DNA of 64,000 nucleotides, from the NCBI RefSeq assembly GCF_003859805.1, contig NZ_RQZG01000002.1, forward strand, positions 124,001-188,000. The letters run 5' to 3'. The notes beneath the pieces were generated by a model. It made no database searches. It saw only the letters and a program-made list of their open reading frames with translations, and was not told the DNA's origin. Source of the stretch: Arachnia propionica (lineage in GTDB: Bacteria > Actinomycetota > Actinomycetes > Propionibacteriales > Propionibacteriaceae). Below are positions 1 to 64,000 of the stretch, piece after piece; position 1 is the first letter of the stretch, and every line of letters starts with the position of its first letter. The position numbers and the translations under genes were made by a program.

Positions 1-970
1 CCAGGGAGCCGACCTGCTCGAAGAACACCCGCTCACCCCGCGGCAGGGTGGCGTGCCACGCCTCGGGGCCCCAGTGCCAGCCCCGCCCCGGTGCCTCGGT
101 CGCCCTCGCCAGGGGGGAGCCCACCATGACTGCGTCCGCACCACAGGCGATCGCCTTCGCGATGTCCCCCGAACGTCCCACGGCCCCGTCCGCGATGAGG
201 TGGACGTAGCGTCCCCCCGACTCCTCGAGGTAGTCGCGGCGCGCCTCGGCGACATCGGCGACGGCAGAGGCCATCGGCACCTCGATGCCCAGCACCGAGG
301 CCGTGGTGTGGGTGGCTCCCCCGCCGAAGCCGACCAGCACGCCGGCCGCCCCGGCCCGCATCAGGTGGAGCGCCATCCGGTAGGTGGCACACCCGCCGAC
401 CAGCACCGGCGCGTCGAAGCGATAGATGAACTCCTTGAGGTTGAGTGGGTTCTCGGCCCCGTCGACGTGCTCGGCGGAGACCGTGGTGCCACGGATGACG
501 AAGAAGTCCACGCCACTGCGGGCGATGACATCGGCGAACTCCTGGGTCCTGGCCGGCGACAGGGCTCCGGCGACGGGCACCCCGGATGCCCGGATCTCCG
601 CCAGACGCGCCTCGATCAGCTCGGCCTTGACCGGCTCGGCGTAGACCTGCTGCAACCTGCGGGTGGCGGTCACCTGGTCAGCCGGTTCGGTCAGCTGCTC
701 GTAGGCCCGTGACGGGTCCTCGTAACGGGTCCACAGTCCTTCGAGGTTGAGCACCCCGAGTCCACCGAGCCGCCCCATCTCGATGGCCGTGGCCGGGGAC
801 ATCACCGAGTCCATGGGAGCAGCGACGACGGGGGCATCGAAGGTGACCGCATCGATCCGCCAGCTGAGGTCCACCTCGGACTCGGCGCGGGTGCGTCGGG
901 CCGGGGCGATGGCGACGTCATCGAAGGCGAAACCGCGCACGGTGTTCTTGGAGCGGCCGAGTTCATGCAT
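1..970 (-). CDS. guaB3: GuaB3 family IMP dehydrogenase-related protein, 3' end cut by window edge
   Basis: The 323 codons inside the window encode a TIM-barrel protein of the IMPDH/GMP reductase superfamily. It starts MHELGRSKNTVRGFAFDDVA, typical of the actinobacterial GuaB3 group, which lacks the CBS pair of true IMP dehydrogenase. The family is about 370 residues, so roughly the last 50 are outside. The first ATG of the overlapping ATGCATG was chosen because only it opens this frame, and an AAAGG stretch lies 7 nt upstream. It begins 11 nt after the guaB stop on the same strand, so the two are very likely co-transcribed. Its exact reaction is not settled by sequence; GMP reductase-like or IMPDH-like activity are both assigned in the family. 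Confidence 0.85.
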   Translation of the reverse strand, partial: MHELGRSKNTVRGFAFDDVAIAPARRTRAESEVDLSWRIDAVTFDAPVVAAPMDSVMSPATAIEMGRLGGLGVLNLEGLWTRYEDPSRAYEQLTEPADQVTATRRLQQVYAEPVKAELIEARLAEIRASGVPVAGALSPARTQEFADVIARSGVDFFVIRGTTVSAEHVDGAENPLNLKEFIYRFDAPVLVGGCATYRMALHLMRAGAAGVLVGFGGGATHTTASVLGIEVPMASAVADVAEARRDYLEESGGRYVHLIADGAVGRSGDIAKAIACGADAVMVGSPLARATEAPGRGWHWGPEAWHATLPRGERVFFEQVGSL

Positions 971-981
971 GGCAGGGCCTT

Positions 982-2610
<1,629 letters not shown>

Positions 2611-2622
2611 CAAGGAGGACCC

Positions 2623-2991
2623 ATGCCACGCTGGTTGCTCATCTCCCTCATCATCGTCGCCGTCATCGTGGTGGCGATCCTCGTCATGCCACGCCAGTCC
2701 CACAAGGGCGATCCCGCGAAGGTGGAGCGCACCTTCAGCGCCGAGGAGCAGTCCCTCATCGACTCCCGCACCGTCACCCCGGAGGAACTCGCCGCCAACG
2801 ACGGACTCGACGGGCGCCCCGCCTGGATCGCCGTGAACGGCGTCGTCTACGACGTCACGGAGCGGTGGCAGGAGGGCCGCCACCACGGGCTGTCGGCCGG
2901 GCGCGACCTCACGGAGGAGTTCATCAACTCCGGACACCCCGGCTCGGTCCTGCCGAAGATGAAGGTCGTCGGCTCCTTCGCACGCTCCTAG
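2623..2991 (+). CDS. Membrane-anchored cytochrome b5-like heme/steroid-binding domain protein
   Basis: The 122-residue protein has one N-terminal membrane helix (about residues 4-22, rich in Ile and Val) followed by a short linker and a cytochrome b5-like domain. The domain reads AWIAVNGVVYDVTERWQEG and then GRHHGLSAGRDLTEEF, the pattern of small bacterial cytochrome b5 proteins; histidines in the HHG and SGHPGS segments are candidate heme ligands. AAGGAGG sits 4 nt before the ATG. Ten bases separate its stop from the TetR start, so they form a two-gene operon. A role in membrane electron transfer or ligand binding is family knowledge; the actual partner is unknown. Confidence 0.8.
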   Translation: MPRWLLISLIIVAVIVVAILVMPRQSHKGDPAKVERTFSAEEQSLIDSRTVTPEELAANDGLDGRPAWIAVNGVVYDVTERWQEGRHHGLSAGRDLTEEFINSGHPGSVLPKMKVVGSFARS

Positions 2992-3000
2992 GATGAAGGC

Positions 3001-3555
3001 ATGCCGATCACGCCCGACCCGATCCTGGCCGCCGCCCGGGAGGAGTTCGCCCAGCACGGCTACGCACGGGCGGGCATGGCGAACATCGCCAGACGCGCCG
3101 GCATCGCCGTCGGCAGCCTCTACAACTCCTTCTCCTCGAAGAAGGACCTGTTCACCGAGGTCTACCTCATCGAGAACCGGGAGGCGAAGGCCGCGCTGCT
3201 CGCCGAGATGGACTGGTCCGAACCCAGGCAGGCCATCACACAGTGGGTCGCGGCCACCATCGCCACGGCAAGGGACAACCGCATCCTGGCCGAGTGGTTC
3301 GGTGATGCGCTCGGTGTGCACCTGCGGGCCGCTGCCGCCGCCGAGTTCTCCTGCGGCCTCCTCGAGCCGGCGTTGGCGTCCAGGATCAGTGAGTGGCGCG
3401 CCCGGGGTCTGGTCGCGGACGAGGTCAGTGACGAGTTGCTCGAGGAGCTCTACCTGGCGATGACCACCCTGGACCGTTCGGGCGCGGTCTCGTCCAGAGC
3501 CGTCGAATTCCTCATGACCGCTCTTCTCGAGAAGATCTTCCCCAGCGCCGGATGA
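3001..3555 (+). CDS. TetR/AcrR family transcriptional regulator
   Basis: The 184-residue protein has an N-terminal TetR helix-turn-helix (AAREEFAQHGYARAGMANIA, then RRAGIAVGSLYNSFSSKKDL) at residues 8-55 and an all-helical ligand-binding domain. It follows the cytochrome b5-like gene by 9 nt. The inverted repeat at 2580-2610 upstream of that gene makes self-regulation of the pair likely. Its 3' end overlaps the oppositely oriented TRIC-type gene by 44 bp, so the two transcripts share antisense sequence. The inducer cannot be read from sequence. Confidence 0.88.
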   Translation: MPITPDPILAAAREEFAQHGYARAGMANIARRAGIAVGSLYNSFSSKKDLFTEVYLIENREAKAALLAEMDWSEPRQAITQWVAATIATARDNRILAEWFGDALGVHLRAAAAAEFSCGLLEPALASRISEWRARGLVADEVSDELLEELYLAMTTLDRSGAVSSRAVEFLMTALLEKIFPSAG

Positions 3556-4180
3556 GCAGCCGGTCGCTGGAGGCGTGCCAGCCACGGACGATGGCGACGA
3601 TCCGCACGGTCGTGACCAGGGCCGCCGTGCCCGACATCCCGAGGACGCCGGCCAGGCCCAGGGCGTCCAGGGTGACGGTCAGCACCCCGCCCAGCAGGGC
3701 GGGCACCACGTAGAGCCGGGAGTGCCGCCTGAAGACCAGGGGAACCTCGGAGGCCAGGACATCGCGCAGGATGCCACCACCCACCCCGGTCACCGCCCCG
3801 ATGAGGGCGGCTGCGACGGGGTGCAGGCCGTACTGGAGCCCCCTGAGGGCACCGTCCACGACGAACAGTCCGAGTCCGATGGCGTCGAAGACCAGCAGCG
3901 GGGCACGTTCCCGGGCGTTCGGGGGCACCGTGAACATCACCACCAGACCCGTGGTGGCCGCGAGCCCGATCATCCACAGCTCCACGAGGGCCGCGACGGG
4001 CACCGCCCCCATCATCAGGTCGCGCATCACGCCACCGCCGACCGCAGTGACACAGGCCAGGGTGACGATCCCGACCCCGTCCATGTCCCGACGCTTGGCC
4101 GCAAGTGCCCCCGAGACCGCGAAGGCGATGATCCCGAAGGCGGCCAACCCGCCACGGGTCAGCGTCACAAGATCCCACAC
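3512..4180 (-). CDS. Trimeric intracellular cation (TRIC) channel-type membrane protein (UPF0126)
   Basis: The 222-residue protein has seven predicted hydrophobic segments arranged as two homologous halves. Each half carries a glycine-rich signature: TAVGGGVMRDLMMG in the first and TGVGGGILRDVLASEVP in the second. These GGG-x-x-RD repeats define the UPF0126/TRIC family, whose characterised members are potassium-permeable channels. The start is GTG. The C-terminus overlaps the end of the convergent TetR gene by 44 bp. The gene is 20 bp downstream of the Dyp peroxidase gene on the same strand, so co-transcription is plausible. Confidence 0.85.
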   Translation of the reverse strand: MWDLVTLTRGGLAAFGIIAFAVSGALAAKRRDMDGVGIVTLACVTAVGGGVMRDLMMGAVPVAALVELWMIGLAATTGLVVMFTVPPNARERAPLLVFDAIGLGLFVVDGALRGLQYGLHPVAAALIGAVTGVGGGILRDVLASEVPLVFRRHSRLYVVPALLGGVLTVTLDALGLAGVLGMSGTAALVTTVRIVAIVRGWHASSDRLLIRRWGRSSREERS

Positions 4181-4200
4181 GAGGATTCAGACCTGCCGTC

Positions 4201-5109
4201 TCAGTCCTCGTCGTCCTCGGGCAGGTAGGAGCACAGCGCCGTGGCCGACGGCACCACGTAGACCGACCCGCTGAGCGGCGTGGTGAAACGGGTCAGGGCA
4301 TCGCGCACCCCGTCGACCCCGGCCATCCTCCGCAGCATCTCGAACTGCCGGTACTGGTCCTTGCTGAAACCGACGAACAGGGTGCCGTGGTCCCCGGTCA
4401 CGCCGTAGGCGACGTTGCGGCGCAGGATGTCCAACTCCTCACCGTCGTGCTCCACGACCGTGCGGGAGACGTGTGAGGTCTCCGGCATCACGTCCTCGGG
4501 CAGCTCGATGCTGTCCGGCTTGGTCCGCCCGATGACCTCCTCCTGCTCCTTCTCGCTGAGGGTGAGCCAGTGCTTCTCGTGACGCCACTGCTGGAACAGC
4601 AGCACCGAGGAGCCGGCACCCGGCTCCCCCGGAGCGACGCAGGCCGCATCGGCCGCCTCCACCAACGGCGGGTTCTCACTGCCGTCGATGAAGCCGGTGA
4701 GGTCGCGGGACTGCTTGTAGTGCCAGCCCGAGAGCTCCGCTGCGACCTCCGCCAGCCCGGCGACGGCGGAGCGCAGCTCCGAGGTCCGGTCGAACAGCAC
4801 CGCACGCTCGGCACCAGCCAGCCACACCCAGACATCGTGCGGGGTGGCGGGGATCTGGTAGCCGGACTGTCCGGTGATGGGTTCTGCCCAGTCCACGACG
4901 TCGGCCGGCGTCTCGTCGGGCTGCAGGGCCCGCCAGAGGCTCGGGCGGACCCCGATCACCATGTTGCAGCCTCCCTCCGTGTGGTTGGCGGGCAACTCCA
5001 TGAGGCGACGGAGCACCTCCTCCAGCGCGTCGGGACGGACGAGGTCCAGCTCCAGGTAGGCGTTCTCCGGGGTACCGAGGGCGAAGATTCCAGGCTGCGG
5101 GATGGTCAT
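4201..5109 (-). CDS. Dyp-type heme peroxidase
   Basis: The 302-residue protein carries the family signature GFIDGSENP with the distal Asp, the proximal heme ligand region ETSHVSR, and a downstream ILRRN arginine. It ends in the conserved C-terminal block LFVGFSKDQYRQFEMLRRM. No Sec or Tat signal is visible, so it should act in the cytoplasm or as encapsulated cargo, although no encapsulin gene is in the window. Dyp peroxidases use H2O2 to oxidise dyes, phenolics and possibly porphyrins. The ATG is preceded by TAACGT with 6 nt between them and no Shine-Dalgarno sequence, suggesting a leaderless mRNA. Confidence 0.93.
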   Translation of the reverse strand: MTIPQPGIFALGTPENAYLELDLVRPDALEEVLRRLMELPANHTEGGCNMVIGVRPSLWRALQPDETPADVVDWAEPITGQSGYQIPATPHDVWVWLAGAERAVLFDRTSELRSAVAGLAEVAAELSGWHYKQSRDLTGFIDGSENPPLVEAADAACVAPGEPGAGSSVLLFQQWRHEKHWLTLSEKEQEEVIGRTKPDSIELPEDVMPETSHVSRTVVEHDGEELDILRRNVAYGVTGDHGTLFVGFSKDQYRQFEMLRRMAGVDGVRDALTRFTTPLSGSVYVVPSATALCSYLPEDDED

Positions 5110-5115
5110 GGGAAC

Positions 5116-5121
5116 ACGTTA
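5116..5121 (-). promoter_or_regulatory. Leaderless -10 element of the Dyp peroxidase gene
   Basis: On the minus strand TAACGT is followed by six bases (GTTCCC) and the ATG. Transcription would begin at or next to the start codon. No ribosome-binding sequence lies between. Confidence 0.5.
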
Positions 5122-5181
5122 GCGCCCCACTGCGACATTCTCGCGCCGCCGAACCGGGAAGGACAACCGCACGGGACGGGA

Positions 5182-6525
5182 TCAGCCCTCGACCCAGGTG
5201 GATCCCCGGTCGAAACCGGTGCTGGCGGACCACGACGCATGCTCCGCCAACCGCTCCGGACGACCGTGCTGCTGCTGGATCCGTTGACCGGCCCTCAGCC
5301 GGATCTCGTTGTCGTCGATGACCAGTCCGGTCGGCTGGTCGTCGTTGCGGTAGATGTAGGCGTTGACGGCGTCGTGGAACCTGTTGCCCGTGATGGTGAG
5401 CCCCATCGGGAGCTCCTCGGAGTAGGAGAGCAGGTGGACCCCTCCGGCCTCCTTGTCCGGGCGTGCCCGGTACCCCCACCCGACACCGGCGTCGGTGCAG
5501 TGGTTCCCGGTGAAGGTGCAGTCGACGTATCCCGCGCCCTCACCGTCATGGCGCAGCTCCCGCAGGAGAGCGCCGTGCTCGTCACGGACGGCCTGCCCCC
5601 TGGACCAGATCTCGAAGGACTGGCTGCACCGGGTGATGCGGTTGTCCCGCACGTGCACGTCGGACCAGCCGTGACGGAGCACCGGTTCGTCCTTCGTGGT
5701 CTCCACCACCTGCTCGCCCTGCAGGGTGACGGCCACGTCGTAGACGTCCTGGATGACGTTGCCCTCGACCAGGACGTCATGGCTGTTGATCCACATCTCC
5801 ACCCCGTTGCCGTAGCGGGTGCCGGGGACGGGGAAGGTGAGCAGCTCGCTGCCACCGATCTCCCGGATCCGGTTGCCCCGCACCCGGACCCCCCTCGCGT
5901 CGAGCACCTGCACCCCGTGGCCACCACAGCCCACGAGGTCCAGCCCCTCGATGGTCATGTCGCTCACGGCCTGGAACAACCTGCCGTCGACCGCGGCCAG
6001 CACCTCACCGCGTCGGCTCGGGTTGTCCTGGCTGTGGACGGTGAGGGTGCCCTCCCCGAGATCACAGCACCAGTCCCAGTCGTGGATGAGTTCGTCGGGG
6101 CTCATCCTCCGCCCCGTGAGGAACTCCCCGTTGACACGGAGCAGGCCGACGTTGACATCGGTGGTCGAGCGGTTCCCGGTGTGGGTGCCGGGGTCGTCCA
6201 GCTGGATCCGCCACCGGTTCCGGCCGAGGGCACGCCAGGCATCAGGGCGGTCCAGCACCTTGTAGCCCACGATCCGGGGACGTTCCCCACGGCCGTAGGC
6301 CCCGAAGGTGATCCGGCCCTCCCCCTGGAGGGAGCCGAGGTCGCTGAACTGGCCGTGGAACCGGTGCCCGGCGTGGAACAACACGGTGTCCCCGCGCACG
6401 ACCTCCCCCCGCTCGATGGCCTGCAGCACCCGGGGGATGGTGGCCCAGGGCCTGGCCACGGAGGTTCCCGGGTCCTCGTCCCGGCCCTCGGTGGAGACGT
6501 GGAAGGTGTTTCCGGAACTCGGCAT
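5182..6525 (-). CDS. Right-handed parallel beta-helix protein, signal-less paralogue 1
   Basis: The 447-residue protein is a pectate-lyase-like beta-helix with serial N-x-I/V turn motifs (VRGNRIREIGG, VEGNVIQDVYD, VRDNRITRCSQ, ITGNRFHDAVN). It shares conserved blocks with the proteins at 19868-21235 and 21625-23055: GYKVLDR, GGHGVQV, RYGNGVE, CSQSFEIWSRG and the end motif TGFDR. Unlike them it has no signal peptide: the ATG at 6525, with AGGAGC 6 nt upstream, gives MPSSGNTFHVSTEGRD directly. The frame is open to 6591 but adds no hydrophobic stretch. It follows the sugar ABC permease genes on the same strand, with its own LacI-type operator between. Family folds include lyases and glycoside hydrolases; no catalytic residues are assigned. 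Confidence 0.8.
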   Translation of the reverse strand: MPSSGNTFHVSTEGRDEDPGTSVARPWATIPRVLQAIERGEVVRGDTVLFHAGHRFHGQFSDLGSLQGEGRITFGAYGRGERPRIVGYKVLDRPDAWRALGRNRWRIQLDDPGTHTGNRSTTDVNVGLLRVNGEFLTGRRMSPDELIHDWDWCCDLGEGTLTVHSQDNPSRRGEVLAAVDGRLFQAVSDMTIEGLDLVGCGGHGVQVLDARGVRVRGNRIREIGGSELLTFPVPGTRYGNGVEMWINSHDVLVEGNVIQDVYDVAVTLQGEQVVETTKDEPVLRHGWSDVHVRDNRITRCSQSFEIWSRGQAVRDEHGALLRELRHDGEGAGYVDCTFTGNHCTDAGVGWGYRARPDKEAGGVHLLSYSEELPMGLTITGNRFHDAVNAYIYRNDDQPTGLVIDDNEIRLRAGQRIQQQHGRPERLAEHASWSASTGFDRGSTWVEG

Positions 6526-6596
6526 GGCTGCTCCTGTGGGAGGCGGCCGGCACGACGACCGCGGTGTCGGAAGGGTGGATGGCGACGCCACCAGCG

Positions 6597-6610
6597 TAAG
6601 AGCGCTCTCA
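6597..6610 (-). promoter_or_regulatory. LacI-family-type operator
   Basis: TAAGAGCGCTCTCA is a near-perfect palindrome centred on GCGC, the hallmark of LacI/GalR operators in actinobacterial sugar operons. It lies about 72 bp upstream of the beta-helix gene ending at 5182 and 30 bp after the ABC permease stop. No LacI-family gene is in the window. Confidence 0.6.
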
Positions 6611-6639
6611 CTTCACTGCAAGACCACCGGCGGGAGGGC

Positions 6640-7485
6640 TCACGTCTTGATCGCGCCATCGGTCAGTCCCCTGAGGAACTGGCGGGAACCGAGCATGAAC
6701 ACCAGCAGCAGTGGGGTCACCGCGATCACAGCACTCATCATGAGCATCCCGTAGTCCGTGCCGTGGGCGGTCTGCAGCTGGGACAGTGCCACCTGCAGGG
6801 TCAGCTGGTTCGGGTTCGTCAGCACGATCAACGGCCACAGGAAGTCGTTCCAGGAGCCGATGAAGGTGAAGATGCCGAGGAACGCCAGCGCCGGTCGGGC
6901 CGCGGGCAGGGCGACGTGCAGGTACTGCCGGAAGAAACCACACCCGTCGATGGTGGCGGCCTCCAACAGCTCGACGTGGACCGCACTGGTGAAGTACTGC
7001 CTGAGCCAGAAGATCCCGAAGGCGTTGGCGAAGGCCGGGAACATCACGGCCTGAAGCTTCCCCACCCAGCCGATCTCACTCATGATGAGGAACAACGGGA
7101 TGGTCGAGAGCTGCCCCGGCAGCAGGAAGGTCAGCATGATGATCCCGAACAGCACACCACGCCCCTTGAAGGAGTACTTCGCGAAGGCGAAGGCGGCGAT
7201 CGAGTCCAGGAACAGCACCACGGCGGTCACCACGAGGGCGACCAGACAGGTGTTGGCCATCGCGGCCCACACGTTGACCGTGTTGATGACGGTGAGGAAG
7301 TTCTCCATCCCGCGATCCCCGGGCAGCAGCGGCGGCGGGAACTCGTAGATCGCGGCGGAGCGGTGCGTGGACAGCACGAACATCCAGTAGAAGGGGAAGA
7401 AGGCCAGCAGCGCCCCGACGATGAGGAAGGCGTGCCTGCCGATCGCGCTCAACCGGATGGGACGACGACGGGTCACCGTGCTCAC
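6640..7485 (-). CDS. Carbohydrate ABC transporter permease, MalG type
   Basis: The 281-residue protein has six hydrophobic helices and the inner-membrane-component EAA loop (EAATIDGCGFFRQYLHVALP) that contacts the ATPase. It belongs to the CUT1 family of sugar importers. It overlaps the upstream permease gene by 4 nt, so the two form a translationally coupled pair. The partners are the permease at 7482-8420 and the binding lipoprotein at 8420-9739. No ATPase gene is present in the cluster, so a shared MsiK/MalK-type ATPase encoded elsewhere is expected. Confidence 0.93.
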   Translation of the reverse strand: MSTVTRRRPIRLSAIGRHAFLIVGALLAFFPFYWMFVLSTHRSAAIYEFPPPLLPGDRGMENFLTVINTVNVWAAMANTCLVALVVTAVVLFLDSIAAFAFAKYSFKGRGVLFGIIMLTFLLPGQLSTIPLFLIMSEIGWVGKLQAVMFPAFANAFGIFWLRQYFTSAVHVELLEAATIDGCGFFRQYLHVALPAARPALAFLGIFTFIGSWNDFLWPLIVLTNPNQLTLQVALSQLQTAHGTDYGMLMMSAVIAVTPLLLVFMLGSRQFLRGLTDGAIKT

Positions 7486-8420
7486 GACTCCCTCCCCCTG
7501 GCCGCGAACCAGTTGATGATGGCGAACACCAGCACCACGCCCACCACCCCCCAGGCGATGGCGGCACCGTAGCCGTACCGGTTGTCCTTGAAGGCCGCGG
7601 CGTAAAAGTACATCACCATCGTCAACCCGGAGTTGCCGACCCCGCCACTGGCCGCCGCGCTGCCGACCTGGGAGCTGGTCAGCACCTGCGACTCGGTGAA
7701 CGACTGCAGGGACCCGATGGTGGACATGATCGTCACGAACAGCACGATGGGTCGCAGCAGCGGCAGGGTGATGGTGAAGAACTGCTTCACCGACCCCGCC
7801 CCGTCGAGGGCCGCCGCCTCATAGATCTGACGCGGGATGGACTGCAGCCCCGCCAGGATGATGAGCGCGTTGTACCCGACGAAGCTCCATGTGGTCAGCG
7901 TCGCGATGGCGATCTTGATCCCCCACTCGGTCTGCAGCCACCGGATGTTGCTCATCCCGACGGCGTTGAGCAGGGCGTTGGCCACCCCGAAGTTGCTGGA
8001 GAAGATGGAGCCGAACAGGATGCCCATCGCCACCAGTGAGGTGACGTTCGGCAGCAGGTAGGCCACCCGGTAGGTGTTGGAGAACCGGGTGACGCTGTTG
8101 AGCGCCAGCGCGACGAGGGTGGCCAGGGTCAGACACGGCACCGTCGACATCACCCACAGGATGAGGGTGTTGACCAAGGATTTCCAGAACAGCTTGTCGG
8201 TGACGAGCCATTCGTAGTTCTTCAACCCGATGAAGCGGGCCTCCCCCAGCCCGGACCAGCTGGTCAGCGAGATGTAGGCGGTGAAGATGATCGGGATGGC
8301 CGAGAACACCAGGAAGAGCAGGTAGTAGGGCGAGACGGCCAGGTAGAGCGGGAGAGCACGTCGCCCCCGCACACCCAGCGTGCCGGGCTCCTGGCTTCCC
8401 GTGCGGGGGCGACGACTCAT
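7482..8420 (-). CDS. Carbohydrate ABC transporter permease, MalF/UgpA type
   Basis: The 312-residue protein has six hydrophobic segments, beginning with LAVSPYYLLFLVFSAIPIIF, and an EAA-type loop (YEAAALDGAGSVKQFFTITL). It is the heterodimer partner of the MalG-type permease downstream. Its ATG overlaps the stop of the binding-protein gene (TGATG) and its stop overlaps the next permease by 4 nt, showing a tight three-gene transport operon. Sugar specificity cannot be read from the permeases; the neighbouring mannosidase operon suggests manno-oligosaccharides or N-glycan fragments. Confidence 0.93.
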   Translation of the reverse strand: MSRRPRTGSQEPGTLGVRGRRALPLYLAVSPYYLLFLVFSAIPIIFTAYISLTSWSGLGEARFIGLKNYEWLVTDKLFWKSLVNTLILWVMSTVPCLTLATLVALALNSVTRFSNTYRVAYLLPNVTSLVAMGILFGSIFSSNFGVANALLNAVGMSNIRWLQTEWGIKIAIATLTTWSFVGYNALIILAGLQSIPRQIYEAAALDGAGSVKQFFTITLPLLRPIVLFVTIMSTIGSLQSFTESQVLTSSQVGSAAASGGVGNSGLTMVMYFYAAAFKDNRYGYGAAIAWGVVGVVLVFAIINWFAARGRES

Positions 8421-9739
8421 CAGAGGCTCAGCCCTTCCTGCTCGGCCAACCGCTTGGCGGCCTCGACGGCGTCGTTCCAGGCCTGCTCCGGGTCCTTGCC
8501 GCTGGCCTCGACGAGCTGGAGCTCGGCGTAGAACGGCCCACTCACGGTGCCGTTGGCCGGGTGCTCGTGGAGCGGACGGACCGTCTCGGCGGCCCTGGCG
8601 AAGAGTTCTCCCGCAGCCTGGCCCCCGAGGAACTCCACCGGCGCCTTCAGCTCGTCGGAGGCGAAGGCCGCCGAGTTGGCCGGGAAGTTGCCCTTGTCCA
8701 CGTACTCGAGGATCTGGTTCTCGGGGTTCAGGATGTGCAGGATCACCTCGAGGGCCTGTCCCGCGTCGGCCGTCCCCGCCGGGATGGCCAGGAAGGAGCC
8801 ACCGTTGTTCGTCGCCTCGCCGGGGTGCTCACACACGTGCCACGTGCCCGCGGTGTCGGGGGCATCCACCATGAGGTCGGCCAGGTGCCAGGAGGCCCCG
8901 AAGTCGGCGGGGAGCTTGCCCGCTGCCACCGCAGCCGTGGAGTCCGGGGAGTTGGAGGTGAGCGCTGCCGAGATGCCCAGACCGTGGGCCTTGACGGCCC
9001 GGTCCCAGGCCTCACGGATGTGGGTCTCACCGCCGATGAACTTGTGGGACCTGTCGATGAAGTTCATCCCGGACTGCTGCACCATGATGTCGAACAGTCC
9101 TGAGATGTTGCGGATGAGGAAGGTCTCGGCATCCTTGCCCTTCATCTCCACGCCGAGGGAGAAGTACTCGTCCCAGGTCCGGATCGCGGCCCCGAGGGCA
9201 TCGGGCTCCGAGGGCAACCCCATGGCCTCGAGGATGTCGAAACGGTAGAACAACGCGGTGGGGCCGATGTCGATGGGAATACCGAGCTGACGACCATCCT
9301 CGGTGGTGGCCTGGGCCCACTTCCAGTCCAGGAAGTCCCCCTTCTTCTCCGCTGCACCCAGCGTGTTGAGGTCGACGAAGTAGTCCGCCTGGGCGGCGAA
9401 GAAGGCGATGTCCTCACCCTTGACCCCCGTGATGGAGGGCTTGGCCTCCTTGCCCTGGAGGGTCACGGAGAGCTTCTGCTTGAAGTCGCCACCGATGACG
9501 TCCTGGCGCAGCGAGACGTTCGGGAACGTCGTCCTCACCGAGTCCAGGACCTGCTGGGCGAAGCCCTCGGGCCAGGTCCACAGCACCATCTCGGCGGCCT
9601 CACCGGATGCTCCGGCGGAGCCTCCTGAAGGGCTCGTGGTGGGGTTGACGGCCGTGGAACAGGCCGTGAGCGCGGTCGCCAGCGAGGCGACGCCTCCGAG
9701 GGTGAGCACTCCGCGACGAGAGATGCGGCAGGTGGTCAT
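8420..9739 (-). CDS. Sugar ABC transporter substrate-binding lipoprotein
   Basis: The 439-residue protein starts MTTCRISRRGVLTLGG and has a lipobox LTAC at about residues 24-27, so it should be a lipoprotein anchored outside the membrane. The twin arginines (ISRRGVL) suggest Tat export. The mature part is a family 1 extracellular solute-binding protein (MVLWTWPEGFAQQVLDS near the start). The ATG at 9739 was chosen over an upstream ATG because AAGGAG lies just before it. It leads the transport operon and diverges from the DeoR-type regulator gene across about 250 bp, so one regulator may control both sides. Confidence 0.92.
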   Translation of the reverse strand: MTTCRISRRGVLTLGGVASLATALTACSTAVNPTTSPSGGSAGASGEAAEMVLWTWPEGFAQQVLDSVRTTFPNVSLRQDVIGGDFKQKLSVTLQGKEAKPSITGVKGEDIAFFAAQADYFVDLNTLGAAEKKGDFLDWKWAQATTEDGRQLGIPIDIGPTALFYRFDILEAMGLPSEPDALGAAIRTWDEYFSLGVEMKGKDAETFLIRNISGLFDIMVQQSGMNFIDRSHKFIGGETHIREAWDRAVKAHGLGISAALTSNSPDSTAAVAAGKLPADFGASWHLADLMVDAPDTAGTWHVCEHPGEATNNGGSFLAIPAGTADAGQALEVILHILNPENQILEYVDKGNFPANSAAFASDELKAPVEFLGGQAAGELFARAAETVRPLHEHPANGTVSGPFYAELQLVEASGKDPEQAWNDAVEAAKRLAEQEGLSL

Positions 9740-9909
9740 GGTCCTTCTCCTTGGATCTTTCACTTGGCTGCGGGCCACACAGCCGGGGCCTCACCGGGCA
9801 GGGGATGACACGGTTCCCCGTCGGGGGAGTGCACGTCCTGGTGCGTCATCCGCTTCCTCCATCGTTGAGGGCATCCTGCTGGCCTTGGCTCAGGTTAGGA
9901 TGCACGGTC

Positions 9910-9934
9910 TTGAGTGTCAATGCTTGAGTTTGAA
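9910..9934. promoter_or_regulatory. Paired direct repeats in divergent ABC/DeoR promoter region
   Basis: TTGAGTGTCAA (9910-9920) and TTGAGTTTGAA (9924-9934) are spaced 14 bp start to start in the gap between the binding-protein gene and the DeoR-type gene. DeoR regulators commonly bind short direct repeats, so this is a reasonable operator candidate. The binding is inferred. Confidence 0.45.
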
Positions 9935-9952
9935 GTTTTTTGATCGTTCTTG

Positions 9953-9981
9953 TTGCGCACCGACCGAACCAGGGCTAAGTT
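9953..9981 (+). promoter_or_regulatory. Leaderless promoter of the DeoR-led catabolic operon
   Basis: TTGCGC (9953-9958) and TAAGTT (9976-9981) are 17 bp apart, and the ATG at 9988 follows the -10 box by 6 bp. Transcription should start at the start codon itself. Confidence 0.6.
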
Positions 9982-9987
9982 TGCGGC

Positions 9988-10734
9988 ATGCTGAAAGAGG
10001 CGCGGCTCCAGGCGATCCTCGACCACCTCCGCGAGCGGCAGGTGGAGAGCACCGCCGCGCTCGTCGACGCCCTGGGGGTCTCGGCCGCCACGGTCCGACG
10101 CGACCTCGACGAGCTGGTCTCCTCCGGGCTCGTCACCCGAGTCTTCGGTGGGGCCAAGCTCACCATCTCGGAGGCCGTCGACGAACCCTTCGACGAGGTG
10201 CTGCCCCGCAACTCCACCGCGAAACGCAGCATCGCCCGCCTCGTCGCCACCCAGCTCCAACCCGGCAGCACCGTCTTCCTGGAGGCCGGGACCACCTGCT
10301 GGGAGGTGGCGATGGCGGCACAGGAGATGGAGTTGACGGTGGTGACCAACTCCCTGCGCATCGCCGAGCTCCTGCTCCCCCACCCCGGCATCGAGCAGAT
10401 CCTCCTGGGGGGCAGCGTCAACCGGGAGTACCTCTGCACCCAGGGGGCAGCCGCGGTCACCGAGATCGGCAACCTCCTGATCGATGTCGCGGTCATCGGC
10501 TGCTCGGGGGTCGGGGAACGTCACGTGCTGCGCGACACCAGCCAACGGGAGCTGGAGGTCAAACGGGCGCTCCGGGCGAGCTCCTCACGGCTGATCCTCG
10601 CCGCCGACCACGGCAAGTTCCCCGGAATCGGGGCCTACACCGCCCTGGACCTCACCGAGGTCGACCTGTTGGTCACCGACCGTCCCCTCGCCCCTGCCTG
10701 GGCCGACCCACCGACGAAAGTGCTCCACCCATGA
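9988..10734 (+). CDS. DeoR/GlpR family transcriptional regulator
   Basis: The 248-residue protein has an N-terminal winged helix-turn-helix (TAALVDALGVSAATVRRDLD) followed by a sugar-phosphate-sensing DeoR C-terminal domain (FLEAGTTCWEVA, TVVTNSLRIAELLL, GCSGVGERHVLRDTSQRELE). Family effectors are phosphorylated sugars, which fits a downstream GH4 enzyme. It is the first gene of a six-gene operon; its stop overlaps the GH4 start by 4 nt (ATGA). It is divergent from the sugar ABC importer, which it may also regulate. Confidence 0.92.
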   Translation: MLKEARLQAILDHLRERQVESTAALVDALGVSAATVRRDLDELVSSGLVTRVFGGAKLTISEAVDEPFDEVLPRNSTAKRSIARLVATQLQPGSTVFLEAGTTCWEVAMAAQEMELTVVTNSLRIAELLLPHPGIEQILLGGSVNREYLCTQGAAAVTEIGNLLIDVAVIGCSGVGERHVLRDTSQRELEVKRALRASSSRLILAADHGKFPGIGAYTALDLTEVDLLVTDRPLAPAWADPPTKVLHP

Positions 10735-12116
10735 GACTGACCCTGCTCGGAGGAGGCGGGTTCCGCGTCCCCCTCCTGTTCCGCACCCTGTTGGCCGACC
10801 GCAGTGACCGTCGCGTCACCGAGCTGAGGCTCTGGGACACCGACCCCACGCGTGTGCACACCGTGAACCGCATCCTGCACGCCATGGCCGAGGGGCGCCC
10901 CACCGCCCCGGATGTCATCGTCGCCAACTCCCTCGAGGAAGCGGTGCGGGGCAGCGACTTCGTCTTCAGCGCCATCCGGGTCGGCGGCACCAGCGGTCGG
11001 GCGGCCGAGGAGGAGATCGCCCACTGCTGTGGGGTGCTCGGGCAGGAGACCACCGGTTTCGGCGGCCTCGACTACGCTCTCCGGGGCATCCCGACCGCTC
11101 TGGAGATCGCCCGCACCGTCGCGACGGTGGCACCGCGGGCCCACCTCATCAACTTCACCAACCCCGCCGGGATCATCACCGAGGTCTCCTCCCGCGTCCT
11201 CGGCGACCGTGTGATCGGCATCTGCGACTCCCCCATCGGTCTCGCCCGGCGTGTGCTGGGCACCCTGGAGGGTGCGGGTCTGGCCCCGGTCGGCAGCGCC
11301 CGTGACGTCATCGCAGGCGACGACCGCCTCCGGATGGACTACGTCGGTCTCAACCACCTGGGATGGCTGCAGCACCTCGAGGTCGAGGGCGTCGACGTGC
11401 TTCCCCGCCTGCTGGAGCGCCCCGACCTCCTCGAGTCCTTCGAGGAGGGGCGACTCTTCGGCGCCGCCTGGCTCCAGTGGCTGGGTTCGATCCCGAACGA
11501 GTACCTGCACTACTACTACTTCGCGCGCGAGACCCGCCTGGCCGACGAGCAGCTGGAGGCCACCCGGGGGATCTTCCTCGCCCGGCAGCAGGCAGAGTTC
11601 TACCGGCAGGCGGCCGACCTGGACGGCCCGGCGGCCTTCGCCCTGTGGGAGGCGACCCGGCTCCGACGCGAGGAGACCTACATGGCCTCCAACCGGTTGG
11701 CCGCCGGTGGCCTCACCCGTGACGAGGAGGACCTCGCCTCCGGTGGGTACGATCGGGTGGCGCTGGCGGTGATGAAGGCCCTGGCCTTCGACGAGGCCAC
11801 CGACCTCATCGTCAACTTCCGCAACGGTTCCCGGCTGCCGATGCTGCCCGCTGACACCGTCATCGAGGCGCCGTGCCGGATCGACGCGAGCGGGGTCACC
11901 CCCCTGCCGGTCTCCCCACTGCCGGACCACGCCATCGGGCTGGTGCAGTCGGTGAAGTTCGCGGAACGCACCATCATCCAGGCCTCGCTGAACGGCAGCC
12001 GGGATGACGCCGTCGCCGCCCTCGCCCTGCACCCCCTGATCGACGGGGTCGGGGTGGCGAGACGGTTGCTCGACGAGGCCACGGCCCGTTTCCCCGAACT
12101 GTCCGAGCTGTCCTGA
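10731..12116 (+). CDS. Glycoside hydrolase family 4 (6-phospho-beta-glucosidase-like)
   Basis: The 461-residue protein has the GH4 dinucleotide-binding start MRLTLLGGGGFRVPLLF, the NFTNPAG motif, a CDSP motif in the position where GH4 enzymes carry the metal-ligand Cys, and NHLGW with the second metal-ligand His. GH4 enzymes use NAD+ and Mn2+ in an oxidation-elimination mechanism; the closest known activities are 6-phospho-glycosidases. No PTS is present, so a phosphorylated substrate would have to be phosphorylated inside or be taken up as a phospho-sugar. The ATG is embedded in the stop of the regulator gene, and the next gene starts 9 nt after its stop. Confidence 0.88.
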   Translation: MRLTLLGGGGFRVPLLFRTLLADRSDRRVTELRLWDTDPTRVHTVNRILHAMAEGRPTAPDVIVANSLEEAVRGSDFVFSAIRVGGTSGRAAEEEIAHCCGVLGQETTGFGGLDYALRGIPTALEIARTVATVAPRAHLINFTNPAGIITEVSSRVLGDRVIGICDSPIGLARRVLGTLEGAGLAPVGSARDVIAGDDRLRMDYVGLNHLGWLQHLEVEGVDVLPRLLERPDLLESFEEGRLFGAAWLQWLGSIPNEYLHYYYFARETRLADEQLEATRGIFLARQQAEFYRQAADLDGPAAFALWEATRLRREETYMASNRLAAGGLTRDEEDLASGGYDRVALAVMKALAFDEATDLIVNFRNGSRLPMLPADTVIEAPCRIDASGVTPLPVSPLPDHAIGLVQSVKFAERTIIQASLNGSRDDAVAALALHPLIDGVGVARRLLDEATARFPELSELS

Positions 12117-12125
12117 AAGACCCCC

Positions 12126-15100
12126 ATGCACTCCTTCGACACCGTGGTCCTGGAACGCGTCGAGCGTGTCAAGGACGACCGCATCCTTCCCCTCGTCGAC
12201 ACCCACCTGGGGCACCTGGACGTCGAGGCCTGGGAGGTCCCCGGCGAACCGGTGGCCCCGGTGGAGGCGCTGGCCGCCCCCTATCGTGCGATCACCCTCC
12301 CCCACCGCTGGGGAGCGGCCTGGAGCACCTGGTGGTTCCGGCTGCGTGGCACCGTGCCCGAGTTCACCGGCCCCGGACGGCTCCGGCTGGAGGTGGACCT
12401 GGGATTCGCCGACGCCTGGCCGGGGAACCAGTGCGAGGGACTGCTGTTCACCCCCGACCTGCGGGTGCTCAAGGCCATCAACTCCCGCAACCGTTCCTGC
12501 CCCCTGGACGCCGCCGCGGGCGAGCCGGTGGAGTTCCTCGTCGAGGCGGCCGCCAACCCGGACCTGTTCGCCGACGGCTGCAGACCGACCCGCCTCGGTG
12601 ATGTCCTCACCGCCCCGAAGGAGAGCATCTACACCCTGCGCAGCGCCGAGTTCCGGGTGCGTGACGAGACGCTGTGGGGGCTGTTCCACGACCTCGACCT
12701 GTTGTGGGACCTGGCGGGTCACCTGCCCGTCGGTTCCACCCGACGCGCGGTGATCTGCCGACACCTGGACCGGGCGATGGACGTCCTGGACCTCCACGAC
12801 GTCCCCGGCAGCGCCCAGGCCTGTCGGGACGCCCTGGCCCCGGTCTGGGAGGCCCCGGCCGTGGCCTCCGCCCTGGAGGTCACCGCCATCGGTCACGCCC
12901 ACATCGACTCGGCCTGGCTCTGGCCGGTCCGGGAGACCATCCGCAAGGTGGCGCGGACCTTCAGCAACGTCGTCGCCCTGGCCCGCGAGTACCCGGACCT
13001 CCGGTTCACCGCCACCAGCGCCCAGCAGTACGCCTGGCTCAAGGAACGTCATCCGGAGGTCTTCGAGGAGGTCAGGCAGGCGATCCGTGACGGCCGCTGG
13101 TTCCCCTCCGGGGGCATGTGGGTGGAATCCGATGTGAACATGCCGGGCGGCGAGGCCCTGATCCGGCAGTTCACGATGGGGACCCGGTTCTTCCAGCGGG
13201 AACTCGGGGTGCGCAGCCGCACCCTGTGGCTGCCCGACTCGTTCGGGTACCCGGGCAACCTGCCGCAGATCGCCGCCCGCTGCGGCATGACCGGTTTCCT
13301 GACCCAGAAGCTGTCGTGGAACCAGCACAATCAGCTCCCCCACTCCACCATGTGGTGGGAGGGGATCGACGGGACACGCCTCTTCACCCACTTCCCGCCG
13401 GTCAACTGCTACGACTCCGAGATCAGCGCCGAGGAACTGAACCGCGCCGTCGACAACTACCGGGAGAAGGGGTGGGCGACTCGTCAGGTGATCCCCTTCG
13501 GCTACGGCGACGGCGGGGGTGGCCCCACCGCCCGGATGGTGGAACGGATCCGTCGGCTGGCCGATCTGGAGGGGGCGCCCCGGATGACGATGGGCGACCC
13601 CGACTCCTTCTTCGAGGCCGCCAGGGCCGAGTACCCGGATGCCCCGGTCCACGTCGGTGAGCTGTACCTGGAGTACCACCGGGGCATCTTCACCTCGCAG
13701 CTCGAGATGAAGCAGGGCAACCGCCGCTGTGAACACGCCCTCCGGGAGGTGGAGTTCCTGTGGAGCCTGGCCCTGCTCACCGGCACACCTCGCGACTCCT
13801 TCCCGGCGGACCGGTTGGAGGTGCTGTGGCGAAAGGTACTGCTCAACCAGTTCCACGACATCCTGCCCGGTTCCTCGATCGCCTGGGTGCACCGGGTGGC
13901 GCGCGAGGAGTACGCCACGATCCTGGCGGAACTGGAGCAGCTGGCCGACGACGCCGTCGCGGCCCTGAGGCGGAGCAGGCCGGACTCCGTCCAGGCCGTC
14001 GTCAATCCCCATGCGCACCCGGTGACCCGGGTGCTGGACGTGGCCGGGACACCGACCCTGGTCACCGCTGCGGGGCTGTCCGTCACGCCCGTCGCGGAGG
14101 CCGTCCGGGAGCCATCGGCACCGGCGACAGCACAGCGTGCGGGTGACGACGTGGTGCTGGAGAACTCCCGACTGCGTGCCGTGATCGGCCCCGACGGGGA
14201 CCTGACACGCCTCACCGATCTGACCGCCGGGCGCGACCTCCTGCTGCCCGGGATGGTGGGCAACCAGCTGCGGGCCTTCGAGGACGTGCCGAACGCGTTC
14301 GACGCCTGGGACATCGAGCGGCACTACCTCAACCCCGGCAACGAGATCCCGGTCCCCGCGGCGCGGCAGGTGGAGATCATCGGTGACGGGGTGCGGGCCG
14401 AGGTGCGGATCACCCGTCGGCTGGGTCACTCCGAGATCATCCAGCACATTGTGCTGGAAGCGGATGCCGCCCGACTCGACTTCCGGGTCTCGGTGGACTG
14501 GCAGGAGCGCGAGACCCTGCTCAAGGCGTCGTTCCCGCTCGCGATCCATGCCCGCGACCATGCGGCCGAGGTGCAGTTCGGACACGTGCGTCGCCCGCTG
14601 CACGAGAACACCTCCTGGGACTTCTCCCGCTTCGAGGTGCCTGCGGGCCGCTGGCTGCTCGTCGACGAACCCGGCTACGGGGTCGCGGTGGTCAACGACT
14701 CCAACCACGGCCACGACGTCCAGCCCCTGCCGGGTGGCACCCGGGTGTCGCTGTCCCTCATGCGCTCCCCGGTCTTCCCCGACCCCGAGGCCGACCGCTC
14801 ACACCGCACATTGTGCTACTCGCTGGTGCTCGACGCGGACCCGGTGGTCGCCTCCCACGAGGGCCACGCCCTCAATCTCCCACCCAGGCTCGTGACGGCC
14901 CCCGCCGTGGAGTTCGGGAGGCTGGGGGTCGAGGGCGCCCACGTCGAGGCCGTGCTGCCTGCCGAGGACGGCTCCGGGGACCTCATCCTGCGGCTCCACG
15001 AGGGCCGCGGGGCCCGCGCCACTGGAACACTGCGACTGGCCTTCGACGCCACCGTCGTGGAGGTGGACCCGTTGGAGGACCCGGTGCCCGAGCCACGCGT

Positions 15101-15191
15101 CCGGCTGACCTCCCCCGGTTGCGAGGTGCCGCTCAGCCTCACCCCCTTCACCATCCTGACCCTCCGCATCACTCCTGAAGGACAACGATGA
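12126..15191 (+). CDS. GH38 alpha-mannosidase
   Basis: The 1021-residue protein has the GH38 catalytic features: the zinc H-x-D pair in GHAHIDSAWLWP (H259, D261), the nucleophile in WLPDSFGY (D371) and the downstream His in NQFHDILPGSS (H577). A mid domain and a C-terminal beta-sandwich follow, as in bacterial alpha-mannosidases. There is no signal peptide, so it works in the cytoplasm on imported oligosaccharides. Family activity is removal of alpha-1,2/1,3/1,6-linked mannose. It lies 9 nt after the GH4 gene and overlaps the next gene by 4 nt. The start is the only nearby ATG; its ribosome site is weak, consistent with coupling. Confidence 0.95.
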   Translation: MHSFDTVVLERVERVKDDRILPLVDTHLGHLDVEAWEVPGEPVAPVEALAAPYRAITLPHRWGAAWSTWWFRLRGTVPEFTGPGRLRLEVDLGFADAWPGNQCEGLLFTPDLRVLKAINSRNRSCPLDAAAGEPVEFLVEAAANPDLFADGCRPTRLGDVLTAPKESIYTLRSAEFRVRDETLWGLFHDLDLLWDLAGHLPVGSTRRAVICRHLDRAMDVLDLHDVPGSAQACRDALAPVWEAPAVASALEVTAIGHAHIDSAWLWPVRETIRKVARTFSNVVALAREYPDLRFTATSAQQYAWLKERHPEVFEEVRQAIRDGRWFPSGGMWVESDVNMPGGEALIRQFTMGTRFFQRELGVRSRTLWLPDSFGYPGNLPQIAARCGMTGFLTQKLSWNQHNQLPHSTMWWEGIDGTRLFTHFPPVNCYDSEISAEELNRAVDNYREKGWATRQVIPFGYGDGGGGPTARMVERIRRLADLEGAPRMTMGDPDSFFEAARAEYPDAPVHVGELYLEYHRGIFTSQLEMKQGNRRCEHALREVEFLWSLALLTGTPRDSFPADRLEVLWRKVLLNQFHDILPGSSIAWVHRVAREEYATILAELEQLADDAVAALRRSRPDSVQAVVNPHAHPVTRVLDVAGTPTLVTAAGLSVTPVAEAVREPSAPATAQRAGDDVVLENSRLRAVIGPDGDLTRLTDLTAGRDLLLPGMVGNQLRAFEDVPNAFDAWDIERHYLNPGNEIPVPAARQVEIIGDGVRAEVRITRRLGHSEIIQHIVLEADAARLDFRVSVDWQERETLLKASFPLAIHARDHAAEVQFGHVRRPLHENTSWDFSRFEVPAGRWLLVDEPGYGVAVVNDSNHGHDVQPLPGGTRVSLSLMRSPVFPDPEADRSHRTLCYSLVLDADPVVASHEGHALNLPPRLVTAPAVEFGRLGVEGAHVEAVLPAEDGSGDLILRLHEGRGARATGTLRLAFDATVVEVDPLEDPVPEPRVRLTSPGCEVPLSLTPFTILTLRITPEGQR

Positions 15192-16216
15192 AGCTCCTGC
15201 TCATCGGCGTCGACGGTGTCCGCATCGACGTCGCCGTGCCCGCTGCCCTGGCCGCCCACCCGGGATTCGCCGCCCCTGACCACCCGGCCGATCCCCGGTT
15301 CGCGGCGGAGGCGGCACCGCCGGATCGTCCCACGATGCCCCCTGCCGACCCCGAGCGTCCCGGGGCCCGGACCCTGGCCAGACTGATCGACGGTGGGCTG
15401 GTCGCCCCGGTGTGGATGACGCCACCCACCGATTCCGGGCCGGGCTGGTCCAGCCTGCTGACCGGCACCACCCACGAGCAGAACAACGTGTGGTGGAACG
15501 AGTTCGTCGGCCACCGGCTGGCCGAGTGCCCGGACCTGCTGTCGAGGGTGTTCTTCGCCGATCCCCGCGCCCTCACCTATGCCGGGTCCACCTGGGATGC
15601 GCTGGTGGGGGGCGTCGGGCCCGTGATCCACCAGCGGGTGGACCAGCAGCGTGCGGGGCGACACGTCTCGTTCATGGCCCGGGACTTCACGCGTGGCTGC
15701 GTCAGCGCCGACGTCGAGGTGCGCAGCCACGCCTGCCACCACCTCAACCATGTCGGCCCGGATGCCGCGTTCGTCTACGTCGAAGGGGTCGACGAGGCCG
15801 GGCACCGTCACGGCGCCGCGTCGCAGGAGTACCTCACAGCCATCGGCGAGGTCGACGAACACGTGCGGGCCCTGGTCAAGGCCGTCGCGGAACGCTACGA
15901 GGCGCTCGGTGAGGACTGGCTCATCGCGGTGGTCACCGACCACGGCCACAAACCGGAGGGCGGTCACGGCGAGGACGAGGTGGAGGTACGTCGCTCCTTC
16001 CTCATCCTGCACCGTCTGGGCGGCCCCGTCGAGATCCCGGAACGGTGGCAGGACGACGGTGGGCGTCTGCGCACGTTGCGCAGCCATGAGGTGACACCGC
16101 TGCTGCTGGAGCTCATCGGGGTGCAGGGCGGCAGTTGGACCCCCGACCACGAGGTGGGGGTCGCCACGGACATCCCGTCCGTCGGTCCCACCCGCGACCT
16201 GACCTACGAGTGGTGA
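15188..16216 (+). CDS. Alkaline phosphatase superfamily (type I phosphodiesterase/nucleotide pyrophosphatase-like) protein
   Basis: The 342-residue protein shows the two-metal site of the superfamily: IGVDGVRID at the N-terminus, PPTDSGPGWSSLLTG carrying the probable Thr/Ser nucleophile, DEAGHRHG and TDHGHK. It has no signal peptide or membrane helix, so it is cytoplasmic. It overlaps the GH38 gene by 4 nt and precedes GH125 by 7 nt, so it belongs to the glycan operon. A plausible role, inferred only from context, is removal of a phosphate or phosphodiester substituent from mannose residues before glycosidase attack. The exact substrate cannot be read from sequence; sulfatase activity is unlikely because no C/S-x-P-x-R motif is seen. 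Confidence 0.8.
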   Translation: MKLLLIGVDGVRIDVAVPAALAAHPGFAAPDHPADPRFAAEAAPPDRPTMPPADPERPGARTLARLIDGGLVAPVWMTPPTDSGPGWSSLLTGTTHEQNNVWWNEFVGHRLAECPDLLSRVFFADPRALTYAGSTWDALVGGVGPVIHQRVDQQRAGRHVSFMARDFTRGCVSADVEVRSHACHHLNHVGPDAAFVYVEGVDEAGHRHGAASQEYLTAIGEVDEHVRALVKAVAERYEALGEDWLIAVVTDHGHKPEGGHGEDEVEVRRSFLILHRLGGPVEIPERWQDDGGRLRTLRSHEVTPLLLELIGVQGGSWTPDHEVGVATDIPSVGPTRDLTYEW

Positions 16217-16223
16217 CCCGCCC

Positions 16224-17525
16224 ATGACCTCATGGGGCGAAACGGTCGGGGTCCCCACCCGGAACCCGCTCCGGCTCGACGACGCGGTCCTGGACCGGGT
16301 CCAGACCCTGGTCGGTGCCGCGGTCGGGGAGGAAGCCGCACGGATGTGCGTCAGGTTCCTGGTCAACACCGCCACCACGACGGTGGACCTGAGCGAAGAG
16401 GCCTTCGTCATCACCGGGGACATCCCGGCGATGTGGCTGCGCGACTCCTGCCTGCAGCTGGCCCCCTTCCTGCGGCTGGGGGACCCGGAGCTGCTGGAGG
16501 TGGCTGCGTCACTGCTGCGTCGGCACTGGCGGATGATCCGTCTCGACCCGTACGCCAACGCCTTCAACGCGACGGCCAACGGGAACCGCTGGGACGATGA
16601 CGAACCCCTGCAGCACCCCCACGTGTGGGAACGCAAGTGGGAGCTGGACTCACTGACCCATCCGCTGGACCTGGCACTCCGACTGGAGCGGTTGGGCTGC
16701 ACCAGCTGGCGCAGCCCCGACTTCCTGCCCGCGCTGCGGGTGATCCTGGAGATCGTCGGGATCGAGCAGGACCACGAGGTCCGCAGCCGGTACCGGTTCC
16801 ACCGCCCGGGCGCGTCGCCGTCGGACACCCTCGGTCGTGACGGCCGTGGCCCCCTCACCCGCCCCACGGGTCTGGTGTGGCAGGGCTTCAGACCCAGCGA
16901 CGACGCCTGCGAGCTGGGCTTCAACATCCCGGCCAACCTGTACCTCGCCAGCACCCTGCGGGGCTTCGCAGACCTGCCCGAGGTGGGTGGTCCCGCAGCT
17001 CTGCTCAGCCAGGAGATCCTCCGGGCGGTCAAGGGCTCGGGCATCGTCGATGGGGTCCTGGCCTACGAGGTGGACGGGGCCAAAGGGCATGTGATGCTGG
17101 ATGACGCCAACGTGCCCTCGCTGCTCAGCCTGCCCTGGCTGGGAGTGCTCGCCGCCGATGATCCGCTGTACCTGGCCACCCGCGAGGTCGTGCTCTCCGC
17201 CGCCAATCCACACTTCCACACCGACGCCGAGGGACGCGGTGGTGTCGGCTCCCCCCACACCCCCGGTCCCCTGGTCTGGCCCATCGGCATCGCGATGGCG
17301 GGACTCACCGCACTCTCCCCCGAGGAGCGTCGGGATCAGCTCGAGCTGTTGCAGGACACCACGGGTGGGACCGGCTGGATGCACGAGGCCTACCATGTCG
17401 CCGATCCCAGGCAGTTCACCCGGCCGTGGTTCTCCTGGGCGAACTCGATGTTCGTCGACCTGGCCCTGGAGATCGCCGGTCTGCCTCGCCCCGGCACGGG
17501 GCTGTCCCCCCTGGAGCTCACATGA
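16224..17525 (+). CDS. GH125 exo-alpha-1,6-mannosidase
   Basis: The 433-residue protein matches the metal-independent alpha-mannosidase family GH125. Its conserved landmarks include TGDIPAMWLRDSCLQL near residue 70, NGNRWDDDEP, WERKWELDSL and a C-terminal WSFSWANSMF-like block (FTRPWFSWANSMFVDLALE). Family members from Clostridium and Streptococcus hydrolyse non-reducing alpha-1,6-mannose in N-glycan cores. There is no signal peptide. Together with GH38 it could strip a branched high-mannose or core glycan. Its stop overlaps the next start (ATGA). Confidence 0.92.
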   Translation: MTSWGETVGVPTRNPLRLDDAVLDRVQTLVGAAVGEEAARMCVRFLVNTATTTVDLSEEAFVITGDIPAMWLRDSCLQLAPFLRLGDPELLEVAASLLRRHWRMIRLDPYANAFNATANGNRWDDDEPLQHPHVWERKWELDSLTHPLDLALRLERLGCTSWRSPDFLPALRVILEIVGIEQDHEVRSRYRFHRPGASPSDTLGRDGRGPLTRPTGLVWQGFRPSDDACELGFNIPANLYLASTLRGFADLPEVGGPAALLSQEILRAVKGSGIVDGVLAYEVDGAKGHVMLDDANVPSLLSLPWLGVLAADDPLYLATREVVLSAANPHFHTDAEGRGGVGSPHTPGPLVWPIGIAMAGLTALSPEERRDQLELLQDTTGGTGWMHEAYHVADPRQFTRPWFSWANSMFVDLALEIAGLPRPGTGLSPLELT

Positions 17526-19816
17526 CCGCCCAGTTCCGACTGCTCTCGCCGCTGGCCCACGTCCTGCCCAGCGGCCCCGTCGGCCCCGGCCTGGACGAAC
17601 TCACCGCCTGGGGTGGGGAACCTGCCCGGTTCCTCGTCGCCTGGCGGCTGCCGGCCACCCGAAACTCCCGTGCCGAGGCGTTGTTCCGGCTCGAGATCGA
17701 CGCTCCGGGATGTCGTGTCGAGATCAGCCGTGCGGAGCTGGTGCCGGTGCAGATCCCTCATTTCGAGGGCAACGCCGACGGGTTCGTCGTGGACTCCCCC
17801 ACCCTGCTGCCGGATCCACTGATCCCGGTCACCAGCGCCACGGATGCGTCGCAGGTGACCCTGAGGGCCTCGCATCTCGGTTGGCACTGCCTGCACGTGG
17901 TGCTCTGGCCGAGCTGCGATGCGACGGTGACGGTCACGGGATCGCTCGTCGACGAGTGGAACGGCTCGGTGACCCGGCTCGGCCGCACCGGTGTCCCGCT
18001 CGTCCACGCCCTGGACCGGCTCGAGGTGGCGGGGCCGTCAGTGACGCAGTGGGTGCATCCCGACTGCCTGCTCCACGTCTACGACGTGTCCCCGTTCAGC
18101 GAGGAGCACTGGAGCGCCATCGGTGCCCACCTCAGATGCGCGGCGGAGATGGGGGTCACCGGGACGATCGCCCCGCTGTGGGCTCCGGCCCTCGACACCG
18201 CCGAGGGCAGCTACCGGCCGGACGTGCAGCTCCTGGGGATCACCTGTTCCGCCACCGGTGCGTACACCTTCGACGCGGATCGGGCGCGACGTTTCCTCCT
18301 CCTCATGGTGGAAGCCGGGATGAGGCACGTCGAGACCCCGCCCCTGTTCACCCAGTGGGGAGCGAGGCATGCCCCGCCGATCCGGGTGGCGTACGACGGG
18401 GCCGAGCCCGGGCTGCGGTTCGGCTGGCACACCCCCGCCGACGACGAGGCCTACCTCGCCTTCCTCGACCAGCTGCTCCCCTTCGTCCATGACCTGCTGG
18501 CCGAGTTCCCCCAACTGAAACCCTTCGTCCACATCTCCGACGAGCCTGATTCCTCGACCGCCGAGCGGTTCGCGGCGGTGCGTCGTCGTCTGAAGGAGGC
18601 CCTCGGTGATCTCCCCACCCTGGATGCCCTCTCCGACCCGGGGTTCCGGGACCTCGTCGACGAACCCGTGGTGGCAACCGATGCGGTGTCGAGGTGGCAG
18701 GAGGTCGGGGTGGAGCCGAACTGGGTGTACCACTGCGTGATCCAGGCCGATCTGGCCAACCGGTTCATCGCGATGGAGCCATCACGCATCCGGATGCTCG
18801 GACTGCAGATGTTCACCGCCGGGGCCACCGGATTCCTGCACTGGGGTTTCGACTTCTACTTCCACGCCCTCTCCCGCAACACCCTCGACCCCTGGCAGGA
18901 CACCAGTGCGGGCGGTTGTTTCCCCTCCGGCGACGCCTTCGTCGTCTATCCCGGCCCCGGCCTCGAACCGGTGCGTTCACTGCGCTGGTGGCAGATCCGC
19001 GACGCCTTCCGCGACTGGGCACTGTTCACCCACGCCACCGAACTCCTCGGAAGAGAACGTGTCGTGGCCATGCTCACCCGGGGGCAGCCGATGGACTACA
19101 CCACCTTCCTGGACGCCACCACCTACGAGGAACGTCGGCACGTCCTCATCGAACGACTCACCCTGGAGGAACGGATCGCCGACGACCTCCTCCTCTCACG
19201 CGCCCGTGTGGCGGCCGACCCCACCCTGGAGACCGTGCGGAAGCTGAGCACCGCCCTGCACCAGGCAGCGCAGTTGGCCCTCACCCAGGACCACAGGGAC
19301 GAGGCTGAGGCCTACTACCAGGAGTTCCTCACCCACATCCGCTCCATCCGGGCCCAGGAGGACGGCATCGAGGCCCGAATCGGACTCAGCGTCGCCCTGA
19401 CGGAGTTGGCCACCCTCGCCGAGGAGCGTGAGGACTGGGGAAAGGCCCGGGAGTTCTACATGGAAGTGCTGGAACTCACGCGCACGATCGCTCTCGAGGA
19501 CCCGACCCCGGAGACCCAGCATGACCTGCAGGTGGCCCTCGACGACGTCGGGGACGCGGCGGCAGAGCTGGGCGACTGGGCCAGTGCCGCGACCCACCAC
19601 GGGGAATCGGTGACCATCGCACGGACGGTGTTCGCGTCGCATCCCTCGGAGCAGAGCCAGATCGACCTGGCGGTGGGACTGCGCAATCTCAGCCGTGCGA
19701 CGGCTCACCTGGGTCTGGTGGACGAGGCCCGTCGCCTCGCCGTCGAGGCCCGGGACCTCGCAGCCCCGCTGGGCCGCCCCGACCTCCTGGCCTGGGTCGA
19801 GGAGCTGCTGGAGTGA
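17522..19816 (+). CDS. GH123/DUF4091-like hydrolase fused to a C-terminal TPR domain
   Basis: The 764-residue protein has an N-terminal beta-sandwich region, a TIM-barrel with the GH123-type neighbouring acid pair in HISDEPD (D340, E341), and the conserved GHWG-like segment GFLHWGFDFYFHALS. Known GH123 enzymes are N-acetyl-beta-galactosaminidases. From about residue 570 onward there are three to four TPR-like repeats of roughly 48 residues (QHDLQVALDDVGDAAAELGD, QIDLAVGLRNLSRATAHLGL), a repeat type usually found in signalling ATPases rather than glycosidases. No signal peptide is present. It ends the operon and is followed by a strong hairpin. The function of the fused repeats is unknown; oligomerisation or scaffolding of the pathway are possible. 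Confidence 0.82.
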   Translation: MTAQFRLLSPLAHVLPSGPVGPGLDELTAWGGEPARFLVAWRLPATRNSRAEALFRLEIDAPGCRVEISRAELVPVQIPHFEGNADGFVVDSPTLLPDPLIPVTSATDASQVTLRASHLGWHCLHVVLWPSCDATVTVTGSLVDEWNGSVTRLGRTGVPLVHALDRLEVAGPSVTQWVHPDCLLHVYDVSPFSEEHWSAIGAHLRCAAEMGVTGTIAPLWAPALDTAEGSYRPDVQLLGITCSATGAYTFDADRARRFLLLMVEAGMRHVETPPLFTQWGARHAPPIRVAYDGAEPGLRFGWHTPADDEAYLAFLDQLLPFVHDLLAEFPQLKPFVHISDEPDSSTAERFAAVRRRLKEALGDLPTLDALSDPGFRDLVDEPVVATDAVSRWQEVGVEPNWVYHCVIQADLANRFIAMEPSRIRMLGLQMFTAGATGFLHWGFDFYFHALSRNTLDPWQDTSAGGCFPSGDAFVVYPGPGLEPVRSLRWWQIRDAFRDWALFTHATELLGRERVVAMLTRGQPMDYTTFLDATTYEERRHVLIERLTLEERIADDLLLSRARVAADPTLETVRKLSTALHQAAQLALTQDHRDEAEAYYQEFLTHIRSIRAQEDGIEARIGLSVALTELATLAEEREDWGKAREFYMEVLELTRTIALEDPTPETQHDLQVALDDVGDAAAELGDWASAATHHGESVTIARTVFASHPSEQSQIDLAVGLRNLSRATAHLGLVDEARRLAVEARDLAAPLGRPDLLAWVEELLE

Positions 19817-19820
19817 ACGC

Positions 19821-19862
19821 GGACGACGGGGGTGTGAACCGCTGCTCACACCCCCGTCGTCC
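19821..19862. terminator. Bidirectional terminator hairpin
   Basis: A perfect 17-bp stem (19821-19837 with 19846-19862) with an 8-nt loop separates the end of the plus-strand glycosidase operon from the convergent beta-helix gene whose stop is at 19868. It serves both directions. It lacks a long U tract, as is usual in high-GC actinobacteria. Confidence 0.85.
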
Positions 19863-19867
19863 GGTGC

Positions 19868-21235
19868 TCAGGCGATGACGAACCTGGAGTTCTTGTCGAA
19901 GCCGGTGGCCTCGGACCAGGCGGCGTGCTGCTCGATGAGCTCACCGCGCTGCTGCTGGAGCTTCTGCCCCGCCTTCAGCTGGATGGTGTTGTTGTCGATC
20001 TTCATCTGGGCTCGATTCGACATGTGTCGGTACATGTAGGCGTTGACCGCGTTGAGGAACCGGTTGCCGCTGATGGTGACGTCCATGGGCAGCTCCTCGG
20101 CGTAGGCCAGCAGGTGCACACCACCCTCCTCCGGGTTGCGACGCACCGCCTGACCCCAGCCACCGCCCGCGTTGTGGCAGGTGTTCCCGGTGAAGGTGCA
20201 GTTGCGATGGCCAGCCTCTGGGCCACGATTGGCGCCCCTCGACCACACCTCGAAGGACTGGCTGCAACGGTTGACACTGTTGCCCTTGATGTGGACGTCG
20301 CGCCAGCCGAGGAAGTTGCCCTCCTGGCCTCCCTGGATGGTGAATGCGACATCGTAGACGTCGTAGACCCGGTTGTTCTCGACCAAGACATCGCTGCACC
20401 CGGTCCAGATCTCGATACCATTGCCATATCGCATGGTCGGATCCTCTGGAACCCCCAGATGCTTGCTGCCACCGATGTGATGGACGTGGTTGTCAAGGAT
20501 CCGTACTCCCGAGGCTTTCTCCACATGGATGCCGTGACCGCCGATGCCGATGAAATCAAGCCCTTGGACGGTCGTGTTCGACTTCGGCTGGATCAGCCAG
20601 CCATCAGCGGCCGCCAAGACCCCGTGCCCAGCAGGGTTGTCGGCGCAGTTCACCGTGAGAATCCTCGATTCCGGGTCGGAGTGGAACTCGAACTGGGAAC
20701 GCAGCTCACCGATGGAGAACTTCTTCGCCCCGTAGAACTCCTTGCCGCTGATCCGCAGGAACCCAATGTTGCCCTCTCGTCCGGAACGGGAAGAGGTGTT
20801 TCCACGGTAGTTCCTGGTGTCGCTGAGGTCGATCTGCCACAGGTTGTCCCCGACCTTCGACCAGGCCTGGGCGCGGTCGAGCACCTTGTAGCCCATGATC
20901 ACCGGGTGGGCCCCGGTGCCGTAGGCCCCGATGGTCAGCCGGGCCTCCCCATTGGGTTGGGAAAGCACCGGGATCTCCCCGAAGAAACGCTGTCCGCGCT
21001 GGAACAGCACGGTGTCACCGTGGACGATCTGCCCGTCGGCAAATGCTTTGTTCACCCGATTGATGGTTTTCCAGGCAGCACTCTCCGAGGTACCTGCAGC
21101 ATTGTCATCCCCCTGCAGGGAGACGAAGTAGGTGCGGCGCGACTGCGCACGCGCATCAGCAGGCATTCCGGCCAACAGGGCAACAGCAGGAAGTGCACCT
21201 GCTGCCGCCAGGACACTGCGACGACTCAAGGACAT
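19868..21235 (-). CDS. Tat-exported right-handed parallel beta-helix protein, paralogue 2
   Basis: The 455-residue protein begins MSLSRRSVLAAAGALPAVAL with a twin-arginine signal ending near ADARAQ, so it is exported folded. The mature part starts RTYFVSLQGDDNAAGTSESA and forms a beta-helix with the same blocks as its two paralogues (GYKVLDR, GIGGHGIHV, RYGNGIEIWTG, CSQSFEVWSRG, GGWGQAVRRNPEEGGVHLL). An ATG 12 nt upstream is also in frame, but GGAG lies 6 nt before the chosen one. It is the only one of the three next to the mannosidase operon terminator. Likely acts on an extracellular polysaccharide or glycan; enzyme class not determined. Confidence 0.82.
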   Translation of the reverse strand: MSLSRRSVLAAAGALPAVALLAGMPADARAQSRRTYFVSLQGDDNAAGTSESAAWKTINRVNKAFADGQIVHGDTVLFQRGQRFFGEIPVLSQPNGEARLTIGAYGTGAHPVIMGYKVLDRAQAWSKVGDNLWQIDLSDTRNYRGNTSSRSGREGNIGFLRISGKEFYGAKKFSIGELRSQFEFHSDPESRILTVNCADNPAGHGVLAAADGWLIQPKSNTTVQGLDFIGIGGHGIHVEKASGVRILDNHVHHIGGSKHLGVPEDPTMRYGNGIEIWTGCSDVLVENNRVYDVYDVAFTIQGGQEGNFLGWRDVHIKGNSVNRCSQSFEVWSRGANRGPEAGHRNCTFTGNTCHNAGGGWGQAVRRNPEEGGVHLLAYAEELPMDVTISGNRFLNAVNAYMYRHMSNRAQMKIDNNTIQLKAGQKLQQQRGELIEQHAAWSEATGFDKNSRFVIA

Positions 21236-21272
21236 CCGAAACTCCATTCACGATGTGGGTCCGACAACTCGC

Positions 21273-21284
21273 TGAAACGATTCA
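21273..21284 (-). promoter_or_regulatory. LacI-type operator shared by beta-helix genes
   Basis: TGAAACGATTCA is a CG-centred near-palindrome 38 bp before the start of the gene ending at 19868. The same 12-mer, together with flanking GACAAC-x-CG, occurs 40 bp before the third beta-helix gene. This is the pattern expected for a common LacI-family repressor. Confidence 0.65.
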
Positions 21285-21390
21285 TCAGCGGGTCTTTCGC
21301 CAGCCTAATCGGCCTTGACCAAGGCCTCAACCGCCCCAGCGCCCTCTTTTCAGTCAGCGGTCGAACGCCCCGCCAGAATCGGAGAAATCT

Positions 21391-21473
21391 GCATTTCTTG
21401 ACAGGGATTTGATGCACCATTGACGCATTCTTGATGCCATGTTGACCATGGAATGATGAGGCAGTTCTTGACA
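21391..21473. repeat. Three direct repeats of a GCA(T/G)TTCTTGA motif
   Basis: GCATTTCTTGACA (21391-21403), GCATTCTTGATGC (21425-21437) and GCAGTTCTTGACA (21461-21473) recur at 34 and 36 bp intervals in an AT-richer stretch upstream of the second beta-helix gene. The 389-bp gap 21236-21624 otherwise holds only the operator at 21273 and the hairpin at 21531. The regular spacing suggests cooperative protein binding; this is an inference. Confidence 0.5.
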
Positions 21474-21530
21474 CCGATCAGGGCAATCCTGGCGGATTCT
21501 CGACGACACATCCCCGTCCCTCACATCACA

Positions 21531-21568
21531 AGACCTGGCGGAAGTCCGTCAGGACTCCCGCCAGGTCT
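21531..21568 (-). terminator. Terminator hairpin after third beta-helix gene
   Basis: An 11-bp outer stem (21531-21541 with 21558-21568) encloses a second 5-bp stem, giving one long hairpin 57 nt beyond the stop at 21625. Confidence 0.75.
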
Positions 21569-21624
21569 CCGGCATCCGCCTTTCTCAGACCTCTGCATCC
21601 GCTCGATCAGCGAAGGAGCGAGGT

Positions 21625-23055
21625 TCAGCCGATGACGAACTCGCTGTTGCGGTCGAACCCGGTGTCACGCGACCACTCCTCGTGCTCCTCGATGGTCTGC
21701 CGCTGCTGCTTCATCCACTCCTCCGGGCGATCGGCCTGGATCCGCTGCCCCGGCTTGAGGCGGATGACGTTCTCGTCGATCACGAGGTCGTTCTCCTGCT
21801 CCGGCTGTCGGTACATGTAGGCGTTGAGCGCACCCAGGAACTTGTTCCCGGTCACCTTGAGGTCCATGTGGAGGTCCTCGTTGTAGGACAGGAAGTGCAC
21901 CCCGCCCTCCTCCGGGTTGGAACGCACGGCCTGACCCCAGCCCGTACCGGCATCGGTGCAGACGTTGCCGGTGAAGGAGCAGTTGCGGTACCCCGAGGCA
22001 GGACCGTGGTCGTAGGTGGTCTCCTTGTCCTTCTGCTCGAAGCCGCGCGCCCAGATCTCGAAGGACTGGCTGTTGCGGGTGATCCGGTTGTTGCGGATGT
22101 GCACGTTCTTCCAGCCGGTGCGCCACGGCTCGTTCCACTCGGTGGGACCCAGGATCTGCCCGCCCTGGAGGGTGACACCGACGTCGTAGGCCTCGTAGAT
22201 GATGTTGCCCTTGACCAGGACGTCCTTGGTGTTGATCCAGATCTCCACACCGTTGCCGTAACGGGTGGTTCCGTAGACGTAGCTGCCGCCGATGTCCCGA
22301 ACGCGATTGTCGAGGACCTGGACGCTGTCGGCATCCACGACCTGCACCCCGTGCCCACCGCATCCGATGAGGTCGAGCCCCTCGACGGTCATGCTCGAGC
22401 GGAGCTGCACGAGTCGGCCATCGACGGTGATCCTGAGGTCACGAACCTTCGAGGGGTTGTCCTCACGGTAGACGGTGAGGGTCTTCTGCTCCTCGTCGGA
22501 GTGGAAGTGCCACTCCTCACTGAGCTCCTCCACACTCGTCTTCTTGTGGCCCTGGATGACGCCGTCGACGCGCAGGAAACCGACATCGGCGTTGCGGCCC
22601 TCCTGGGCCATCTTGTTGCCGACGTGGGTGTCGGGATCGCCCAGGTTGATCCGCCACAGGTTCTTGCCCACCTTGGACCACATCTCCGGCTTGTTGAGCA
22701 CCTTGTACCCCATGATCTGGGGTCGCCTGCCACGCCCGTAGGCCCCGAGTGTCAGCCTTCCCCGCCCGTTGAGCTCGGGGATCGAGGACAGCTCACCGTA
22801 GAACCGGTGACCGCTGCGGAACAGCACGGTGGAACCGTAGCCGACCTGACCGTCCTGGAAGGCCTTCTGGAGACGCTCCAGGCTCCTCCAGGCCTGCCGC
22901 TGCGAGGTCCCGGCGGCGTTGTCATTGCCCTTCTCCGACAGGTAGAAGGTGAGATTGGTGCTGGTGTCGGCCGAGGCCACGGGGGCCCCGGACAGGAGAC
23001 TGACCGCAGGCAACGCCAGCGCGCCCGCGAGAACACTACGACGACTGATTTCCAT
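21625..23055 (-). CDS. Tat-exported right-handed parallel beta-helix protein, paralogue 3
   Basis: The 476-residue protein starts MEISRRSVLAGALALPAVSL, a Tat signal with probable cleavage near VASADT. The mature domain begins LTFYLSEKGNDNAAGTSQRQ and repeats the blocks of the other two paralogues (GYKVLNK, GCGGHGVQV, RYGNGVEIWI, NSQSFEIWARG, GWGQAVRSNPEEGGVHFLSY). GGAG lies 7 nt before the ATG. It has its own operator (23095-23106) and its own terminator, so it is a single-gene unit. It is probably secreted or cell-surface associated. Substrate and reaction are unknown. Confidence 0.82.
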   Translation of the reverse strand: MEISRRSVLAGALALPAVSLLSGAPVASADTSTNLTFYLSEKGNDNAAGTSQRQAWRSLERLQKAFQDGQVGYGSTVLFRSGHRFYGELSSIPELNGRGRLTLGAYGRGRRPQIMGYKVLNKPEMWSKVGKNLWRINLGDPDTHVGNKMAQEGRNADVGFLRVDGVIQGHKKTSVEELSEEWHFHSDEEQKTLTVYREDNPSKVRDLRITVDGRLVQLRSSMTVEGLDLIGCGGHGVQVVDADSVQVLDNRVRDIGGSYVYGTTRYGNGVEIWINTKDVLVKGNIIYEAYDVGVTLQGGQILGPTEWNEPWRTGWKNVHIRNNRITRNSQSFEIWARGFEQKDKETTYDHGPASGYRNCSFTGNVCTDAGTGWGQAVRSNPEEGGVHFLSYNEDLHMDLKVTGNKFLGALNAYMYRQPEQENDLVIDENVIRLKPGQRIQADRPEEWMKQQRQTIEEHEEWSRDTGFDRNSEFVIG

Positions 23056-23094
23056 CGTTGGACTCCACTTCGTAGGGGATGTCGGACAACCCGT

Positions 23095-23106
23095 TGAAAC
23101 GATTCA
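23095..23106 (-). promoter_or_regulatory. LacI-type operator, second copy
   Basis: TGAAACGATTCA lies 40 bp before the third beta-helix gene and is identical to the site at 21273-21284. The flanking bases GGACAACCCGT also resemble the first site, so the match extends beyond the palindrome. Confidence 0.65.
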
Positions 23107-23226
23107 CTCCAGGTTGCTTCGGACTCTAATGACCCAGGATCCACCCCACAACCCCCACAACCGTCCGCCATCCAGCCGACTTGCGTCTTGACAGAAGATC
23201 CTCAGGTCCGTCGCCGTGACGGTTCA

Positions 23227-23307
23227 CCCCTCCCTGACCCCTTCATCGATCTCGACCTGCTGCACCCACCGGCGCAACGTCTCCACCCCGACCCCCTCCT
23301 CAAGACA
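23227..23307 (-). pseudogene. Remnant of IS3-family transposase OrfA
   Basis: The minus strand encodes EEGVGVETLRRWVQQVEIDE followed by GVREG, matching the helix-turn-helix end of IS3-family OrfA proteins. Just upstream, MMRHVL in another frame matches the preceding residues (usual pattern RHVA..LGVG-ETLRRWV), so a frameshift has broken it. No OrfB or terminal inverted repeats are seen. It lies in the 507-bp gap 23056-23562, which otherwise holds the operator at 23095, the groEL terminator at 23521, and no gene. Confidence 0.65.
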
Positions 23308-23520
23308 TGGCGCATCATCAGCACCATCCACCGCCCACACACGACATTCGAAATCACCGTCAAAGCCGCCCTCGGGATCATCTTCTCCCCCTGAACAACC
23401 CTCCGGAAGTGCTGCGCGGTGTCGGAGGAACTGGTTGCCAATTCCTCTGCCAACCGTGAACGGCGTCTTGCACAAGGAGGGCTGCACAACGTCCATCGAC
23501 ATGGGTCAAGACGGACGAAC

Positions 23521-23550
23521 GGGCCCCGGGACCGTGCGGTCCCGGGGCCC
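23521..23550 (-). terminator. groES-groEL terminator hairpin
   Basis: A 14-bp perfect GC-rich stem (23521-23534 with 23537-23550) begins 13 nt beyond the groEL stop codon. Confidence 0.85.
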
Positions 23551-23562
23551 TGCGGACAGATC

Positions 23563-25155
<1,593 letters not shown>

Positions 25156-25164
25156 CTACCTCGT

Positions 25165-25461
25165 TCAGCGGGAGACGACAGCGAGGATGTCGCGGGCGTT
25201 CAGCAGCAGGTACTCGGCACCGTCGTACTTGACCTCGGTGCCGCCGTACTTGGAGAAGATCACGACATCACCCTCGGCGACGTCCAGCGGGACGCGGTTG
25301 CCCTTGTCGTCGATGCGGCCGGGGCCGAGAGCCACGACCTTGCCCTCCTGCGGCTTCTCCTTGGCGGTGTCGGGGATGACCAGGCCGGAAGCGGTGGTCT
25401 GCTCGGCCTCGAGCGGCTGGACGAGGACGCGGTCCTCGAGCGGCTTGATCGTGGTTGCCAC
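25165..25461 (-). CDS. groES: Co-chaperonin GroES (10 kDa)
   Basis: The 98-residue protein starts [20 protein letters not shown] and contains the mobile loop ([17 protein letters not shown]) and the roof segment [15 protein letters not shown]. It caps the GroEL cavity. First gene of the groES-groEL operon; two CIRCE elements lie upstream, so HrcA repression and heat induction are expected. Confidence 0.97.
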
Positions 25462-25547
25462 GTCAGGCCCCTTTCTGTGTTCTCCGGCCCGTCGGGCCGG
25501 TCAGTTGTCGGTTTCCGGTCCGGGCGTCGTCGCGGTGCCACCCGGGG

Positions 25548-25574
25548 CTGGCACCCGAGCTGGTCGAGTGCCAG
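25548..25574 (-). promoter_or_regulatory. CIRCE-like element, degenerate second copy
   Basis: CTGGCACCC - 9 bp - GAGTGCCAG matches the CIRCE layout TTAGCACTC-N9-GAGTGCTAA with exact spacing and a few changes. It lies nearer to groES than the first copy. Confidence 0.65.
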
Positions 25575-25593
25575 AACCAAAGCTATACCCCGG

Positions 25594-25620
25594 TTAGCAC
25601 TCAATCAAGTGGAGTGCCAA
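25594..25620 (-). promoter_or_regulatory. CIRCE element (HrcA operator)
   Basis: TTAGCACTC - 9 bp - GAGTGCCAA is the CIRCE consensus with a single change. Minus-strand TTGATT (25603-25608) and TATAGC (25582-25587) are possible promoter hexamers inside and just downstream of it. Confidence 0.93.
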
Positions 25621-25631
25621 AAACACACCCG

Positions 25632-26642
25632 TCATCGCAGGTGCCGCACCGCATCCCATTCGGGATCGGGCTCGACGGTGATCATCGCACCGTGGCCATG
25701 GGCGACCTCCTGCAGCCGCGACTCCACCGGTGTGAGGGGATCGACGAAGCAGTGCCAGAGCACCCGGCCACCGCCGGTCTCCACCGCCTGAAGCATCCCG
25801 TCCCCACCGAGTGCTGCCATGATCTGGTCCTCGAGCCTGCCGTTGAGCTCCAGGTCCTCCTCCCCGGGGAAACCACTGCCGCCGTCGGGGTAGTGGCGGG
25901 TGATCCCGACGTGGGTCTCCCACAACGGATTGACCAGGCTGCTCAGCGGCACCCGGGCGCGGGCCAGCAGCGGGCCGTCGGGGCCTTCCCCCTGGAGACC
26001 CGCCCAGCCCGGTTCTCCGTCCTCCCCCAGGAAGGATCCCCTCAGGTCATCGATGACACGCTGCACCCGGCTCAGCGGCACCGCACCCTCCGGCTCGTCC
26101 TCGAGAGCGTCGACGGCCCCCACCCACAGCTCGATGCGTTCCTCACCGACGGCGACATCCAGCATGAGGAAGGCCAGCTGCAGGCGCAGCGTCTCATCGG
26201 CCTCCGCGAAGCTCGGGTGCCACACCTCGAGATGGACCTTGGTGTGGTCCTCATCGATCACCACCCGGGCGTCATCGAGATCGAGATCGTGACCTGCGAA
26301 ACTCAGCACCCCGCTGCTCTTCGGTGGTTTCAGGTCGGTGTAGGCCCACTGCGCATCGGCAGGCGGTGCCGCCAGCACGACGCGCCGGGCGGTGGCCCGC
26401 AGGGCGGGGTCTCCCCCGGCCGAGACGACCAACACCATGGCCGAGCCGTGGTCGCCCTGCCCGACCTCCCAGGTGAGCCGTTGGTCGACCTGCCCCAGCC
26501 TTTCCGTCAACTCCTCGGCGACCTGCTCGACCTGCTCCCCCGTGGCGACGGCGCGGGCGACCTCGATGCGGTGTTCCTGCCACCAGGACCAGAACCGCTG
26601 CACGGAGTCGGGGAAGGGGATGTGGGATGAGGTGCTTTCCAT
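25632..26642 (-). CDS. Protein of unknown function, possibly DUF695-like
   Basis: The 336-residue acidic cytoplasmic protein has no signal or membrane helix. It starts MESTSSHIPFPDSVQRFWSW and contains FWSWWQEHRIEVARAVATGE, a tryptophan-rich opening like that of DUF695-type proteins, followed by alternating beta segments (SAMVLVVSAGGD, VHLEVWHPSF, GAMITVEPDPEWD). The ATG at 26642 is preferred to the far end of the frame, which would run through the pxpB-C stop; its ribosome site is weak. It lies 34 bp after the pxpB-C gene on the same strand and ends just before the groES promoter region. I do not recognise a function. Confidence 0.6.
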   Translation of the reverse strand: MESTSSHIPFPDSVQRFWSWWQEHRIEVARAVATGEQVEQVAEELTERLGQVDQRLTWEVGQGDHGSAMVLVVSAGGDPALRATARRVVLAAPPADAQWAYTDLKPPKSSGVLSFAGHDLDLDDARVVIDEDHTKVHLEVWHPSFAEADETLRLQLAFLMLDVAVGEERIELWVGAVDALEDEPEGAVPLSRVQRVIDDLRGSFLGEDGEPGWAGLQGEGPDGPLLARARVPLSSLVNPLWETHVGITRHYPDGGSGFPGEEDLELNGRLEDQIMAALGGDGMLQAVETGGGRVLWHCFVDPLTPVESRLQEVAHGHGAMITVEPDPEWDAVRHLR

Positions 26643-26676
26643 GGGAGAGAACCTACAGCCCGGGACTGACAGGATC

Positions 26677-28185
26677 TCAGCGGTCACCGACCGGCAGCAG
26701 GACCACGTTCTCACCGGGGCCCAGCTGCGCCGCCTCGTCGATGGACTCCTCGGTCAGCACCCCGGCGACGGGGTAGCCGCCGGTCAGTGGATGGTCGGCG
26801 AGGAAGAGCACCGGCTCACCACTGGGCGGCACCTGGATCGCCCCTGCCACCACCGGTTCGCTCGGCAGTTCCCCGACCCGCCTGGCCAACGGGCTGCCGA
26901 GCAGCCGCACCCCCACCCGGTCGGCCTCGGGGCTGACCTGCCAGCGGCTGCCCGCCAAGCCCTCGACCCAGTCGTCGCGTGGCCCCGGCACGTAGTGCAG
27001 GACCCCGCCGTCCTGCTCCGGGGGCGCGGTCAGAATGGGACGTCCCCAGCCGGCGATGGTCTTCCCCACCGGGATGAGCGCCCCTGCACCGAATGGTTCG
27101 GGACCGAGCCGCCCCAGGGTGTCGAAGGACCGCGACCCCAGCACCGTCGGCACATCGATGCCCCCGGCCACCGAGACATAGGTGCGCAGCCCCGAGCTCG
27201 GTGCGGCGAGGGTGAGTCTCGCGCCGTCGGGGAGGATGAGGGGATGGTCCATCGGCACCGGATACCCGTCGATGTCGGCAGGACAGGGGGCACCGGTCAG
27301 GGCGAGCGTGAGGGTGCCCAGGGCCCGGAGGATGCACTGACCCAGGGTGATCTCCAGGGCCGCTTCGCCACACCGGTTCCCGACCAGCAGTGCACCCTGC
27401 CGGTATGCGCCGCGGTCAGCGGCCCCGGAGGTCCCGACCCCCACCGCGGCCAGACCGGGCCGACCACGGTCCTGGGCCGTGATGGGGAACAACGTGCGTT
27501 CGACGCCGAGGGCACGGCCCGCCCGGGACACCGTTTCCGGTTCGGGAGTGACAGGAGCACTCAGCTGCTCGACGGCCCGGAAGCGGACCGTCGTCCCGGG
27601 GCCGAGCAGCGCCGGGGGTTCCGCATCGGGGTCGAAGAGTGGGGCCTCGGTGCGGCCGATGAGCTGCCAGCCGCCGGGCGAGGCCGTCGGGTAGACGCCG
27701 CTGAACTGATCGGCGAGCCCGACCGAACCGGCCGGGACCCGGGGTCTGGGCGAGCTGCGGCGAGGCACCCTCAGGCGGGGGTCGCCACCGATCAGATAGG
27801 CGAACCCGGGCGCGAATCCCCCGAAGGCCACCCGCCACGGGGTGCCGGTGTGGGCGGCGATCACCTCGGCGGGGCTGAGTCCGGTGAGCTCGGAAACCTC
27901 GGCCAGGTCCTCGCCGTCGTAGACCACGTCGATCACCACCTCTCGGTCAGCACGCGGCAGCTCCGGGCTGAGGCCGGCCAGGGCGCGGGCGATGGCGGGG
28001 CGAAGATCAACAGGGCCATGAACCAGCAACACCGTGCGCTGGGCGGCGACGACATCCACCACCCGGTCCCAGGGAGCTTCCCCGGCTCCGGCGAGCCCCC
28101 GCAGTCGGGCCTCGGCGGCCAGCACCTCGGTGAGGTCGCCCAGTTCCACCAGCGTGGCGCGCTCTCCGCAGGCCAGCAGTCTCAT
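26677..28185 (-). CDS. pxpBC: Fused 5-oxoprolinase subunits PxpB-PxpC
   Basis: The 502-residue protein joins two subunits usually made separately. Residues 1 to about 205 are PxpB ([43 protein letters not shown] region). From about residue 225 the PxpC domain follows ([35 protein letters not shown]). With PxpA the complex hydrolyses 5-oxoproline to glutamate using ATP. Older annotations call these domains allophanate hydrolase or biotin-dependent carboxylase subunits. The start overlaps the pxpA stop by 4 nt, so translation is coupled. Confidence 0.92.
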
Positions 28186-28919
28186 GCGAAGGAGGCGACC
28201 TCGACGCCTGCCTCGCTCAGGGCGTCACGCACCCGACCCGCCAGCTCGGCGGCCCCCGGGGTGTCACCGTGGAGACACAACGAATCGACCTCGGGTCGCA
28301 GCAGGGTGCCGTCGACGGCGACGAGCTCCCCCGTCGTGGCGAGCCTCACCACGCGGGCGGCAACCGTCGCGGCGTCGGTGATGAGGGCTCCCGGCTGATC
28401 GCGGGGCACCAAGGTGCCGTCGGGCAGGTAGCCCCGGTCCGCAAATCCCTCCTTGACGGCGCGCACCCCCTGCTGCTCGGCCAGGGTGAGCAGCAGGGAT
28501 CCGGGCAGGCCGAGCACGGGAAGGCCGAACCAGGCGGCGGCATCGACGACGGCGCGGGCGTGGGTCTGATTGCCGATCGTGGCGTGGTAGAGCGCGCCGT
28601 GGGGCTTGACGTAGGCCACGGCCCGGCTGATCCCCTGCAACGCCCCGATCTGGTAGATCACATCGGCGCGCAGCTCGTCGTAGGAGGCGTCGATGAAGCG
28701 CCGTCCGAACCCGGCGAGGTCCCGGTAGCTGACCTGTGCCCCGATGACCACCCCGTACTCTTGCGCAGTTCCGCAGGTGGCGGTGAGGGTCATCGGGTCC
28801 CCGGCATGGAATCCGCAGGCGACGTTGGCGCTGGTGATCTGGGCCAGCAGGGCAGCGTCGTCGCCGAGCCGCCACCGGCCGAACGACTCCCCCACATCCG
28901 CATTGAGGTCAATCCGCAT
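28182..28919 (-). CDS. pxpA: 5-oxoprolinase subunit PxpA (LamB/YcsF family)
   Basis: The 245-residue protein begins [20 protein letters not shown], the signature of the LamB/YcsF family, and continues with [13 protein letters not shown] and [11 protein letters not shown]. It acts in the cytoplasm with PxpB and PxpC to open 5-oxoproline, which arises by glutamate or glutamine cyclisation. The frame is open to 29042, but the ATG at 28919 matches the family N-terminus exactly and carries TACACT 6 nt before it. It heads the pxpA-pxpBC-unknown operon. Confidence 0.95.
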
Positions 28920-28925
28920 GGCCCG

Positions 28926-28931
28926 AGTGTA
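28926..28931 (-). promoter_or_regulatory. Leaderless -10 element of pxpA
   Basis: Minus-strand TACACT is followed by CGGGCC and the ATG. No Shine-Dalgarno sequence is present, so transcription probably begins at the start codon. Confidence 0.6.
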
Positions 28932-29179
28932 GAAGGGTGAGTGTGGAACCACGACGTCCCGGGACCGCTGAGCAACGCAGGAGGACCTGCACATGGTCAC
29001 ACCCTCCGAGGTGAGGGCGGCGGCGCGTCGCCGCCGCGACACTGGTGGAGCCGAGGAAGGACGGAACCACCCAGTCCTACGGCTCGAACTCGATTCGCTG
29101 GCACTGCCTGGGCCCGGGCCTCCGCCTTGTTGACCGGCACTTCACCACGTGGTTCAAGGCGTTATCGACGCCCTTTTCC

Positions 29180-29323
29180 CGCTGGTCGAGCCGAACCGCG
29201 AGCGCCAGCGAGCCGTCCGTGTCGAGACCCTTGGAACACGGTGCTGGAACCCGAGCTGGGCGGGAGCCCCCACGGGGTCTCGACACGGGTTCTCCGCAGG
29301 CTCCGGACCCGGCTCGACCAGCG
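29180..29323. repeat. REP-like repeat, two copies in inverted orientation
   Basis: A module running from CGCTGGTCGAGCCG to GTGTCGAGACCC (29180-29230) is followed by a matching module in reverse (29275-29323: GGGTCTCGACACGG to CGGCTCGACCAGCG). Together they form a large imperfect cruciform. Relatives lie at 34758-34996 and 60251-60400. The 534-bp gap 28920-29453 holds these repeats and two leaderless promoters at its ends; no gene is credible inside it. Confidence 0.7.
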
Positions 29324-29441
29324 GTGAGGAGGACGACGCTGAAACCGCAATGAACAACCTCCTCAGCCCCGTGAACAAGAGGGCGCGCGGACAGGGGAAC
29401 ACCGGGGCGACCACAGTAGATTCGCCTATCCGCGCGAGCTC

Positions 29442-29447
29442 TAAGCT
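29442..29447 (+). promoter_or_regulatory. Leaderless -10 element of the alpha/beta hydrolase gene
   Basis: TAAGCT followed by six bases and the ATG at 29454. No ribosome-binding sequence is present. Confidence 0.6.
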
Positions 29448-29453
29448 TGGAAC

Positions 29454-30290
29454 ATGGATGCCCGGAACGATGAGGGGCAGCGGGTCGCGGGCCGTCGTGG
29501 TCATGGTCACGTGGTGCGACGGGGCGAGGGAGAGCCACTCGTCCTGGTGCATGGCAACGGGGTTGACCACCGGCTGCTGCTCGCACTCGACGACACCCTC
29601 GACTCCTGTGGTTGGGAACGCATCTACCTCGACCTGCCGGGTTTCGGGGGCACTCCTCCCCTCAGCAGTGGCCCCGGCGGGTTGCCGGAGATCGCCCACT
29701 GGCTGGAACAGACGGTCGCCGAGCTGCTGGGAGAGCAGCCCTTGGCGCTGCTCGGCAACTCACTCGGTGGTCTCCTGGTGCGCTGGCTGGCGGCCCGACA
29801 TCGGGAACAGGTGCGTGGGATCGCCTTGCTCGCCCCGGTGGTGGACCCGGATGTCTCGGCACGTCACGTCCCGGAACAGACGGTGGTGACATGTGACGAG
29901 GCCCTTCTGGCGTCCCTGCCCGAGCAGGACCGTGAGGAGTTCAGCCAGATCGCGGCCTGTTGGACCAGGCCTTCCTGGGAACGCTTCAGGGATGCTGCAC
30001 TACCCGGGATCAAGGACGCGGATCCGGTGGCGATGGCTCGACTCGGTCAGCGCTACACCCTCGGCGCCGCCCCGGAGCACTCGGGTCCTCCGTTTGAAGG
30101 GCCGACGCTCATCGTGACGGGAAGACAGGACCACGTGGTCGGCTTCGAGGATCAGCATGAACTGCTGTCAGCGTATCCACGGGCGAGCTTCGCGGTCCTC
30201 GATGCAGCAGGGCACAACGTGCACCTGGAACAGCCAGAGATCATCGCAGCGCTGCTGCGGGACTGGAGCCGCCGCGTCCAGGCGGGGTGA
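29454..30290 (+). CDS. Alpha/beta hydrolase
   Basis: The 278-residue cytoplasmic protein has the alpha/beta hydrolase fold: oxyanion region LVLVHGNGVDH, nucleophile elbow GNSLGG (catalytic Ser about residue 103), the acid in VTGRQDHVVG and the catalytic His in AAGHNVHLEQP. A four-helix cap region sits between the strands. It is a single-gene unit with a leaderless promoter, flanked by REP-like repeats on one side and the convergent bacteriocin-export ATPase gene on the other. Substrate unknown; esterase, lactonase or haloperoxidase-like activities are all possible. Confidence 0.88.
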   Translation: MDARNDEGQRVAGRRGHGHVVRRGEGEPLVLVHGNGVDHRLLLALDDTLDSCGWERIYLDLPGFGGTPPLSSGPGGLPEIAHWLEQTVAELLGEQPLALLGNSLGGLLVRWLAARHREQVRGIALLAPVVDPDVSARHVPEQTVVTCDEALLASLPEQDREEFSQIAACWTRPSWERFRDAALPGIKDADPVAMARLGQRYTLGAAPEHSGPPFEGPTLIVTGRQDHVVGFEDQHELLSAYPRASFAVLDAAGHNVHLEQPEIIAALLRDWSRRVQAG

Positions 30291-30339
30291 GACCCGGTGT
30301 GGGCAGAGGATTCCGCCTGGAGTGTCCCATCGGGCGGGC

Positions 30340-30972
30340 TCACAGCCTCAGCCGCTGATCGCAGGCCGAGGCCAGCTGGTCGTCATGCGTGGAGATCACG
30401 ACGGTGGCCCCTCGCTCCTGCTCACCGAGCAGCAGGTCCTGCACGTTCTGACGGTTCACGGCATCCAGGGATGCGGTCGGTTCGTCGGCGAAGATGACCC
30501 GGGCCTGCTTGAAGATGGCGCGGGCGATGCTGACTCGCTGCCGTTCCCCGCCGCTGAGTTTCGCCACCTGATCCCCCGAGCGCCCTGCCAGGCCCACCCG
30601 GGCCAGGGCCTCCTCGACGCGTGGCGCCCAACCCTTCCGGCGCTGGAGGATCGGGGCTGACTCCATGCAGACGTTGAACCCGACGCTCTCGTCGGGGACC
30701 AGCCCGAAGTCCTGGAAGACGAAGGCCACATTGTCACGCCAGAACCGACGTTTCCTCTCGACCCGAAGCCTGGTCATGTCGACACCGTCGATGAGGATCT
30801 GCCCCTGGGTGACCGGGAGCAGCAGGCCGAGGCAGTTGAGCAGCGTGGTCTTGCCGGAGCCGCTGGGGCCGGTCAGGGCCAGGGAGGTCCCACTGGCGGC
30901 GTCCACAGACACCTTGTTGAGGATGTCACGGTCGTCGATGGTGACGTGGATGTCGTGGGCGGTGATCTGCAT
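30340..30972 (-). CDS. ABC transporter ATPase of lactococcin-972-type bacteriocin system
   Basis: The 210-residue protein has Walker A GPSGSGKTTLLN, the Q-loop (FVFQDFGLVPDESV), signature LSGGERQRVSIA, Walker B VIFADEPTASLD and the H-loop STHDD. It resembles the MacB/LolD-like ATPases that accompany lactococcin 972 bacteriocins as export or immunity component. It lies 9 nt after the large permease gene on the same strand, and is the last gene of the bacteriocin operon. Confidence 0.9.
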   Translation of the reverse strand: MQITAHDIHVTIDDRDILNKVSVDAASGTSLALTGPSGSGKTTLLNCLGLLLPVTQGQILIDGVDMTRLRVERKRRFWRDNVAFVFQDFGLVPDESVGFNVCMESAPILQRRKGWAPRVEEALARVGLAGRSGDQVAKLSGGERQRVSIARAIFKQARVIFADEPTASLDAVNRQNVQDLLLGEQERGATVVISTHDDQLASACDQRLRL

Positions 30973-30981
30973 CTGATCTCC

Positions 30982-32952
30982 TCAGTGGGCTCGTTGGGTG
31001 ACGCGGTGGACCATGGCCATGACGGCCCGCTGGTGGCAGAGGGTGGAATAGCCGAGGTAGAGCACCATGCCGAGCAGCAGCACGAGGGACCAGGGCATTC
31101 CCAGGGCCAAGTAGACGATGGACACCACGGTGAAGGTCGTGGTGATGATCACGGCCTCGGCGAGGATCCGGCGTTTCAGCACCACCCACCAGCTCCGACC
31201 GAAGGTGAGCATCGGATAGATGAAACGCGCGTTGTTCGCTGCGTAGACGCGGGCCGAGAGCCAGCCGCTGACGACGATGGCCCCGACCAGGATCACGATG
31301 CTGGACCCGACGGTGAAGACCACCTGGTTCGCGAACTGGGCGGCCAGCAGCGCGGAGTCCGTGGCCCGGCTGCGGGAGAGCAGCATCTGGCTCACCCCGG
31401 CATCCCTCGCCTGCTCGTCGATCACCGCGGTGTCGTTGAAGAGCACATGGCCCAGGGTCAGTGCGGAGACGAGCGCGTCCGTGTTCAGGGAGGTGCTGAT
31501 CCGTTCGGAGATCAGCAGCAGGGGCCGCTTGGCGTGTCGGAAGCCCAACCCGGTGCCGGACGGGGCCACGAGTCCCTCGCCCGAGGTGACGCGGTATCCC
31601 TGCAGACCGTTGTCCACGGCGCTGGCGAGGTCATCCCGCACTCTGCCATTCACCACGCCAGAGCGTGTCTCCTCCAGTGCCGCCAGCAGTTCCCCCGTCT
31701 GCGCGGCGGGAAGTGGCTCCAGCGAGCCATCGGCCACCTGGAGACCGAACCGGGCCACGTAGTGGCTGTTGACCACCGCGACGCTGTCGAATCCTGCCGC
31801 CACCAGCTCAGGTGGTGCCTCGTCCCGGGTCAGGATCTCGGCGTAGGCGAGGGTGTCGGTGGCATCCACGGCCTGGATGAACCGGTCCAGTTTGTCGTAG
31901 GCAGCGTCGAGCTCCTCTTCAGTCACCCCGCCCACCCGTTGGTAGACGTATCCCGTCAACGCCGCCACCCGGCCCTGGGTGGCGGCCTCGGCGAGCGAAC
32001 TCTGCGCCTGCCAGAGCAGGGCGGGCAGCGCGGCGAGCCCCAGCGCCAGGGCCACAGCCTTGAGCAGTTGACTGGGGAATTCGAAACGGGCCTCCGGCGG
32101 CTTGCGCAGTGCCAACGAGGTGACCGACGGAGCGGTGACCATGGAGGCCACGATCCCGAAAGCCATCGCAAGGCCCAGCATGAGCATCAGATACCCTGCG
32201 ACGATCACACCCACGCCCAGCCCGTTGCCCCAGCCCCGGGCAAGGCCCACCCCCACCGTCGCCAGGACCACTCCTGCCAGCAACACCGGAACGACGACCC
32301 GGAGCCAGCCCAGCATGTCCTGGGCCTGGATGCGCCATCTGGGGGTCCCGGCCAGCAGCCGCACCGCGCGCGCCTCGGCCCTGGCTGCGTACCAGGCCAG
32401 CACGATGGTGACCCACAGCACGGCCAAGGCGACCAGCGGAATCCCGGCGGCACCGTAGACCAGACCCGCTGCGAACATCGTCAACGGGGACTCGAAACCC
32501 CAGTCACTGGCCTGGGTGCCCACGCTCTCCGCCCACTGGGTCAAGGCCTGGACCCCCTGCCAGGAGCCCTTCACCATGTAGACGGCGGACAGGTTCGTCT
32601 CACCCAACTCGGAGGCCGGGTGGAGCGAACCATGGCGGGTGAGGCTGAGCCAGTCGACCTCCATCGGCGCCGTCGGTTGCTCGTGACCCACTGCGTAGAC
32701 GTCGAGACCGTGGAAAGGATCGTCCTTCCCCGGCACCTCCAGGTAGATCTCCAGGTCGTGCTGGCGGCTGACCTCCGCAAGCCCGGAGAGCACCTGCTCC
32801 CGGGACAGCCCGGACTCCCCGAACAGGATCGTCCCTCGGTGTTGCGTCCCCAGCGGGAAGTCCTGCTCCACGAAGGACAGTTGGATGTAGGACAGCAGGG
32901 CAGCGACGACCACCGTCACGGCCGCCACGACCCGAAGCAGAGACTTCAGCAC
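30982..32952 (-). CDS. Bacteriocin-associated integral membrane protein (MacB/FtsX-like permease)
   Basis: The 656-residue protein has an N-terminal helix (about residues 5-27), a large extracytoplasmic region (about 30-160), a block of four helices (about 165-330), a second extracytoplasmic region (about 340-545) and three C-terminal helices. The architecture, and the first residues MLKSLLRVVAAVTVVVAALL, match permeases encoded next to lactococcin-972-type bacteriocins. With the ATPase it probably exports the bacteriocin or protects the producer from it. It is separated from the bacteriocin gene by 77 bp containing a strong hairpin. Confidence 0.85.
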   Translation of the reverse strand: MLKSLLRVVAAVTVVVAALLSYIQLSFVEQDFPLGTQHRGTILFGESGLSREQVLSGLAEVSRQHDLEIYLEVPGKDDPFHGLDVYAVGHEQPTAPMEVDWLSLTRHGSLHPASELGETNLSAVYMVKGSWQGVQALTQWAESVGTQASDWGFESPLTMFAAGLVYGAAGIPLVALAVLWVTIVLAWYAARAEARAVRLLAGTPRWRIQAQDMLGWLRVVVPVLLAGVVLATVGVGLARGWGNGLGVGVIVAGYLMLMLGLAMAFGIVASMVTAPSVTSLALRKPPEARFEFPSQLLKAVALALGLAALPALLWQAQSSLAEAATQGRVAALTGYVYQRVGGVTEEELDAAYDKLDRFIQAVDATDTLAYAEILTRDEAPPELVAAGFDSVAVVNSHYVARFGLQVADGSLEPLPAAQTGELLAALEETRSGVVNGRVRDDLASAVDNGLQGYRVTSGEGLVAPSGTGLGFRHAKRPLLLISERISTSLNTDALVSALTLGHVLFNDTAVIDEQARDAGVSQMLLSRSRATDSALLAAQFANQVVFTVGSSIVILVGAIVVSGWLSARVYAANNARFIYPMLTFGRSWWVVLKRRILAEAVIITTTFTVVSIVYLALGMPWSLVLLLGMVLYLGYSTLCHQRAVMAMVHRVTQRAH

Positions 32953-32996
32953 GATTCCTCAGACCTCTTGGAATGGATTGGAACAGTTTTCACCAA

Positions 32997-33022
32997 GGGT
33001 GGGTCCCACATGGGACCCACCC
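32997..33022 (-). terminator. Hairpin between bacteriocin and transporter genes (attenuator-like)
   Basis: Two 12-bp arms (32997-33008 and 33011-33022) form a nearly perfect palindrome directly after the bacteriocin stop. On the minus strand it would end or reduce transcription into the permease gene, leaving more bacteriocin than transporter message. Confidence 0.75.
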
Positions 33023-33029
33023 CCTCAGT

Positions 33030-33335
33030 TCAGCAGAACCGGTAGTGGTAGGAAGCACGAGTGCCCGGTGGGCGCCAGCGCTCCGCCTTGGCGGTTTCGT
33101 CAGCCGGAGCGCAGGCGCTGCGATGAACGTCAGCTCCGATCTTGACGCTTGAGCCGTGCTTCCTTGACGGATGCCAGAAGCTGGACCACGCCACTCCGAT
33201 GAGGACGTGGGTTCCGTGGTCCCAGGTTCCCCCAGCGACGTTGCGCGTGATCGCGAACGCTGCTCCTGTTGAGGTCATGAGGATGACCACAGCCAGCACG
33301 ATCGCCTTCTTGACCGCCTTGATCGACCTCTTCAG
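33030..33335 (-). CDS. Lactococcin 972 family bacteriocin precursor, probable CTG start
   Basis: The mature peptide begins near GGTWDHG, the family hallmark (lactococcin 972 starts EGTWQHG). It continues with WSSFWHPSRKHGSSVKIG, VHRSAC and a C-terminal ASYHYRFC, giving two cysteines that could form a disulfide. The peptide is a Sec-type precursor of about 101 residues. No ATG or plausible GTG opens the full signal: the GTG at 33299 would lose the charged n-region. A CTG at 33333-33335 with AAGGAG 6 nt upstream gives KRSIKAVKK before the hydrophobic core and an AFA site at residue 28. Lactococcin 972 binds lipid II and blocks septum formation; that action is family knowledge. Co-transcribed permease and ATPase follow. 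Confidence 0.82.
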   Translation of the reverse strand: MKRSIKAVKKAIVLAVVILMTSTGAAFAITRNVAGGTWDHGTHVLIGVAWSSFWHPSRKHGSSVKIGADVHRSACAPADETAKAERWRPPGTRASYHYRFC

Positions 33336-33568
33336 TGAGTACTCCTTCCCCTGGAAAGCTCTCAGCTGGAACTTCTCCGGTCAGCTTCGGCTCCAAGTGC
33401 CACACGATGCACATCGCCTCAAGGGTCGTCCTCACCTGATCTCACCGCACCCGCAATCGCCACCCAGGAAGAACAACAACAGGCAGATGAACAGGGCCTC
33501 AGTTGCTGAAGCGACACCTCGATACCGTTCTTGACAGACTTCCACGCCCCCGCCCACACCTCCAGAGT

Positions 33569-34696
33569 TCACCCCTGCCGTTCCACGACGACCGCCCTGG
33601 CACCTTCGGTGGTCCTGGCCAGGATCAGGGTCGCGTGGTTCTCGCCCCTGGGTCTGAGCTGACGACGCAGCACCGCCGGGTCCACGTCGATGGCCCGGCG
33701 TTTGATCTCCAGGCTGCCCACCCGGTGGGCCTTCACCCAGTGCCTCAGCGTCGCGGTGTCGTTCTCCAGCACCTCCAGCACCTTGTAGTCGGTGGCGAAG
33801 GGGCTGGCCAGCGGTGCATCCGAGGTGAGGTAGGCCACCGAGGCGGCCAGTAGGTGCGCGTGAGGCGCCGCCTCAGCGACCAGCCCGGCCCGGATCACCG
33901 CGTTGTCCGGCTCGTGAATCCACTCCCCCAGCTCACCGACGGGCAAGGGCTCAGCCCCGGGCAGCAGGGTGTGGACCCGGCCGCCGCGCATCACCACGGC
34001 CCGGGGGCCGGGGTCGAGGAAGTTCCACAGCGAGACCTCCACCACGTCGCCAGCCACCGACACCCACACCGCCGCGACGTCGTCCGGGATCAGTTCCTTC
34101 GGGAGTCCTGGGCCGAGTTTGACGCAGGTGTGCCAGTCACCGTCCAAGTGATGCTCCACCAGCGACCAGGGCGGGGTGAACTGGGAGACGTCCCAGGTGC
34201 GGCCACGCGCGGTACGGCGGGCCGGGTCCAGGAAGACCCCGGCCCCAGGCGGCAGCTCGACCTCCTCCGCCAGCCCCGTGATGACCTCAGCGGTGGTGCC
34301 CTGCAGATTCGCTCTCGCGAAGGCGGCGGTCGTCGGATCGGCCTCGACGGCACAGACCCTCAGCCCCGCCTCCGCGAAGGCCATCGCATCCACCCCCAGG
34401 CCACAGCCCAGATCCCACAGCGCAGAAACCCCGGCGTCACGGAACAGCTCGGCCCGCCACTGCGCGACCGGCCAGCGCGTGGCCTGTTCCAGCCCGTGCG
34501 GGGTGAGGAAGAGTCGCTCGGCCTGGGGCAGCTTGGCCCTGGCCCGACGTCTGAGTGCCACCTGGGTCAGGGCGGCAGCCGCCAGATCCGGCGGGAACTC
34601 GCGTCGCATCCGCTGTCCGGCGGCGATCGAGTCGGGATCGGCCTCGGCGGCCGCCCGGACCAGCGCCCTGGCTCCTTCAGCCCCCAGGATGTCCAT
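33569..34696 (-). CDS. Class I SAM-dependent methyltransferase with THUMP-like domain
   Basis: The 375-residue protein has an N-terminal helical region, a Rossmann methyltransferase core (WDLGCGLGVDAMAFAEAGLR, then VCAVEADP), the catalytic-region block FLDPARRTARGR and a C-terminal THUMP-like segment (VLEVLENDTATLRHWVKAHR, SLEIKRRAIDVDP). Members of this actinobacterial family are predicted RNA methyltransferases of unknown target. It is transcribed toward the bacteriocin gene region with a 233-bp gap. The next gene upstream diverges across the REP-like repeats. Confidence 0.85.
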   Translation of the reverse strand: MDILGAEGARALVRAAAEADPDSIAAGQRMRREFPPDLAAAALTQVALRRRARAKLPQAERLFLTPHGLEQATRWPVAQWRAELFRDAGVSALWDLGCGLGVDAMAFAEAGLRVCAVEADPTTAAFARANLQGTTAEVITGLAEEVELPPGAGVFLDPARRTARGRTWDVSQFTPPWSLVEHHLDGDWHTCVKLGPGLPKELIPDDVAAVWVSVAGDVVEVSLWNFLDPGPRAVVMRGGRVHTLLPGAEPLPVGELGEWIHEPDNAVIRAGLVAEAAPHAHLLAASVAYLTSDAPLASPFATDYKVLEVLENDTATLRHWVKAHRVGSLEIKRRAIDVDPAVLRRQLRPRGENHATLILARTTEGARAVVVERQG

Positions 34697-34757
34697 GTCC
34701 CGACCCTATCGCTGTTCCTCCGCCCCGGCCCGGGAGAAGTCCCGGCGCAACCTCACG

Positions 34758-34996
34758 AGCTCTCGACACGAACGGCTCTCTTCGTATCGCCACCCGGCTC
34801 GACCAGCAGGAGCGAAATCCTGTTGCCCTGGTTGAGCCGATTTCCGGAGGGTTGTTCTGTGGTCGGCTCGTTCGCTGCTCACACCGGACCGCAAGCGCCA
34901 ACGAGCAGCCTGATCGAAACCAGGGATGAGTCCCAAGGAATCCTCACGAGGTCTCGGCTGTCGGGAGAAACGGCGCTGAAGCTCGACCAGCGGAGG
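34758..34996. repeat. REP-like repeats related to those at 29180 and 60251
   Basis: Several degenerate modules alternate in orientation. One starts AGCTCTCGACACG and ends GGCTCGACCAGCAG (34758-34810), a second begins CCTGGTTGAGCCG (about 34825) and ends near GATCGAAACCAGG, and a last fragment is AGCTCGACCAGCGG (about 34984-34996). The 365-bp gap 34697-35061 contains them and the promoter at 35049; no gene is visible. Confidence 0.6.
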
Positions 34997-35048
34997 GAGG
35001 GGACGACCCGATCGGTGGCGGAGGAGCGGGCAGACGTCGGCGAGCTCA

Positions 35049-35054
35049 TAGACT
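35049..35054 (+). promoter_or_regulatory. Leaderless -10 element of the S4-domain gene
   Basis: TAGACT followed by seven bases and the ATG at 35062; no Shine-Dalgarno sequence. Confidence 0.6.
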
Positions 35055-35061
35055 GCTTTCC

Positions 35062-35427
35062 ATGACGCGACTTGACGTGTGGCTGTGGAGTGTCAGGCTG
35101 TTCAAGACCCGATCCCTTGCGACGAAGGCCGTCACCGGCGGGCACGTCCGCCTCAACGGTGATCCGGTCAAACCGGCCCACGCCGTCAAACCCGGGGACC
35201 GGGTGAGCGTCAAGGAGCCCGGCTGGACCCGCGAGTTCGAGGTCGTCGAGCTGCTCTCCAAGCGGGTCGGGGCCTCCATCGCGCAGCAGGCCTACAAGGA
35301 CCACTCCCCCGAGCGTCCCTCCTACCTGTCGGTCCCCATGGCCCGACGCGACCGCGGTGCCGGTCGCCCGACCAAGAAGGACCGTCGCGCCATCGACAAA
35401 CTCATGGGCCACGACGGCTCTCCGTGA
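35062..35427 (+). CDS. RNA-binding S4 domain protein (Hsp15-like)
   Basis: The 121-residue basic protein starts MTRLDVWLWSVRLFKTRSLA and continues TKAVTGGHVRLNGDPVKPAH, the S4 RNA-binding fold, with a lysine/arginine-rich C-terminal tail (RRDRGAGRPTKKDRRAIDKL). Related proteins (Hsp15) bind stalled 50S subunits carrying nascent peptidyl-tRNA and return them to translation. It is convergent with the pyrophosphatase gene 7 bp away. The transcript appears leaderless. Confidence 0.88.
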   Translation: MTRLDVWLWSVRLFKTRSLATKAVTGGHVRLNGDPVKPAHAVKPGDRVSVKEPGWTREFEVVELLSKRVGASIAQQAYKDHSPERPSYLSVPMARRDRGAGRPTKKDRRAIDKLMGHDGSP

Positions 35428-35434
35428 CCGGTCC

Positions 35435-35770
35435 TCAGCCCCTTCGGATCAGCAGGTGGGAGAGCGCGAGCGGTTCGTAGAACGCACTGATCGCAGCCAG
35501 ATCGCCCTCTCCCCCTCCCAGCACGATCTTGATCTCGGCATTGCGTTTCAGCGGATCATGCGTGATGAACAGGGCCGTGACCCGGCGTGAATCGGGATCG
35601 GCCACCCAGATGTCGATCCCCTCACCGTCGCCTCCCACTGTTCCATCGATGAAGCCGTAGTCCACGGGATGGACCAGCTCCGGGAAGTCTGGGTGGTGGC
35701 TGCCGCAGGATCGGTCGATGACGATCGGATGCCGCTGAACCGTGATGTCCAGCTGTTCCCAGACGGACAT
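35435..35770 (-). CDS. Short inorganic pyrophosphatase-like protein
   Basis: The 111-residue protein starts MSVWEQLDITVQRHPIVIDR and contains HPVDYGFIDGT and DGEGIDIWVAD, the core strand-turn of family I inorganic pyrophosphatases (usual pattern YPADYGFIEGT and DGDPLD-x-LV). It is much shorter than the normal 160-175 residues, lacking the C-terminal part with the W-K-x-Y helix. A GTG a few codons upstream, or readthrough from the end of the ABC ATPase gene 49 bp upstream, could add residues. It may have lost catalytic function; several metal-site aspartates are changed. Confidence 0.7.
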   Translation of the reverse strand: MSVWEQLDITVQRHPIVIDRSCGSHHPDFPELVHPVDYGFIDGTVGGDGEGIDIWVADPDSRRVTALFITHDPLKRNAEIKIVLGGGEGDLAAISAFYEPLALSHLLIRRG

Positions 35771-35819
35771 CGTCGCCCACGCGGCCAGTTCAGCGGCATC
35801 CGGCACGACGTGCTCTGCT

Positions 35820-37547
35820 CTACTGATCCAGCTCGCGGGTGTCGATCTCGGCGATCTCCTCGCCCAGCGCCTCGAGCAGCGCGTGGCGTTCCTCGCGACG
35901 ACGGCGCTGCTCGATCGGGTCGGGCACCGGGGCGGCGGCCAACAGCCGCTTGGTGTACTCCTCCTGCGGGGTGAGGAGCACATCGGTGCACTCGCCCTTC
36001 TCCACGATCTTGCCGTGCTGCATCACGACGACGCGGTGCGCCAGCGAGTCGATGACCGCCAGGTCATGGCTGATGAACAGGCAGGCGAACCCGAAGTCCT
36101 GCTGCAGCTCGATGAGCATCGCCAGCACCGAGGCCTGCACCGAGACGTCCAGCGCCGAGGTCGGCTCGTCCGCGATGAGCAGGTCCGGTTTCAGCGAGAG
36201 TGCACGAGCGATGGAGACCCGCTGCCGCTGGCCGCCCGACAACTCGTGGGGGTAGCGGTTGAAGGCGCTCTTCGGCAGGGCCACCGCATCCAGCAGGTCG
36301 TGGACCATCTGCTGCCGCGACTTCTTGTCACCGACCTTGTGGACCTCCAGCGGCTCCATGATGACGTCACCGACGGGCAGCCGCGGGTTGAGTGAGGCTG
36401 CGGGGTCCTGGAAGATGACGCCGATCCGACGGCGAAGTTCCTTGACCTGACGTCCCCGCAGCGCCAGCAGGTCCTCCCCGAGCACCCGCACCTCACCAGC
36501 GGCCGAGGGGATCAGGCCGAGCAGCGCACGCCCGATGGTGGACTTGCCGGAACCGGACTCACCCACCAGACCGACGATCTCACCACGACGCACGTCGAAG
36601 CTCACACCGTCGACGGCACGGAACGGCTTCTTCCCGGCACGCTTGTACTCCACCACCATGTCGCGCACGTCCAGCGCCAGCCCCGCATCGGCCGAGACCT
36701 CGGCGGGCTTCGAGCCGAACTGCCCCTGCCCCTCACCCAGGTGTGGCACCGCGTCGAGCAGTTTCTTGGTGTAGGGGTGCTGGGGGTTGAGCAGCACCTC
36801 CTCGGCGGTCCCGCGCTCCACGATGTTGCCCTTGAACATCACGGCGACGCGGTCAGCCATGTCGGCCACCACACCCATGTTGTGGGTGATGAGCAGGATG
36901 CCGGTGTTGAGCTTCTCCTTCAGGGAGCGCAGCAGGTCCAGGATGTCGGCCTGCACCGTCACGTCGAGGGCCGTGGTCGGCTCGTCGGCGATGATGACCT
37001 CGGGATCACAGGCCAGGGCCATCGCGATGACCACGCGCTGCCGCATACCACCGGAGAGTTCGTGCGGGTACTGCTTGGCGCGACGCTCGGCATTGGGGAT
37101 GCCGACGGCCTTGAGCAGGTCGACGGCGCGGTCCCAGGCCTGCTGCCCGTAGGCCACGTCGTGGACCTCCATCGACTCGGTGAGCTGCTCACCGATGCGG
37201 ATGACCGGGTTCAGCGCCGTCATGGGCTCCTGGAAGACCATCGCGACGCGGTTGCCTCGCAGTGCCCGCAGTCCCCGCTGGTCCAGCTTGGAGATGGTCT
37301 TGTCGGCCACCATCGTCTCGCCGGTGATGGTCGCGGTCCTCGGCAGCAGTCCGAGAGCGGTGGTGGCGGTCACGGACTTGCCGGAGCCGGACTCGCCCAC
37401 CAGGGCCACGACCTCGCCCGGGTTGACCACCAGGTCGATGCCCTTGACGGCGTGGACCCGGCCGAACTCGGTGCGGAAGTTGACGTCCAGCTGCTGGAAC
37501 TGCAGCACCGGCTCATTGGTGTCCGGAGTGGTGTTGGTCTCAGTCAT
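35820..37547 (-). CDS. Fused dipeptide/oligopeptide ABC transporter ATPase (DppD-DppF type)
   Basis: The 575-residue protein contains two complete ABC domains, each with Walker A GESGSGKS (about residues 53 and 334), signature LSGG and an Asp/Glu Walker B (IIADEPTTALD, LIADEPTSALD). It energises the peptide importer encoded upstream. Separate OppD and OppF are more usual; the single-chain form is common in Actinobacteria. It lies 11 nt after the DppC-type gene. Confidence 0.95.
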   Translation of the reverse strand: MTETNTTPDTNEPVLQFQQLDVNFRTEFGRVHAVKGIDLVVNPGEVVALVGESGSGKSVTATTALGLLPRTATITGETMVADKTISKLDQRGLRALRGNRVAMVFQEPMTALNPVIRIGEQLTESMEVHDVAYGQQAWDRAVDLLKAVGIPNAERRAKQYPHELSGGMRQRVVIAMALACDPEVIIADEPTTALDVTVQADILDLLRSLKEKLNTGILLITHNMGVVADMADRVAVMFKGNIVERGTAEEVLLNPQHPYTKKLLDAVPHLGEGQGQFGSKPAEVSADAGLALDVRDMVVEYKRAGKKPFRAVDGVSFDVRRGEIVGLVGESGSGKSTIGRALLGLIPSAAGEVRVLGEDLLALRGRQVKELRRRIGVIFQDPAASLNPRLPVGDVIMEPLEVHKVGDKKSRQQMVHDLLDAVALPKSAFNRYPHELSGGQRQRVSIARALSLKPDLLIADEPTSALDVSVQASVLAMLIELQQDFGFACLFISHDLAVIDSLAHRVVVMQHGKIVEKGECTDVLLTPQEEYTKRLLAAAPVPDPIEQRRRREERHALLEALGEEIAEIDTRELDQ

Positions 37548-37558
37548 CTCAGTTGTCC

Positions 37559-38566
37559 TCAGTCCATCTGCTGCCGGGGGTCGAAGGCGTCACGCAGACC
37601 GTCACCGATGAAGTTGACACACAGCGCGATCGCCAGGATGAACATGCCCGGCCACCAGAACAGCCAGGGACGGGTGGTCAGTGCCGTCTGGTACTCCGAG
37701 ATCAGCAGCCCGAGCGAGGTCTCCGGGGACTTCACGCCGAATCCGAGGAAGGACAGCGCGGTCTCCAGCAGGATCGCCGAGGCGATGAGCAGGGTGGAGT
37801 TCACCACGATGACACCGACGGAGTTCGGCAGGATGTGACGGAAGATGATGCGCCAGTCGGAGGTTCCGATGGCCTTCGCCGCGTGGACGAACTCCCGCTC
37901 CCGCAGCGAGAGCACCTCGCCACGCACCAGACGCGCCATGCTGGTCCACACCACGATGCCGAGCACCCCGGCCAGGAAGAAGATGTTGTTGCCGTTGGTC
38001 ATCCGGCCCAGCACGGAGGCCAGCACCAGCAACGGGATGATGATGACCAGGTCGGTGACGCGCATCAGGAAGGCCTCGATCCAGCCCCGGAAGTACCCGG
38101 CGGCCGAACCGATGATGGTGCCGATGGTGGTGGCGATCGCCCCCACCATGAAGGCGATGATGAGGGACTTGCGAGCCCCCTCCATCACCAGGGCGAAGTA
38201 GTCCTTGCCGATGGTGGTCTGCCCGAAGGGGTGCTCCCCGATACGGAGGGGCCACAGTTTCAACGTCGGAGCCCCGGCGTCGACCTGGGGATACAGGTCG
38301 GTGTAGTTCTTCGGCCACCAGCCGGGGATCGGCCCGATCCCGGAGGAGGTGAAGGCCATGAGGATGATCAGGCAGAGCACCGTGAGCGCGATCATGGCGC
38401 CGCGGTGACGGAAGAACCGCCGACGGATCAGCGCGCCCTGGGAGTAGGAACGCTCCCCCGCCGCGTCGAGGGTCTCCTCGACCTCGAAGCTGGTCTCGGG
38501 CTCGGTCATGGTCTCTGTGGTCTCGTCGACCGGTGTGTTCTCGGACATCTTGTTCTCGTTGCTCAT
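37559..38566 (-). CDS. Peptide ABC transporter permease, DppC/OppC type
   Basis: The 335-residue protein has a long acidic cytoplasmic N-terminus (about residues 1-50), six hydrophobic helices and the EAA loop (EFVHAAKAIGTSDWRIIFRH). It pairs with the DppB-type permease whose gene overlaps its start by 4 nt. The C-terminus ends GDGLRDAFDPRQ, as in this family. Confidence 0.93.
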   Translation of the reverse strand: MSNENKMSENTPVDETTETMTEPETSFEVEETLDAAGERSYSQGALIRRRFFRHRGAMIALTVLCLIILMAFTSSGIGPIPGWWPKNYTDLYPQVDAGAPTLKLWPLRIGEHPFGQTTIGKDYFALVMEGARKSLIIAFMVGAIATTIGTIIGSAAGYFRGWIEAFLMRVTDLVIIIPLLVLASVLGRMTNGNNIFFLAGVLGIVVWTSMARLVRGEVLSLREREFVHAAKAIGTSDWRIIFRHILPNSVGVIVVNSTLLIASAILLETALSFLGFGVKSPETSLGLLISEYQTALTTRPWLFWWPGMFILAIALCVNFIGDGLRDAFDPRQQMD

Positions 38567-40068
38567 CGGGAGATCCTCGGGTCCAGGAAGGCGTAGGCGA
38601 TGTCGGCGATCATGTTCATCACCACGGCGGCGGTACCGGTGACGGCGTAGAAGGCCATCACCCGGGCAGGATCAACGGCTTCCAGACCGGTGGCGAACAT
38701 CCAGCCCATGCCCTGCCAGCCGAAGACCCGCTCGGTGATGACCGCACCACCGATCAGGCCCGCGAAGTCGAAGGCCACGATGGTGGCCAGCGGGATCAGG
38801 GAGTTGCGCAGCGCGTGCCGGGTGATGACCTTGCGCTCCGAGATGCCCTTGGAGCGCGCCGTGCGGATGTAGTCCTGGTTCAGCACCTCCAGCATCGAGG
38901 CCCGGGTGTAGCGGGTGTAGGAGGCCAGCGAGATCAGCATCAAGGCCATCGTGGGGAGGAAGATGTGGGTCAGCAGATCGATGTTGTGGCCCCACCAGGT
39001 GGTGGAGAAGTTCGCCGTCGCGGAGCCGATGGTGGGGATCGGCCGGGGCTGGACCTTGAGGTAGTTCGACCAGTTGCTGAGCAACAGGTCGATCAATGCC
39101 GCGACGGAGGCCAGCAGGCTGGTGACCACGGAGGCGAAGATGGCCTGTCTGCGGGAGAAGCCTCCCAGGAACTGGCCCGCCAACACCGCGACGACGATGG
39201 CGACCACCAGCAGCAGGAACAGCAGCCAGTAGCTGGGGCTGGTCATGAGGATGCCCCGCATGATGGCGTAACCGACGATGGCGACCCCGGCGGTGACCCC
39301 CACCGCGTTGCGCACCCCCTTGTTGCCGAAACCACTGGTCAGCACGATCAGCATGACGGCGATCCCGATCACCAGCAGGATGTAGACCGGCAGCCCGATG
39401 GCCGGGCGACGGAACCAGGTCACGGCGTCGAAGTAGAACAGGACGCCCGCGAAGGCCACGAACAGGGCGCCGAAGGTGATGAGGCGACGATTCCACGGAC
39501 CGCCGACGACGGCGGCGATCACGAGGCCGAGGAAGGCGGCGACGCCGACGATCATCGGTGGTGCGAACTTGGCCGTCGCGATCCAGTTGTTGAACTCGAT
39601 GGCGGCGTAGTGCTTCAGCAGCACCGCGAACCAGAACACCGGCAGGGAGAAGAAGACGAAGGCCATCATGGTCACGGCGTAGTCGAAGCCGCTGTACTGC
39701 CTCACAGCGGTCAGCACACCCAGCGTGATGCCGATGGTGATGGAGAGCAGGGTGGCCAGAATCACGAGCCGCAGGGTCGAGGAAGCGGCCGAGAACACCA
39801 GCGCGTTGACGTTCGCGCCGTCGGAGGCGACACCGAAATTGCCCTGGAGCACACCGGTGAGCCAGTCCCAGTAGCGCGCGAACCACGGCTTGTCCAACCC
39901 CATGCGTTCAGTCATCTGACGCATCAGGTTCTCACGGTTCGGGGAGTTCGACTCCCGGATCGGGGCGAGCGGATCGCCCGAGTTGATCACCAGGACGAAC
40001 AGCAGCAGGGAGCCCAGGAAGAGGATCATCAAGGAGATGAGAAGCCTCTTGGCGATGTACTTGATCAC
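38563..40068 (-). CDS. Peptide ABC transporter permease, DppB type with membrane insertion
   Basis: The 501-residue protein starts with a GTG at 40068 (MIKYIAKRLLISLMILFLGS) with AGGAAC 6 nt before it; the frame extends to 40218 but adds unrelated sequence. The first part and the last part (EAA-like loop YIRTARSKGISERKVITRHA) are normal DppB. Between them, about residues 165-340, lies an insertion with five or so extra hydrophobic segments, which makes it about 170 residues longer than usual. It probably acts with the DppC-type subunit in peptide import. Its stop overlaps the DppC-type start. Confidence 0.9.
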   Translation of the reverse strand: MIKYIAKRLLISLMILFLGSLLLFVLVINSGDPLAPIRESNSPNRENLMRQMTERMGLDKPWFARYWDWLTGVLQGNFGVASDGANVNALVFSAASSTLRLVILATLLSITIGITLGVLTAVRQYSGFDYAVTMMAFVFFSLPVFWFAVLLKHYAAIEFNNWIATAKFAPPMIVGVAAFLGLVIAAVVGGPWNRRLITFGALFVAFAGVLFYFDAVTWFRRPAIGLPVYILLVIGIAVMLIVLTSGFGNKGVRNAVGVTAGVAIVGYAIMRGILMTSPSYWLLFLLLVVAIVVAVLAGQFLGGFSRRQAIFASVVTSLLASVAALIDLLLSNWSNYLKVQPRPIPTIGSATANFSTTWWGHNIDLLTHIFLPTMALMLISLASYTRYTRASMLEVLNQDYIRTARSKGISERKVITRHALRNSLIPLATIVAFDFAGLIGGAVITERVFGWQGMGWMFATGLEAVDPARVMAFYAVTGTAAVVMNMIADIAYAFLDPRISR

Positions 40069-40188
40069 GGTAGTTCCTATTCCGGCTGGCAGGTCTGGGC
40101 CCCACCGGGAAGACCCATAGCGCCCGATGATAGAGCACGAACGCCGTCTTGGTCGCGCCCAGCCGTGGTTTGAGCGGTCAGATGCAGC

Positions 40189-40225
40189 AAGGAGGGTGGG
40201 TGCACGGATGGCACCCACCCCCCTT
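40189..40225 (-). terminator. Hairpin between binding-protein and permease genes
   Basis: AAGG-AGGGTGGGTGC and GCACCCACCC-CCCTT form a 14-15 bp stem with a 7-nt loop 28 nt beyond the binding-protein stop. It would reduce readthrough into the permeases. Confidence 0.75.
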
Positions 40226-40253
40226 GTTCAGGTCACCTCAGGGGTGTGTCACC

Positions 40254-42107
40254 TCAGTTGAGCTGCCACTGCTCGCCGTTCCAGACCACATGGTTCTGGG
40301 TGGCCGTGGAGCGCACGTTGCCGATGCGGGCGTCGTAGGCCATGACACCTGGATGGGCGTAGAGCGGGAGTCCGAACAGGGTGTCCCACAGCTCCTTCTC
40401 CAGGACCTTGGTCTCCTCCAGGAGGACCTTGTCGTCGAGCGTGCTGGTCATCTTCTTCCAGGACTCGTCCACCTTGGCGTTGGAGTACTTGCCGTAGTTC
40501 TGCGGCTTGTCGGTGGAGTAGATGTTCTGACCGGACACGAGCTGACCGGAGCTCGCCCAGGCGTACAGCGCCACCTCGTAGTCACCATCGGGGAGCTGCT
40601 TGTCGAAGAAGTCAGAGGTTGCGGTGTCCTCGACCTCGAAACCGGCGTCCTTGCACGAGGCCTGGATCGCGGCGACGGTCTCAGCGCGACGCTGGTTGCC
40701 GGCACGGTAACCGACGCGGACCTTGATCGGGGTGGCGACACCGGACTCGGCGACCAACTGCTTGGCCTTCTCGATGTCGACCTGGTCGTAACGTCCGTCG
40801 TAGCTGGCCTTGACCACCTCGTCGTACTTCTCCTGGAAGGGGAAGGCCTCACGGGCGTTCATGATCTCGGCGCCGGGATCGATCGGCTTGATGAGCGAGT
40901 CGACGATGGCCTGCCGGGGCACACAGTGGGCGAAGGCCTGGCGGAGCTTGAGGCCACCCTGGGCGTCGGAGAAGACATTGGTGTCGCGGAAGTTGAAGTC
41001 CAGGTGCTCCCAGGTCAGGGTGGAGAAGGTCTCGACCTTGACGGAGGGACCGATGTTCTGCAGCTGGCCGACGGTGTCGACGGTGGCCTGGGGATCGATG
41101 ACGTTGAGGTCACCGTTCTGCAGCGACTGGGCCATCTGGGCGTCTTCGATGTAGCGGAAGATCAGGTTCTGAGTGGCCGGCGGGGTACCCCAGTACTTCG
41201 GGTTGGCCTCGAGGGTGAGCGCAGTGCCCTCCCATCCACCCTGCTTGATCTGGTAGGGACCCATCGAGGGGATGACCGAGGCATCGGGAAGCTGTCCCTG
41301 CTCGAAGTTCCACCCGGTGTTCCAGAACTCAGCTGCCTTCTTCACGGTCTCGGCATCGCGGTCGAGGATCGCCTGGGCGAGGGCGTCGGGCTCCAGACCA
41401 CTCTGCTTGGCCACCACGTGCGCCGGCATGACGTTGCCGATGATGAGCTTCCAGTCCGGGTAGGTGCCCTGGTACTTCAGGGTGAAGGTCTTGGAGCCGA
41501 TCTCACCCTGCGGCCCTTCCAGCACCTGCTCGGCGAGGCTGGAGGAGACGTGGTCGAAGACGGCCTTGGTGTCCTTGTTCTCTCCGCTGGCGCGGCCGGG
41601 AACCAGGAACTCGGGGTTCTGGGCCGCCCAGTCCAGCAGGTAGTCGTTGATGGTCACCGGGGTACCATCGGACCACACAGCCTTGTCACTGATGGTGTAC
41701 TTCACCTCGAGCGGGTCCTCGTTCAGCACCTCGATGGTGCCGAAGTCCTTGTCCTCGCAGATGGTGCCGTCGGTACCGAAGTACACGAAGCTGCTGAGGA
41801 TTCGGTCAGAGACGACGGAGTTGTAGGTGGAGTAGGTGGCGGAGGTGAGGTTGTTGTACCCGCTCCACTTGCCCGGGCCAGGACCGTAGATGACCTGGCC
41901 CTCCTTCGGGGCCGTGACCTCCACGGGCTTCTTGCAGGTGTCAGCATCACCACTGGGGGTGCTGCCCGTGCCCGTGGTGGACGCCGAGGTCTCACCGGTC
42001 CCCGCAGGGGGTTGGGTGGCCGGATCCTCGCCGCTGGTGCAGGCGCCGAGCATCAACGCTCCGCCCAGCAGTGCGGCAAGGGCAGCCTTGGAGCCCTTGA
42101 ACTTCAT
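40254..42107 (-). CDS. Peptide ABC transporter substrate-binding lipoprotein (family 5)
   Basis: The 617-residue protein starts MKFKGSKAALAALLGGALML with lipobox LGAC near residue 22, followed by a Ser/Thr/Gly-rich linker to about residue 52. The mature protein is a family 5 solute-binding protein of the DppA/OppA group. AAGGAG lies 7 nt before the ATG. It captures peptides outside the membrane and delivers them to the DppB/C permeases. First gene of the importer operon; a minus-strand promoter TTCTCA (42191-42196) / TAAGGT (42168-42173) with 17-bp spacing lies upstream. Confidence 0.93.
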   Translation of the reverse strand: MKFKGSKAALAALLGGALMLGACTSGEDPATQPPAGTGETSASTTGTGSTPSGDADTCKKPVEVTAPKEGQVIYGPGPGKWSGYNNLTSATYSTYNSVVSDRILSSFVYFGTDGTICEDKDFGTIEVLNEDPLEVKYTISDKAVWSDGTPVTINDYLLDWAAQNPEFLVPGRASGENKDTKAVFDHVSSSLAEQVLEGPQGEIGSKTFTLKYQGTYPDWKLIIGNVMPAHVVAKQSGLEPDALAQAILDRDAETVKKAAEFWNTGWNFEQGQLPDASVIPSMGPYQIKQGGWEGTALTLEANPKYWGTPPATQNLIFRYIEDAQMAQSLQNGDLNVIDPQATVDTVGQLQNIGPSVKVETFSTLTWEHLDFNFRDTNVFSDAQGGLKLRQAFAHCVPRQAIVDSLIKPIDPGAEIMNAREAFPFQEKYDEVVKASYDGRYDQVDIEKAKQLVAESGVATPIKVRVGYRAGNQRRAETVAAIQASCKDAGFEVEDTATSDFFDKQLPDGDYEVALYAWASSGQLVSGQNIYSTDKPQNYGKYSNAKVDESWKKMTSTLDDKVLLEETKVLEKELWDTLFGLPLYAHPGVMAYDARIGNVRSTATQNHVVWNGEQWQLN

Positions 42108-42167
42108 AGTTTCTCCTTGGTCGATTCCCGACACGCGATCCTTGGGATCAGGACCGATTGGCACCGG

Positions 42168-42196
42168 ACCTTAGTCGGATTTCGAGACCCTGAGAA
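42168..42196 (-). promoter_or_regulatory. Candidate promoter of the peptide ABC operon
   Basis: TTCTCA and TAAGGT on the minus strand are 17 bp apart, about 60 bp before the binding-protein gene. Leader is of ordinary length with a Shine-Dalgarno site. Confidence 0.4.
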
Positions 42197-42261
42197 CCAG
42201 AAGGCCCAAACTTGAGACGGATTGTTACCTGACTGATACTCAACCCCCGGCCACCGGCCGT

Positions 42262-43305
42262 TCAGACGACGACCCGGGTCACCGGCAGGCCCGGTTCGGC
42301 GGAGAAGTCCAGGGGGGAAGGAGCGAGCCCGGCCCGGACCACCTCCACCCCGACGGCGGCGATCATCGCCCCGTTGTCGGTGCACAGGGCCGGACGGGGA
42401 CGCCTGAGCTCGATCCCGGCGGCCCCGGCTCGCTCCTCCATGAGGCCACGCAGCCGGGAATTGGCCGCCACGCCCCCGCCGAGCAGGATCGTGTCCGCCC
42501 CGGTGACCTTCACCGCGTCAAGCGTCTTGGTCACCAGCACATCGGCCACGGCCTCCTGGAAGCTGGCGCAGACATCCGCGACGGGAACCTCGCGTCCCTC
42601 CAGCCGGGCGGTCTCCACCCAACGTGCGACGGCGGTCTTCAGCCCGGAGAAGGAGAAGTCGAAACGGTGCCGCTCGAGGTCGTGCCGTGCGGTGAGCCCC
42701 CGGGGGAAACGGATCGCCGTCGGGTCACCGTCGGCGGCTGCCCGATCGATCACCGGCCCTCCCGGGTAGGCCAGCCCCAGGAGCCGAGCCACCTTGTCGT
42801 AGGCCTCCCCCGCCGCGTCGTCGATGGTGGCCCCCAGCTCCGTGATGTCACGCGCCAGGTCCTTCACGTGCAACAGCGAGGTGTGTCCACCCGAGACCAG
42901 CAGCGCCAGCGTCGGCATCGGCAGGGTGCCGTGGTCCAGCAGGTCGACGGCGATGTGCCCCACCAGGTGGTTGACCCCGTGGAGTGGCTTGTCCAGGTAC
43001 GCAGCCAGGGCCTTGGCCGCCGAGATACCGACCAGCAGCGCCCCCATCAGCCCGGGTCCTGCCGTGACGGCGATGGCGTCCACCTCGCCCAGGTCGACGT
43101 CGGCGACGGCGGCCGCCCGCTCCAGGGTCGGCACGAGGGCCGACAGGTGAGCCCGGGAGGCGATCTCGGGCACCACCCCACCGAACCGGGCGTGCAGATC
43201 CACCGAGGAGGCCACCTCACTGGCCAGCAACTCGTTGCCACGCACGATTCCCACCCCGGTCTCGTCGCACGACGACTCGATGCCGAGGATCAGCGGTTCG
43301 GTCAT
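42262..43305 (-). CDS. tsaD: tRNA N6-threonylcarbamoyladenosine transferase TsaD
   Basis: The 347-residue ASKHA-fold enzyme starts [20 protein letters not shown] and has the metal-binding histidines in [11 protein letters not shown]. It transfers the threonylcarbamoyl group to A37 of ANN-decoding tRNAs in complex with TsaB and TsaE. Last gene of the helicase-tsaE-tsaB-rimI-tsaD run, overlapping rimI by 4 nt. Confidence 0.97.
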
Positions 43306-43751
43306 GAGGGTTCCTCCTTCACAAGCGGCAACTCCATGATGAGTGCATCGCGGCCCCGGCCGTAGTAGTCCGCGCGCCCAGCCACCTGCGCGAAGCCGTG
43401 GCCCCTGTACAGGGCGATGGCGGGCTCGTTGTCCGCCGCCACCTCCAACATCACACGCTCCGCCCCCTGCCCACGCGCCCAGGCCAGTCCACGACGCATC
43501 AGGTCCCCGGCGAGACCCTGGCGACGCCGTGCCGGGGCCACGATCACCCGGTACAGCTCAGCCACGTCGAAGGCCGCGCGCCAAGCGCAGGCCGCGACGA
43601 CCCCATCGGCCTCCCCCACCAGCACCAGGTGCTCCGGGGACTCGATCTCCTCGCGCCAGGCTGCCTCACTCCAGCGCTGGGAGGCCGGGAAACCCTCCTC
43701 CAGCCGGACGATGTCCGCCGCATCGGCGGGCACGGCGGATCGCACGGTCAT
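43302..43751 (-). CDS. rimI: Ribosomal protein S18-alanine N-acetyltransferase RimI
   Basis: The 149-residue GNAT protein has the acetyl-CoA pocket [20 protein letters not shown] and the C-terminal catalytic tyrosine region [20 protein letters not shown]. RimI acetylates S18 and is nearly always linked to tsaB/tsaD. The ATG at 43751 overlaps the tsaB stop (ATGA); the frame is open further upstream inside tsaB but without a better start. Confidence 0.92.
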
Positions 43752-44380
43752 CGAGGCACCCGCAGCCGGGGCAGTGCCGACTTCCGGGTGGTGGGCACGG
43801 CGGCATCGGCCGGGCGCAGGTAGAACGGTTCCCCGTCCACCGCGGGCAGGCGCTCCCACGAAGCGGCGAGCACCGCGGCGTCGATCCCCTCGGGGCCGAC
43901 CACCCGGAGCCCGTACTCCCCCGGAACGGGACCGGCCAGGGGCAGGTCGGGAAGCCCACCCGGGGCTCCCACCCTGGGTTCCCCCTGACGCCGGCCCTCG
44001 ACGTAGTGGGCCCAGTAGAGTTCCTTGCGACGGGCATCCGAGGCCACCACGAACTCACCGGGCGCATCCACCCACTGGGCCGCGATGACGTCCAGGGAGC
44101 AGACCCCGTGGACCGGCCGGGCGGACACGGAGGCCAGGCTTCGGGCCGCGACGATCCCCACCCTCAGCCCCGTGAACGGTCCCGGCCCCATCCCGACGGC
44201 ATAGGCGTCGATCTCCTGCAGCCTCACGCCGGCCTCGGCGCAGAGCTGCTGGATCAGCGGCACCAGGGTCTCACCGTGGGCCCGGGTGTCGGCCACCACA
44301 CGGGTGGCCAGCGGAGCACCGTCCTCGGCCAGCCCGACGGCGACGTGGTGGGAAGTGTCGATCCCCAAGGTGTAGGTCAT
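43748..44380 (-). CDS. tsaB: t6A biosynthesis dimerisation protein TsaB
   Basis: The 210-residue ASKHA-fold protein begins MTYTLGIDTSHHVAVGLAED, with the conserved GMGPGPFTGLRVGI segment. It is the inactive paralogue that scaffolds TsaD and recruits TsaE. GAGGAG lies 4 nt before the ATG; the start overlaps the tsaE stop by 4 nt. Confidence 0.93.
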   Translation of the reverse strand: MTYTLGIDTSHHVAVGLAEDGAPLATRVVADTRAHGETLVPLIQQLCAEAGVRLQEIDAYAVGMGPGPFTGLRVGIVAARSLASVSARPVHGVCSLDVIAAQWVDAPGEFVVASDARRKELYWAHYVEGRRQGEPRVGAPGGLPDLPLAGPVPGEYGLRVVGPEGIDAAVLAASWERLPAVDGEPFYLRPADAAVPTTRKSALPRLRVPR

Positions 44381-45285
44381 GATCTCCTCAAAGCTTCCAG
44401 GGCACCGGCCCACCTCGGACCGACGCCGGTGAGGGTGACCCGTCGGGGGTCACAGCTGCGGTCGATGTCGATCTCCAGGCGGTTCTCCGAGAGCCACTCG
44501 GCCACTCCTTCCCCCCACTCGATCAGCGTGACCGCCCCGGACATCGTCTGGTCGAGGTCGATGTCGGCCAGCTCACCGGCACTGGACATCCGGTAGGCAT
44601 CGACGTGGACCAGGTCGGGGCCGTCCCCGTGGGCCGGGTGGATCCGGGAGATGACGAAGGTCGGGGAGATGATCGGTCCTGCCACCTGCAGCCCCCGGCC
44701 GATGCCCTGGGTCAGCGTGGTCTTGCCCGCCCCGAGGTCGCCGGTGGCGATCACGACGTCGCCTGCACGCAGCACCCCGGCCAACCTGGCCCCCAGGTCC
44801 TGCATCTCCTCGGCGCTCGGTACGTCGATCACCACGGGCAGGTCCCGCCCCAGGATCCATTCGTGGCCCTCCTGACGGAGGGTGGCGAAGCCGTGGGCGC
44901 GCCACCAGTCGGCCAGTTCCGGGAATTCCCGTCGGCAGGCCAGTTCCACCCGGGACAGACCGGCGTCGGCGGCCAGCGAGACGGCCCCGGCGACGAGGTG
45001 TTTCGCCACGCCACCTCCGGTCGCCTCGGGCAGGACTGCGACGCGGCACAGCCTCGCGACCTCGCCGTCGTGGGCGATGAGCAGGCAACCGATGATCCGA
45101 TCGCCGTCGAGGGCGCACACCCCCCAGCCCTGGCTCAGGGCACGACGGTAGTCCTCGACGGTGTCCGTGAGCGCCGCTGCGGGCGGATCGACGGGGCGGC
45201 GGGCGGCGAAGGCGGTGTGTGCCACCTGGCGCATCGCGGGAGCATCCGCGTCGGTGGCCACCCGCACCTGGATGGTCTCGGACAT
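44377..45285 (-). CDS. tsaE: GNAT acetyltransferase fused to t6A ATPase TsaE
   Basis: The 302-residue protein has two parts. Residues 1 to about 150 are a GNAT domain (RLCRVAVLPEATGGGVAKHL; ADWWRAHGFATLRQEGHEW). From about residue 155 the TsaE ATPase follows, with P-loop GDLGAGKTTLTQG, SPTFVISRIHP, HVDAYRM and LIEWGEG. TsaE hydrolyses ATP to reset the TsaB-TsaD complex. The substrate of the fused GNAT domain is unknown. The ATG at 45285 is 13 nt after the helicase stop. Confidence 0.88.
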   Translation of the reverse strand: MSETIQVRVATDADAPAMRQVAHTAFAARRPVDPPAAALTDTVEDYRRALSQGWGVCALDGDRIIGCLLIAHDGEVARLCRVAVLPEATGGGVAKHLVAGAVSLAADAGLSRVELACRREFPELADWWRAHGFATLRQEGHEWILGRDLPVVIDVPSAEEMQDLGARLAGVLRAGDVVIATGDLGAGKTTLTQGIGRGLQVAGPIISPTFVISRIHPAHGDGPDLVHVDAYRMSSAGELADIDLDQTMSGAVTLIEWGEGVAEWLSENRLEIDIDRSCDPRRVTLTGVGPRWAGALEALRRS

Positions 45286-45298
45286 GACCTCAGGGATC

Positions 45299-47188
45299 CT
45301 ACTCCCAGTTGCGGCGGCCGCGCCCGCCACGGAACCCGCCGCGTCGCCGACCGCCGTGGGGACGACGGCGTTGCTGCGGTTTGGGCGCGATGAGGGCCAG
45401 GTAGTCGGCCTCGTCGATGGGGGCGTCGAGGCACTCCTTCGCCCCGGTGGCGTGCTTCAGCTCATCGCTGCCGGGGGTCACCTCGAGGGGTTTGGTGCTG
45501 ACCCCGGCCTGACCCACGAGACGACGCATCAGTTTGCGCTGGTGCGGCAGCACGAGGCTCACCACGGCACCGGTCTCCCCCGCCCGGGCCGTGCGACCGG
45601 CCCGGTGGAGGTAGTCCTTGTGGTTCATGGGTGGATCGACCTGGAGCACCAGGGTGACATCGTCGACGTGGATGCCACGTGCCGCGACGTCGGTGGCCAC
45701 CAGCACGGGGACCTCACCGTTCTTGAAGGCTGCGAGGACACGGGCCCGGGCCCCCTGGGTGAGGCCGCCGTGGAGGGCACCGGCCAACACCCCGGCCTGG
45801 CGGAGCTGACCCGCGATGCGGTCGGAGCCCATCTGGGTGCGGGCGAAGATCACGGTCTTGCCGTCGCGGTTGGCGATCTCGGCGGTGATCTGGTTCTTGT
45901 GGTGCGGGGCCAGGTGCAGCACGTGGTGGGTCATGGTGGTCACCGAGGCACGTCCCGAGTCCACCTCGTGGGTCACCGGGTCGACCAGGTAGCGTCGCAC
46001 CAGCTTGTCCACCGCACCGTCGAGGGTGGCGGAGAACAGCAGCCGCTGTCCGCCCTCGGGGACCGCGTCGAGCAGGGTGGTGACATCGGGCAGGAATCCG
46101 AGGTCGCTCATGTGGTCGGCCTCGTCGAGGACTGCGATCTCCACCTGGCTGAGGTCCACCGCTCCCTGCTCCAGCAGGTCGATGAGGCGGCCGGGTGTGG
46201 CCACCACCACGTCGACGCCGCGCTGGAAGGCCTTGATCTGGGGACCGTAGGCCATACCCCCCGCCACCAGGTACAGGTCCAGACCCATGACGGTGGCCAG
46301 CGGTGACAGGTTGTCGGCGATCTGCAGGGCGAGTTCACGGGTGGGGGTGAGGATGACGGCGCGCGGTGTGCCGGTGGGTTCCCCAGCGGCCAGCCGGGTC
46401 AGCATCGGCAGTCCGAAGGCCAAGGTCTTGCCCGAGCCGGTGCGGCCGCGACCCAGCACGTCGCGTCCCGCGATGGCATCGGCGATGGTGGCCCGCTGGA
46501 TGGGGAAGGGCTCGGTGATCCCCTGTGCTGCCAGGGCCGCGACCATGGGGGTGGCGACCCCGAGCTCGGCGAAACCGGAGCGCTCGTCGTCCGTGGTGAC
46601 CTCCACCTCCACGGCGGTGGCCTCCCAGCTCATCTGGTCCTGCTCCACCTCGTGGGTCTCGTGGCGGCGGTCATCACGACGGCGGTCGTGGTGGTGGTGC
46701 CGCGGCTGGTCCTGGAAGGAGCGGAACCCGCGCGGCCGGTCCTGCCGGAACCCACCACGACGACCGAAGTCACGTCGGTCATCGCGGCGCTCCTGATCCC
46801 GATCCCGGCGACGGTCGTCCCGCCGTTCGAAGCGGTCGTCGCGGTCGAACCTGCGCTCGTCACGGCGGTCGAACCTGTCGTCCCGCCGTTCGAAACGGTC
46901 GTCCCGGCGGGGACGGAACTCGCGGTCGTCACGCCGCCCGAACCTGTCATCACGCCGGGGCCGGTCGTCGCGGTCGAACCTGCGCTCGTCACGGCGGTCG
47001 AACCTGCGCTCGTCACGGGGCTCGACGTCATGGTCAGTTCTGCGGGAGAAGCGCTCCCGCTCCGGGTGGCGGACCCCACCCGACTTGCGGGGCGCACGCC
47101 CCTTGGCTGCCCGCTCGGCAGCGCTCCAACGTTTCTTGGGTGTGCCGTCAGCCTTGAACGACTTCGGCTTCTTGCCATGCATGGCCAT
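45299..47188 (-). CDS. DEAD-box RNA helicase with long Arg/Asp-rich N-terminal repeats
   Basis: The 629-residue protein has a disordered N-terminus (about residues 1-195) made of tandem RRDDRFxRR/DERRFDRDD units, followed by a standard DEAD-box core: Q motif, GRGRTGSGKT, PTRELALQ, LDEADHM, SAT, and HRAGRTARAG. The C-terminus is short and rich in RGG-like glycine-arginine (RRGGFRGGRGRR). DEAD-box helicases remodel structured RNA in ribosome assembly or decay. AAGGAC lies 5 nt before the first of two ATGs. The leader to any promoter is about 200 nt. The repeat is also perfect at DNA level over 45 bp. Confidence 0.9.
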   Translation of the reverse strand: MAMHGKKPKSFKADGTPKKRWSAAERAAKGRAPRKSGGVRHPERERFSRRTDHDVEPRDERRFDRRDERRFDRDDRPRRDDRFGRRDDREFRPRRDDRFERRDDRFDRRDERRFDRDDRFERRDDRRRDRDQERRDDRRDFGRRGGFRQDRPRGFRSFQDQPRHHHHDRRRDDRRHETHEVEQDQMSWEATAVEVEVTTDDERSGFAELGVATPMVAALAAQGITEPFPIQRATIADAIAGRDVLGRGRTGSGKTLAFGLPMLTRLAAGEPTGTPRAVILTPTRELALQIADNLSPLATVMGLDLYLVAGGMAYGPQIKAFQRGVDVVVATPGRLIDLLEQGAVDLSQVEIAVLDEADHMSDLGFLPDVTTLLDAVPEGGQRLLFSATLDGAVDKLVRRYLVDPVTHEVDSGRASVTTMTHHVLHLAPHHKNQITAEIANRDGKTVIFARTQMGSDRIAGQLRQAGVLAGALHGGLTQGARARVLAAFKNGEVPVLVATDVAARGIHVDDVTLVLQVDPPMNHKDYLHRAGRTARAGETGAVVSLVLPHQRKLMRRLVGQAGVSTKPLEVTPGSDELKHATGAKECLDAPIDEADYLALIAPKPQQRRRPHGGRRRGGFRGGRGRRNWE

Positions 47189-47424
47189 GTCAGGTCCTTA
47201 AAGAACAGCTCGTCTCGGGCCCGGCGGATGGATTCCGCGGGCTTCGGCTCGCCTCGTCTCACAGGAAAAGCTCAAACACAAGACGGCCGTTGGCGCTCGA
47301 TGCGCGATGCTGACAGCCGGTATCCGGCTCAGGGGGTCCGGGGCTTGGTCAGCGACACCCCGGACTGGGCCACATGGGCCGACTGATCAGACTAGCACAG
47401 GCACGACGGGTTGCAGCAATCAGA

Positions 47425-48084
47425 TCAGTGGAGAGACGCCGCCACACCGTCGAGGATGATCTCCAGCTTCGTGTCGAACCATTCGATGGGCGGCCGTTGC
47501 ACCATGGTTCGCCTGGTCTCCTGGACCACCCGCCTGACCGGGTCGCCCCCCTCCTCCGGTTCCGGAAGGGCACCCCAGACCTCCTGGAGGTCACGGCGAC
47601 GAGGGCCCCCGCCGGTCAGGCCGTCCAGGCCCTCCGCACCACGGCGGCTGTCGATCACCAGGTCGAACACCATGTCACAGGCCAGTACGGCCCCGTGCGC
47701 GGTGAAGCCGCACTCCACCAGGTGGATGCACAGATCGTCGACGAGTCGGACCCCACTGAGCGGAATCAGCCCACGTGCGGCCTCGGCCGCCGCGCCCGGG
47801 TGACGCTCACAGGTTCGCCAGAGACAGTGGGCGCAGGCCCTCAGCACGTCCCGCCAGGACCCTGACAACGTCGGCCACCTGGCAGTCTCGACCATCCGTC
47901 CGAGGCCCAGCCGCACCAGTTCGTCACGATCCGGGGCGTAACGGAACAGTGTGGTCTCCCCCACCCCCAGTCGTTGCCGGACGGCCGCGAAGGTGAGGTC
48001 GGGGAACCCGACCTCGAGCACGGCCTCGGCCACCTCCTCCCGCGAGAGCCGGGGTGGTCTGCCGCGTCTGCGGCCGGTTGTCAC
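47425..48084 (-). CDS. TetR family regulator of the adjacent MFS gene
   Basis: The 219-residue protein starts with a GTG overlapping the MFS stop (GTGA), with GGAGGT 3 nt upstream; the frame extends upstream inside the MFS gene but that start is better. The helix-turn-helix is unusually placed with a GRRRGRPPRLSREEVAEAVL start (AT-hook-like GRP) and FAAVRQRLGVGETTLFRYAP. It most likely represses the transporter operon in response to its substrate. Confidence 0.85.
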   Translation of the reverse strand: MTTGRRRGRPPRLSREEVAEAVLEVGFPDLTFAAVRQRLGVGETTLFRYAPDRDELVRLGLGRMVETARWPTLSGSWRDVLRACAHCLWRTCERHPGAAAEAARGLIPLSGVRLVDDLCIHLVECGFTAHGAVLACDMVFDLVIDSRRGAEGLDGLTGGGPRRRDLQEVWGALPEPEEGGDPVRRVVQETRRTMVQRPPIEWFDTKLEIILDGVAASLH

Positions 48085-49331
48085 CGCACCTCCTCGGCTC
48101 TCAGCGGGACGAAGCGTCGGAAGGCAGGATGCATGGCGAGGAACACCACGACGGCGATCAGCATGGCGATGGAGATCACCACGGGCAGCGGACGCCACCA
48201 GCCGTAGAGGATCGTGCTGAGTGCGGGTGAGATGACATAGGTGAGACCGTTCGTGGCCCCCACGACACCGGCCAGACCGCCCTGTTCATCGCGTTGCACC
48301 AGCATGGTGGGCCCAGCCGTGTAGCCGGGGATCGCCAGACCGAGCCCGAGCCCCATCAGCGCGAAGGCGAGGAACAGCAGCCACGCGCCCTGGTCGGGCA
48401 GCAGCAGGATGAACCCGATGGCGGCCACGACGGTCCCGAGACGCAACAGCCTCGGCGGCCCCCAACCCGTGCGCGGCACGATCACGGCCTGGGACAGCAC
48501 CATTCCGAGACCCATCACGAGCATCATGGCCCCGGTCATCTGCCCGGCGGTCTCGGAGGCCAGGTGCAGCCGATCCTGGATGAGGAATCCTCCCGTGACC
48601 TGGATGAATCCCAGAGCGGTGAACATGCCGAATCCTGCCATCAGGAACGGCCACACCCGAGGGTCGGCGGGACTGATCCGTCTGGGGGCGGCCACGAGTT
48701 GCCCCTGTCCCCCGCTCCGCAGCCCCCACAGCACCACGGCGAGACCTGCTCCGATCAGCACCGGCACCACTGCGATGGGGACCAGCAGCCCCAACCCGGC
48801 GAGCACGCCCCCGATGATCGCACCCAGGATCGAGGCGAGTCCCTGCATGGCCCCGACCCCGGCCATCGCCTTGACCCGTTGTTGACCCTCCGGGGTCACC
48901 TCGGCGACATAGGCCTGGGCCGTCGGGGGGACCGCCGCGATGGCGGTGCCGAAGGCCACTCCGCGCAGCAGCAGGAAGAGCAGGAAGAGCAACCAGCCGG
49001 TGAGCACCCCGGCCAGCCCGACCGAGACGACGACGGTGAACAGCAGCATCGTGACCGTGGCGGCCAGCAGTGCACTGACCAGCACTGGCTTGAAACCCGC
49101 CGACTGGGCGCGGCGCCCCCAGAACTGCGAGGTCAGCACCACCATGAGGGCAGCGCTGGAGATGGTCACCCCCACCTGCCATTCCGCGAGCCCGAGGTCA
49201 CGGGCCAACGGCGCGATGATCGGGCCGAGGGTCATCTGACCCACGTAGACGATGAGCACGACACCCAGGAGCAGGGAGAGCTGGGGCCGACCGCCGTGGT
49301 CGGCTCGGACTTCTTTGGAGAGCACGGACAC
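48081..49331 (-). CDS. Major facilitator superfamily transporter
   Basis: The protein of up to 416 residues has about twelve hydrophobic helices, with the MFS loop-2/3 motif (SQFWGRRAQSAGFKPVLVSA). Drug-efflux or metabolite export are both possible. Two GTG codons can start it: 49331, or 49325, where minus-strand TAGAGT lies exactly 6 nt upstream, suggesting a leaderless transcript. Operon with the TetR gene, whose start overlaps its stop. Confidence 0.85.
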   Translation of the reverse strand: MSVLSKEVRADHGGRPQLSLLLGVVLIVYVGQMTLGPIIAPLARDLGLAEWQVGVTISSAALMVVLTSQFWGRRAQSAGFKPVLVSALLAATVTMLLFTVVVSVGLAGVLTGWLLFLLFLLLRGVAFGTAIAAVPPTAQAYVAEVTPEGQQRVKAMAGVGAMQGLASILGAIIGGVLAGLGLLVPIAVVPVLIGAGLAVVLWGLRSGGQGQLVAAPRRISPADPRVWPFLMAGFGMFTALGFIQVTGGFLIQDRLHLASETAGQMTGAMMLVMGLGMVLSQAVIVPRTGWGPPRLLRLGTVVAAIGFILLLPDQGAWLLFLAFALMGLGLGLAIPGYTAGPTMLVQRDEQGGLAGVVGATNGLTYVISPALSTILYGWWRPLPVVISIAMLIAVVVFLAMHPAFRRFVPLRAEEVR

Positions 49332-49395
49332 ACTCTACAACTGTTTTCGGGGGTGTACCACCACAATGTGAATGGAGCCGCAGGCCCACGCCGCG

Positions 49396-49401
49396 TAGAC
49401 T
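49396..49401 (+). promoter_or_regulatory. Leaderless -10 element of the GT4 gene
   Basis: TAGACT followed by six bases and the GTG start at 49408. No Shine-Dalgarno sequence. Confidence 0.6.
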
Positions 49402-49407
49402 GGGACC

Positions 49408-50553
49408 GTGCGTGTCGCCGTCATCGCGGAATCCTTCCTGCCGCAGGTCAACGGAGTGACCAACTCCGTCCTGCGGGTGCTCGAGCACCTCCGGTCAGCT
49501 GGCCACGACGCCCTGGTCATCGCCCCGGCCGACGGACGGAAGGTGCCCCGCAGGTACGCCGGTTTCCGGGTGAAGAAGGTGGCCTCGATCGGCCTGCCGG
49601 GTTACGACACCGTGCGGGTGGTGACCACCCCGTCGTTCACGGTGGAGCGCATCCTCACCCGTTTCAACCCCGATGTGGTCCACCTGGCCGCCCCCTTCAT
49701 CGTCGGCTTCAAGGGGGCCTCGGTGGCGGCCCGGCTGGGCATCCCCATGGTGGCGATCTACCAGACCGAGGTGCCCTCCTACGCCGCACGCTACGGCTTC
49801 CCCCATGCTGAGGCGCTGCTGTGGCACCACGTCACGCAGGTGCACTCCTTGGCGACGATGACCCTGGCGCCCTCCACCTACGCCCGACAACAGCTCATCG
49901 ATCACGGGGTGCCCCGGGTCAACCTGTGGGGACGAGGCGTCGACTCGGAACGCTTCACACCCACCAAACGCAACCGTGGACTGCGCCGCCGACTTGCCCC
50001 GAACGGGGAGAAACTCATCGGGTTCATGGGACGTCTCGCCGTCGAGAAGCAGGTCGAGGACCTGGTGGCGTTGACCGACCTCCCGAACACTCGGCTGGTC
50101 ATCATCGGCGACGGCCCGGAACGCGCGACGCTGCAGCAGAAGCTGCCCGGTGCGGCCTTCCTCGGGCAGCTCGGCGGCGAGGACCTGCCCCGCGCCATGG
50201 CCTCCCTGGACCTGTTCGTCCACACCGGTGAGATGGAGACGTTCTGCCAGGCCGTCCAGGAGGCCAAGGCCTCGGGGCTGCCCGTCGTGGCCCCCCGCAA
50301 GGGCGGCCCCGTCGACCTCATCGATCCGTCCCGCACCGGCTGGTTGTACGAACCGGGCAGGCTCGACCAGCTCCGGGCCCAGGTGACGGATCTGGTCGGG
50401 GACGACGTGAAGCGGGCCGCTTTCTCCGCTGCCGCGCGTGAGTCCATCCTGGATCGCACCTGGCACAACATCTGCACCGAGCTGATGGAGCACTACACCG
50501 AGGCGATCCGGCTGTCCGTCAGGCGGAAGTCCCTGACCCCGCAGACCCACTGA
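49408..50553 (+). CDS. GT4 glycosyltransferase, MgtA-like alpha-mannosyltransferase
   Basis: The 381-residue protein starts [20 protein letters not shown] (GTG start) with a GT-B fold: [43 protein letters not shown] and an E-x7-E motif ([19 protein letters not shown]). Actinobacterial MgtA uses GDP-mannose to mannosylate the glucuronosyl diacylglycerol that anchors lipomannan-like glycolipids. The exact acceptor here is not determined. The 3' end overlaps the convergent nnrD gene by 35 bp. Confidence 0.88.
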
Positions 50554-51319
50554 CCAGGTCAGCGACCACACCGGGGAACCTGGCCGCCTGCACGTGAGGG
50601 GGCCACGGCCCCGGGAACCGGGTGGCGACCAGGGCCTGCAGGCTGGCCGCGGCCAGCGCGGCCACCGCCACGGGCAACCCGGCTGCGAGCAATGTTCCGC
50701 AGGCCCCGGCGAGCACGTCCCCGGAGCCGGCCTGAGCGCTCCAGGCGGGTCCCGGCAGTGCCAGCCTCACCTGCCCACCCGGGGCAGCGACCGGCTGGAC
50801 GGCTCCCTTGAGCAGCACCGTCACCCGGAACATGTCTGCGGCCTCCTGTGCCGCCGCCACCGGCTCCGCCTCCACGTCACGTCGTGGGACCCCGAGCAGC
50901 ATCGCCAGCTCTCCGGCGTGCGGGGTGATCAGGCACCCCTCGGGCACCGGGTTCGGCAGGTGGCGCAGCGCATCGGCATCGATGACCATCGGGACCCGCC
51001 GCGAGCAGGCCTCCTCGAGCCGCTGCCCGGCGTCGGCCCGCGGTCCCCAGCCGGGCCCCAGCACCAGGGCCTGGACCTGCCCGTCAGCCAGGACGACGCT
51101 GGGGTGACGGCTGATCACCAACTCCCCCGGAGCCGACCCGAGGTAGCGGACCATGCCCGGCCCCGTCCCCAGCGCTCCGGCGACGGCGAGCAGCGCCGCC
51201 CCGGGGTAGCGGGTCGATCCGGCATCGATCCCGACCACTCCCCGGGTGTACTTGTGGTCCCGGGGTCCCGGCACCGGCCAGCAGGCCGCCAGGTCAGCGA
51301 CGGTGAAGGTGTCGATCAC
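50519..51319 (-). CDS. nnrD: ADP-dependent NAD(P)H-hydrate dehydratase (single-domain)
   Basis: The 266-residue ribokinase-fold enzyme has the family end motif [11 protein letters not shown] with the catalytic Asp, plus [14 protein letters not shown] and VLGPGWG. It dehydrates damaged NADHX/NADPHX at the expense of ADP. The N-terminal epimerase domain (NnrE) often fused to it is absent, so an epimerase must be encoded elsewhere. GTG start overlaps the acpS stop (GTGA). Alr, usual next in this gene order, is missing. Confidence 0.9.
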
Positions 51320-51666
51320 GACTCGCACACCACCATCGCGGTGGCGAACCCACCGTCGTGGGAGAGGCTGAGATGGATCCGGGTGATCCCCAGCTCGGAC
51401 ACGCGGTCCGCGACGGTGCCGCTGAGGGCGAAGCTCGGCACACCGGCCGGGTCCTTGACCACCTCCGCATCCAGCCAGCGCAACCCACCGGGACTGTGCA
51501 GCGCCTTGGCGAGTGCCTCCTTCGCGGCGAACCGCGCGGCCTTGGACTGCACGGACAGTTCCTGCTCCCTCGGGGTGAGCAACCGCTCCGCCAGGCCGGG
51601 CCGGCGCTCCAGCATCGCCTGGAACCGTTCGACGACGCACAGGTCCACTCCGATACCGACGATCAT
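51316..51666 (-). CDS. acpS: Holo-[acyl-carrier-protein] synthase
   Basis: The 116-residue trimeric enzyme starts MIVGIGVDLCVVERFQAMLE and has FAAKEALAKALHS. It transfers phosphopantetheine from CoA to the acyl carrier protein. Part of the acpS-nnrD pair, coupled by overlap. It lies 130 bp downstream of glmS; the gap holds the hairpin at 51726. Confidence 0.95.
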   Translation of the reverse strand: MIVGIGVDLCVVERFQAMLERRPGLAERLLTPREQELSVQSKAARFAAKEALAKALHSPGGLRWLDAEVVKDPAGVPSFALSGTVADRVSELGITRIHLSLSHDGGFATAMVVCES

Positions 51667-51725
51667 CGTCCCAGCCTAGAGGGTGCGCGGCCCCCGCCCC
51701 CCTTCGCGTTATGTCATTTCATTGA

Positions 51726-51772
51726 GTTCTCGGGCATGTTCTGGCAGAAACGTGCAACAACTGCCCGAAAAC
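51726..51772 (-). terminator. glmS terminator with internal inverted repeat
   Basis: GTTCTCGGGCA (51726-51736) and TGCCCGAAAAC (51762-51772) pair into an 11-bp stem with one G-T or mismatch position, enclosing a second small palindrome (TTCTGGCAGAA). It lies 25 nt beyond the glmS stop. Confidence 0.6.
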
Positions 51773-51796
51773 CCTATCGATTGGACGGGTGGGGCC

Positions 51797-53626
51797 TCAC
51801 TCGACCGTGACCGACTTCGCCAGGTTCCTCGGCTGGTCCACGTCGTAGCCGCGCTGGGTGGCCACCTCGCAGGCGAACAGCTGCAGCGGCAGGATGGCCA
51901 GCAGCGGCTGGATCAGCGTCGAGACCCGTGGCAGCGCGATGAAGACGTCGGCGTGGCGACGGGCCTGCTCGTCGTCGGCCTCCGCCAGCACGATGGTGCG
52001 CGCTCCCCTGGCCCGGACCTCCGCGATGTTGGAGATCACCTTGTCGCGCAGTTGGTCACGGCTGTGGGGCGGGACCACGACGAACATCGGCAGCCCCTTG
52101 GAGACCAACGCGATGGGTCCGTGCTTGAGCTCACCCGCGGCGAATCCCTCCGCGTGGATGTAGGCCAGCTCCTTCAGCTTGAGCGCCCCCTCCAACGCGA
52201 CGGGGTAGCCGACGTGACGGCCGAGGAACAGGATGGAGGGTTCCTCCTTCAGGTCCCCCGCCAGGTCGAGGATCTGCTGCTGGGCGTCGAGGACGCACTG
52301 CATCTGCTCGGGCATCCGTTGGAGCTCGTCGAGGATCATGCGGATCTCGTCGGCGTACTTCATGCCGCGCACCTGGGCCAGGAACAGGCCCAGCAGGTAG
52401 CAGGCGATGAGCTGGGTGGTGAACCCCTTGGTCGAGGCGACACCGATCTCGGGGCCTGCGTGGGTGTAGATCACGGCATCGGACTCACGCGGGATGGTGG
52501 CACCGTTGGTGTTGCAGATGGCGACGACCTTGGCGTGCTGTTCGCGGGCGTGCCGGATGGCCATGAGGGTGTCGGCGGTCTCCCCCGACTGGGAGATGGT
52601 CACCACCAGGGTCATCGGGTCGATGATCGGGTCCCGGTAGCGGAACTCACTGGCGAGCTCCACCTCGCAGGGGATGCGGGTCCAGTGCTCGATGGCGTAC
52701 TTGGCCACCAGCCCGGCGTAGAAGGCGGTGCCGCAGGCGACGATGACGATCTTGTTGACACGCCGGAGCTCCTCGGGACTGATCCGGATCTCGTCGAGCA
52801 CGATCTCGCCGCGCTCGTTGGTACGGCCCAGCAGGGTGTCCGCCACCGCCTTCGGCTGCTCGAAGATCTCCTTGCGCATGAACCAGTCGTAGCCCTGCTT
52901 CTGGGCAGCCGTGAGGTCCCAGTCCACGTGGAAGGCACGGGTGCTGGCCGGCGCACCGTCGAAATCGGTGACATTCACACCGTCGCGGGTCAGCTCCACG
53001 ATCTGGTCCTGGCCGAGCTCCACGGCGTCGCGGGTGTGCTCGATGAATGCGGCGACGTCGGAGGCCAGGAAGTACTCGGCCTCACCGATGCCCACCACGA
53101 GGGGGGAGTTGCGGCGGGCCGCGACGATCCGGTCGGGATCCTGGCTGTCGATGGCCACCAGGGTGAAGGTGCCCTCCAGTCGCTTGACGACGGCCCGCAT
53201 CGCCGCGACGAGGTCAGCTCCCCTGCCCAGTTCCCGGTCCAGCAGGTGGGCGGCCACCTCCGAGTCGGTCTCCGAGGCGAAGGGGACGTCGAGATCGGCC
53301 TTGAGCGCGGCGTGGTTCTCGATGATCCCGTTGTGCACGATGGCCACGCGCCCCGCCAGGTGGGGATGCGAGTTGGCATCGGTGGGGGCCCCGTGGGTGG
53401 CCCAGCGGGTGTGTCCGATGGCCGTGCCGGACCTGGGCAGCGGGTCGGCCTCCATCGCAGCCGCCAGGTTGGCGATCTTGCCCTCCTTCTTGGCATGACT
53501 GAGCTCCCCGTCGGCCACGACGGCGATCCCCGCCGAGTCGTAGCCGCGGTACTCGAGTCGACGCAGTCCGTCGACGACGATCTGCCGCCCGTCGCGGCTT
53601 CCCAGGTATCCAACGATTCCACACAC
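51797..53626 (-). CDS. glmS: Glutamine-fructose-6-phosphate aminotransferase (isomerizing)
   Basis: The 609-residue protein must start at the GTG 53626, because Cys2 of MCGIVGYLGS is the catalytic nucleophile of the N-terminal glutamine amidotransferase. Two SIS sugar-isomerase domains follow (SQSGETADTLMAIRHA; HVGYPVALEGALKLKE). It makes glucosamine-6-phosphate for peptidoglycan. A longer frame reaches 53656 but would bury the Cys. TACAGT lies 8 nt upstream, so a leaderless or very short leader is possible. No glmS ribozyme is recognised. Confidence 0.96.
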   Translation of the reverse strand: MCGIVGYLGSRDGRQIVVDGLRRLEYRGYDSAGIAVVADGELSHAKKEGKIANLAAAMEADPLPRSGTAIGHTRWATHGAPTDANSHPHLAGRVAIVHNGIIENHAALKADLDVPFASETDSEVAAHLLDRELGRGADLVAAMRAVVKRLEGTFTLVAIDSQDPDRIVAARRNSPLVVGIGEAEYFLASDVAAFIEHTRDAVELGQDQIVELTRDGVNVTDFDGAPASTRAFHVDWDLTAAQKQGYDWFMRKEIFEQPKAVADTLLGRTNERGEIVLDEIRISPEELRRVNKIVIVACGTAFYAGLVAKYAIEHWTRIPCEVELASEFRYRDPIIDPMTLVVTISQSGETADTLMAIRHAREQHAKVVAICNTNGATIPRESDAVIYTHAGPEIGVASTKGFTTQLIACYLLGLFLAQVRGMKYADEIRMILDELQRMPEQMQCVLDAQQQILDLAGDLKEEPSILFLGRHVGYPVALEGALKLKELAYIHAEGFAAGELKHGPIALVSKGLPMFVVVPPHSRDQLRDKVISNIAEVRARGARTIVLAEADDEQARRHADVFIALPRVSTLIQPLLAILPLQLFACEVATQRGYDVDQPRNLAKSVTVE

Positions 53627-53698
53627 GAGGAGAAACTGTACATGATGGATGCACACTTCTTGACAATCGCTGGCGCGTCGGAATTGGGCCGATGGGGA

Positions 53699-53704
53699 TA
53701 GGGT
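53699..53704 (+). promoter_or_regulatory. Leaderless -10 element of nadE
   Basis: TAGGGT followed by six bases and the ATG at 53711; no ribosome-binding sequence. Confidence 0.5.
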
Positions 53705-53710
53705 CGGGCC

Positions 53711-55768
53711 ATGGATTTCTTCAACCTCTACGCCCAGGGGTTCGCTCGGGTGGCCGCCGCGACGCTGCCCGTGGCCGACTTCGATCCTGCCACGAACGCG
53801 GAGCGCATCGTCGAGATGGTGCGCCGAGCCGACGCCGAAGGGGTCGCCGCCCTGGTGTTCCCGGAGCTGTCGGTCAGCGGCTACGCCATCGACGACCTGC
53901 TGCTGAACGACTCACTGCTCGACGCCGTGGTCGATGCCGTGGCGCGGATCGCCACCGAGACCGCGGAGCTGAGGCCGCTGTTCGCCGTCGGTGCGCCGGT
54001 GAAGCTGCGGCACCGGCTGTACAACTGCGCAGTGGTGATCCACCGGGGCGAGGTGCTGGGAGTGGTGCCGAAGAACTACCTGGCAAACTACCGCGAGTTC
54101 TACGAGAAACGACAGTTCGCCTCCGGCGAGGGCAGCCCGGGCGACTCCGTGCTGATCCCCGAGTGGAGCGACGAGCCGATCCCGTTCGGCGGAGAACTGC
54201 TCTTCTCCGCCACGGACCTGCCGGATCTGAGGATCCACGTCGAGATCTGCGAGGACCTGTGGGTGCCGATCCCGCCCAGCCACGAGGCCGCCCTGGGAGG
54301 GGCGACGGTGATGATGAACCTGTCGGCCTCCCCCATCACCATCGGCCGGGCCGATGATCGGCGGGACCTGGCGGCCGCGGCGTCGAAACGGTGCCTCGGG
54401 GCCTATGTCTACGCGGCAGCCATGTTCGGGGAGTCGACGACCGACCTGGCCTGGGACGGGCACACCATGATCCACGAGATGGGGACGCTGCTGGCCGAGG
54501 GCGAACGTTTTCCCCACGACGCGCAGCTCACCGTCGCGGACGTGGACCTGGACCGGATCCGGCAGGAGCGGATGCGGCAGGGCTCCTTCGACGACAACCG
54601 TCAGCGTTTCGCCACCTTCCTGTCCACCATCGACTTCGAGGCCACCCCCCCGGCGGGGGATCTCGGCCTGCTGCGCCCCCTCGATCGTTTCCCCTTCGTC
54701 CCGAACGACCCGTCGCAGCTGGAGCAGGACTGCTACGAGGGCTACAACATCCAGGTCTCGGGCCTGGAGCGACGGATGCTCGCCATCGGCGGCGGGGATC
54801 CGGCCCGCGCCCCGAAGCTCTGCATCGGTGTCTCCGGTGGCCTGGACTCTACCCACGCCCTCATCGTCGCTGCGAAGGCCTGTGACCGGCTGGGGCTGCC
54901 ACGCACCCACATCCTGGCCTGGACGATGCCCGGGTTCGCCACCACCGAGCACACCCGCAGCAACGCCCAGGCCCTGTCCGAGGCCCTGGGGGTGACCTTC
55001 GAGACCGTCGACATCCGTCCCATGGCAACGCAGATGCTGACCGACCTCGGCCACCCCTACGCCGAGGGCCAGGACACCTACGACATCACCTTCGAGAACG
55101 TCCAGGCCGGCATCCGCTACGACTTCCTGTTCCGTGCCGCCAATCATCACGGCGGCATCGTCGTCGGCACCGGCGACCTGTCGGAGCTCGCGCTGGGGTG
55201 GTGCACCTACGGGGTGGGCGACCACATGAGCCACTACGGGGTCAACGCCGGGGTGCCGAAGACCCTGATCCAGCACCTGATCCGATGGGTGATCTCGTCG
55301 GGCCAGTTCGACGAGCAGGTGGGCCGGGTCCTGGCCTCGGTGCTCGACACCGAGATCAGCCCCGAACTCATCCCGACCCGCCCCGGCGAGGTCCCACAGT
55401 CCACGGAGGCCACGATCGGCCCCTACGAGCTGCAGGACTTCACCCTGTACCACCTGCTGCGGCACGGGATGCGGCCCCGCAGGATCGCCTTCCTCGCCCA
55501 TCACGCGTGGCGTGACGTGGAGGCCGGGCAATGGCCGCTCGGTCTGGAGGGCAAGGATCGTCACTCCTACGATCTCGCGACGATCCGGGGCTGGCTGCAG
55601 GTGTTCGTGCGTCGCTTCGCGACGAACCAGTTCAAACGCAGCACCCTGCCGAACGGCCCCAAGGTGGTCGCAGGCGGCTCCCTGTCCCCACGAGGCGACT
55701 GGCGGATGCCCTCGGACGTGACGGCGAAGGTGTGGCTGGAGGAGATCGAACGCGACATCCCGTCGTGA
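53711..55768 (+). CDS. nadE: Glutamine-dependent NAD+ synthetase
   Basis: The 685-residue protein has an N-terminal nitrilase-type glutaminase domain, with Glu in FPELSVSGYA, Lys in PKNYLANYREF and the Cys nucleophile in HVEICEDLWVP. A C-terminal ATP-dependent synthetase follows, with P-loop GVSGGLDSTHAL and NHHGGIVVGTGDLSELALGW. It amidates nicotinic acid adenine dinucleotide, the last step of NAD+ synthesis. It diverges from glmS with 84 bp between starts. Confidence 0.96.
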   Translation: MDFFNLYAQGFARVAAATLPVADFDPATNAERIVEMVRRADAEGVAALVFPELSVSGYAIDDLLLNDSLLDAVVDAVARIATETAELRPLFAVGAPVKLRHRLYNCAVVIHRGEVLGVVPKNYLANYREFYEKRQFASGEGSPGDSVLIPEWSDEPIPFGGELLFSATDLPDLRIHVEICEDLWVPIPPSHEAALGGATVMMNLSASPITIGRADDRRDLAAAASKRCLGAYVYAAAMFGESTTDLAWDGHTMIHEMGTLLAEGERFPHDAQLTVADVDLDRIRQERMRQGSFDDNRQRFATFLSTIDFEATPPAGDLGLLRPLDRFPFVPNDPSQLEQDCYEGYNIQVSGLERRMLAIGGGDPARAPKLCIGVSGGLDSTHALIVAAKACDRLGLPRTHILAWTMPGFATTEHTRSNAQALSEALGVTFETVDIRPMATQMLTDLGHPYAEGQDTYDITFENVQAGIRYDFLFRAANHHGGIVVGTGDLSELALGWCTYGVGDHMSHYGVNAGVPKTLIQHLIRWVISSGQFDEQVGRVLASVLDTEISPELIPTRPGEVPQSTEATIGPYELQDFTLYHLLRHGMRPRRIAFLAHHAWRDVEAGQWPLGLEGKDRHSYDLATIRGWLQVFVRRFATNQFKRSTLPNGPKVVAGGSLSPRGDWRMPSDVTAKVWLEEIERDIPS

Positions 55769-55811
55769 TGGCGGATACCATGAGGCCGTCCTGAACCCTT
55801 GGGGAGTACCG

Positions 55812-56744
55812 ATGTCCCGTCCCTATGTCGTGCTGCGCCGCAAGGCGTGGGCGGCCCTTGCCCACAACACCGAGATCGATCTCGACGAGGCCACCCTGGA
55901 GCGGCTGCGTGGTCTCGGTGACCCCACCTCGGCCGCCGATGTCGCCGACATCTACCGGCCCCTGACCCAGTTGCTGCACCTGTACATGGCCAACACGGGT
56001 CGCCTGTGCGACGACTCGAACCGGTTCCTCAACCTGAGGGTGCGTCGCACCCCCTTCGTGATCGGGATCGCAGGCTCGGTCGCCGTGGGGAAGTCCACGA
56101 CGGCGCGGCTGCTGCAGGAGCTGCTGCGTCGTGCCCCGGGCAGCCCGAAGGTGGACCTAGTGACCACCGATGGTTTCCTGTACCCCAATGCCGAGCTGGA
56201 GCGTCGTGGGTTGTTGGAGCGCAAGGGATTCCCGCAGTCCTACGACCGGCGCGCCCTGCTGCAGTTCGTGATGGACGTCAAATCCGGGGAGACCCGGGTC
56301 ACGGCCCCGGTGTACAGCCACAAGGTCTACGACATCGTCGAGGGTGAGCAGATCGTCATCGAGAACCCTGACATCCTCATCGTCGAGGGTCTGAACGTCC
56401 TGCAACCCGCCCGTGCGGACTCACAGGGGCGCTCTGGCGCCGCGGTGAGCGACTTCTTCGACTTCTCGGTCTACGTGGACGCCTCCGAGGAGGACATCCG
56501 GCGCTGGTTCATGGACCGGTTCATGGTGCTGCGGGACACGGCGTTCCGTGACGAGGACAGCTTCTTCAAGCACTACACCAGCATGAGCCCGGCGGAGGCG
56601 ATGCAGTTCGCGGCCCACGTCTGGGAGTCCATCAACGGCCCCAACCTGCGTGAGAACATCATGACGACGAAGGACCGGGCGACGGCGGTCCTCAGCAAGG
56701 GACCGGACCACAGCGTGCAGACCATCGCGATCCGCAAGGTCTGA
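55812..56744 (+). CDS. coaA: Type I pantothenate kinase
   Basis: The 310-residue P-loop kinase has GIAGSVAVGKSTTARLLQEL, the substrate region VDLVTTDGFLYPNAELERRG and VEGLNVLQPARA. It performs the first, regulated step of coenzyme A synthesis. GGGGAG lies 5 nt before the ATG. It follows nadE by 43 bp and is convergent with glmM. Confidence 0.95.
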   Translation: MSRPYVVLRRKAWAALAHNTEIDLDEATLERLRGLGDPTSAADVADIYRPLTQLLHLYMANTGRLCDDSNRFLNLRVRRTPFVIGIAGSVAVGKSTTARLLQELLRRAPGSPKVDLVTTDGFLYPNAELERRGLLERKGFPQSYDRRALLQFVMDVKSGETRVTAPVYSHKVYDIVEGEQIVIENPDILIVEGLNVLQPARADSQGRSGAAVSDFFDFSVYVDASEEDIRRWFMDRFMVLRDTAFRDEDSFFKHYTSMSPAEAMQFAAHVWESINGPNLRENIMTTKDRATAVLSKGPDHSVQTIAIRKV

Positions 56745-56766
56745 CACTCTTCGACCCGCCCCCTAT

Positions 56767-56843
56767 GAGCACGAACCGCCGTTCTGCTTCTCCGATATCT
56801 GCTGTGTGCCGCGGTCACGCAAGGAACCCAGCGGTTCGTGCTC
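56767..56843. repeat. Long-loop inverted repeat between coaA and glmM
   Basis: GAGCACGAACCGC (56767-56779) is repeated in inverse at 56831-56843 with 51 nt between. It lies between two convergent genes, where a bidirectional terminator would be expected, but the loop is unusually large. Confidence 0.6.
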
Positions 56844-56872
56844 GCCCTCTGACCTGTGAAACGGAAATGAGC

Positions 56873-58225
56873 TCAGATCGCCAGGCGATCCTTGACGATG
56901 GCGGCGAGTCGTTCGGCGATCTCCCCGGCCTGGTCGTCGGTCGGCGCCTCCACCATGACCCGGACCACCGGCTCGGTGCCCGAGGGCCGCAGCAGCACCC
57001 GACCGCTGGAGCCGAGCTCGGCGCTGGCGTCGGCGACAGCGGAGCTGATGGCGGTGTCGAGACCGGCGCGCAGCTTGTCCACGTTCTTGACGTTGATGAT
57101 GACCTGCGGCAGGCGCGTCATCACCGCGGCCAGTTCCTTGAGCGACTTGCCGGTGGTGGCGACACGCTTGGCCAGGTGCAGGCCGGTCAGCACGCCGTCA
57201 CCGGTGGTGGCGAACTCACTCATGATGACGTGTCCGGACTGCTCACCGCCGAGCGAGAACCCGTTGGCCCCCATCGATTCCAGCACGTAGCGGTCCCCCA
57301 CCTTGGTCTGGTCCAGCCGGATGTCGTGTTCCTCCAGGGCCAGCTTGAGGCCGAGGTTGCTCATCACCGTCGCCACCACGGTGTTGGAGGCCAGCCGGTG
57401 GTCCTCCTGCAGGGCGAGGGCGAGGATGGCCAGGATCTGGTCGCCGTCGATGAGGTTGCCCTCGTGGTCGACGGCCAGGCAGCGGTCTGCGTCGCCGTCG
57501 AAGGCCAGTCCGAGGTCGGCCCCCTTGCTCACGACCACCTTCTGGAGCTGCTCCGGGTGGGTTGAGCCACAGCGTTCGTTGATGTTGAGGCCATCCGGTT
57601 CCGCGTTGATGGCGATCACGTCGGCCCCGGCCCCCTCGAAGGCGCGGACCGCGGTCTGCGAGGAGGCCCCGTTGGCGCAGTCGAGCACCACCTTGAGGTC
57701 ACGCAGCAGTTCCTCACCCCGCAGGGACTTCACCAGGTGCTTGACGTAGGACTCGACGGCGCGCGGCTGGTCGATGATGCGCCCCACCTTGTCGCCGACG
57801 GGTCGCTGCCAGGTCTCGTGCATCCGGGACTCGATGGCGTCCTCCAGGTCGTCGTCGAGCTTGACACCGCCCCGGGCGAAGAACTTGATGCCGTTGTCCG
57901 GCATCGGGTTGTGGGAGGCGGAGATCATGACACCGAGGTCGGTGCGGTACTCGTTGACCAGGTAGGCAGCGGCGGGGGTCGGGACCACCCCGACGCGCAG
58001 CACGTCCACCCCGGCGCTGGCGAGTCCGGCGCACACCGCGGCCTCCAGGAACTCTCCGGAGGCGCGCGGGTCACGAGCGACCAGTGCGGTGGGCTGACGT
58101 CGTCCGAAGACCCCGGCCTCACCGAGGGTGTGGGCAGCGGCCACCGCCAGGTCGAGGGCCAGTTCAGCGGTGAGTTCCTGATTCGCGACGCCGCGCACGC
58201 CGTCAGTTCCGAAGAGTCGAGCCAT
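56873..58225 (-). CDS. glmM: Phosphoglucosamine mutase
   Basis: The 450-residue protein has the phosphohexomutase active-site loop [16 protein letters not shown] (phosphoserine) and the start [12 protein letters not shown] typical of GlmM. It converts glucosamine-6-P to glucosamine-1-P after GlmS. Frame is open to 58339, but the family N-terminus and TATGCT 7 nt upstream fix the ATG at 58225. Confidence 0.96.
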
Positions 58226-58232
58226 GCAGGCC

Positions 58233-58238
58233 AGCATA
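58233..58238 (-). promoter_or_regulatory. Leaderless -10 element of glmM
   Basis: Minus-strand TATGCT followed by seven bases and the ATG. Confidence 0.5.
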
Positions 58239-58303
58239 GAGTGCGCAGGGGCTGTGAGCGATTCGGGAGGGTCATCACAGTGGGGTGATGAGCCATGAAA
58301 GAA

Positions 58304-58341
58304 ACGTGGGTGGGGAGAGCAGCTGCTCTCCCCACCCACGT
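58304..58341 (-). terminator. Perfect 38-nt palindromic terminator
   Basis: The 38-bp palindrome forms a 17-18 bp stem and lies 16 nt after the stop of the peptidoglycan-binding-like gene; on the minus strand it is followed by a TTTC-rich stretch. Confidence 0.85.
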
Positions 58342-58357
58342 GCTCGCGAGATGTCGC

Positions 58358-58846
58358 TCAGCCTCCCCGCATGTCCCGGAAGAAGGGCTTGCCCATGTGG
58401 GCCAGCGTCGGGTAGTCGGCGAACCGGGTGACGGTCAGGCCATGGCGGATCTGGTAGTCCGTCACCCCCTGCCGGGTCACCGGCCCCGCGAGACCGTCCA
58501 TCCGGACATCGACGACATCCTGCACGTTCATCACGACATGGGTGATGCTGTCGACGGTAGCGGATCCGACGATCCCGTCGACCGCCAAATTTCGCTGGTA
58601 CTGGAAATTCCTGACGGCTTCGGTGGTCCTGGGGCCGTAGACGCCATCGATCTCGTCGAAACCGAGGAAACCGAAGAGGGCCATGCTCCACTGCGTGTCC
58701 TCGGTGGTCCACCAGTCTGGCGCTCCTCCCCACGCACTCGCGTTGGACACGTTGGCGGCGGCCAGCCCGACGCCCAGCACCCCGATGGGGGCCAGCTTGA
58801 GCACGGAACGACGGTTCATCCCGGTGCCAGGTTGACTCTGAGTCAT
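58358..58846 (-). CDS. Tat-exported peptidoglycan-binding-domain-like protein
   Basis: The 162-residue protein starts MTQSQPGTGMNRRSVLKLAP; the twin arginines and hydrophobic core to about residue 36 indicate Tat export, with an ASAWGG cleavage region. The mature domain contains DGVYGPRTTEAVRNFQYQRN then LAVDGIVGS, the PG_binding_1 fold, and a second degenerate copy (DGLAGPVTRQGVTDYQIRHG). AAAGGA lies 9 nt before the ATG. Probably a secreted cell-wall-associated protein; no catalytic domain is present. Confidence 0.82.
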   Translation of the reverse strand: MTQSQPGTGMNRRSVLKLAPIGVLGVGLAAANVSNASAWGGAPDWWTTEDTQWSMALFGFLGFDEIDGVYGPRTTEAVRNFQYQRNLAVDGIVGSATVDSITHVVMNVQDVVDVRMDGLAGPVTRQGVTDYQIRHGLTVTRFADYPTLAHMGKPFFRDMRGG

Positions 58847-59051
58847 GATGCGTTCCTTTCTCGTGGATGCAACTGTTGGCTGCTCACCAACCTAGGCACC
58901 TCCCGGGTCACCCTCAAGGCTCACCAACCGGCCTGCGCTGCGGCCCTTTCGGCCAGGACCACTGGTCAAGGCCCGGTTGTCCCGGTGCTGAGAAAAGTGC
59001 ATCCTGTGTGACCCGCACCCGGGCGTTTCGCACCAACAGGGCCTCGACACG

Positions 59052-59087
59052 CCAGGAGGGGCCCCGCCGAAGCGGGACCCCTCCTGG
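59052..59087 (-). terminator. rplM-rpsI terminator hairpin
   Basis: A 16-bp stem with one mismatch (59052-59067 with 59072-59087) and a CGAA tetraloop, 15 nt after the rpsI stop. Confidence 0.85.
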
Positions 59088-59102
59088 TCCGGGCGCTGGG
59101 GA

Positions 59103-59630
59103 TCAGCGCTTGGAGTACTGCGGAGCCTTGCGGGCCTTCTTGAGACCAGCCTTCTTGCGCTCCTTGATGCGGGCGTCGCGGGTCAGCATCCCGGCCTTCT
59201 TCAGGGCGGGGCGGCTGGCCTCGGCGTCGACCTCGTTGAGGGCCCGGGCGATCCCCAGCCGCAGCGCACCGGCCTGGCCGGTGACGCCGCCGCCGTCGAT
59301 GCGGGCGATGACGTCGTAGGCACCCTCGACACCGGCGGTGACGAAGGGATCGGAGACCAGCTGCTGGTGCACCTTGTTCGGGAAGTAGTCATCCAGGGTG
59401 CGCCCGTTGATGGCCCACTGGCCGGAGCCGGGGACGATGCGGACGCGGGCGACGGCCTCCTTGCGGCGACCCGTCGCAGCACCGGGGGCGATGACGGCCG
59501 GGCGGGCGGTCTCCGAGGCGGCGGCGGCCGGGTTGGAGTCGGAGCGGTAGGCGATCTCGCGGTCCTGCTCGTCGACGAACGGGGTGATCTCGTCAGCGGT
59601 CTCCTCGACCGCGGTGGTGGTCTCAGTCAT
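59103..59630 (-). CDS. rpsI: 30S ribosomal protein S9
   Basis: The 175-residue protein has an N-terminal acidic extension of about 45 residues ([20 protein letters not shown]) before the S9 core ([20 protein letters not shown]), ending in the conserved [18 protein letters not shown] whose terminal Lys-Arg reaches the P site. Extensions of this kind are common in Actinobacteria. It follows rplM by 17 bp. Confidence 0.97.
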
Positions 59631-59647
59631 GTCCGTGCTTCCTCAGC

Positions 59648-60091
59648 TCACTGGGCAATCTGGGTGATCTCGAAGGGCTGCGGCTTCTGCGCAGCGTGCG
59701 GGTGCTCCGGGCCGGAGTACACCTTGAGCTTGCCGATGAGCTGACGGCTCAGCTTGTTCTTCGGCAGCATGCCCCACACGGCGCGCTCCACGGCCTTGCG
59801 GGGGTCCTTCTCGAGAAGGTCACCGATGCTCACGGCCTTCAGGCCGCCCGGGCGGCCCGAGTGCGAGTACCGCATGTCGTTGGCGCGCTTGTTGCCGGTC
59901 AGCGCGATCTTCGACGCGTTGACGACGATGACGAAGTCACCACCGTCGACGTGGGGGGCGTAGGTGGGCTTGTGCTTGCCGCGGAGCAGCGTCGCAACCT
60001 GGGAGGCCAGGCGGCCGAGGACGACATCCTCGGCGTCGATCACATGCCAGTTCCGGGCGATCTCGCCAGGCTTTGGGGTGTACGTGGACAC
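59648..60091 (-). CDS. rplM: 50S ribosomal protein L13
   Basis: The 147-residue protein starts [20 protein letters not shown] after a GTG, as in other actinobacterial L13 proteins. An ATG 12 nt upstream (60103) is also in frame, but has no better ribosome site and would add MEAA. It contains [20 protein letters not shown] and [14 protein letters not shown]. First gene of the rplM-rpsI operon, with the promoter at 60182-60211. Confidence 0.96.
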
Positions 60092-60181
60092 GGCAGCTTC
60101 CATTCGTTGTCAAACACTTGAGAGGTCACACACCGCCGACCGGCCGACCGGAGTCGACGGGGCGGAGCACAACAGCGCCCT

Positions 60182-60211
60182 AGTCTAAGTCGGCAGGGCC
60201 GCTGTGGTCAA
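60182..60211 (-). promoter_or_regulatory. rplM-rpsI promoter
   Basis: Minus-strand TTGACC (60206-60211) and TAGACT (60182-60187) are 18 bp apart, giving a leader of about 85 nt to the GTG start. L13 operons are often autoregulated through such leaders; no structure is asserted here. Confidence 0.7.
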
Positions 60212-60250
60212 AACACCACCCAGCCCCCTGGCTGCTGACCCACCGCTGGC

Positions 60251-60400
60251 CGAGCCACTCCTCTCCGCTGGTCGAGCCGGGGTTCCGAGGCAGCAGCCCG
60301 GGAATCCCGAGTCGAGACCCCACATCCATGTGCCGGGACTCGCCCCCGGAGCATTTCCACTGAGTCCACGTCCCAGAAGCGAGCACCGGAGGTCTCGACC
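60251..60400. repeat. REP-like repeat, related to those at 29180 and 34758
   Basis: CGCTGGTCGAGCCG (from about 60258) leads to GTCGAGACC, and a reverse part GGTCTCGACC lies near 60391-60400. The 540-bp gap 60104-60643 contains the rplM promoter, this repeat and a long stretch in which no gene or clear signal is visible. Confidence 0.55.
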
Positions 60401-60643
60401 ATCGGGCACGGGGGCGCTCAGGCGTGATCGGTGAAGGGTCTTGAACCGCCGACGAAGAACGCCGACACGTCGTACGCCGACGGTGAACTGGCTCTCCTCC
60501 ATGACTCCTGCACGCTTCCGCGCTGACCGGGCCTCTCCACCGAAGGTTGGATGAATCGCACCCGGGTTCCACCGAAAGTCGCAACTGAGGTTCCACCTCA
60601 CGACTCTGTCGTCCGGGATACCTTGGCCGAGAGGCTGGAGCAC

Positions 60644-62581
60644 ATGAGAAACACACGACGCCTGCTCGGCCTCCTCATGATCGGCATCCTTGCCCTGCTC
60701 AGTGCCTGCAGCAGCCCACCCACACCCCCACCCCCACCGGTCGAGCCACCAGCCGAAACCCACGAACTGACCAAGACCGACCTCGACGCCTGGCTCGACG
60801 GGACACTCCCCGATGTCCTCACCAAGGGCAAGGCCACCGGAGCCGTGGTCACCGTCGTCAAGGACGGCCAGATCCTCACCAACCGCGGCTACGGGAATGA
60901 AAAACTCGGCGACAACGGTCAGCCAGACACCCCGGTGAACCCCGAGACCACCATCTTCCGCTGGGGCTCGATCTCCAAGGTCCCCACCGCCATCGCCGTG
61001 ATGCAACTGGTCGAGCAGGGCAAACTCGACCTCGACGCCGACATCACCACCTACACCGATGTCCCCATCCAGAAACACCACAAGGAGCCGATCACCCTGC
61101 GCCACCTCCTCACCCACACCGCAGGCTTCGAGGAGAGCACCGGCACCGTCAACCCTGCCCTGAAGAACATGCCCCTGGCCGAGTACGTCCACCACAACCC
61201 GCCGGTGTCGGTGTACCGCCCCGGCACCATCCCCGCCTACTCCAACTACGGCATCACCCTGGCCGGGTACCTCGTCGAGCAGGCCAGCGGCCAACCCTTC
61301 CACGACTACATGAAGGAACACGTCCTCAGCCCTGCCGGGATGACCACCGCCAGCTACGACCAACCCCTCCCCGAGGAAACCCTGGCCCTCGCCTACGACG
61401 ACACCGGACAGCCCCACCCCTTCCAGACCATCCCTGACGTCCCCGCCGGGACCCTGTCAGGCTCCGGGACCGATGCCGCCGCCTTCATGCTCACCCAACT
61501 GAACCACTCCCCCCAACTCCTCACCCCAGACAGCTGGGAACAGATGTGGACCCCAGCCCTCACCGAGGACACCCTGGGCAACCTCGCCAACTCCCCCCGC
61601 ATGGGACTCGGCTACTTCACCGGATTCCGCAACGGCCACCGCACCGTCCAACACGGCGGGGACCTCAGAAACCACCACTCCCAGTTCGAGATCTACCCCG
61701 ACGACCAGGTCGGCATCTTCATCTCCTTCACTGACGACGGTAGCTTCTCCGACGCCACAGCCAGCCTCCGCGATGACCTCCTCAACGGTTTCGCCAACCG
61801 CTACCTCCCCGCCCAAACCACCGCCCAGACCCCGCAGCTGGAGGGCTCCACCGAACGCGCCCACCAGGTCGCAGGCACCTATGTCGGCAGCCGTGCTCCG
61901 GTGACCACCTGGCTCTCGGCGTGGTACAACACAGTGCAGCAGATGCAGATTCAGGCCCTTCCCAACGGGAACCTGCTGCTCCAGGACCGGGAGTTCGTGG
62001 AGATCGCCCCCTGGATCTGGAAGAACCCCCACACCGACGGGCTCTCCACCACTCTCACCGCCCGGGTCGTCGACGGCAAGGTCGAAGCCGTGGGCGTCGG
62101 ACCAGCCCTCACCCTGCTACCCACCACCCCCACTGGGCAGGCCCTGCTCCCGGTGTTCATCATCAGCCTGGCCATCTTCGCCCTGGCACTGCTCGCCTGG
62201 GTGGCCGGAGCCATCCGCCGACGAGTTCGGGCACGACGAGGCAAGCCGACCGCCGGACTCCCCCGGCTCGCCCACCTCACCCGCATCGGTGCCCTCACCG
62301 CCACCCTCGCCCTGATCGGTTGGGTGAGCGTCAGCCTGATCATCCTGATCGGCCAGAACTTCGATCTGCTCGGCAACATCACGTTGCTGCGCACCATCCA
62401 GGTCCTCCAGTGGGCAGGCATCATCACCATCATCCCCGCCAGCCTCGATCTCATCACCGCCATCAAGAGTCGAGCCGGATGGAAACGGATCACCATGGCA
62501 GTCCTCCTCCTGGCTGCCTTGGGCGCCACCGCCTGGTGGGCCTGGGCAGGCAACGCCCTCAACCCCAACCTCGGGGCGTGA
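60644..62581 (+). CDS. Membrane-anchored lipoprotein serine hydrolase (beta-lactamase/class C type)
   Basis: The 645-residue protein starts MRNTRRLLGLLMIGILALLS with lipobox LSAC, and a Pro-rich linker. The beta-lactamase-fold domain has the S-x-x-K motif SISK (S109, K112), the Y-x-N motif in PAYSNYGITLAG and the HxG-like VQHGGDL. From about residue 495 the C-terminus contains three or four hydrophobic helices. GGAG is close (3 nt) to the ATG at 60644; the frame opens earlier at 60551 but gives no signal. Likely a penicillin-binding-protein-like D-peptidase or esterase acting at the cell surface. It is directly followed by a two-component system. Confidence 0.85.
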   Translation: MRNTRRLLGLLMIGILALLSACSSPPTPPPPPVEPPAETHELTKTDLDAWLDGTLPDVLTKGKATGAVVTVVKDGQILTNRGYGNEKLGDNGQPDTPVNPETTIFRWGSISKVPTAIAVMQLVEQGKLDLDADITTYTDVPIQKHHKEPITLRHLLTHTAGFEESTGTVNPALKNMPLAEYVHHNPPVSVYRPGTIPAYSNYGITLAGYLVEQASGQPFHDYMKEHVLSPAGMTTASYDQPLPEETLALAYDDTGQPHPFQTIPDVPAGTLSGSGTDAAAFMLTQLNHSPQLLTPDSWEQMWTPALTEDTLGNLANSPRMGLGYFTGFRNGHRTVQHGGDLRNHHSQFEIYPDDQVGIFISFTDDGSFSDATASLRDDLLNGFANRYLPAQTTAQTPQLEGSTERAHQVAGTYVGSRAPVTTWLSAWYNTVQQMQIQALPNGNLLLQDREFVEIAPWIWKNPHTDGLSTTLTARVVDGKVEAVGVGPALTLLPTTPTGQALLPVFIISLAIFALALLAWVAGAIRRRVRARRGKPTAGLPRLAHLTRIGALTATLALIGWVSVSLIILIGQNFDLLGNITLLRTIQVLQWAGIITIIPASLDLITAIKSRAGWKRITMAVLLLAALGATAWWAWAGNALNPNLGA

Positions 62582-62671
62582 GGCATGAGGGAGCGCGGAC
62601 AGACGGGGCTGCCATCAGGGCCTCGGCAGTGGATCTCACCTGTCCGCGCCCCCTCCGGCAGACTGTCCTTC

Positions 62672-63838
62672 ATGGTTGGACGAACCGACGTGCTGCTGGC
62701 CCTGGGGGTCGCCCTGCTTTTCTGGCTGGCGACATCCCTGCCCGAACACGCGGTCGTCGCGGCCTTTCAACCTTCCTGGGCTTGGGAGGCCGTGAGGGTG
62801 CTGCTCACCCTGGAAGCTCTGGCGTTGGTCTGGTTGCGGAAGCACCCGCTGCTCACCCTGGGACTCGTCTTCCTCCTCGACATCCCTGTCCTGCTGATAC
62901 CACTGGATGTCGTGCTGACGGACACTGTTTTCTCCGGCATGGTCGCGGTGAACGACATTCCGGTGAATGGCGTCGCCCAAACGATCGCCGCCTTCTCCAT
63001 CGGCCGTCGTCTCGCACTGCCACGTGCAACAGCCATACTGACCAGCCTGGCCACCCTCGCCGTCCTCATCACGGTCGTGGTGAAACAACCCAACTGGGCC
63101 ACCATCATCGCGGTGATGATCGTCAACGCCCTCCAGTACCTGGCACCCATGATGGTCGGGGCGACGCTGGCCAGCCGAGCGAGACACGAGCAGATCGTCA
63201 GAAGATTGAAGGCCGAGGAACAGGAGAAGCGGTTGACAATGGCTCTCCTGGAGGAGCGGCGGCGGCTGGCGAGCGAGCTCCACGACGTGGCAGCCCATCA
63301 CCTGGCCGGACTGGTGGTGCAGGCCGCCGCCTTGGAACGGCTGATTGACCGGGACCCCGACCGGGCGAAGGACGCGGCGAAGCAGCTACGCAGCATGGGG
63401 AAGGAGGCCCTCACAGGGCTGCGTTCAGTGGTCAAGTTGCTGCGCCACGACGACCCGCAGCGCGGTCTGGCTGACATTCCCGCGCTCATCGAGTCCACTC
63501 GCGCCCTGGGCGTGCCGATCACCGTACACCTGGCGCCTCCAACGTCGTTGCCCCCGCTGAGCCAGACCGCTGCCTACAGGATCATCCAGCAGGCCATCAG
63601 CAATGCCATCCAGCACGCACCCGGAGCCCCGATTCACGTCGAGATCACCCCTGAAGGACTCACGGTCAGCAACGGTCGAGGACAGGGTGAGGTCGGCCTC
63701 GGCTCCGGTGGGGTGGGCCTGGAGGTGATGCAGGAACGGGCGGCCGCCATCGGTGCTGAGTTCCGGGCCGGGCCCACGGATGCGGGAGGATGGCAGGTGC
63801 AGCTGACCTGGCCACACCCGATTGAGGAGGAGTCATGA
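62672..63838 (+). CDS. NarL-type sensor histidine kinase
   Basis: The 388-residue protein has five to six N-terminal hydrophobic helices (to about residue 155), then a coiled-coil linker and a HisKA_3 domain (LASELHDVAAHHLAGLVV, phospho-His). The ATPase N-box reads RIIQQAISNAIQHAPG; the usual Glu (QEA) is replaced by Gln. GxG motifs (VGLGSGGVGLEVMQER) are present. A longer frame begins at 62585, but the ATG at 62672 starts directly at the first helix. Its TGA overlaps the response regulator ATG. The stimulus is unknown. Confidence 0.88.
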   Translation: MVGRTDVLLALGVALLFWLATSLPEHAVVAAFQPSWAWEAVRVLLTLEALALVWLRKHPLLTLGLVFLLDIPVLLIPLDVVLTDTVFSGMVAVNDIPVNGVAQTIAAFSIGRRLALPRATAILTSLATLAVLITVVVKQPNWATIIAVMIVNALQYLAPMMVGATLASRARHEQIVRRLKAEEQEKRLTMALLEERRRLASELHDVAAHHLAGLVVQAAALERLIDRDPDRAKDAAKQLRSMGKEALTGLRSVVKLLRHDDPQRGLADIPALIESTRALGVPITVHLAPPTSLPPLSQTAAYRIIQQAISNAIQHAPGAPIHVEITPEGLTVSNGRGQGEVGLGSGGVGLEVMQERAAAIGAEFRAGPTDAGGWQVQLTWPHPIEEES

Positions 63839-64000
63839 TCCGAGTAGTGTTGGTGGACGACCAGGCCGTGGTGCGCGCCGGGTTCAGGGTGCTGCTGGAG
63901 TCCGAGCCGGACATCCAGGTGGTGGGTGAGGCCTCCGGTGGTCGTCAGGCCGTGCAGGTGGTGCAGCGGACCAACCCGGACGTGGTGTGCATGGATCTGC
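63835..64000 (+). CDS. NarL/FixJ response regulator, 3' end cut by window edge
   Basis: The 55 codons in the window encode the start of a receiver domain: MIRVVLVDDQAVVRAGFRVL with the acidic Asp pair, and NPDVVCMDL, where the phospho-acceptor Asp follows. It overlaps the kinase stop (ATGA), so the two are translationally coupled. The DNA-binding half is outside the window. Confidence 0.9.
   Translation, partial: MIRVVLVDDQAVVRAGFRVLLESEPDIQVVGEASGGRQAVQVVQRTNPDVVCMDL

Follow-up and report, generated by a model that had tools for sequence, protein, structure and literature searches.

A mannosidase cassette in Arachnia propionica with a putative phosphodiesterase coupled to GH38

In Streptococcus pneumoniae, GH38 and GH125 enzymes and an ABC importer occur together in the SP_2141-2146 locus with NgtS/EndoD, which also has GH92, GH29, GH20C and EndoD and whose gene table, in the excerpted part of the source, lists no phosphodiesterase or GH4 (PMC5215778). 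A high-mannose N-glycan operon of Bifidobacterium longum carries three GH38 genes and GH125, and the yeast alpha-mannan system of Bacteroides thetaiotaomicron combines GH38 and GH125 exo-mannosidases with phosphate removal, using GH76, GH99, GH92 and phosphatases, with a GH38 that removes phosphate-attached mannose (both from excerpts of PMC10154615). The window analyzed here, a 64,000-nucleotide stretch of Arachnia propionica DNA, shares GH38 and GH125 with these systems, their placement in one operon with B. longum and the ABC importer with S. pneumoniae; GH92 was not found in its genome. Gene content, order, coupling and co-occurrence, from which the activities and the substrate are predicted, make it somewhat probable that this DeoR-controlled cassette serves to take apart, in the cytoplasm, an ABC-imported alpha-mannose oligosaccharide bearing a phosphodiester.

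Island layout and conservation of the cassette

Pfam searches recovered the genes named by an earlier sequence-only reading where it had placed them (Table 1). Intergenic distances within the DeoR-to-GH123 operon are -4 to +9 bases, and the hairpin 3' of the operon is strong (z -5.86), though the terminator scan did not list it. These tight gaps, the hairpin and the recurrence of the same gene order in other genera indicate that the grouping is not due to chance. Among the island's genes there is no ABC ATPase, recognized endo-glycosidase or beta-mannosidase, so the earlier description of the island as complete is too strong. A scan for sigma-70 promoters in 9700-20000 found none, and none of 15 records in a plasmid comparison covers 80% of the query (best, 38%).

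Table 1 Features of the island in window coordinates
Feature	Position	Strand	Support
bhA, beta-helix protein, signal peptide not visible, start may be 6525	5182..6591	-	Beta_helix PF13229
ABC permease 2	6640..7485	-	BPD_transp_1 PF00528
ABC permease 1	7482..8420	-	BPD_transp_1 PF00528
SBP, sugar-binding lipoprotein, start MTTCRISRRGVLTLGG	8420..9739	-	SBP_bac_8 PF13416; relatives in 24/25 loci
Divergent promoter region, SBP vs DeoR	9740..9987	.	
DeoR-family regulator	9988..10734	+	PF00455 + PF08220
GH4, NAD-type glycosidase, CDSP motif	10731..12116	+	Pfam; PDB matches; motif in relatives
GH38 alpha-mannosidase	12126..15191	+	Pfam; PDB 7ufs E 1.9e-211; catalytic motifs
NPP-type phosphodiesterase (PDE), alkaline-phosphatase superfamily, ATGA overlap with GH38	15188..16216	+	Phosphodiest PF01663; profile matches; invariant residues
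GH125 exo-alpha-1,6-mannosidase	16224..17525	+	Pfam; PDB 2nvp, 3qt3 and others
GH123 Group-4-like beta-GalNAcase, C-terminal TPR region	17522..19816	+	GH123_cat; PDB 8k2l E 1.8e-81
18-bp hairpin, operon/bhB boundary, possible terminator	19820..19863	.	no T tail
bhB, predicted Tat-type exported beta-helix protein	19868..21247	-	PF13229
Operator-like TGAAACGATTCA, upstream of bhB	21273..21284	+	
bhC, predicted Tat-type exported beta-helix protein	21625..23055	-	PF13229; weak N-terminal LnbX match
Operator-like TGAAACGATTCA, upstream of bhC	23095..23106	+	

The cassette family was found in 25 loci from Arachnia, Tessaracoccus, Cutibacterium, Dermabacter and other genera (the window, L025, L027, L030, L031 and L039-L058; L023, L024, L026, L028, L029 and L032 duplicate L039, L040, L041, L045, L046 and L058 and were counted once). 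As scored by tblastn, GH38 and the SBP are each present in 24 loci, GH4 and DeoR each in 22 and GH125 in 19, while the PDE is in all 25 by construction because the loci were found through it. The shared cassette is transporter-GH38-PDE, usually with GH4 and DeoR; these core genes are co-conserved, the opposite of the outcome that the sequence-only reading had named as refuting its model (homologous loci in which the genes never go together). None of the 20 loci returned by the PDE scan (two peptide patterns) is from Bifidobacterium.

In other species the same locus has genes for GH20, a HAD phosphatase, a PfkB kinase and a metallophosphoesterase, the roles of the last three being taken from family names. 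HAD was detected in 14, GH20 in 12 and PfkB in 14 of 23 loci by tblastn, which was used in place of the gene calls since these undercount (12, 11 and 9 of 23, respectively). Over all 25 loci, a PfkB-like gene occurs in 16, none of them Arachnia-type; all 16 also have GH4, and the three loci without GH4 have no PfkB (~0.04 by hand). GH4 or HAD is present in every locus, no better than chance (~0.24 by hand).

Remote PDE homologues from order and phylum genomes (L033-L038, L077, L078) were excluded from these counts, and no GH38, GH4 or GH125 was seen beside them by tblastn or gene calls. The neighbors of L035 are sugar-type by eye. Three further candidates, L019-L021, were rejected as weak matches to other AlkP-like proteins, and a G006 match of 20.8 bits was not counted. 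At L079 (G013), GH125 lies with other permeases and no PDE.

Co-occurrence within the genus gives a direction independent of PDE-based locus finding: across 25 genomes, GH125 and the PDE are both present in 10, each is alone in one and neither is present in 13 (Fisher p 3.5e-5, uncorrected for kinship). This distribution bears on the possibility that the cassette recycles or scavenges actinobacterial lipoglycans or wall polymers (PI-mannosides, lipomannan or phosphorylated wall polysaccharide), the bacterium's own or its neighbors'. Alpha-mannosidases and a phosphodiesterase chemically suit lipoglycans, the spread of the loci takes in genera that are presumably not tied to hosts, and IolG/IolE-like genes adjoin the Kineococcus locus (L044), but the scores of the latter are far under the NCBIfam cut-offs. 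Moreover, presence of both markers in only 10 of 25 genomes fits an optional food better than own-wall turnover, and the beta-HexNAc enzymes would be unexplained. Recycling or scavenging of such polymers is very unlikely.

The phosphodiesterase and the glycosidases

The gene previously called phosphoesterase-like belongs by family to the NPP-type PDEs (PF01663, residues 60-257), and its profile matches are NPP/ENPP-kind phosphodiesterases (bacterial NPP, ENPP7 and ENPP6); alignments with solved NPPs span only up to ~80 residues (best E 6.2e-6), short of a full-length match. Residues D9, T81, D202, H206, D251, H252 and H260 are invariant in 21 full-length sequences (of 23) and also in 19 aligned ones, and we take them to be of the AlkP-superfamily metal type, with placement against 2gsn derived from the alignment over 196-255 and from a weak stretch at D9. 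The PDE probably cuts a phosphate link. Its 4-base overlap with GH38 recurs in 17 of 23 loci and in L030 and L031 (19 of 25 in total), with two more loci within 4 bases, and PDE and GH38 divergence are correlated (r=0.92 over 20 loci; 0 of 2000 permutations as high), which is joint descent, not joint function. As the most closely coupled extra gene, the PDE hints at a food other than a plain N-glycan.

The GH38 motifs HAHID.AWLWP, WLPDSFG and FHDILPGSS, presumably the zinc and nucleophile motifs, are kept in 20/20 long sequences (24 pieces; short ones omitted), and in GH125 PSDD and HE, which we assume to be the conserved acidic pair, are invariant in 16/16 (of 17). GH4 is closest to 6-phospho-glycosidases: it matches nine PDB chains at 114-160 bits, eight of them named as such, with the other five listed at <=57.5 bits, and its C[DN]xP motif (CDSP here), examined in relatives, is one we take as a mark of phospho-type GH4. 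GH123 is by family a Group 4-like beta-GalNAcase, with the monosaccharide-releasing beta-GalNAcases 8k2l and 8k2n as top matches, the group being assigned by bit score (278 and 235 versus 47.5 for 8k2j), and with the DE dyad as SDEP in 3/3. The Group 4 enzymes tested are GalNAc-strict, one with weak GlcNAc activity (excerpt of PMC11087588). GH123 was found in 3 of 25 loci, all Arachnia-type, which removes it from the core; two GH20 proteins lie elsewhere in the window's genome, so GH123 need not be its sole beta-hexosaminidase.

The family assignments bear out the chemistry proposed earlier, alpha-mannose plus beta-GalNAc; signal-less hydrolases fed by the importer are also supported. In the phosphodiester-bearing mannose reading, the SBP and two permeases would import the oligosaccharide, and the PDE, judged by family and invariant active-site-type residues, would cut the phosphodiester in the cytoplasm, either freeing the blocked chain or yielding a phosphorylated sugar. 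GH38 (a broad alpha-mannosidase) and GH125 (alpha-1,6) would strip mannose, GH4 would handle a phosphorylated glycoside made by the PDE or, where present, the PfkB kinase, and GH123 would remove beta-GalNAc. Counting against this reading, the kinase rather than the PDE may be GH4's phosphate source, GH4 is missing from 3 of 25 loci, and the nearest solved relatives of GH38, 7ufr-7ufu, are presumably B. longum N-glycan enzymes.

The beta-helix genes

The Tat signals of bhB and bhC (SRRSVL and a hydrophobic run) are visible by eye, in line with their proposed export, but score 15.6 against the Pfam cut-off of 22.7 bits. For bhA, which is 49% identical to bhC, no signal is seen here or in the L039 and L040 counterparts as called. 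The operator TGAAACGATTCA stands upstream of bhB/bhC in 6/6 regions from three genomes with <=1 mismatch. Its best fit to the SBP/DeoR promoter of the window has 3 mismatches, and that to bhA has 5. In L041 and L025, where the beta-helix gene is a single one, the operator is also missing (4 mismatches), so separate control of bhB/bhC is limited to the three genomes. The sequence AGAGCGCTCT before bhA was rejected as being at chance level. Matching to LnbX (lacto-N-biosidase) covers ~84-104 N-terminal residues at 25-39 bits, where the cut-off is 2500, and GH136 lacto-N-biosidase was discarded as an identity for these genes, the catalytic region being unmatched.

The sequence-only reading had treated the whole 18 kb as one system with the beta-helix proteins as its extracellular first step. 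Adjacency, the Tat-type signals seen by eye, the position of bhA 48 bases behind the transporter genes and the N-terminal LnbX match all agree with that model, but beta-helix genes occur by tblastn in only 5 of 25 loci, all Arachnia-type, bhB/bhC have their own shared operator, which is not at the transporter/DeoR promoter, and the strong hairpin sets them apart from the operon. A single system is therefore unlikely, and the assignment of the beta-helix proteins as releasing enzymes is not upheld.

Candidate substrates and comparison with described systems

In a host N-glycan pathway, an endoglycosidase would free Man3-9GlcNAc for ABC import, GH38/GH125 and a hexosaminidase would finish it, and the PDE would be incidental or serve occasional phosphorylated chains. 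GH38+GH125 pairs do stand in the N-glycan loci of S. pneumoniae (PMC5215778) and B. longum (PMC10154615), the homologous locus of Cutibacterium acnes has been drawn as an N-glycan locus (PMC6160142), according to the excerpts used, and of the 22 searched genomes that bear a locus, 6 have GH85, 5 have GH18, 5 have GH92 and 3 have GH130. Against this, Pfam searches of the window's genome (G000) found no GH85, GH18, GH92 or GH130 (GH85/GH18 controls positive), so that the ENGase (GH85/GH18) expected of a complete N-glycan system was not found there. Its sole PF00150 protein is not GH5_18-like: its 56 PDB matches do not include 6gvb (GH5_18), and it resembles exo-glucanases and also a putative beta-xylosidase. 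A beta-mannosidase is also missing from the C. acnes locus according to the excerpt of Reichenbach et al. (PMC6160142), though one of GH2 type may be among the three GH2 proteins of the window's genome. The N-glycan pathway also leaves the coupling of the PDE to GH38 unexplained, and we regard it as possible but doubtful. Of the substrates suggested earlier, the phosphomannan type gains weight from the PDE and host N-glycans lose it.

GPI-anchor glycan fits the gene set in several respects: its mannose is alpha-linked without beta-mannose, it has PE side groups, and animal GPIs carry a beta-GalNAc side chain. The NPP-type PDE, with the metallophosphoesterase in some other species, would act on ethanolamine-phosphate diesters, and GH123 would remove the side chain in the Arachnia lineage. 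The metallophosphoesterase shares its broad Pfam family kind with PGAP5, but it had no meaningful PDB match and likeness to PGAP5 was not found; PI-PLC-X gave no match in 22 genomes, where the positive control was silent too. We know of no bacterial GPI-glycan pathway, and none appeared among the literature matches listed, so this would be the first; consumption of GPI glycan appears quite unlikely.

Host-associated genera carry the cassette repeatedly, and sister species of C. acnes are among its bearers. If the PDE cleaves mannose phosphate links, as the phosphodiester-bearing mannose reading predicts, this would point to phosphomannan, zwitterionic glycans or GPI glycans as the food, none of which is assigned to these bacteria in the literature found, and the enzyme could also be a tool for removing such groups.

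Among described sugar phosphodiesterases, GlcNAc-PDase and PGAP5/MPPE1 remove PE or PC from glycans, but they belong to the EEP and metallophosphatase superfamilies whereas the window's PDE is NPP-type, and GlcNAc-PDase is inactive on mannose (excerpt of PMC10704324). The window's GH123 shares the catalytic domain and DE motif of Group 4 beta-GalNAcases (excerpt of PMC11087588) and differs in its C-terminal TPR-like region, unseen signal peptide and mannosidase operon. Searches of open-licence literature found neither a GH123, GH125, GH38 and GalNAc operon nor a mannosidase with nucleotide pyrophosphatase and GH125.

The sequence-only reading did not recognize the set as a described locus, but its C. 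acnes homologue was drawn by Reichenbach et al. in 2018 as "hypothetical N-glycan-processing locus 2" (AEE71274-71279), with GH4, GH38, HP, HAD phosphatase, GH125, GH20, kinase and SBP/PERM/REG (excerpt of PMC6160142). GH4, GH38, unnamed HPs, GH125, transporter and regulator are common to both, and the order agrees with the C. avidum, C. namnetense, C. modestum and C. porci loci found here; locus 2 has GH20, HAD and kinase, where the window has GH123 and beta-helix genes instead. From gene order in these sister species, C. acnes not being among the loci, we infer that one HP of locus 2 is the PDE, which seems to have been published solely under the label hypothetical protein. Overall, the earlier interpretation is supported for the importer-fed hydrolases and the core, and is not supported for release by beta-helix proteins, GH123 as a core member, host N-glycan and the lack of a described locus. 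What this analysis adds to the described systems is the identification, by family, of this gene as a putative NPP-type PDE coupled to GH38.

Layout of the island

The genome carrying the window is 3.4 Mb in size. The gene set that the sequence-only reading had placed between positions 5182 and 23055 was found there, flanked by a Dyp peroxidase gene and groEL. Between these flanks lie a leftward set in the order SBP (the sugar-binding lipoprotein of the importer)-permease-permease-bhA, a rightward operon in the order DeoR-GH4-GH38-PDE-GH125-GH123, in which PDE is an NPP-type phosphodiesterase gene, and two leftward Tat-type beta-helix genes, bhB and bhC. The successive operon junctions have gaps of -4, +9, -4, +7 and -4 bases. 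An 18-bp hairpin is located 3' of the operon, in a stretch of 63 nt with a folding energy of -45.2 kcal/mol (z -5.86); it is absent from the terminator scan list because it has no T tail. The G+C content of the island (0.677) is similar to those of its surroundings (0.690 and 0.678), and no phosphotransferase system was found in the island.

Features of the window and of three compared loci (L-handles), each in its own coordinates
Feature	Sequence	Position	Remark
Dyp peroxidase	window	4201-5109	one flank of the island
bhA	window	5182-6591 (-)	beta-helix
PDE	window	15188-16216 (+)	NPP-type phosphodiesterase
GH123	window	17522-19816	TPR-like C-terminal region, seemingly unusual for a glycosidase without a signal peptide
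bhB	window	19868-21247 (-)	beta-helix
TGAAACGATTCA	window	21273-21284	shared 12-base near-palindrome upstream of bhB
bhC	window	21625-23055 (-)	beta-helix
TGAAACGATTCA	window	23095-23106	shared 12-base near-palindrome upstream of bhC
groEL	window	23563-25152	other flank; named by eye from translation
CT_A_B/CT_C_D carboxyltransferase and LamB/YcsF genes	window	26677-28919	probably an ordinary 5-oxoprolinase set
Eroded locus	L027 (genome G004)	8164-10856	DeoR fragment, full-length GH4 and PDE
IolG-like and IolE-like genes	L044	16312-18362	adjoin the Kineococcus version of the transporter
HAD phosphatase and GH125	L046 (Tessaracoccus bendigoensis)	13484-15385	one 633-codon open frame

GH38-PDE coupling and distribution of the cassette

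A 4-base overlap of GH38 and PDE is present in 17 of 23 loci compared, with a gap within 4 bases in 2 more; the overlap also occurs in L030 and L031, giving 19/25 in all. The exceptions are L027, which has lost GH38; L042, where GH38 pieces lie about 7 kb away on the opposite strand; L044, where a GH2 gene separates the two; and L058, where gene calls are split. GH38, GH125 and the transporter were not found in L027. The divergences of the PDE and GH38 proteins are correlated (0.92 over 20 loci), which shows joint descent but not by itself joint function.

The scan of genome contigs with the PDE alignment yielded 20 named loci, from Arachnia, Tessaracoccus, Cutibacterium (avidum, namnetense, modestum and porci), Dermabacter, Helcobacillus, Brachybacterium and Kineococcus, together with MAGs named Propionibacteriaceae, Acidipropionibacterium and Actinomyces. 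The nearest named loci are those of Arachnia propionica OH2822 and Propionibacteriaceae MAG S30M_Sa_58, both 90% over PDE, in a scan from which records very near the window's own genome may be missing. Within the genus, 12 of 25 genomes matched PDE at E 0.001 or better and 11 were taken as orthologues; the match in genome G006 was set aside for its weak score. Among 396 genomes sampled across the phylum, with mostly 5 candidates scored per genome, the sole matches passing 1e-40 were that of the window's own genome and two remote ones, and this PDE therefore seems rare.

Gene families were sought by tblastn at 1e-10 in 25 loci (the window, L025, L027, L030, L031 and L039-L058), absence meaning absence from a 15-21 kb locus stretch (30 kb for the window), several of which stop at contig ends. 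As the loci were found through PDE, it is present in all 25 by construction. GH38 and SBP were each found in 24 loci, DeoR and GH4 in 22, GH125 in 19, HAD and PfkB in 16, GH20 in 14, metallophosphoesterase in 7, beta-helix genes in 5 and GH123 in 3. The gene content noted in the sequence-only reading is confirmed, and its interpretation is borne out in part: the core families are co-conserved, but GH123 and the beta-helix genes are narrowly distributed. In the reverse test across the 25 genus genomes, 10 have both GH125 and PDE (including G008, whose genes look broken) and 13 neither, with PDE alone in G004 and GH125 alone in G013 (Fisher p 3.5e-5, kinship ignored).

GH4, GH125 and DeoR were not found in the stretches covered of L051 (Helcobacillus) and L053 (Dermabacter), and L051 has a second SBP/permease set. 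In Tessaracoccus coleopterorum (L058/L032), most locus genes are split in the gene calls, which may reflect draft quality or decay.

Predicted enzymes and candidate substrates

The closest solved structures are 7ufr-7ufu for GH38 and 2nvp, 3qt3 and 5m7i for GH125, 3qt3 being the Clostridium perfringens enzyme CpGH125. Those for GH123, 8k2l and 8k2n, are named monosaccharide-releasing beta-GalNAcases; judging by which enzymes have been solved, they must be the Group 4 members NgaLy and NgaP2. For GH4, 6-phospho-glycosidases make up 8 of the 9 best chains; its motif, CDSP, fits the pattern C[DN]xP, which marks the phospho type. All 16 PfkB loci have GH4, and the 3 loci without GH4 also lack PfkB (25 loci, tblastn); Arachnia-type loci have GH4 without PfkB. 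The phosphate for GH4 could come from PDE or, where present, the PfkB kinase. PDE belongs to the Pfam Phosphodiest family and, in a profile search, matches bacterial NPP (6.2e-6), ENPP7 (1.9e-5) and ENPP6 (9.2e-5) over short stretches. D9, T81, D202, H206, D251, H252 and H260 are kept in its orthologues (21 full-length of 23), and the strong conservation beyond these of R12, H32, R150, D152-Q153-Q154 and H159 suggests a specific ligand.

The C. acnes homologue has been read as N-glycan processing, and its authors state that this locus, their locus 2, has no beta-mannosidase candidate (PMC6160142). Pfam search of the window's genome detected no GH85, GH18, GH92 or GH130, with positive controls matched; its sole PF00150 protein is not of the GH5_18 beta-mannosidase type, a beta-mannosidase is possible among its three GH2 proteins, and its two GH20 proteins lie outside the island. 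Among 22 of the 25 locus-bearing genomes (those of L047, L051 and L058 left out), GH85 is present in 6, GH18 in 5, GH92 in 5, GH130 in 3 and GH20 in 21. The substrate may be a mannoside bearing a phosphodiester; this would account for the presence of PDE, a GH4 of the phospho type and HAD phosphatase, and for a locus without beta-mannosidase. Mannan use by B. thetaiotaomicron provides a precedent for phosphate handling (PMC10154615). Candidates are fungal phosphomannan, PE/PC-modified glycans, GPI glycans and lipoglycans. The predicted GalNAcase of the Arachnia lineage would fit animal GPI or LacdiNAc chains.

Beta-helix genes and relation to the described locus

The three beta-helix genes are paralogues (49-53% identity to bhC), and the bhB and bhC proteins resemble GH136 in the N-terminal part only. 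TGAAACGATTCA, which resembles a LacI-type operator, has two matches in the window, both at bhB/bhC, compared with a mean of 0.10 in shuffles (two matches in 1/100). It is kept with 0-1 mismatches in 6/6 bhB/bhC upstream regions from three genomes, and was not found at the lone beta-helix gene of either L041 or L025 (4 mismatches). Because it is kept at both genes and matches the window's transporter/DeoR promoter (3 mismatches) and bhA (5 mismatches) poorly, bhB and bhC probably form a regulon apart from the operon in these three genomes.

The sequence-only reading had not recognized a described locus; the family is in fact partly in print as a hypothesis, in the account of the C. acnes locus (PMC6160142). 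The predicted identity and coupling of PDE, the spread of the cassette across genera, the narrow range of the GH123 and beta-helix genes, and the probable separate control of bhB and bhC are new.
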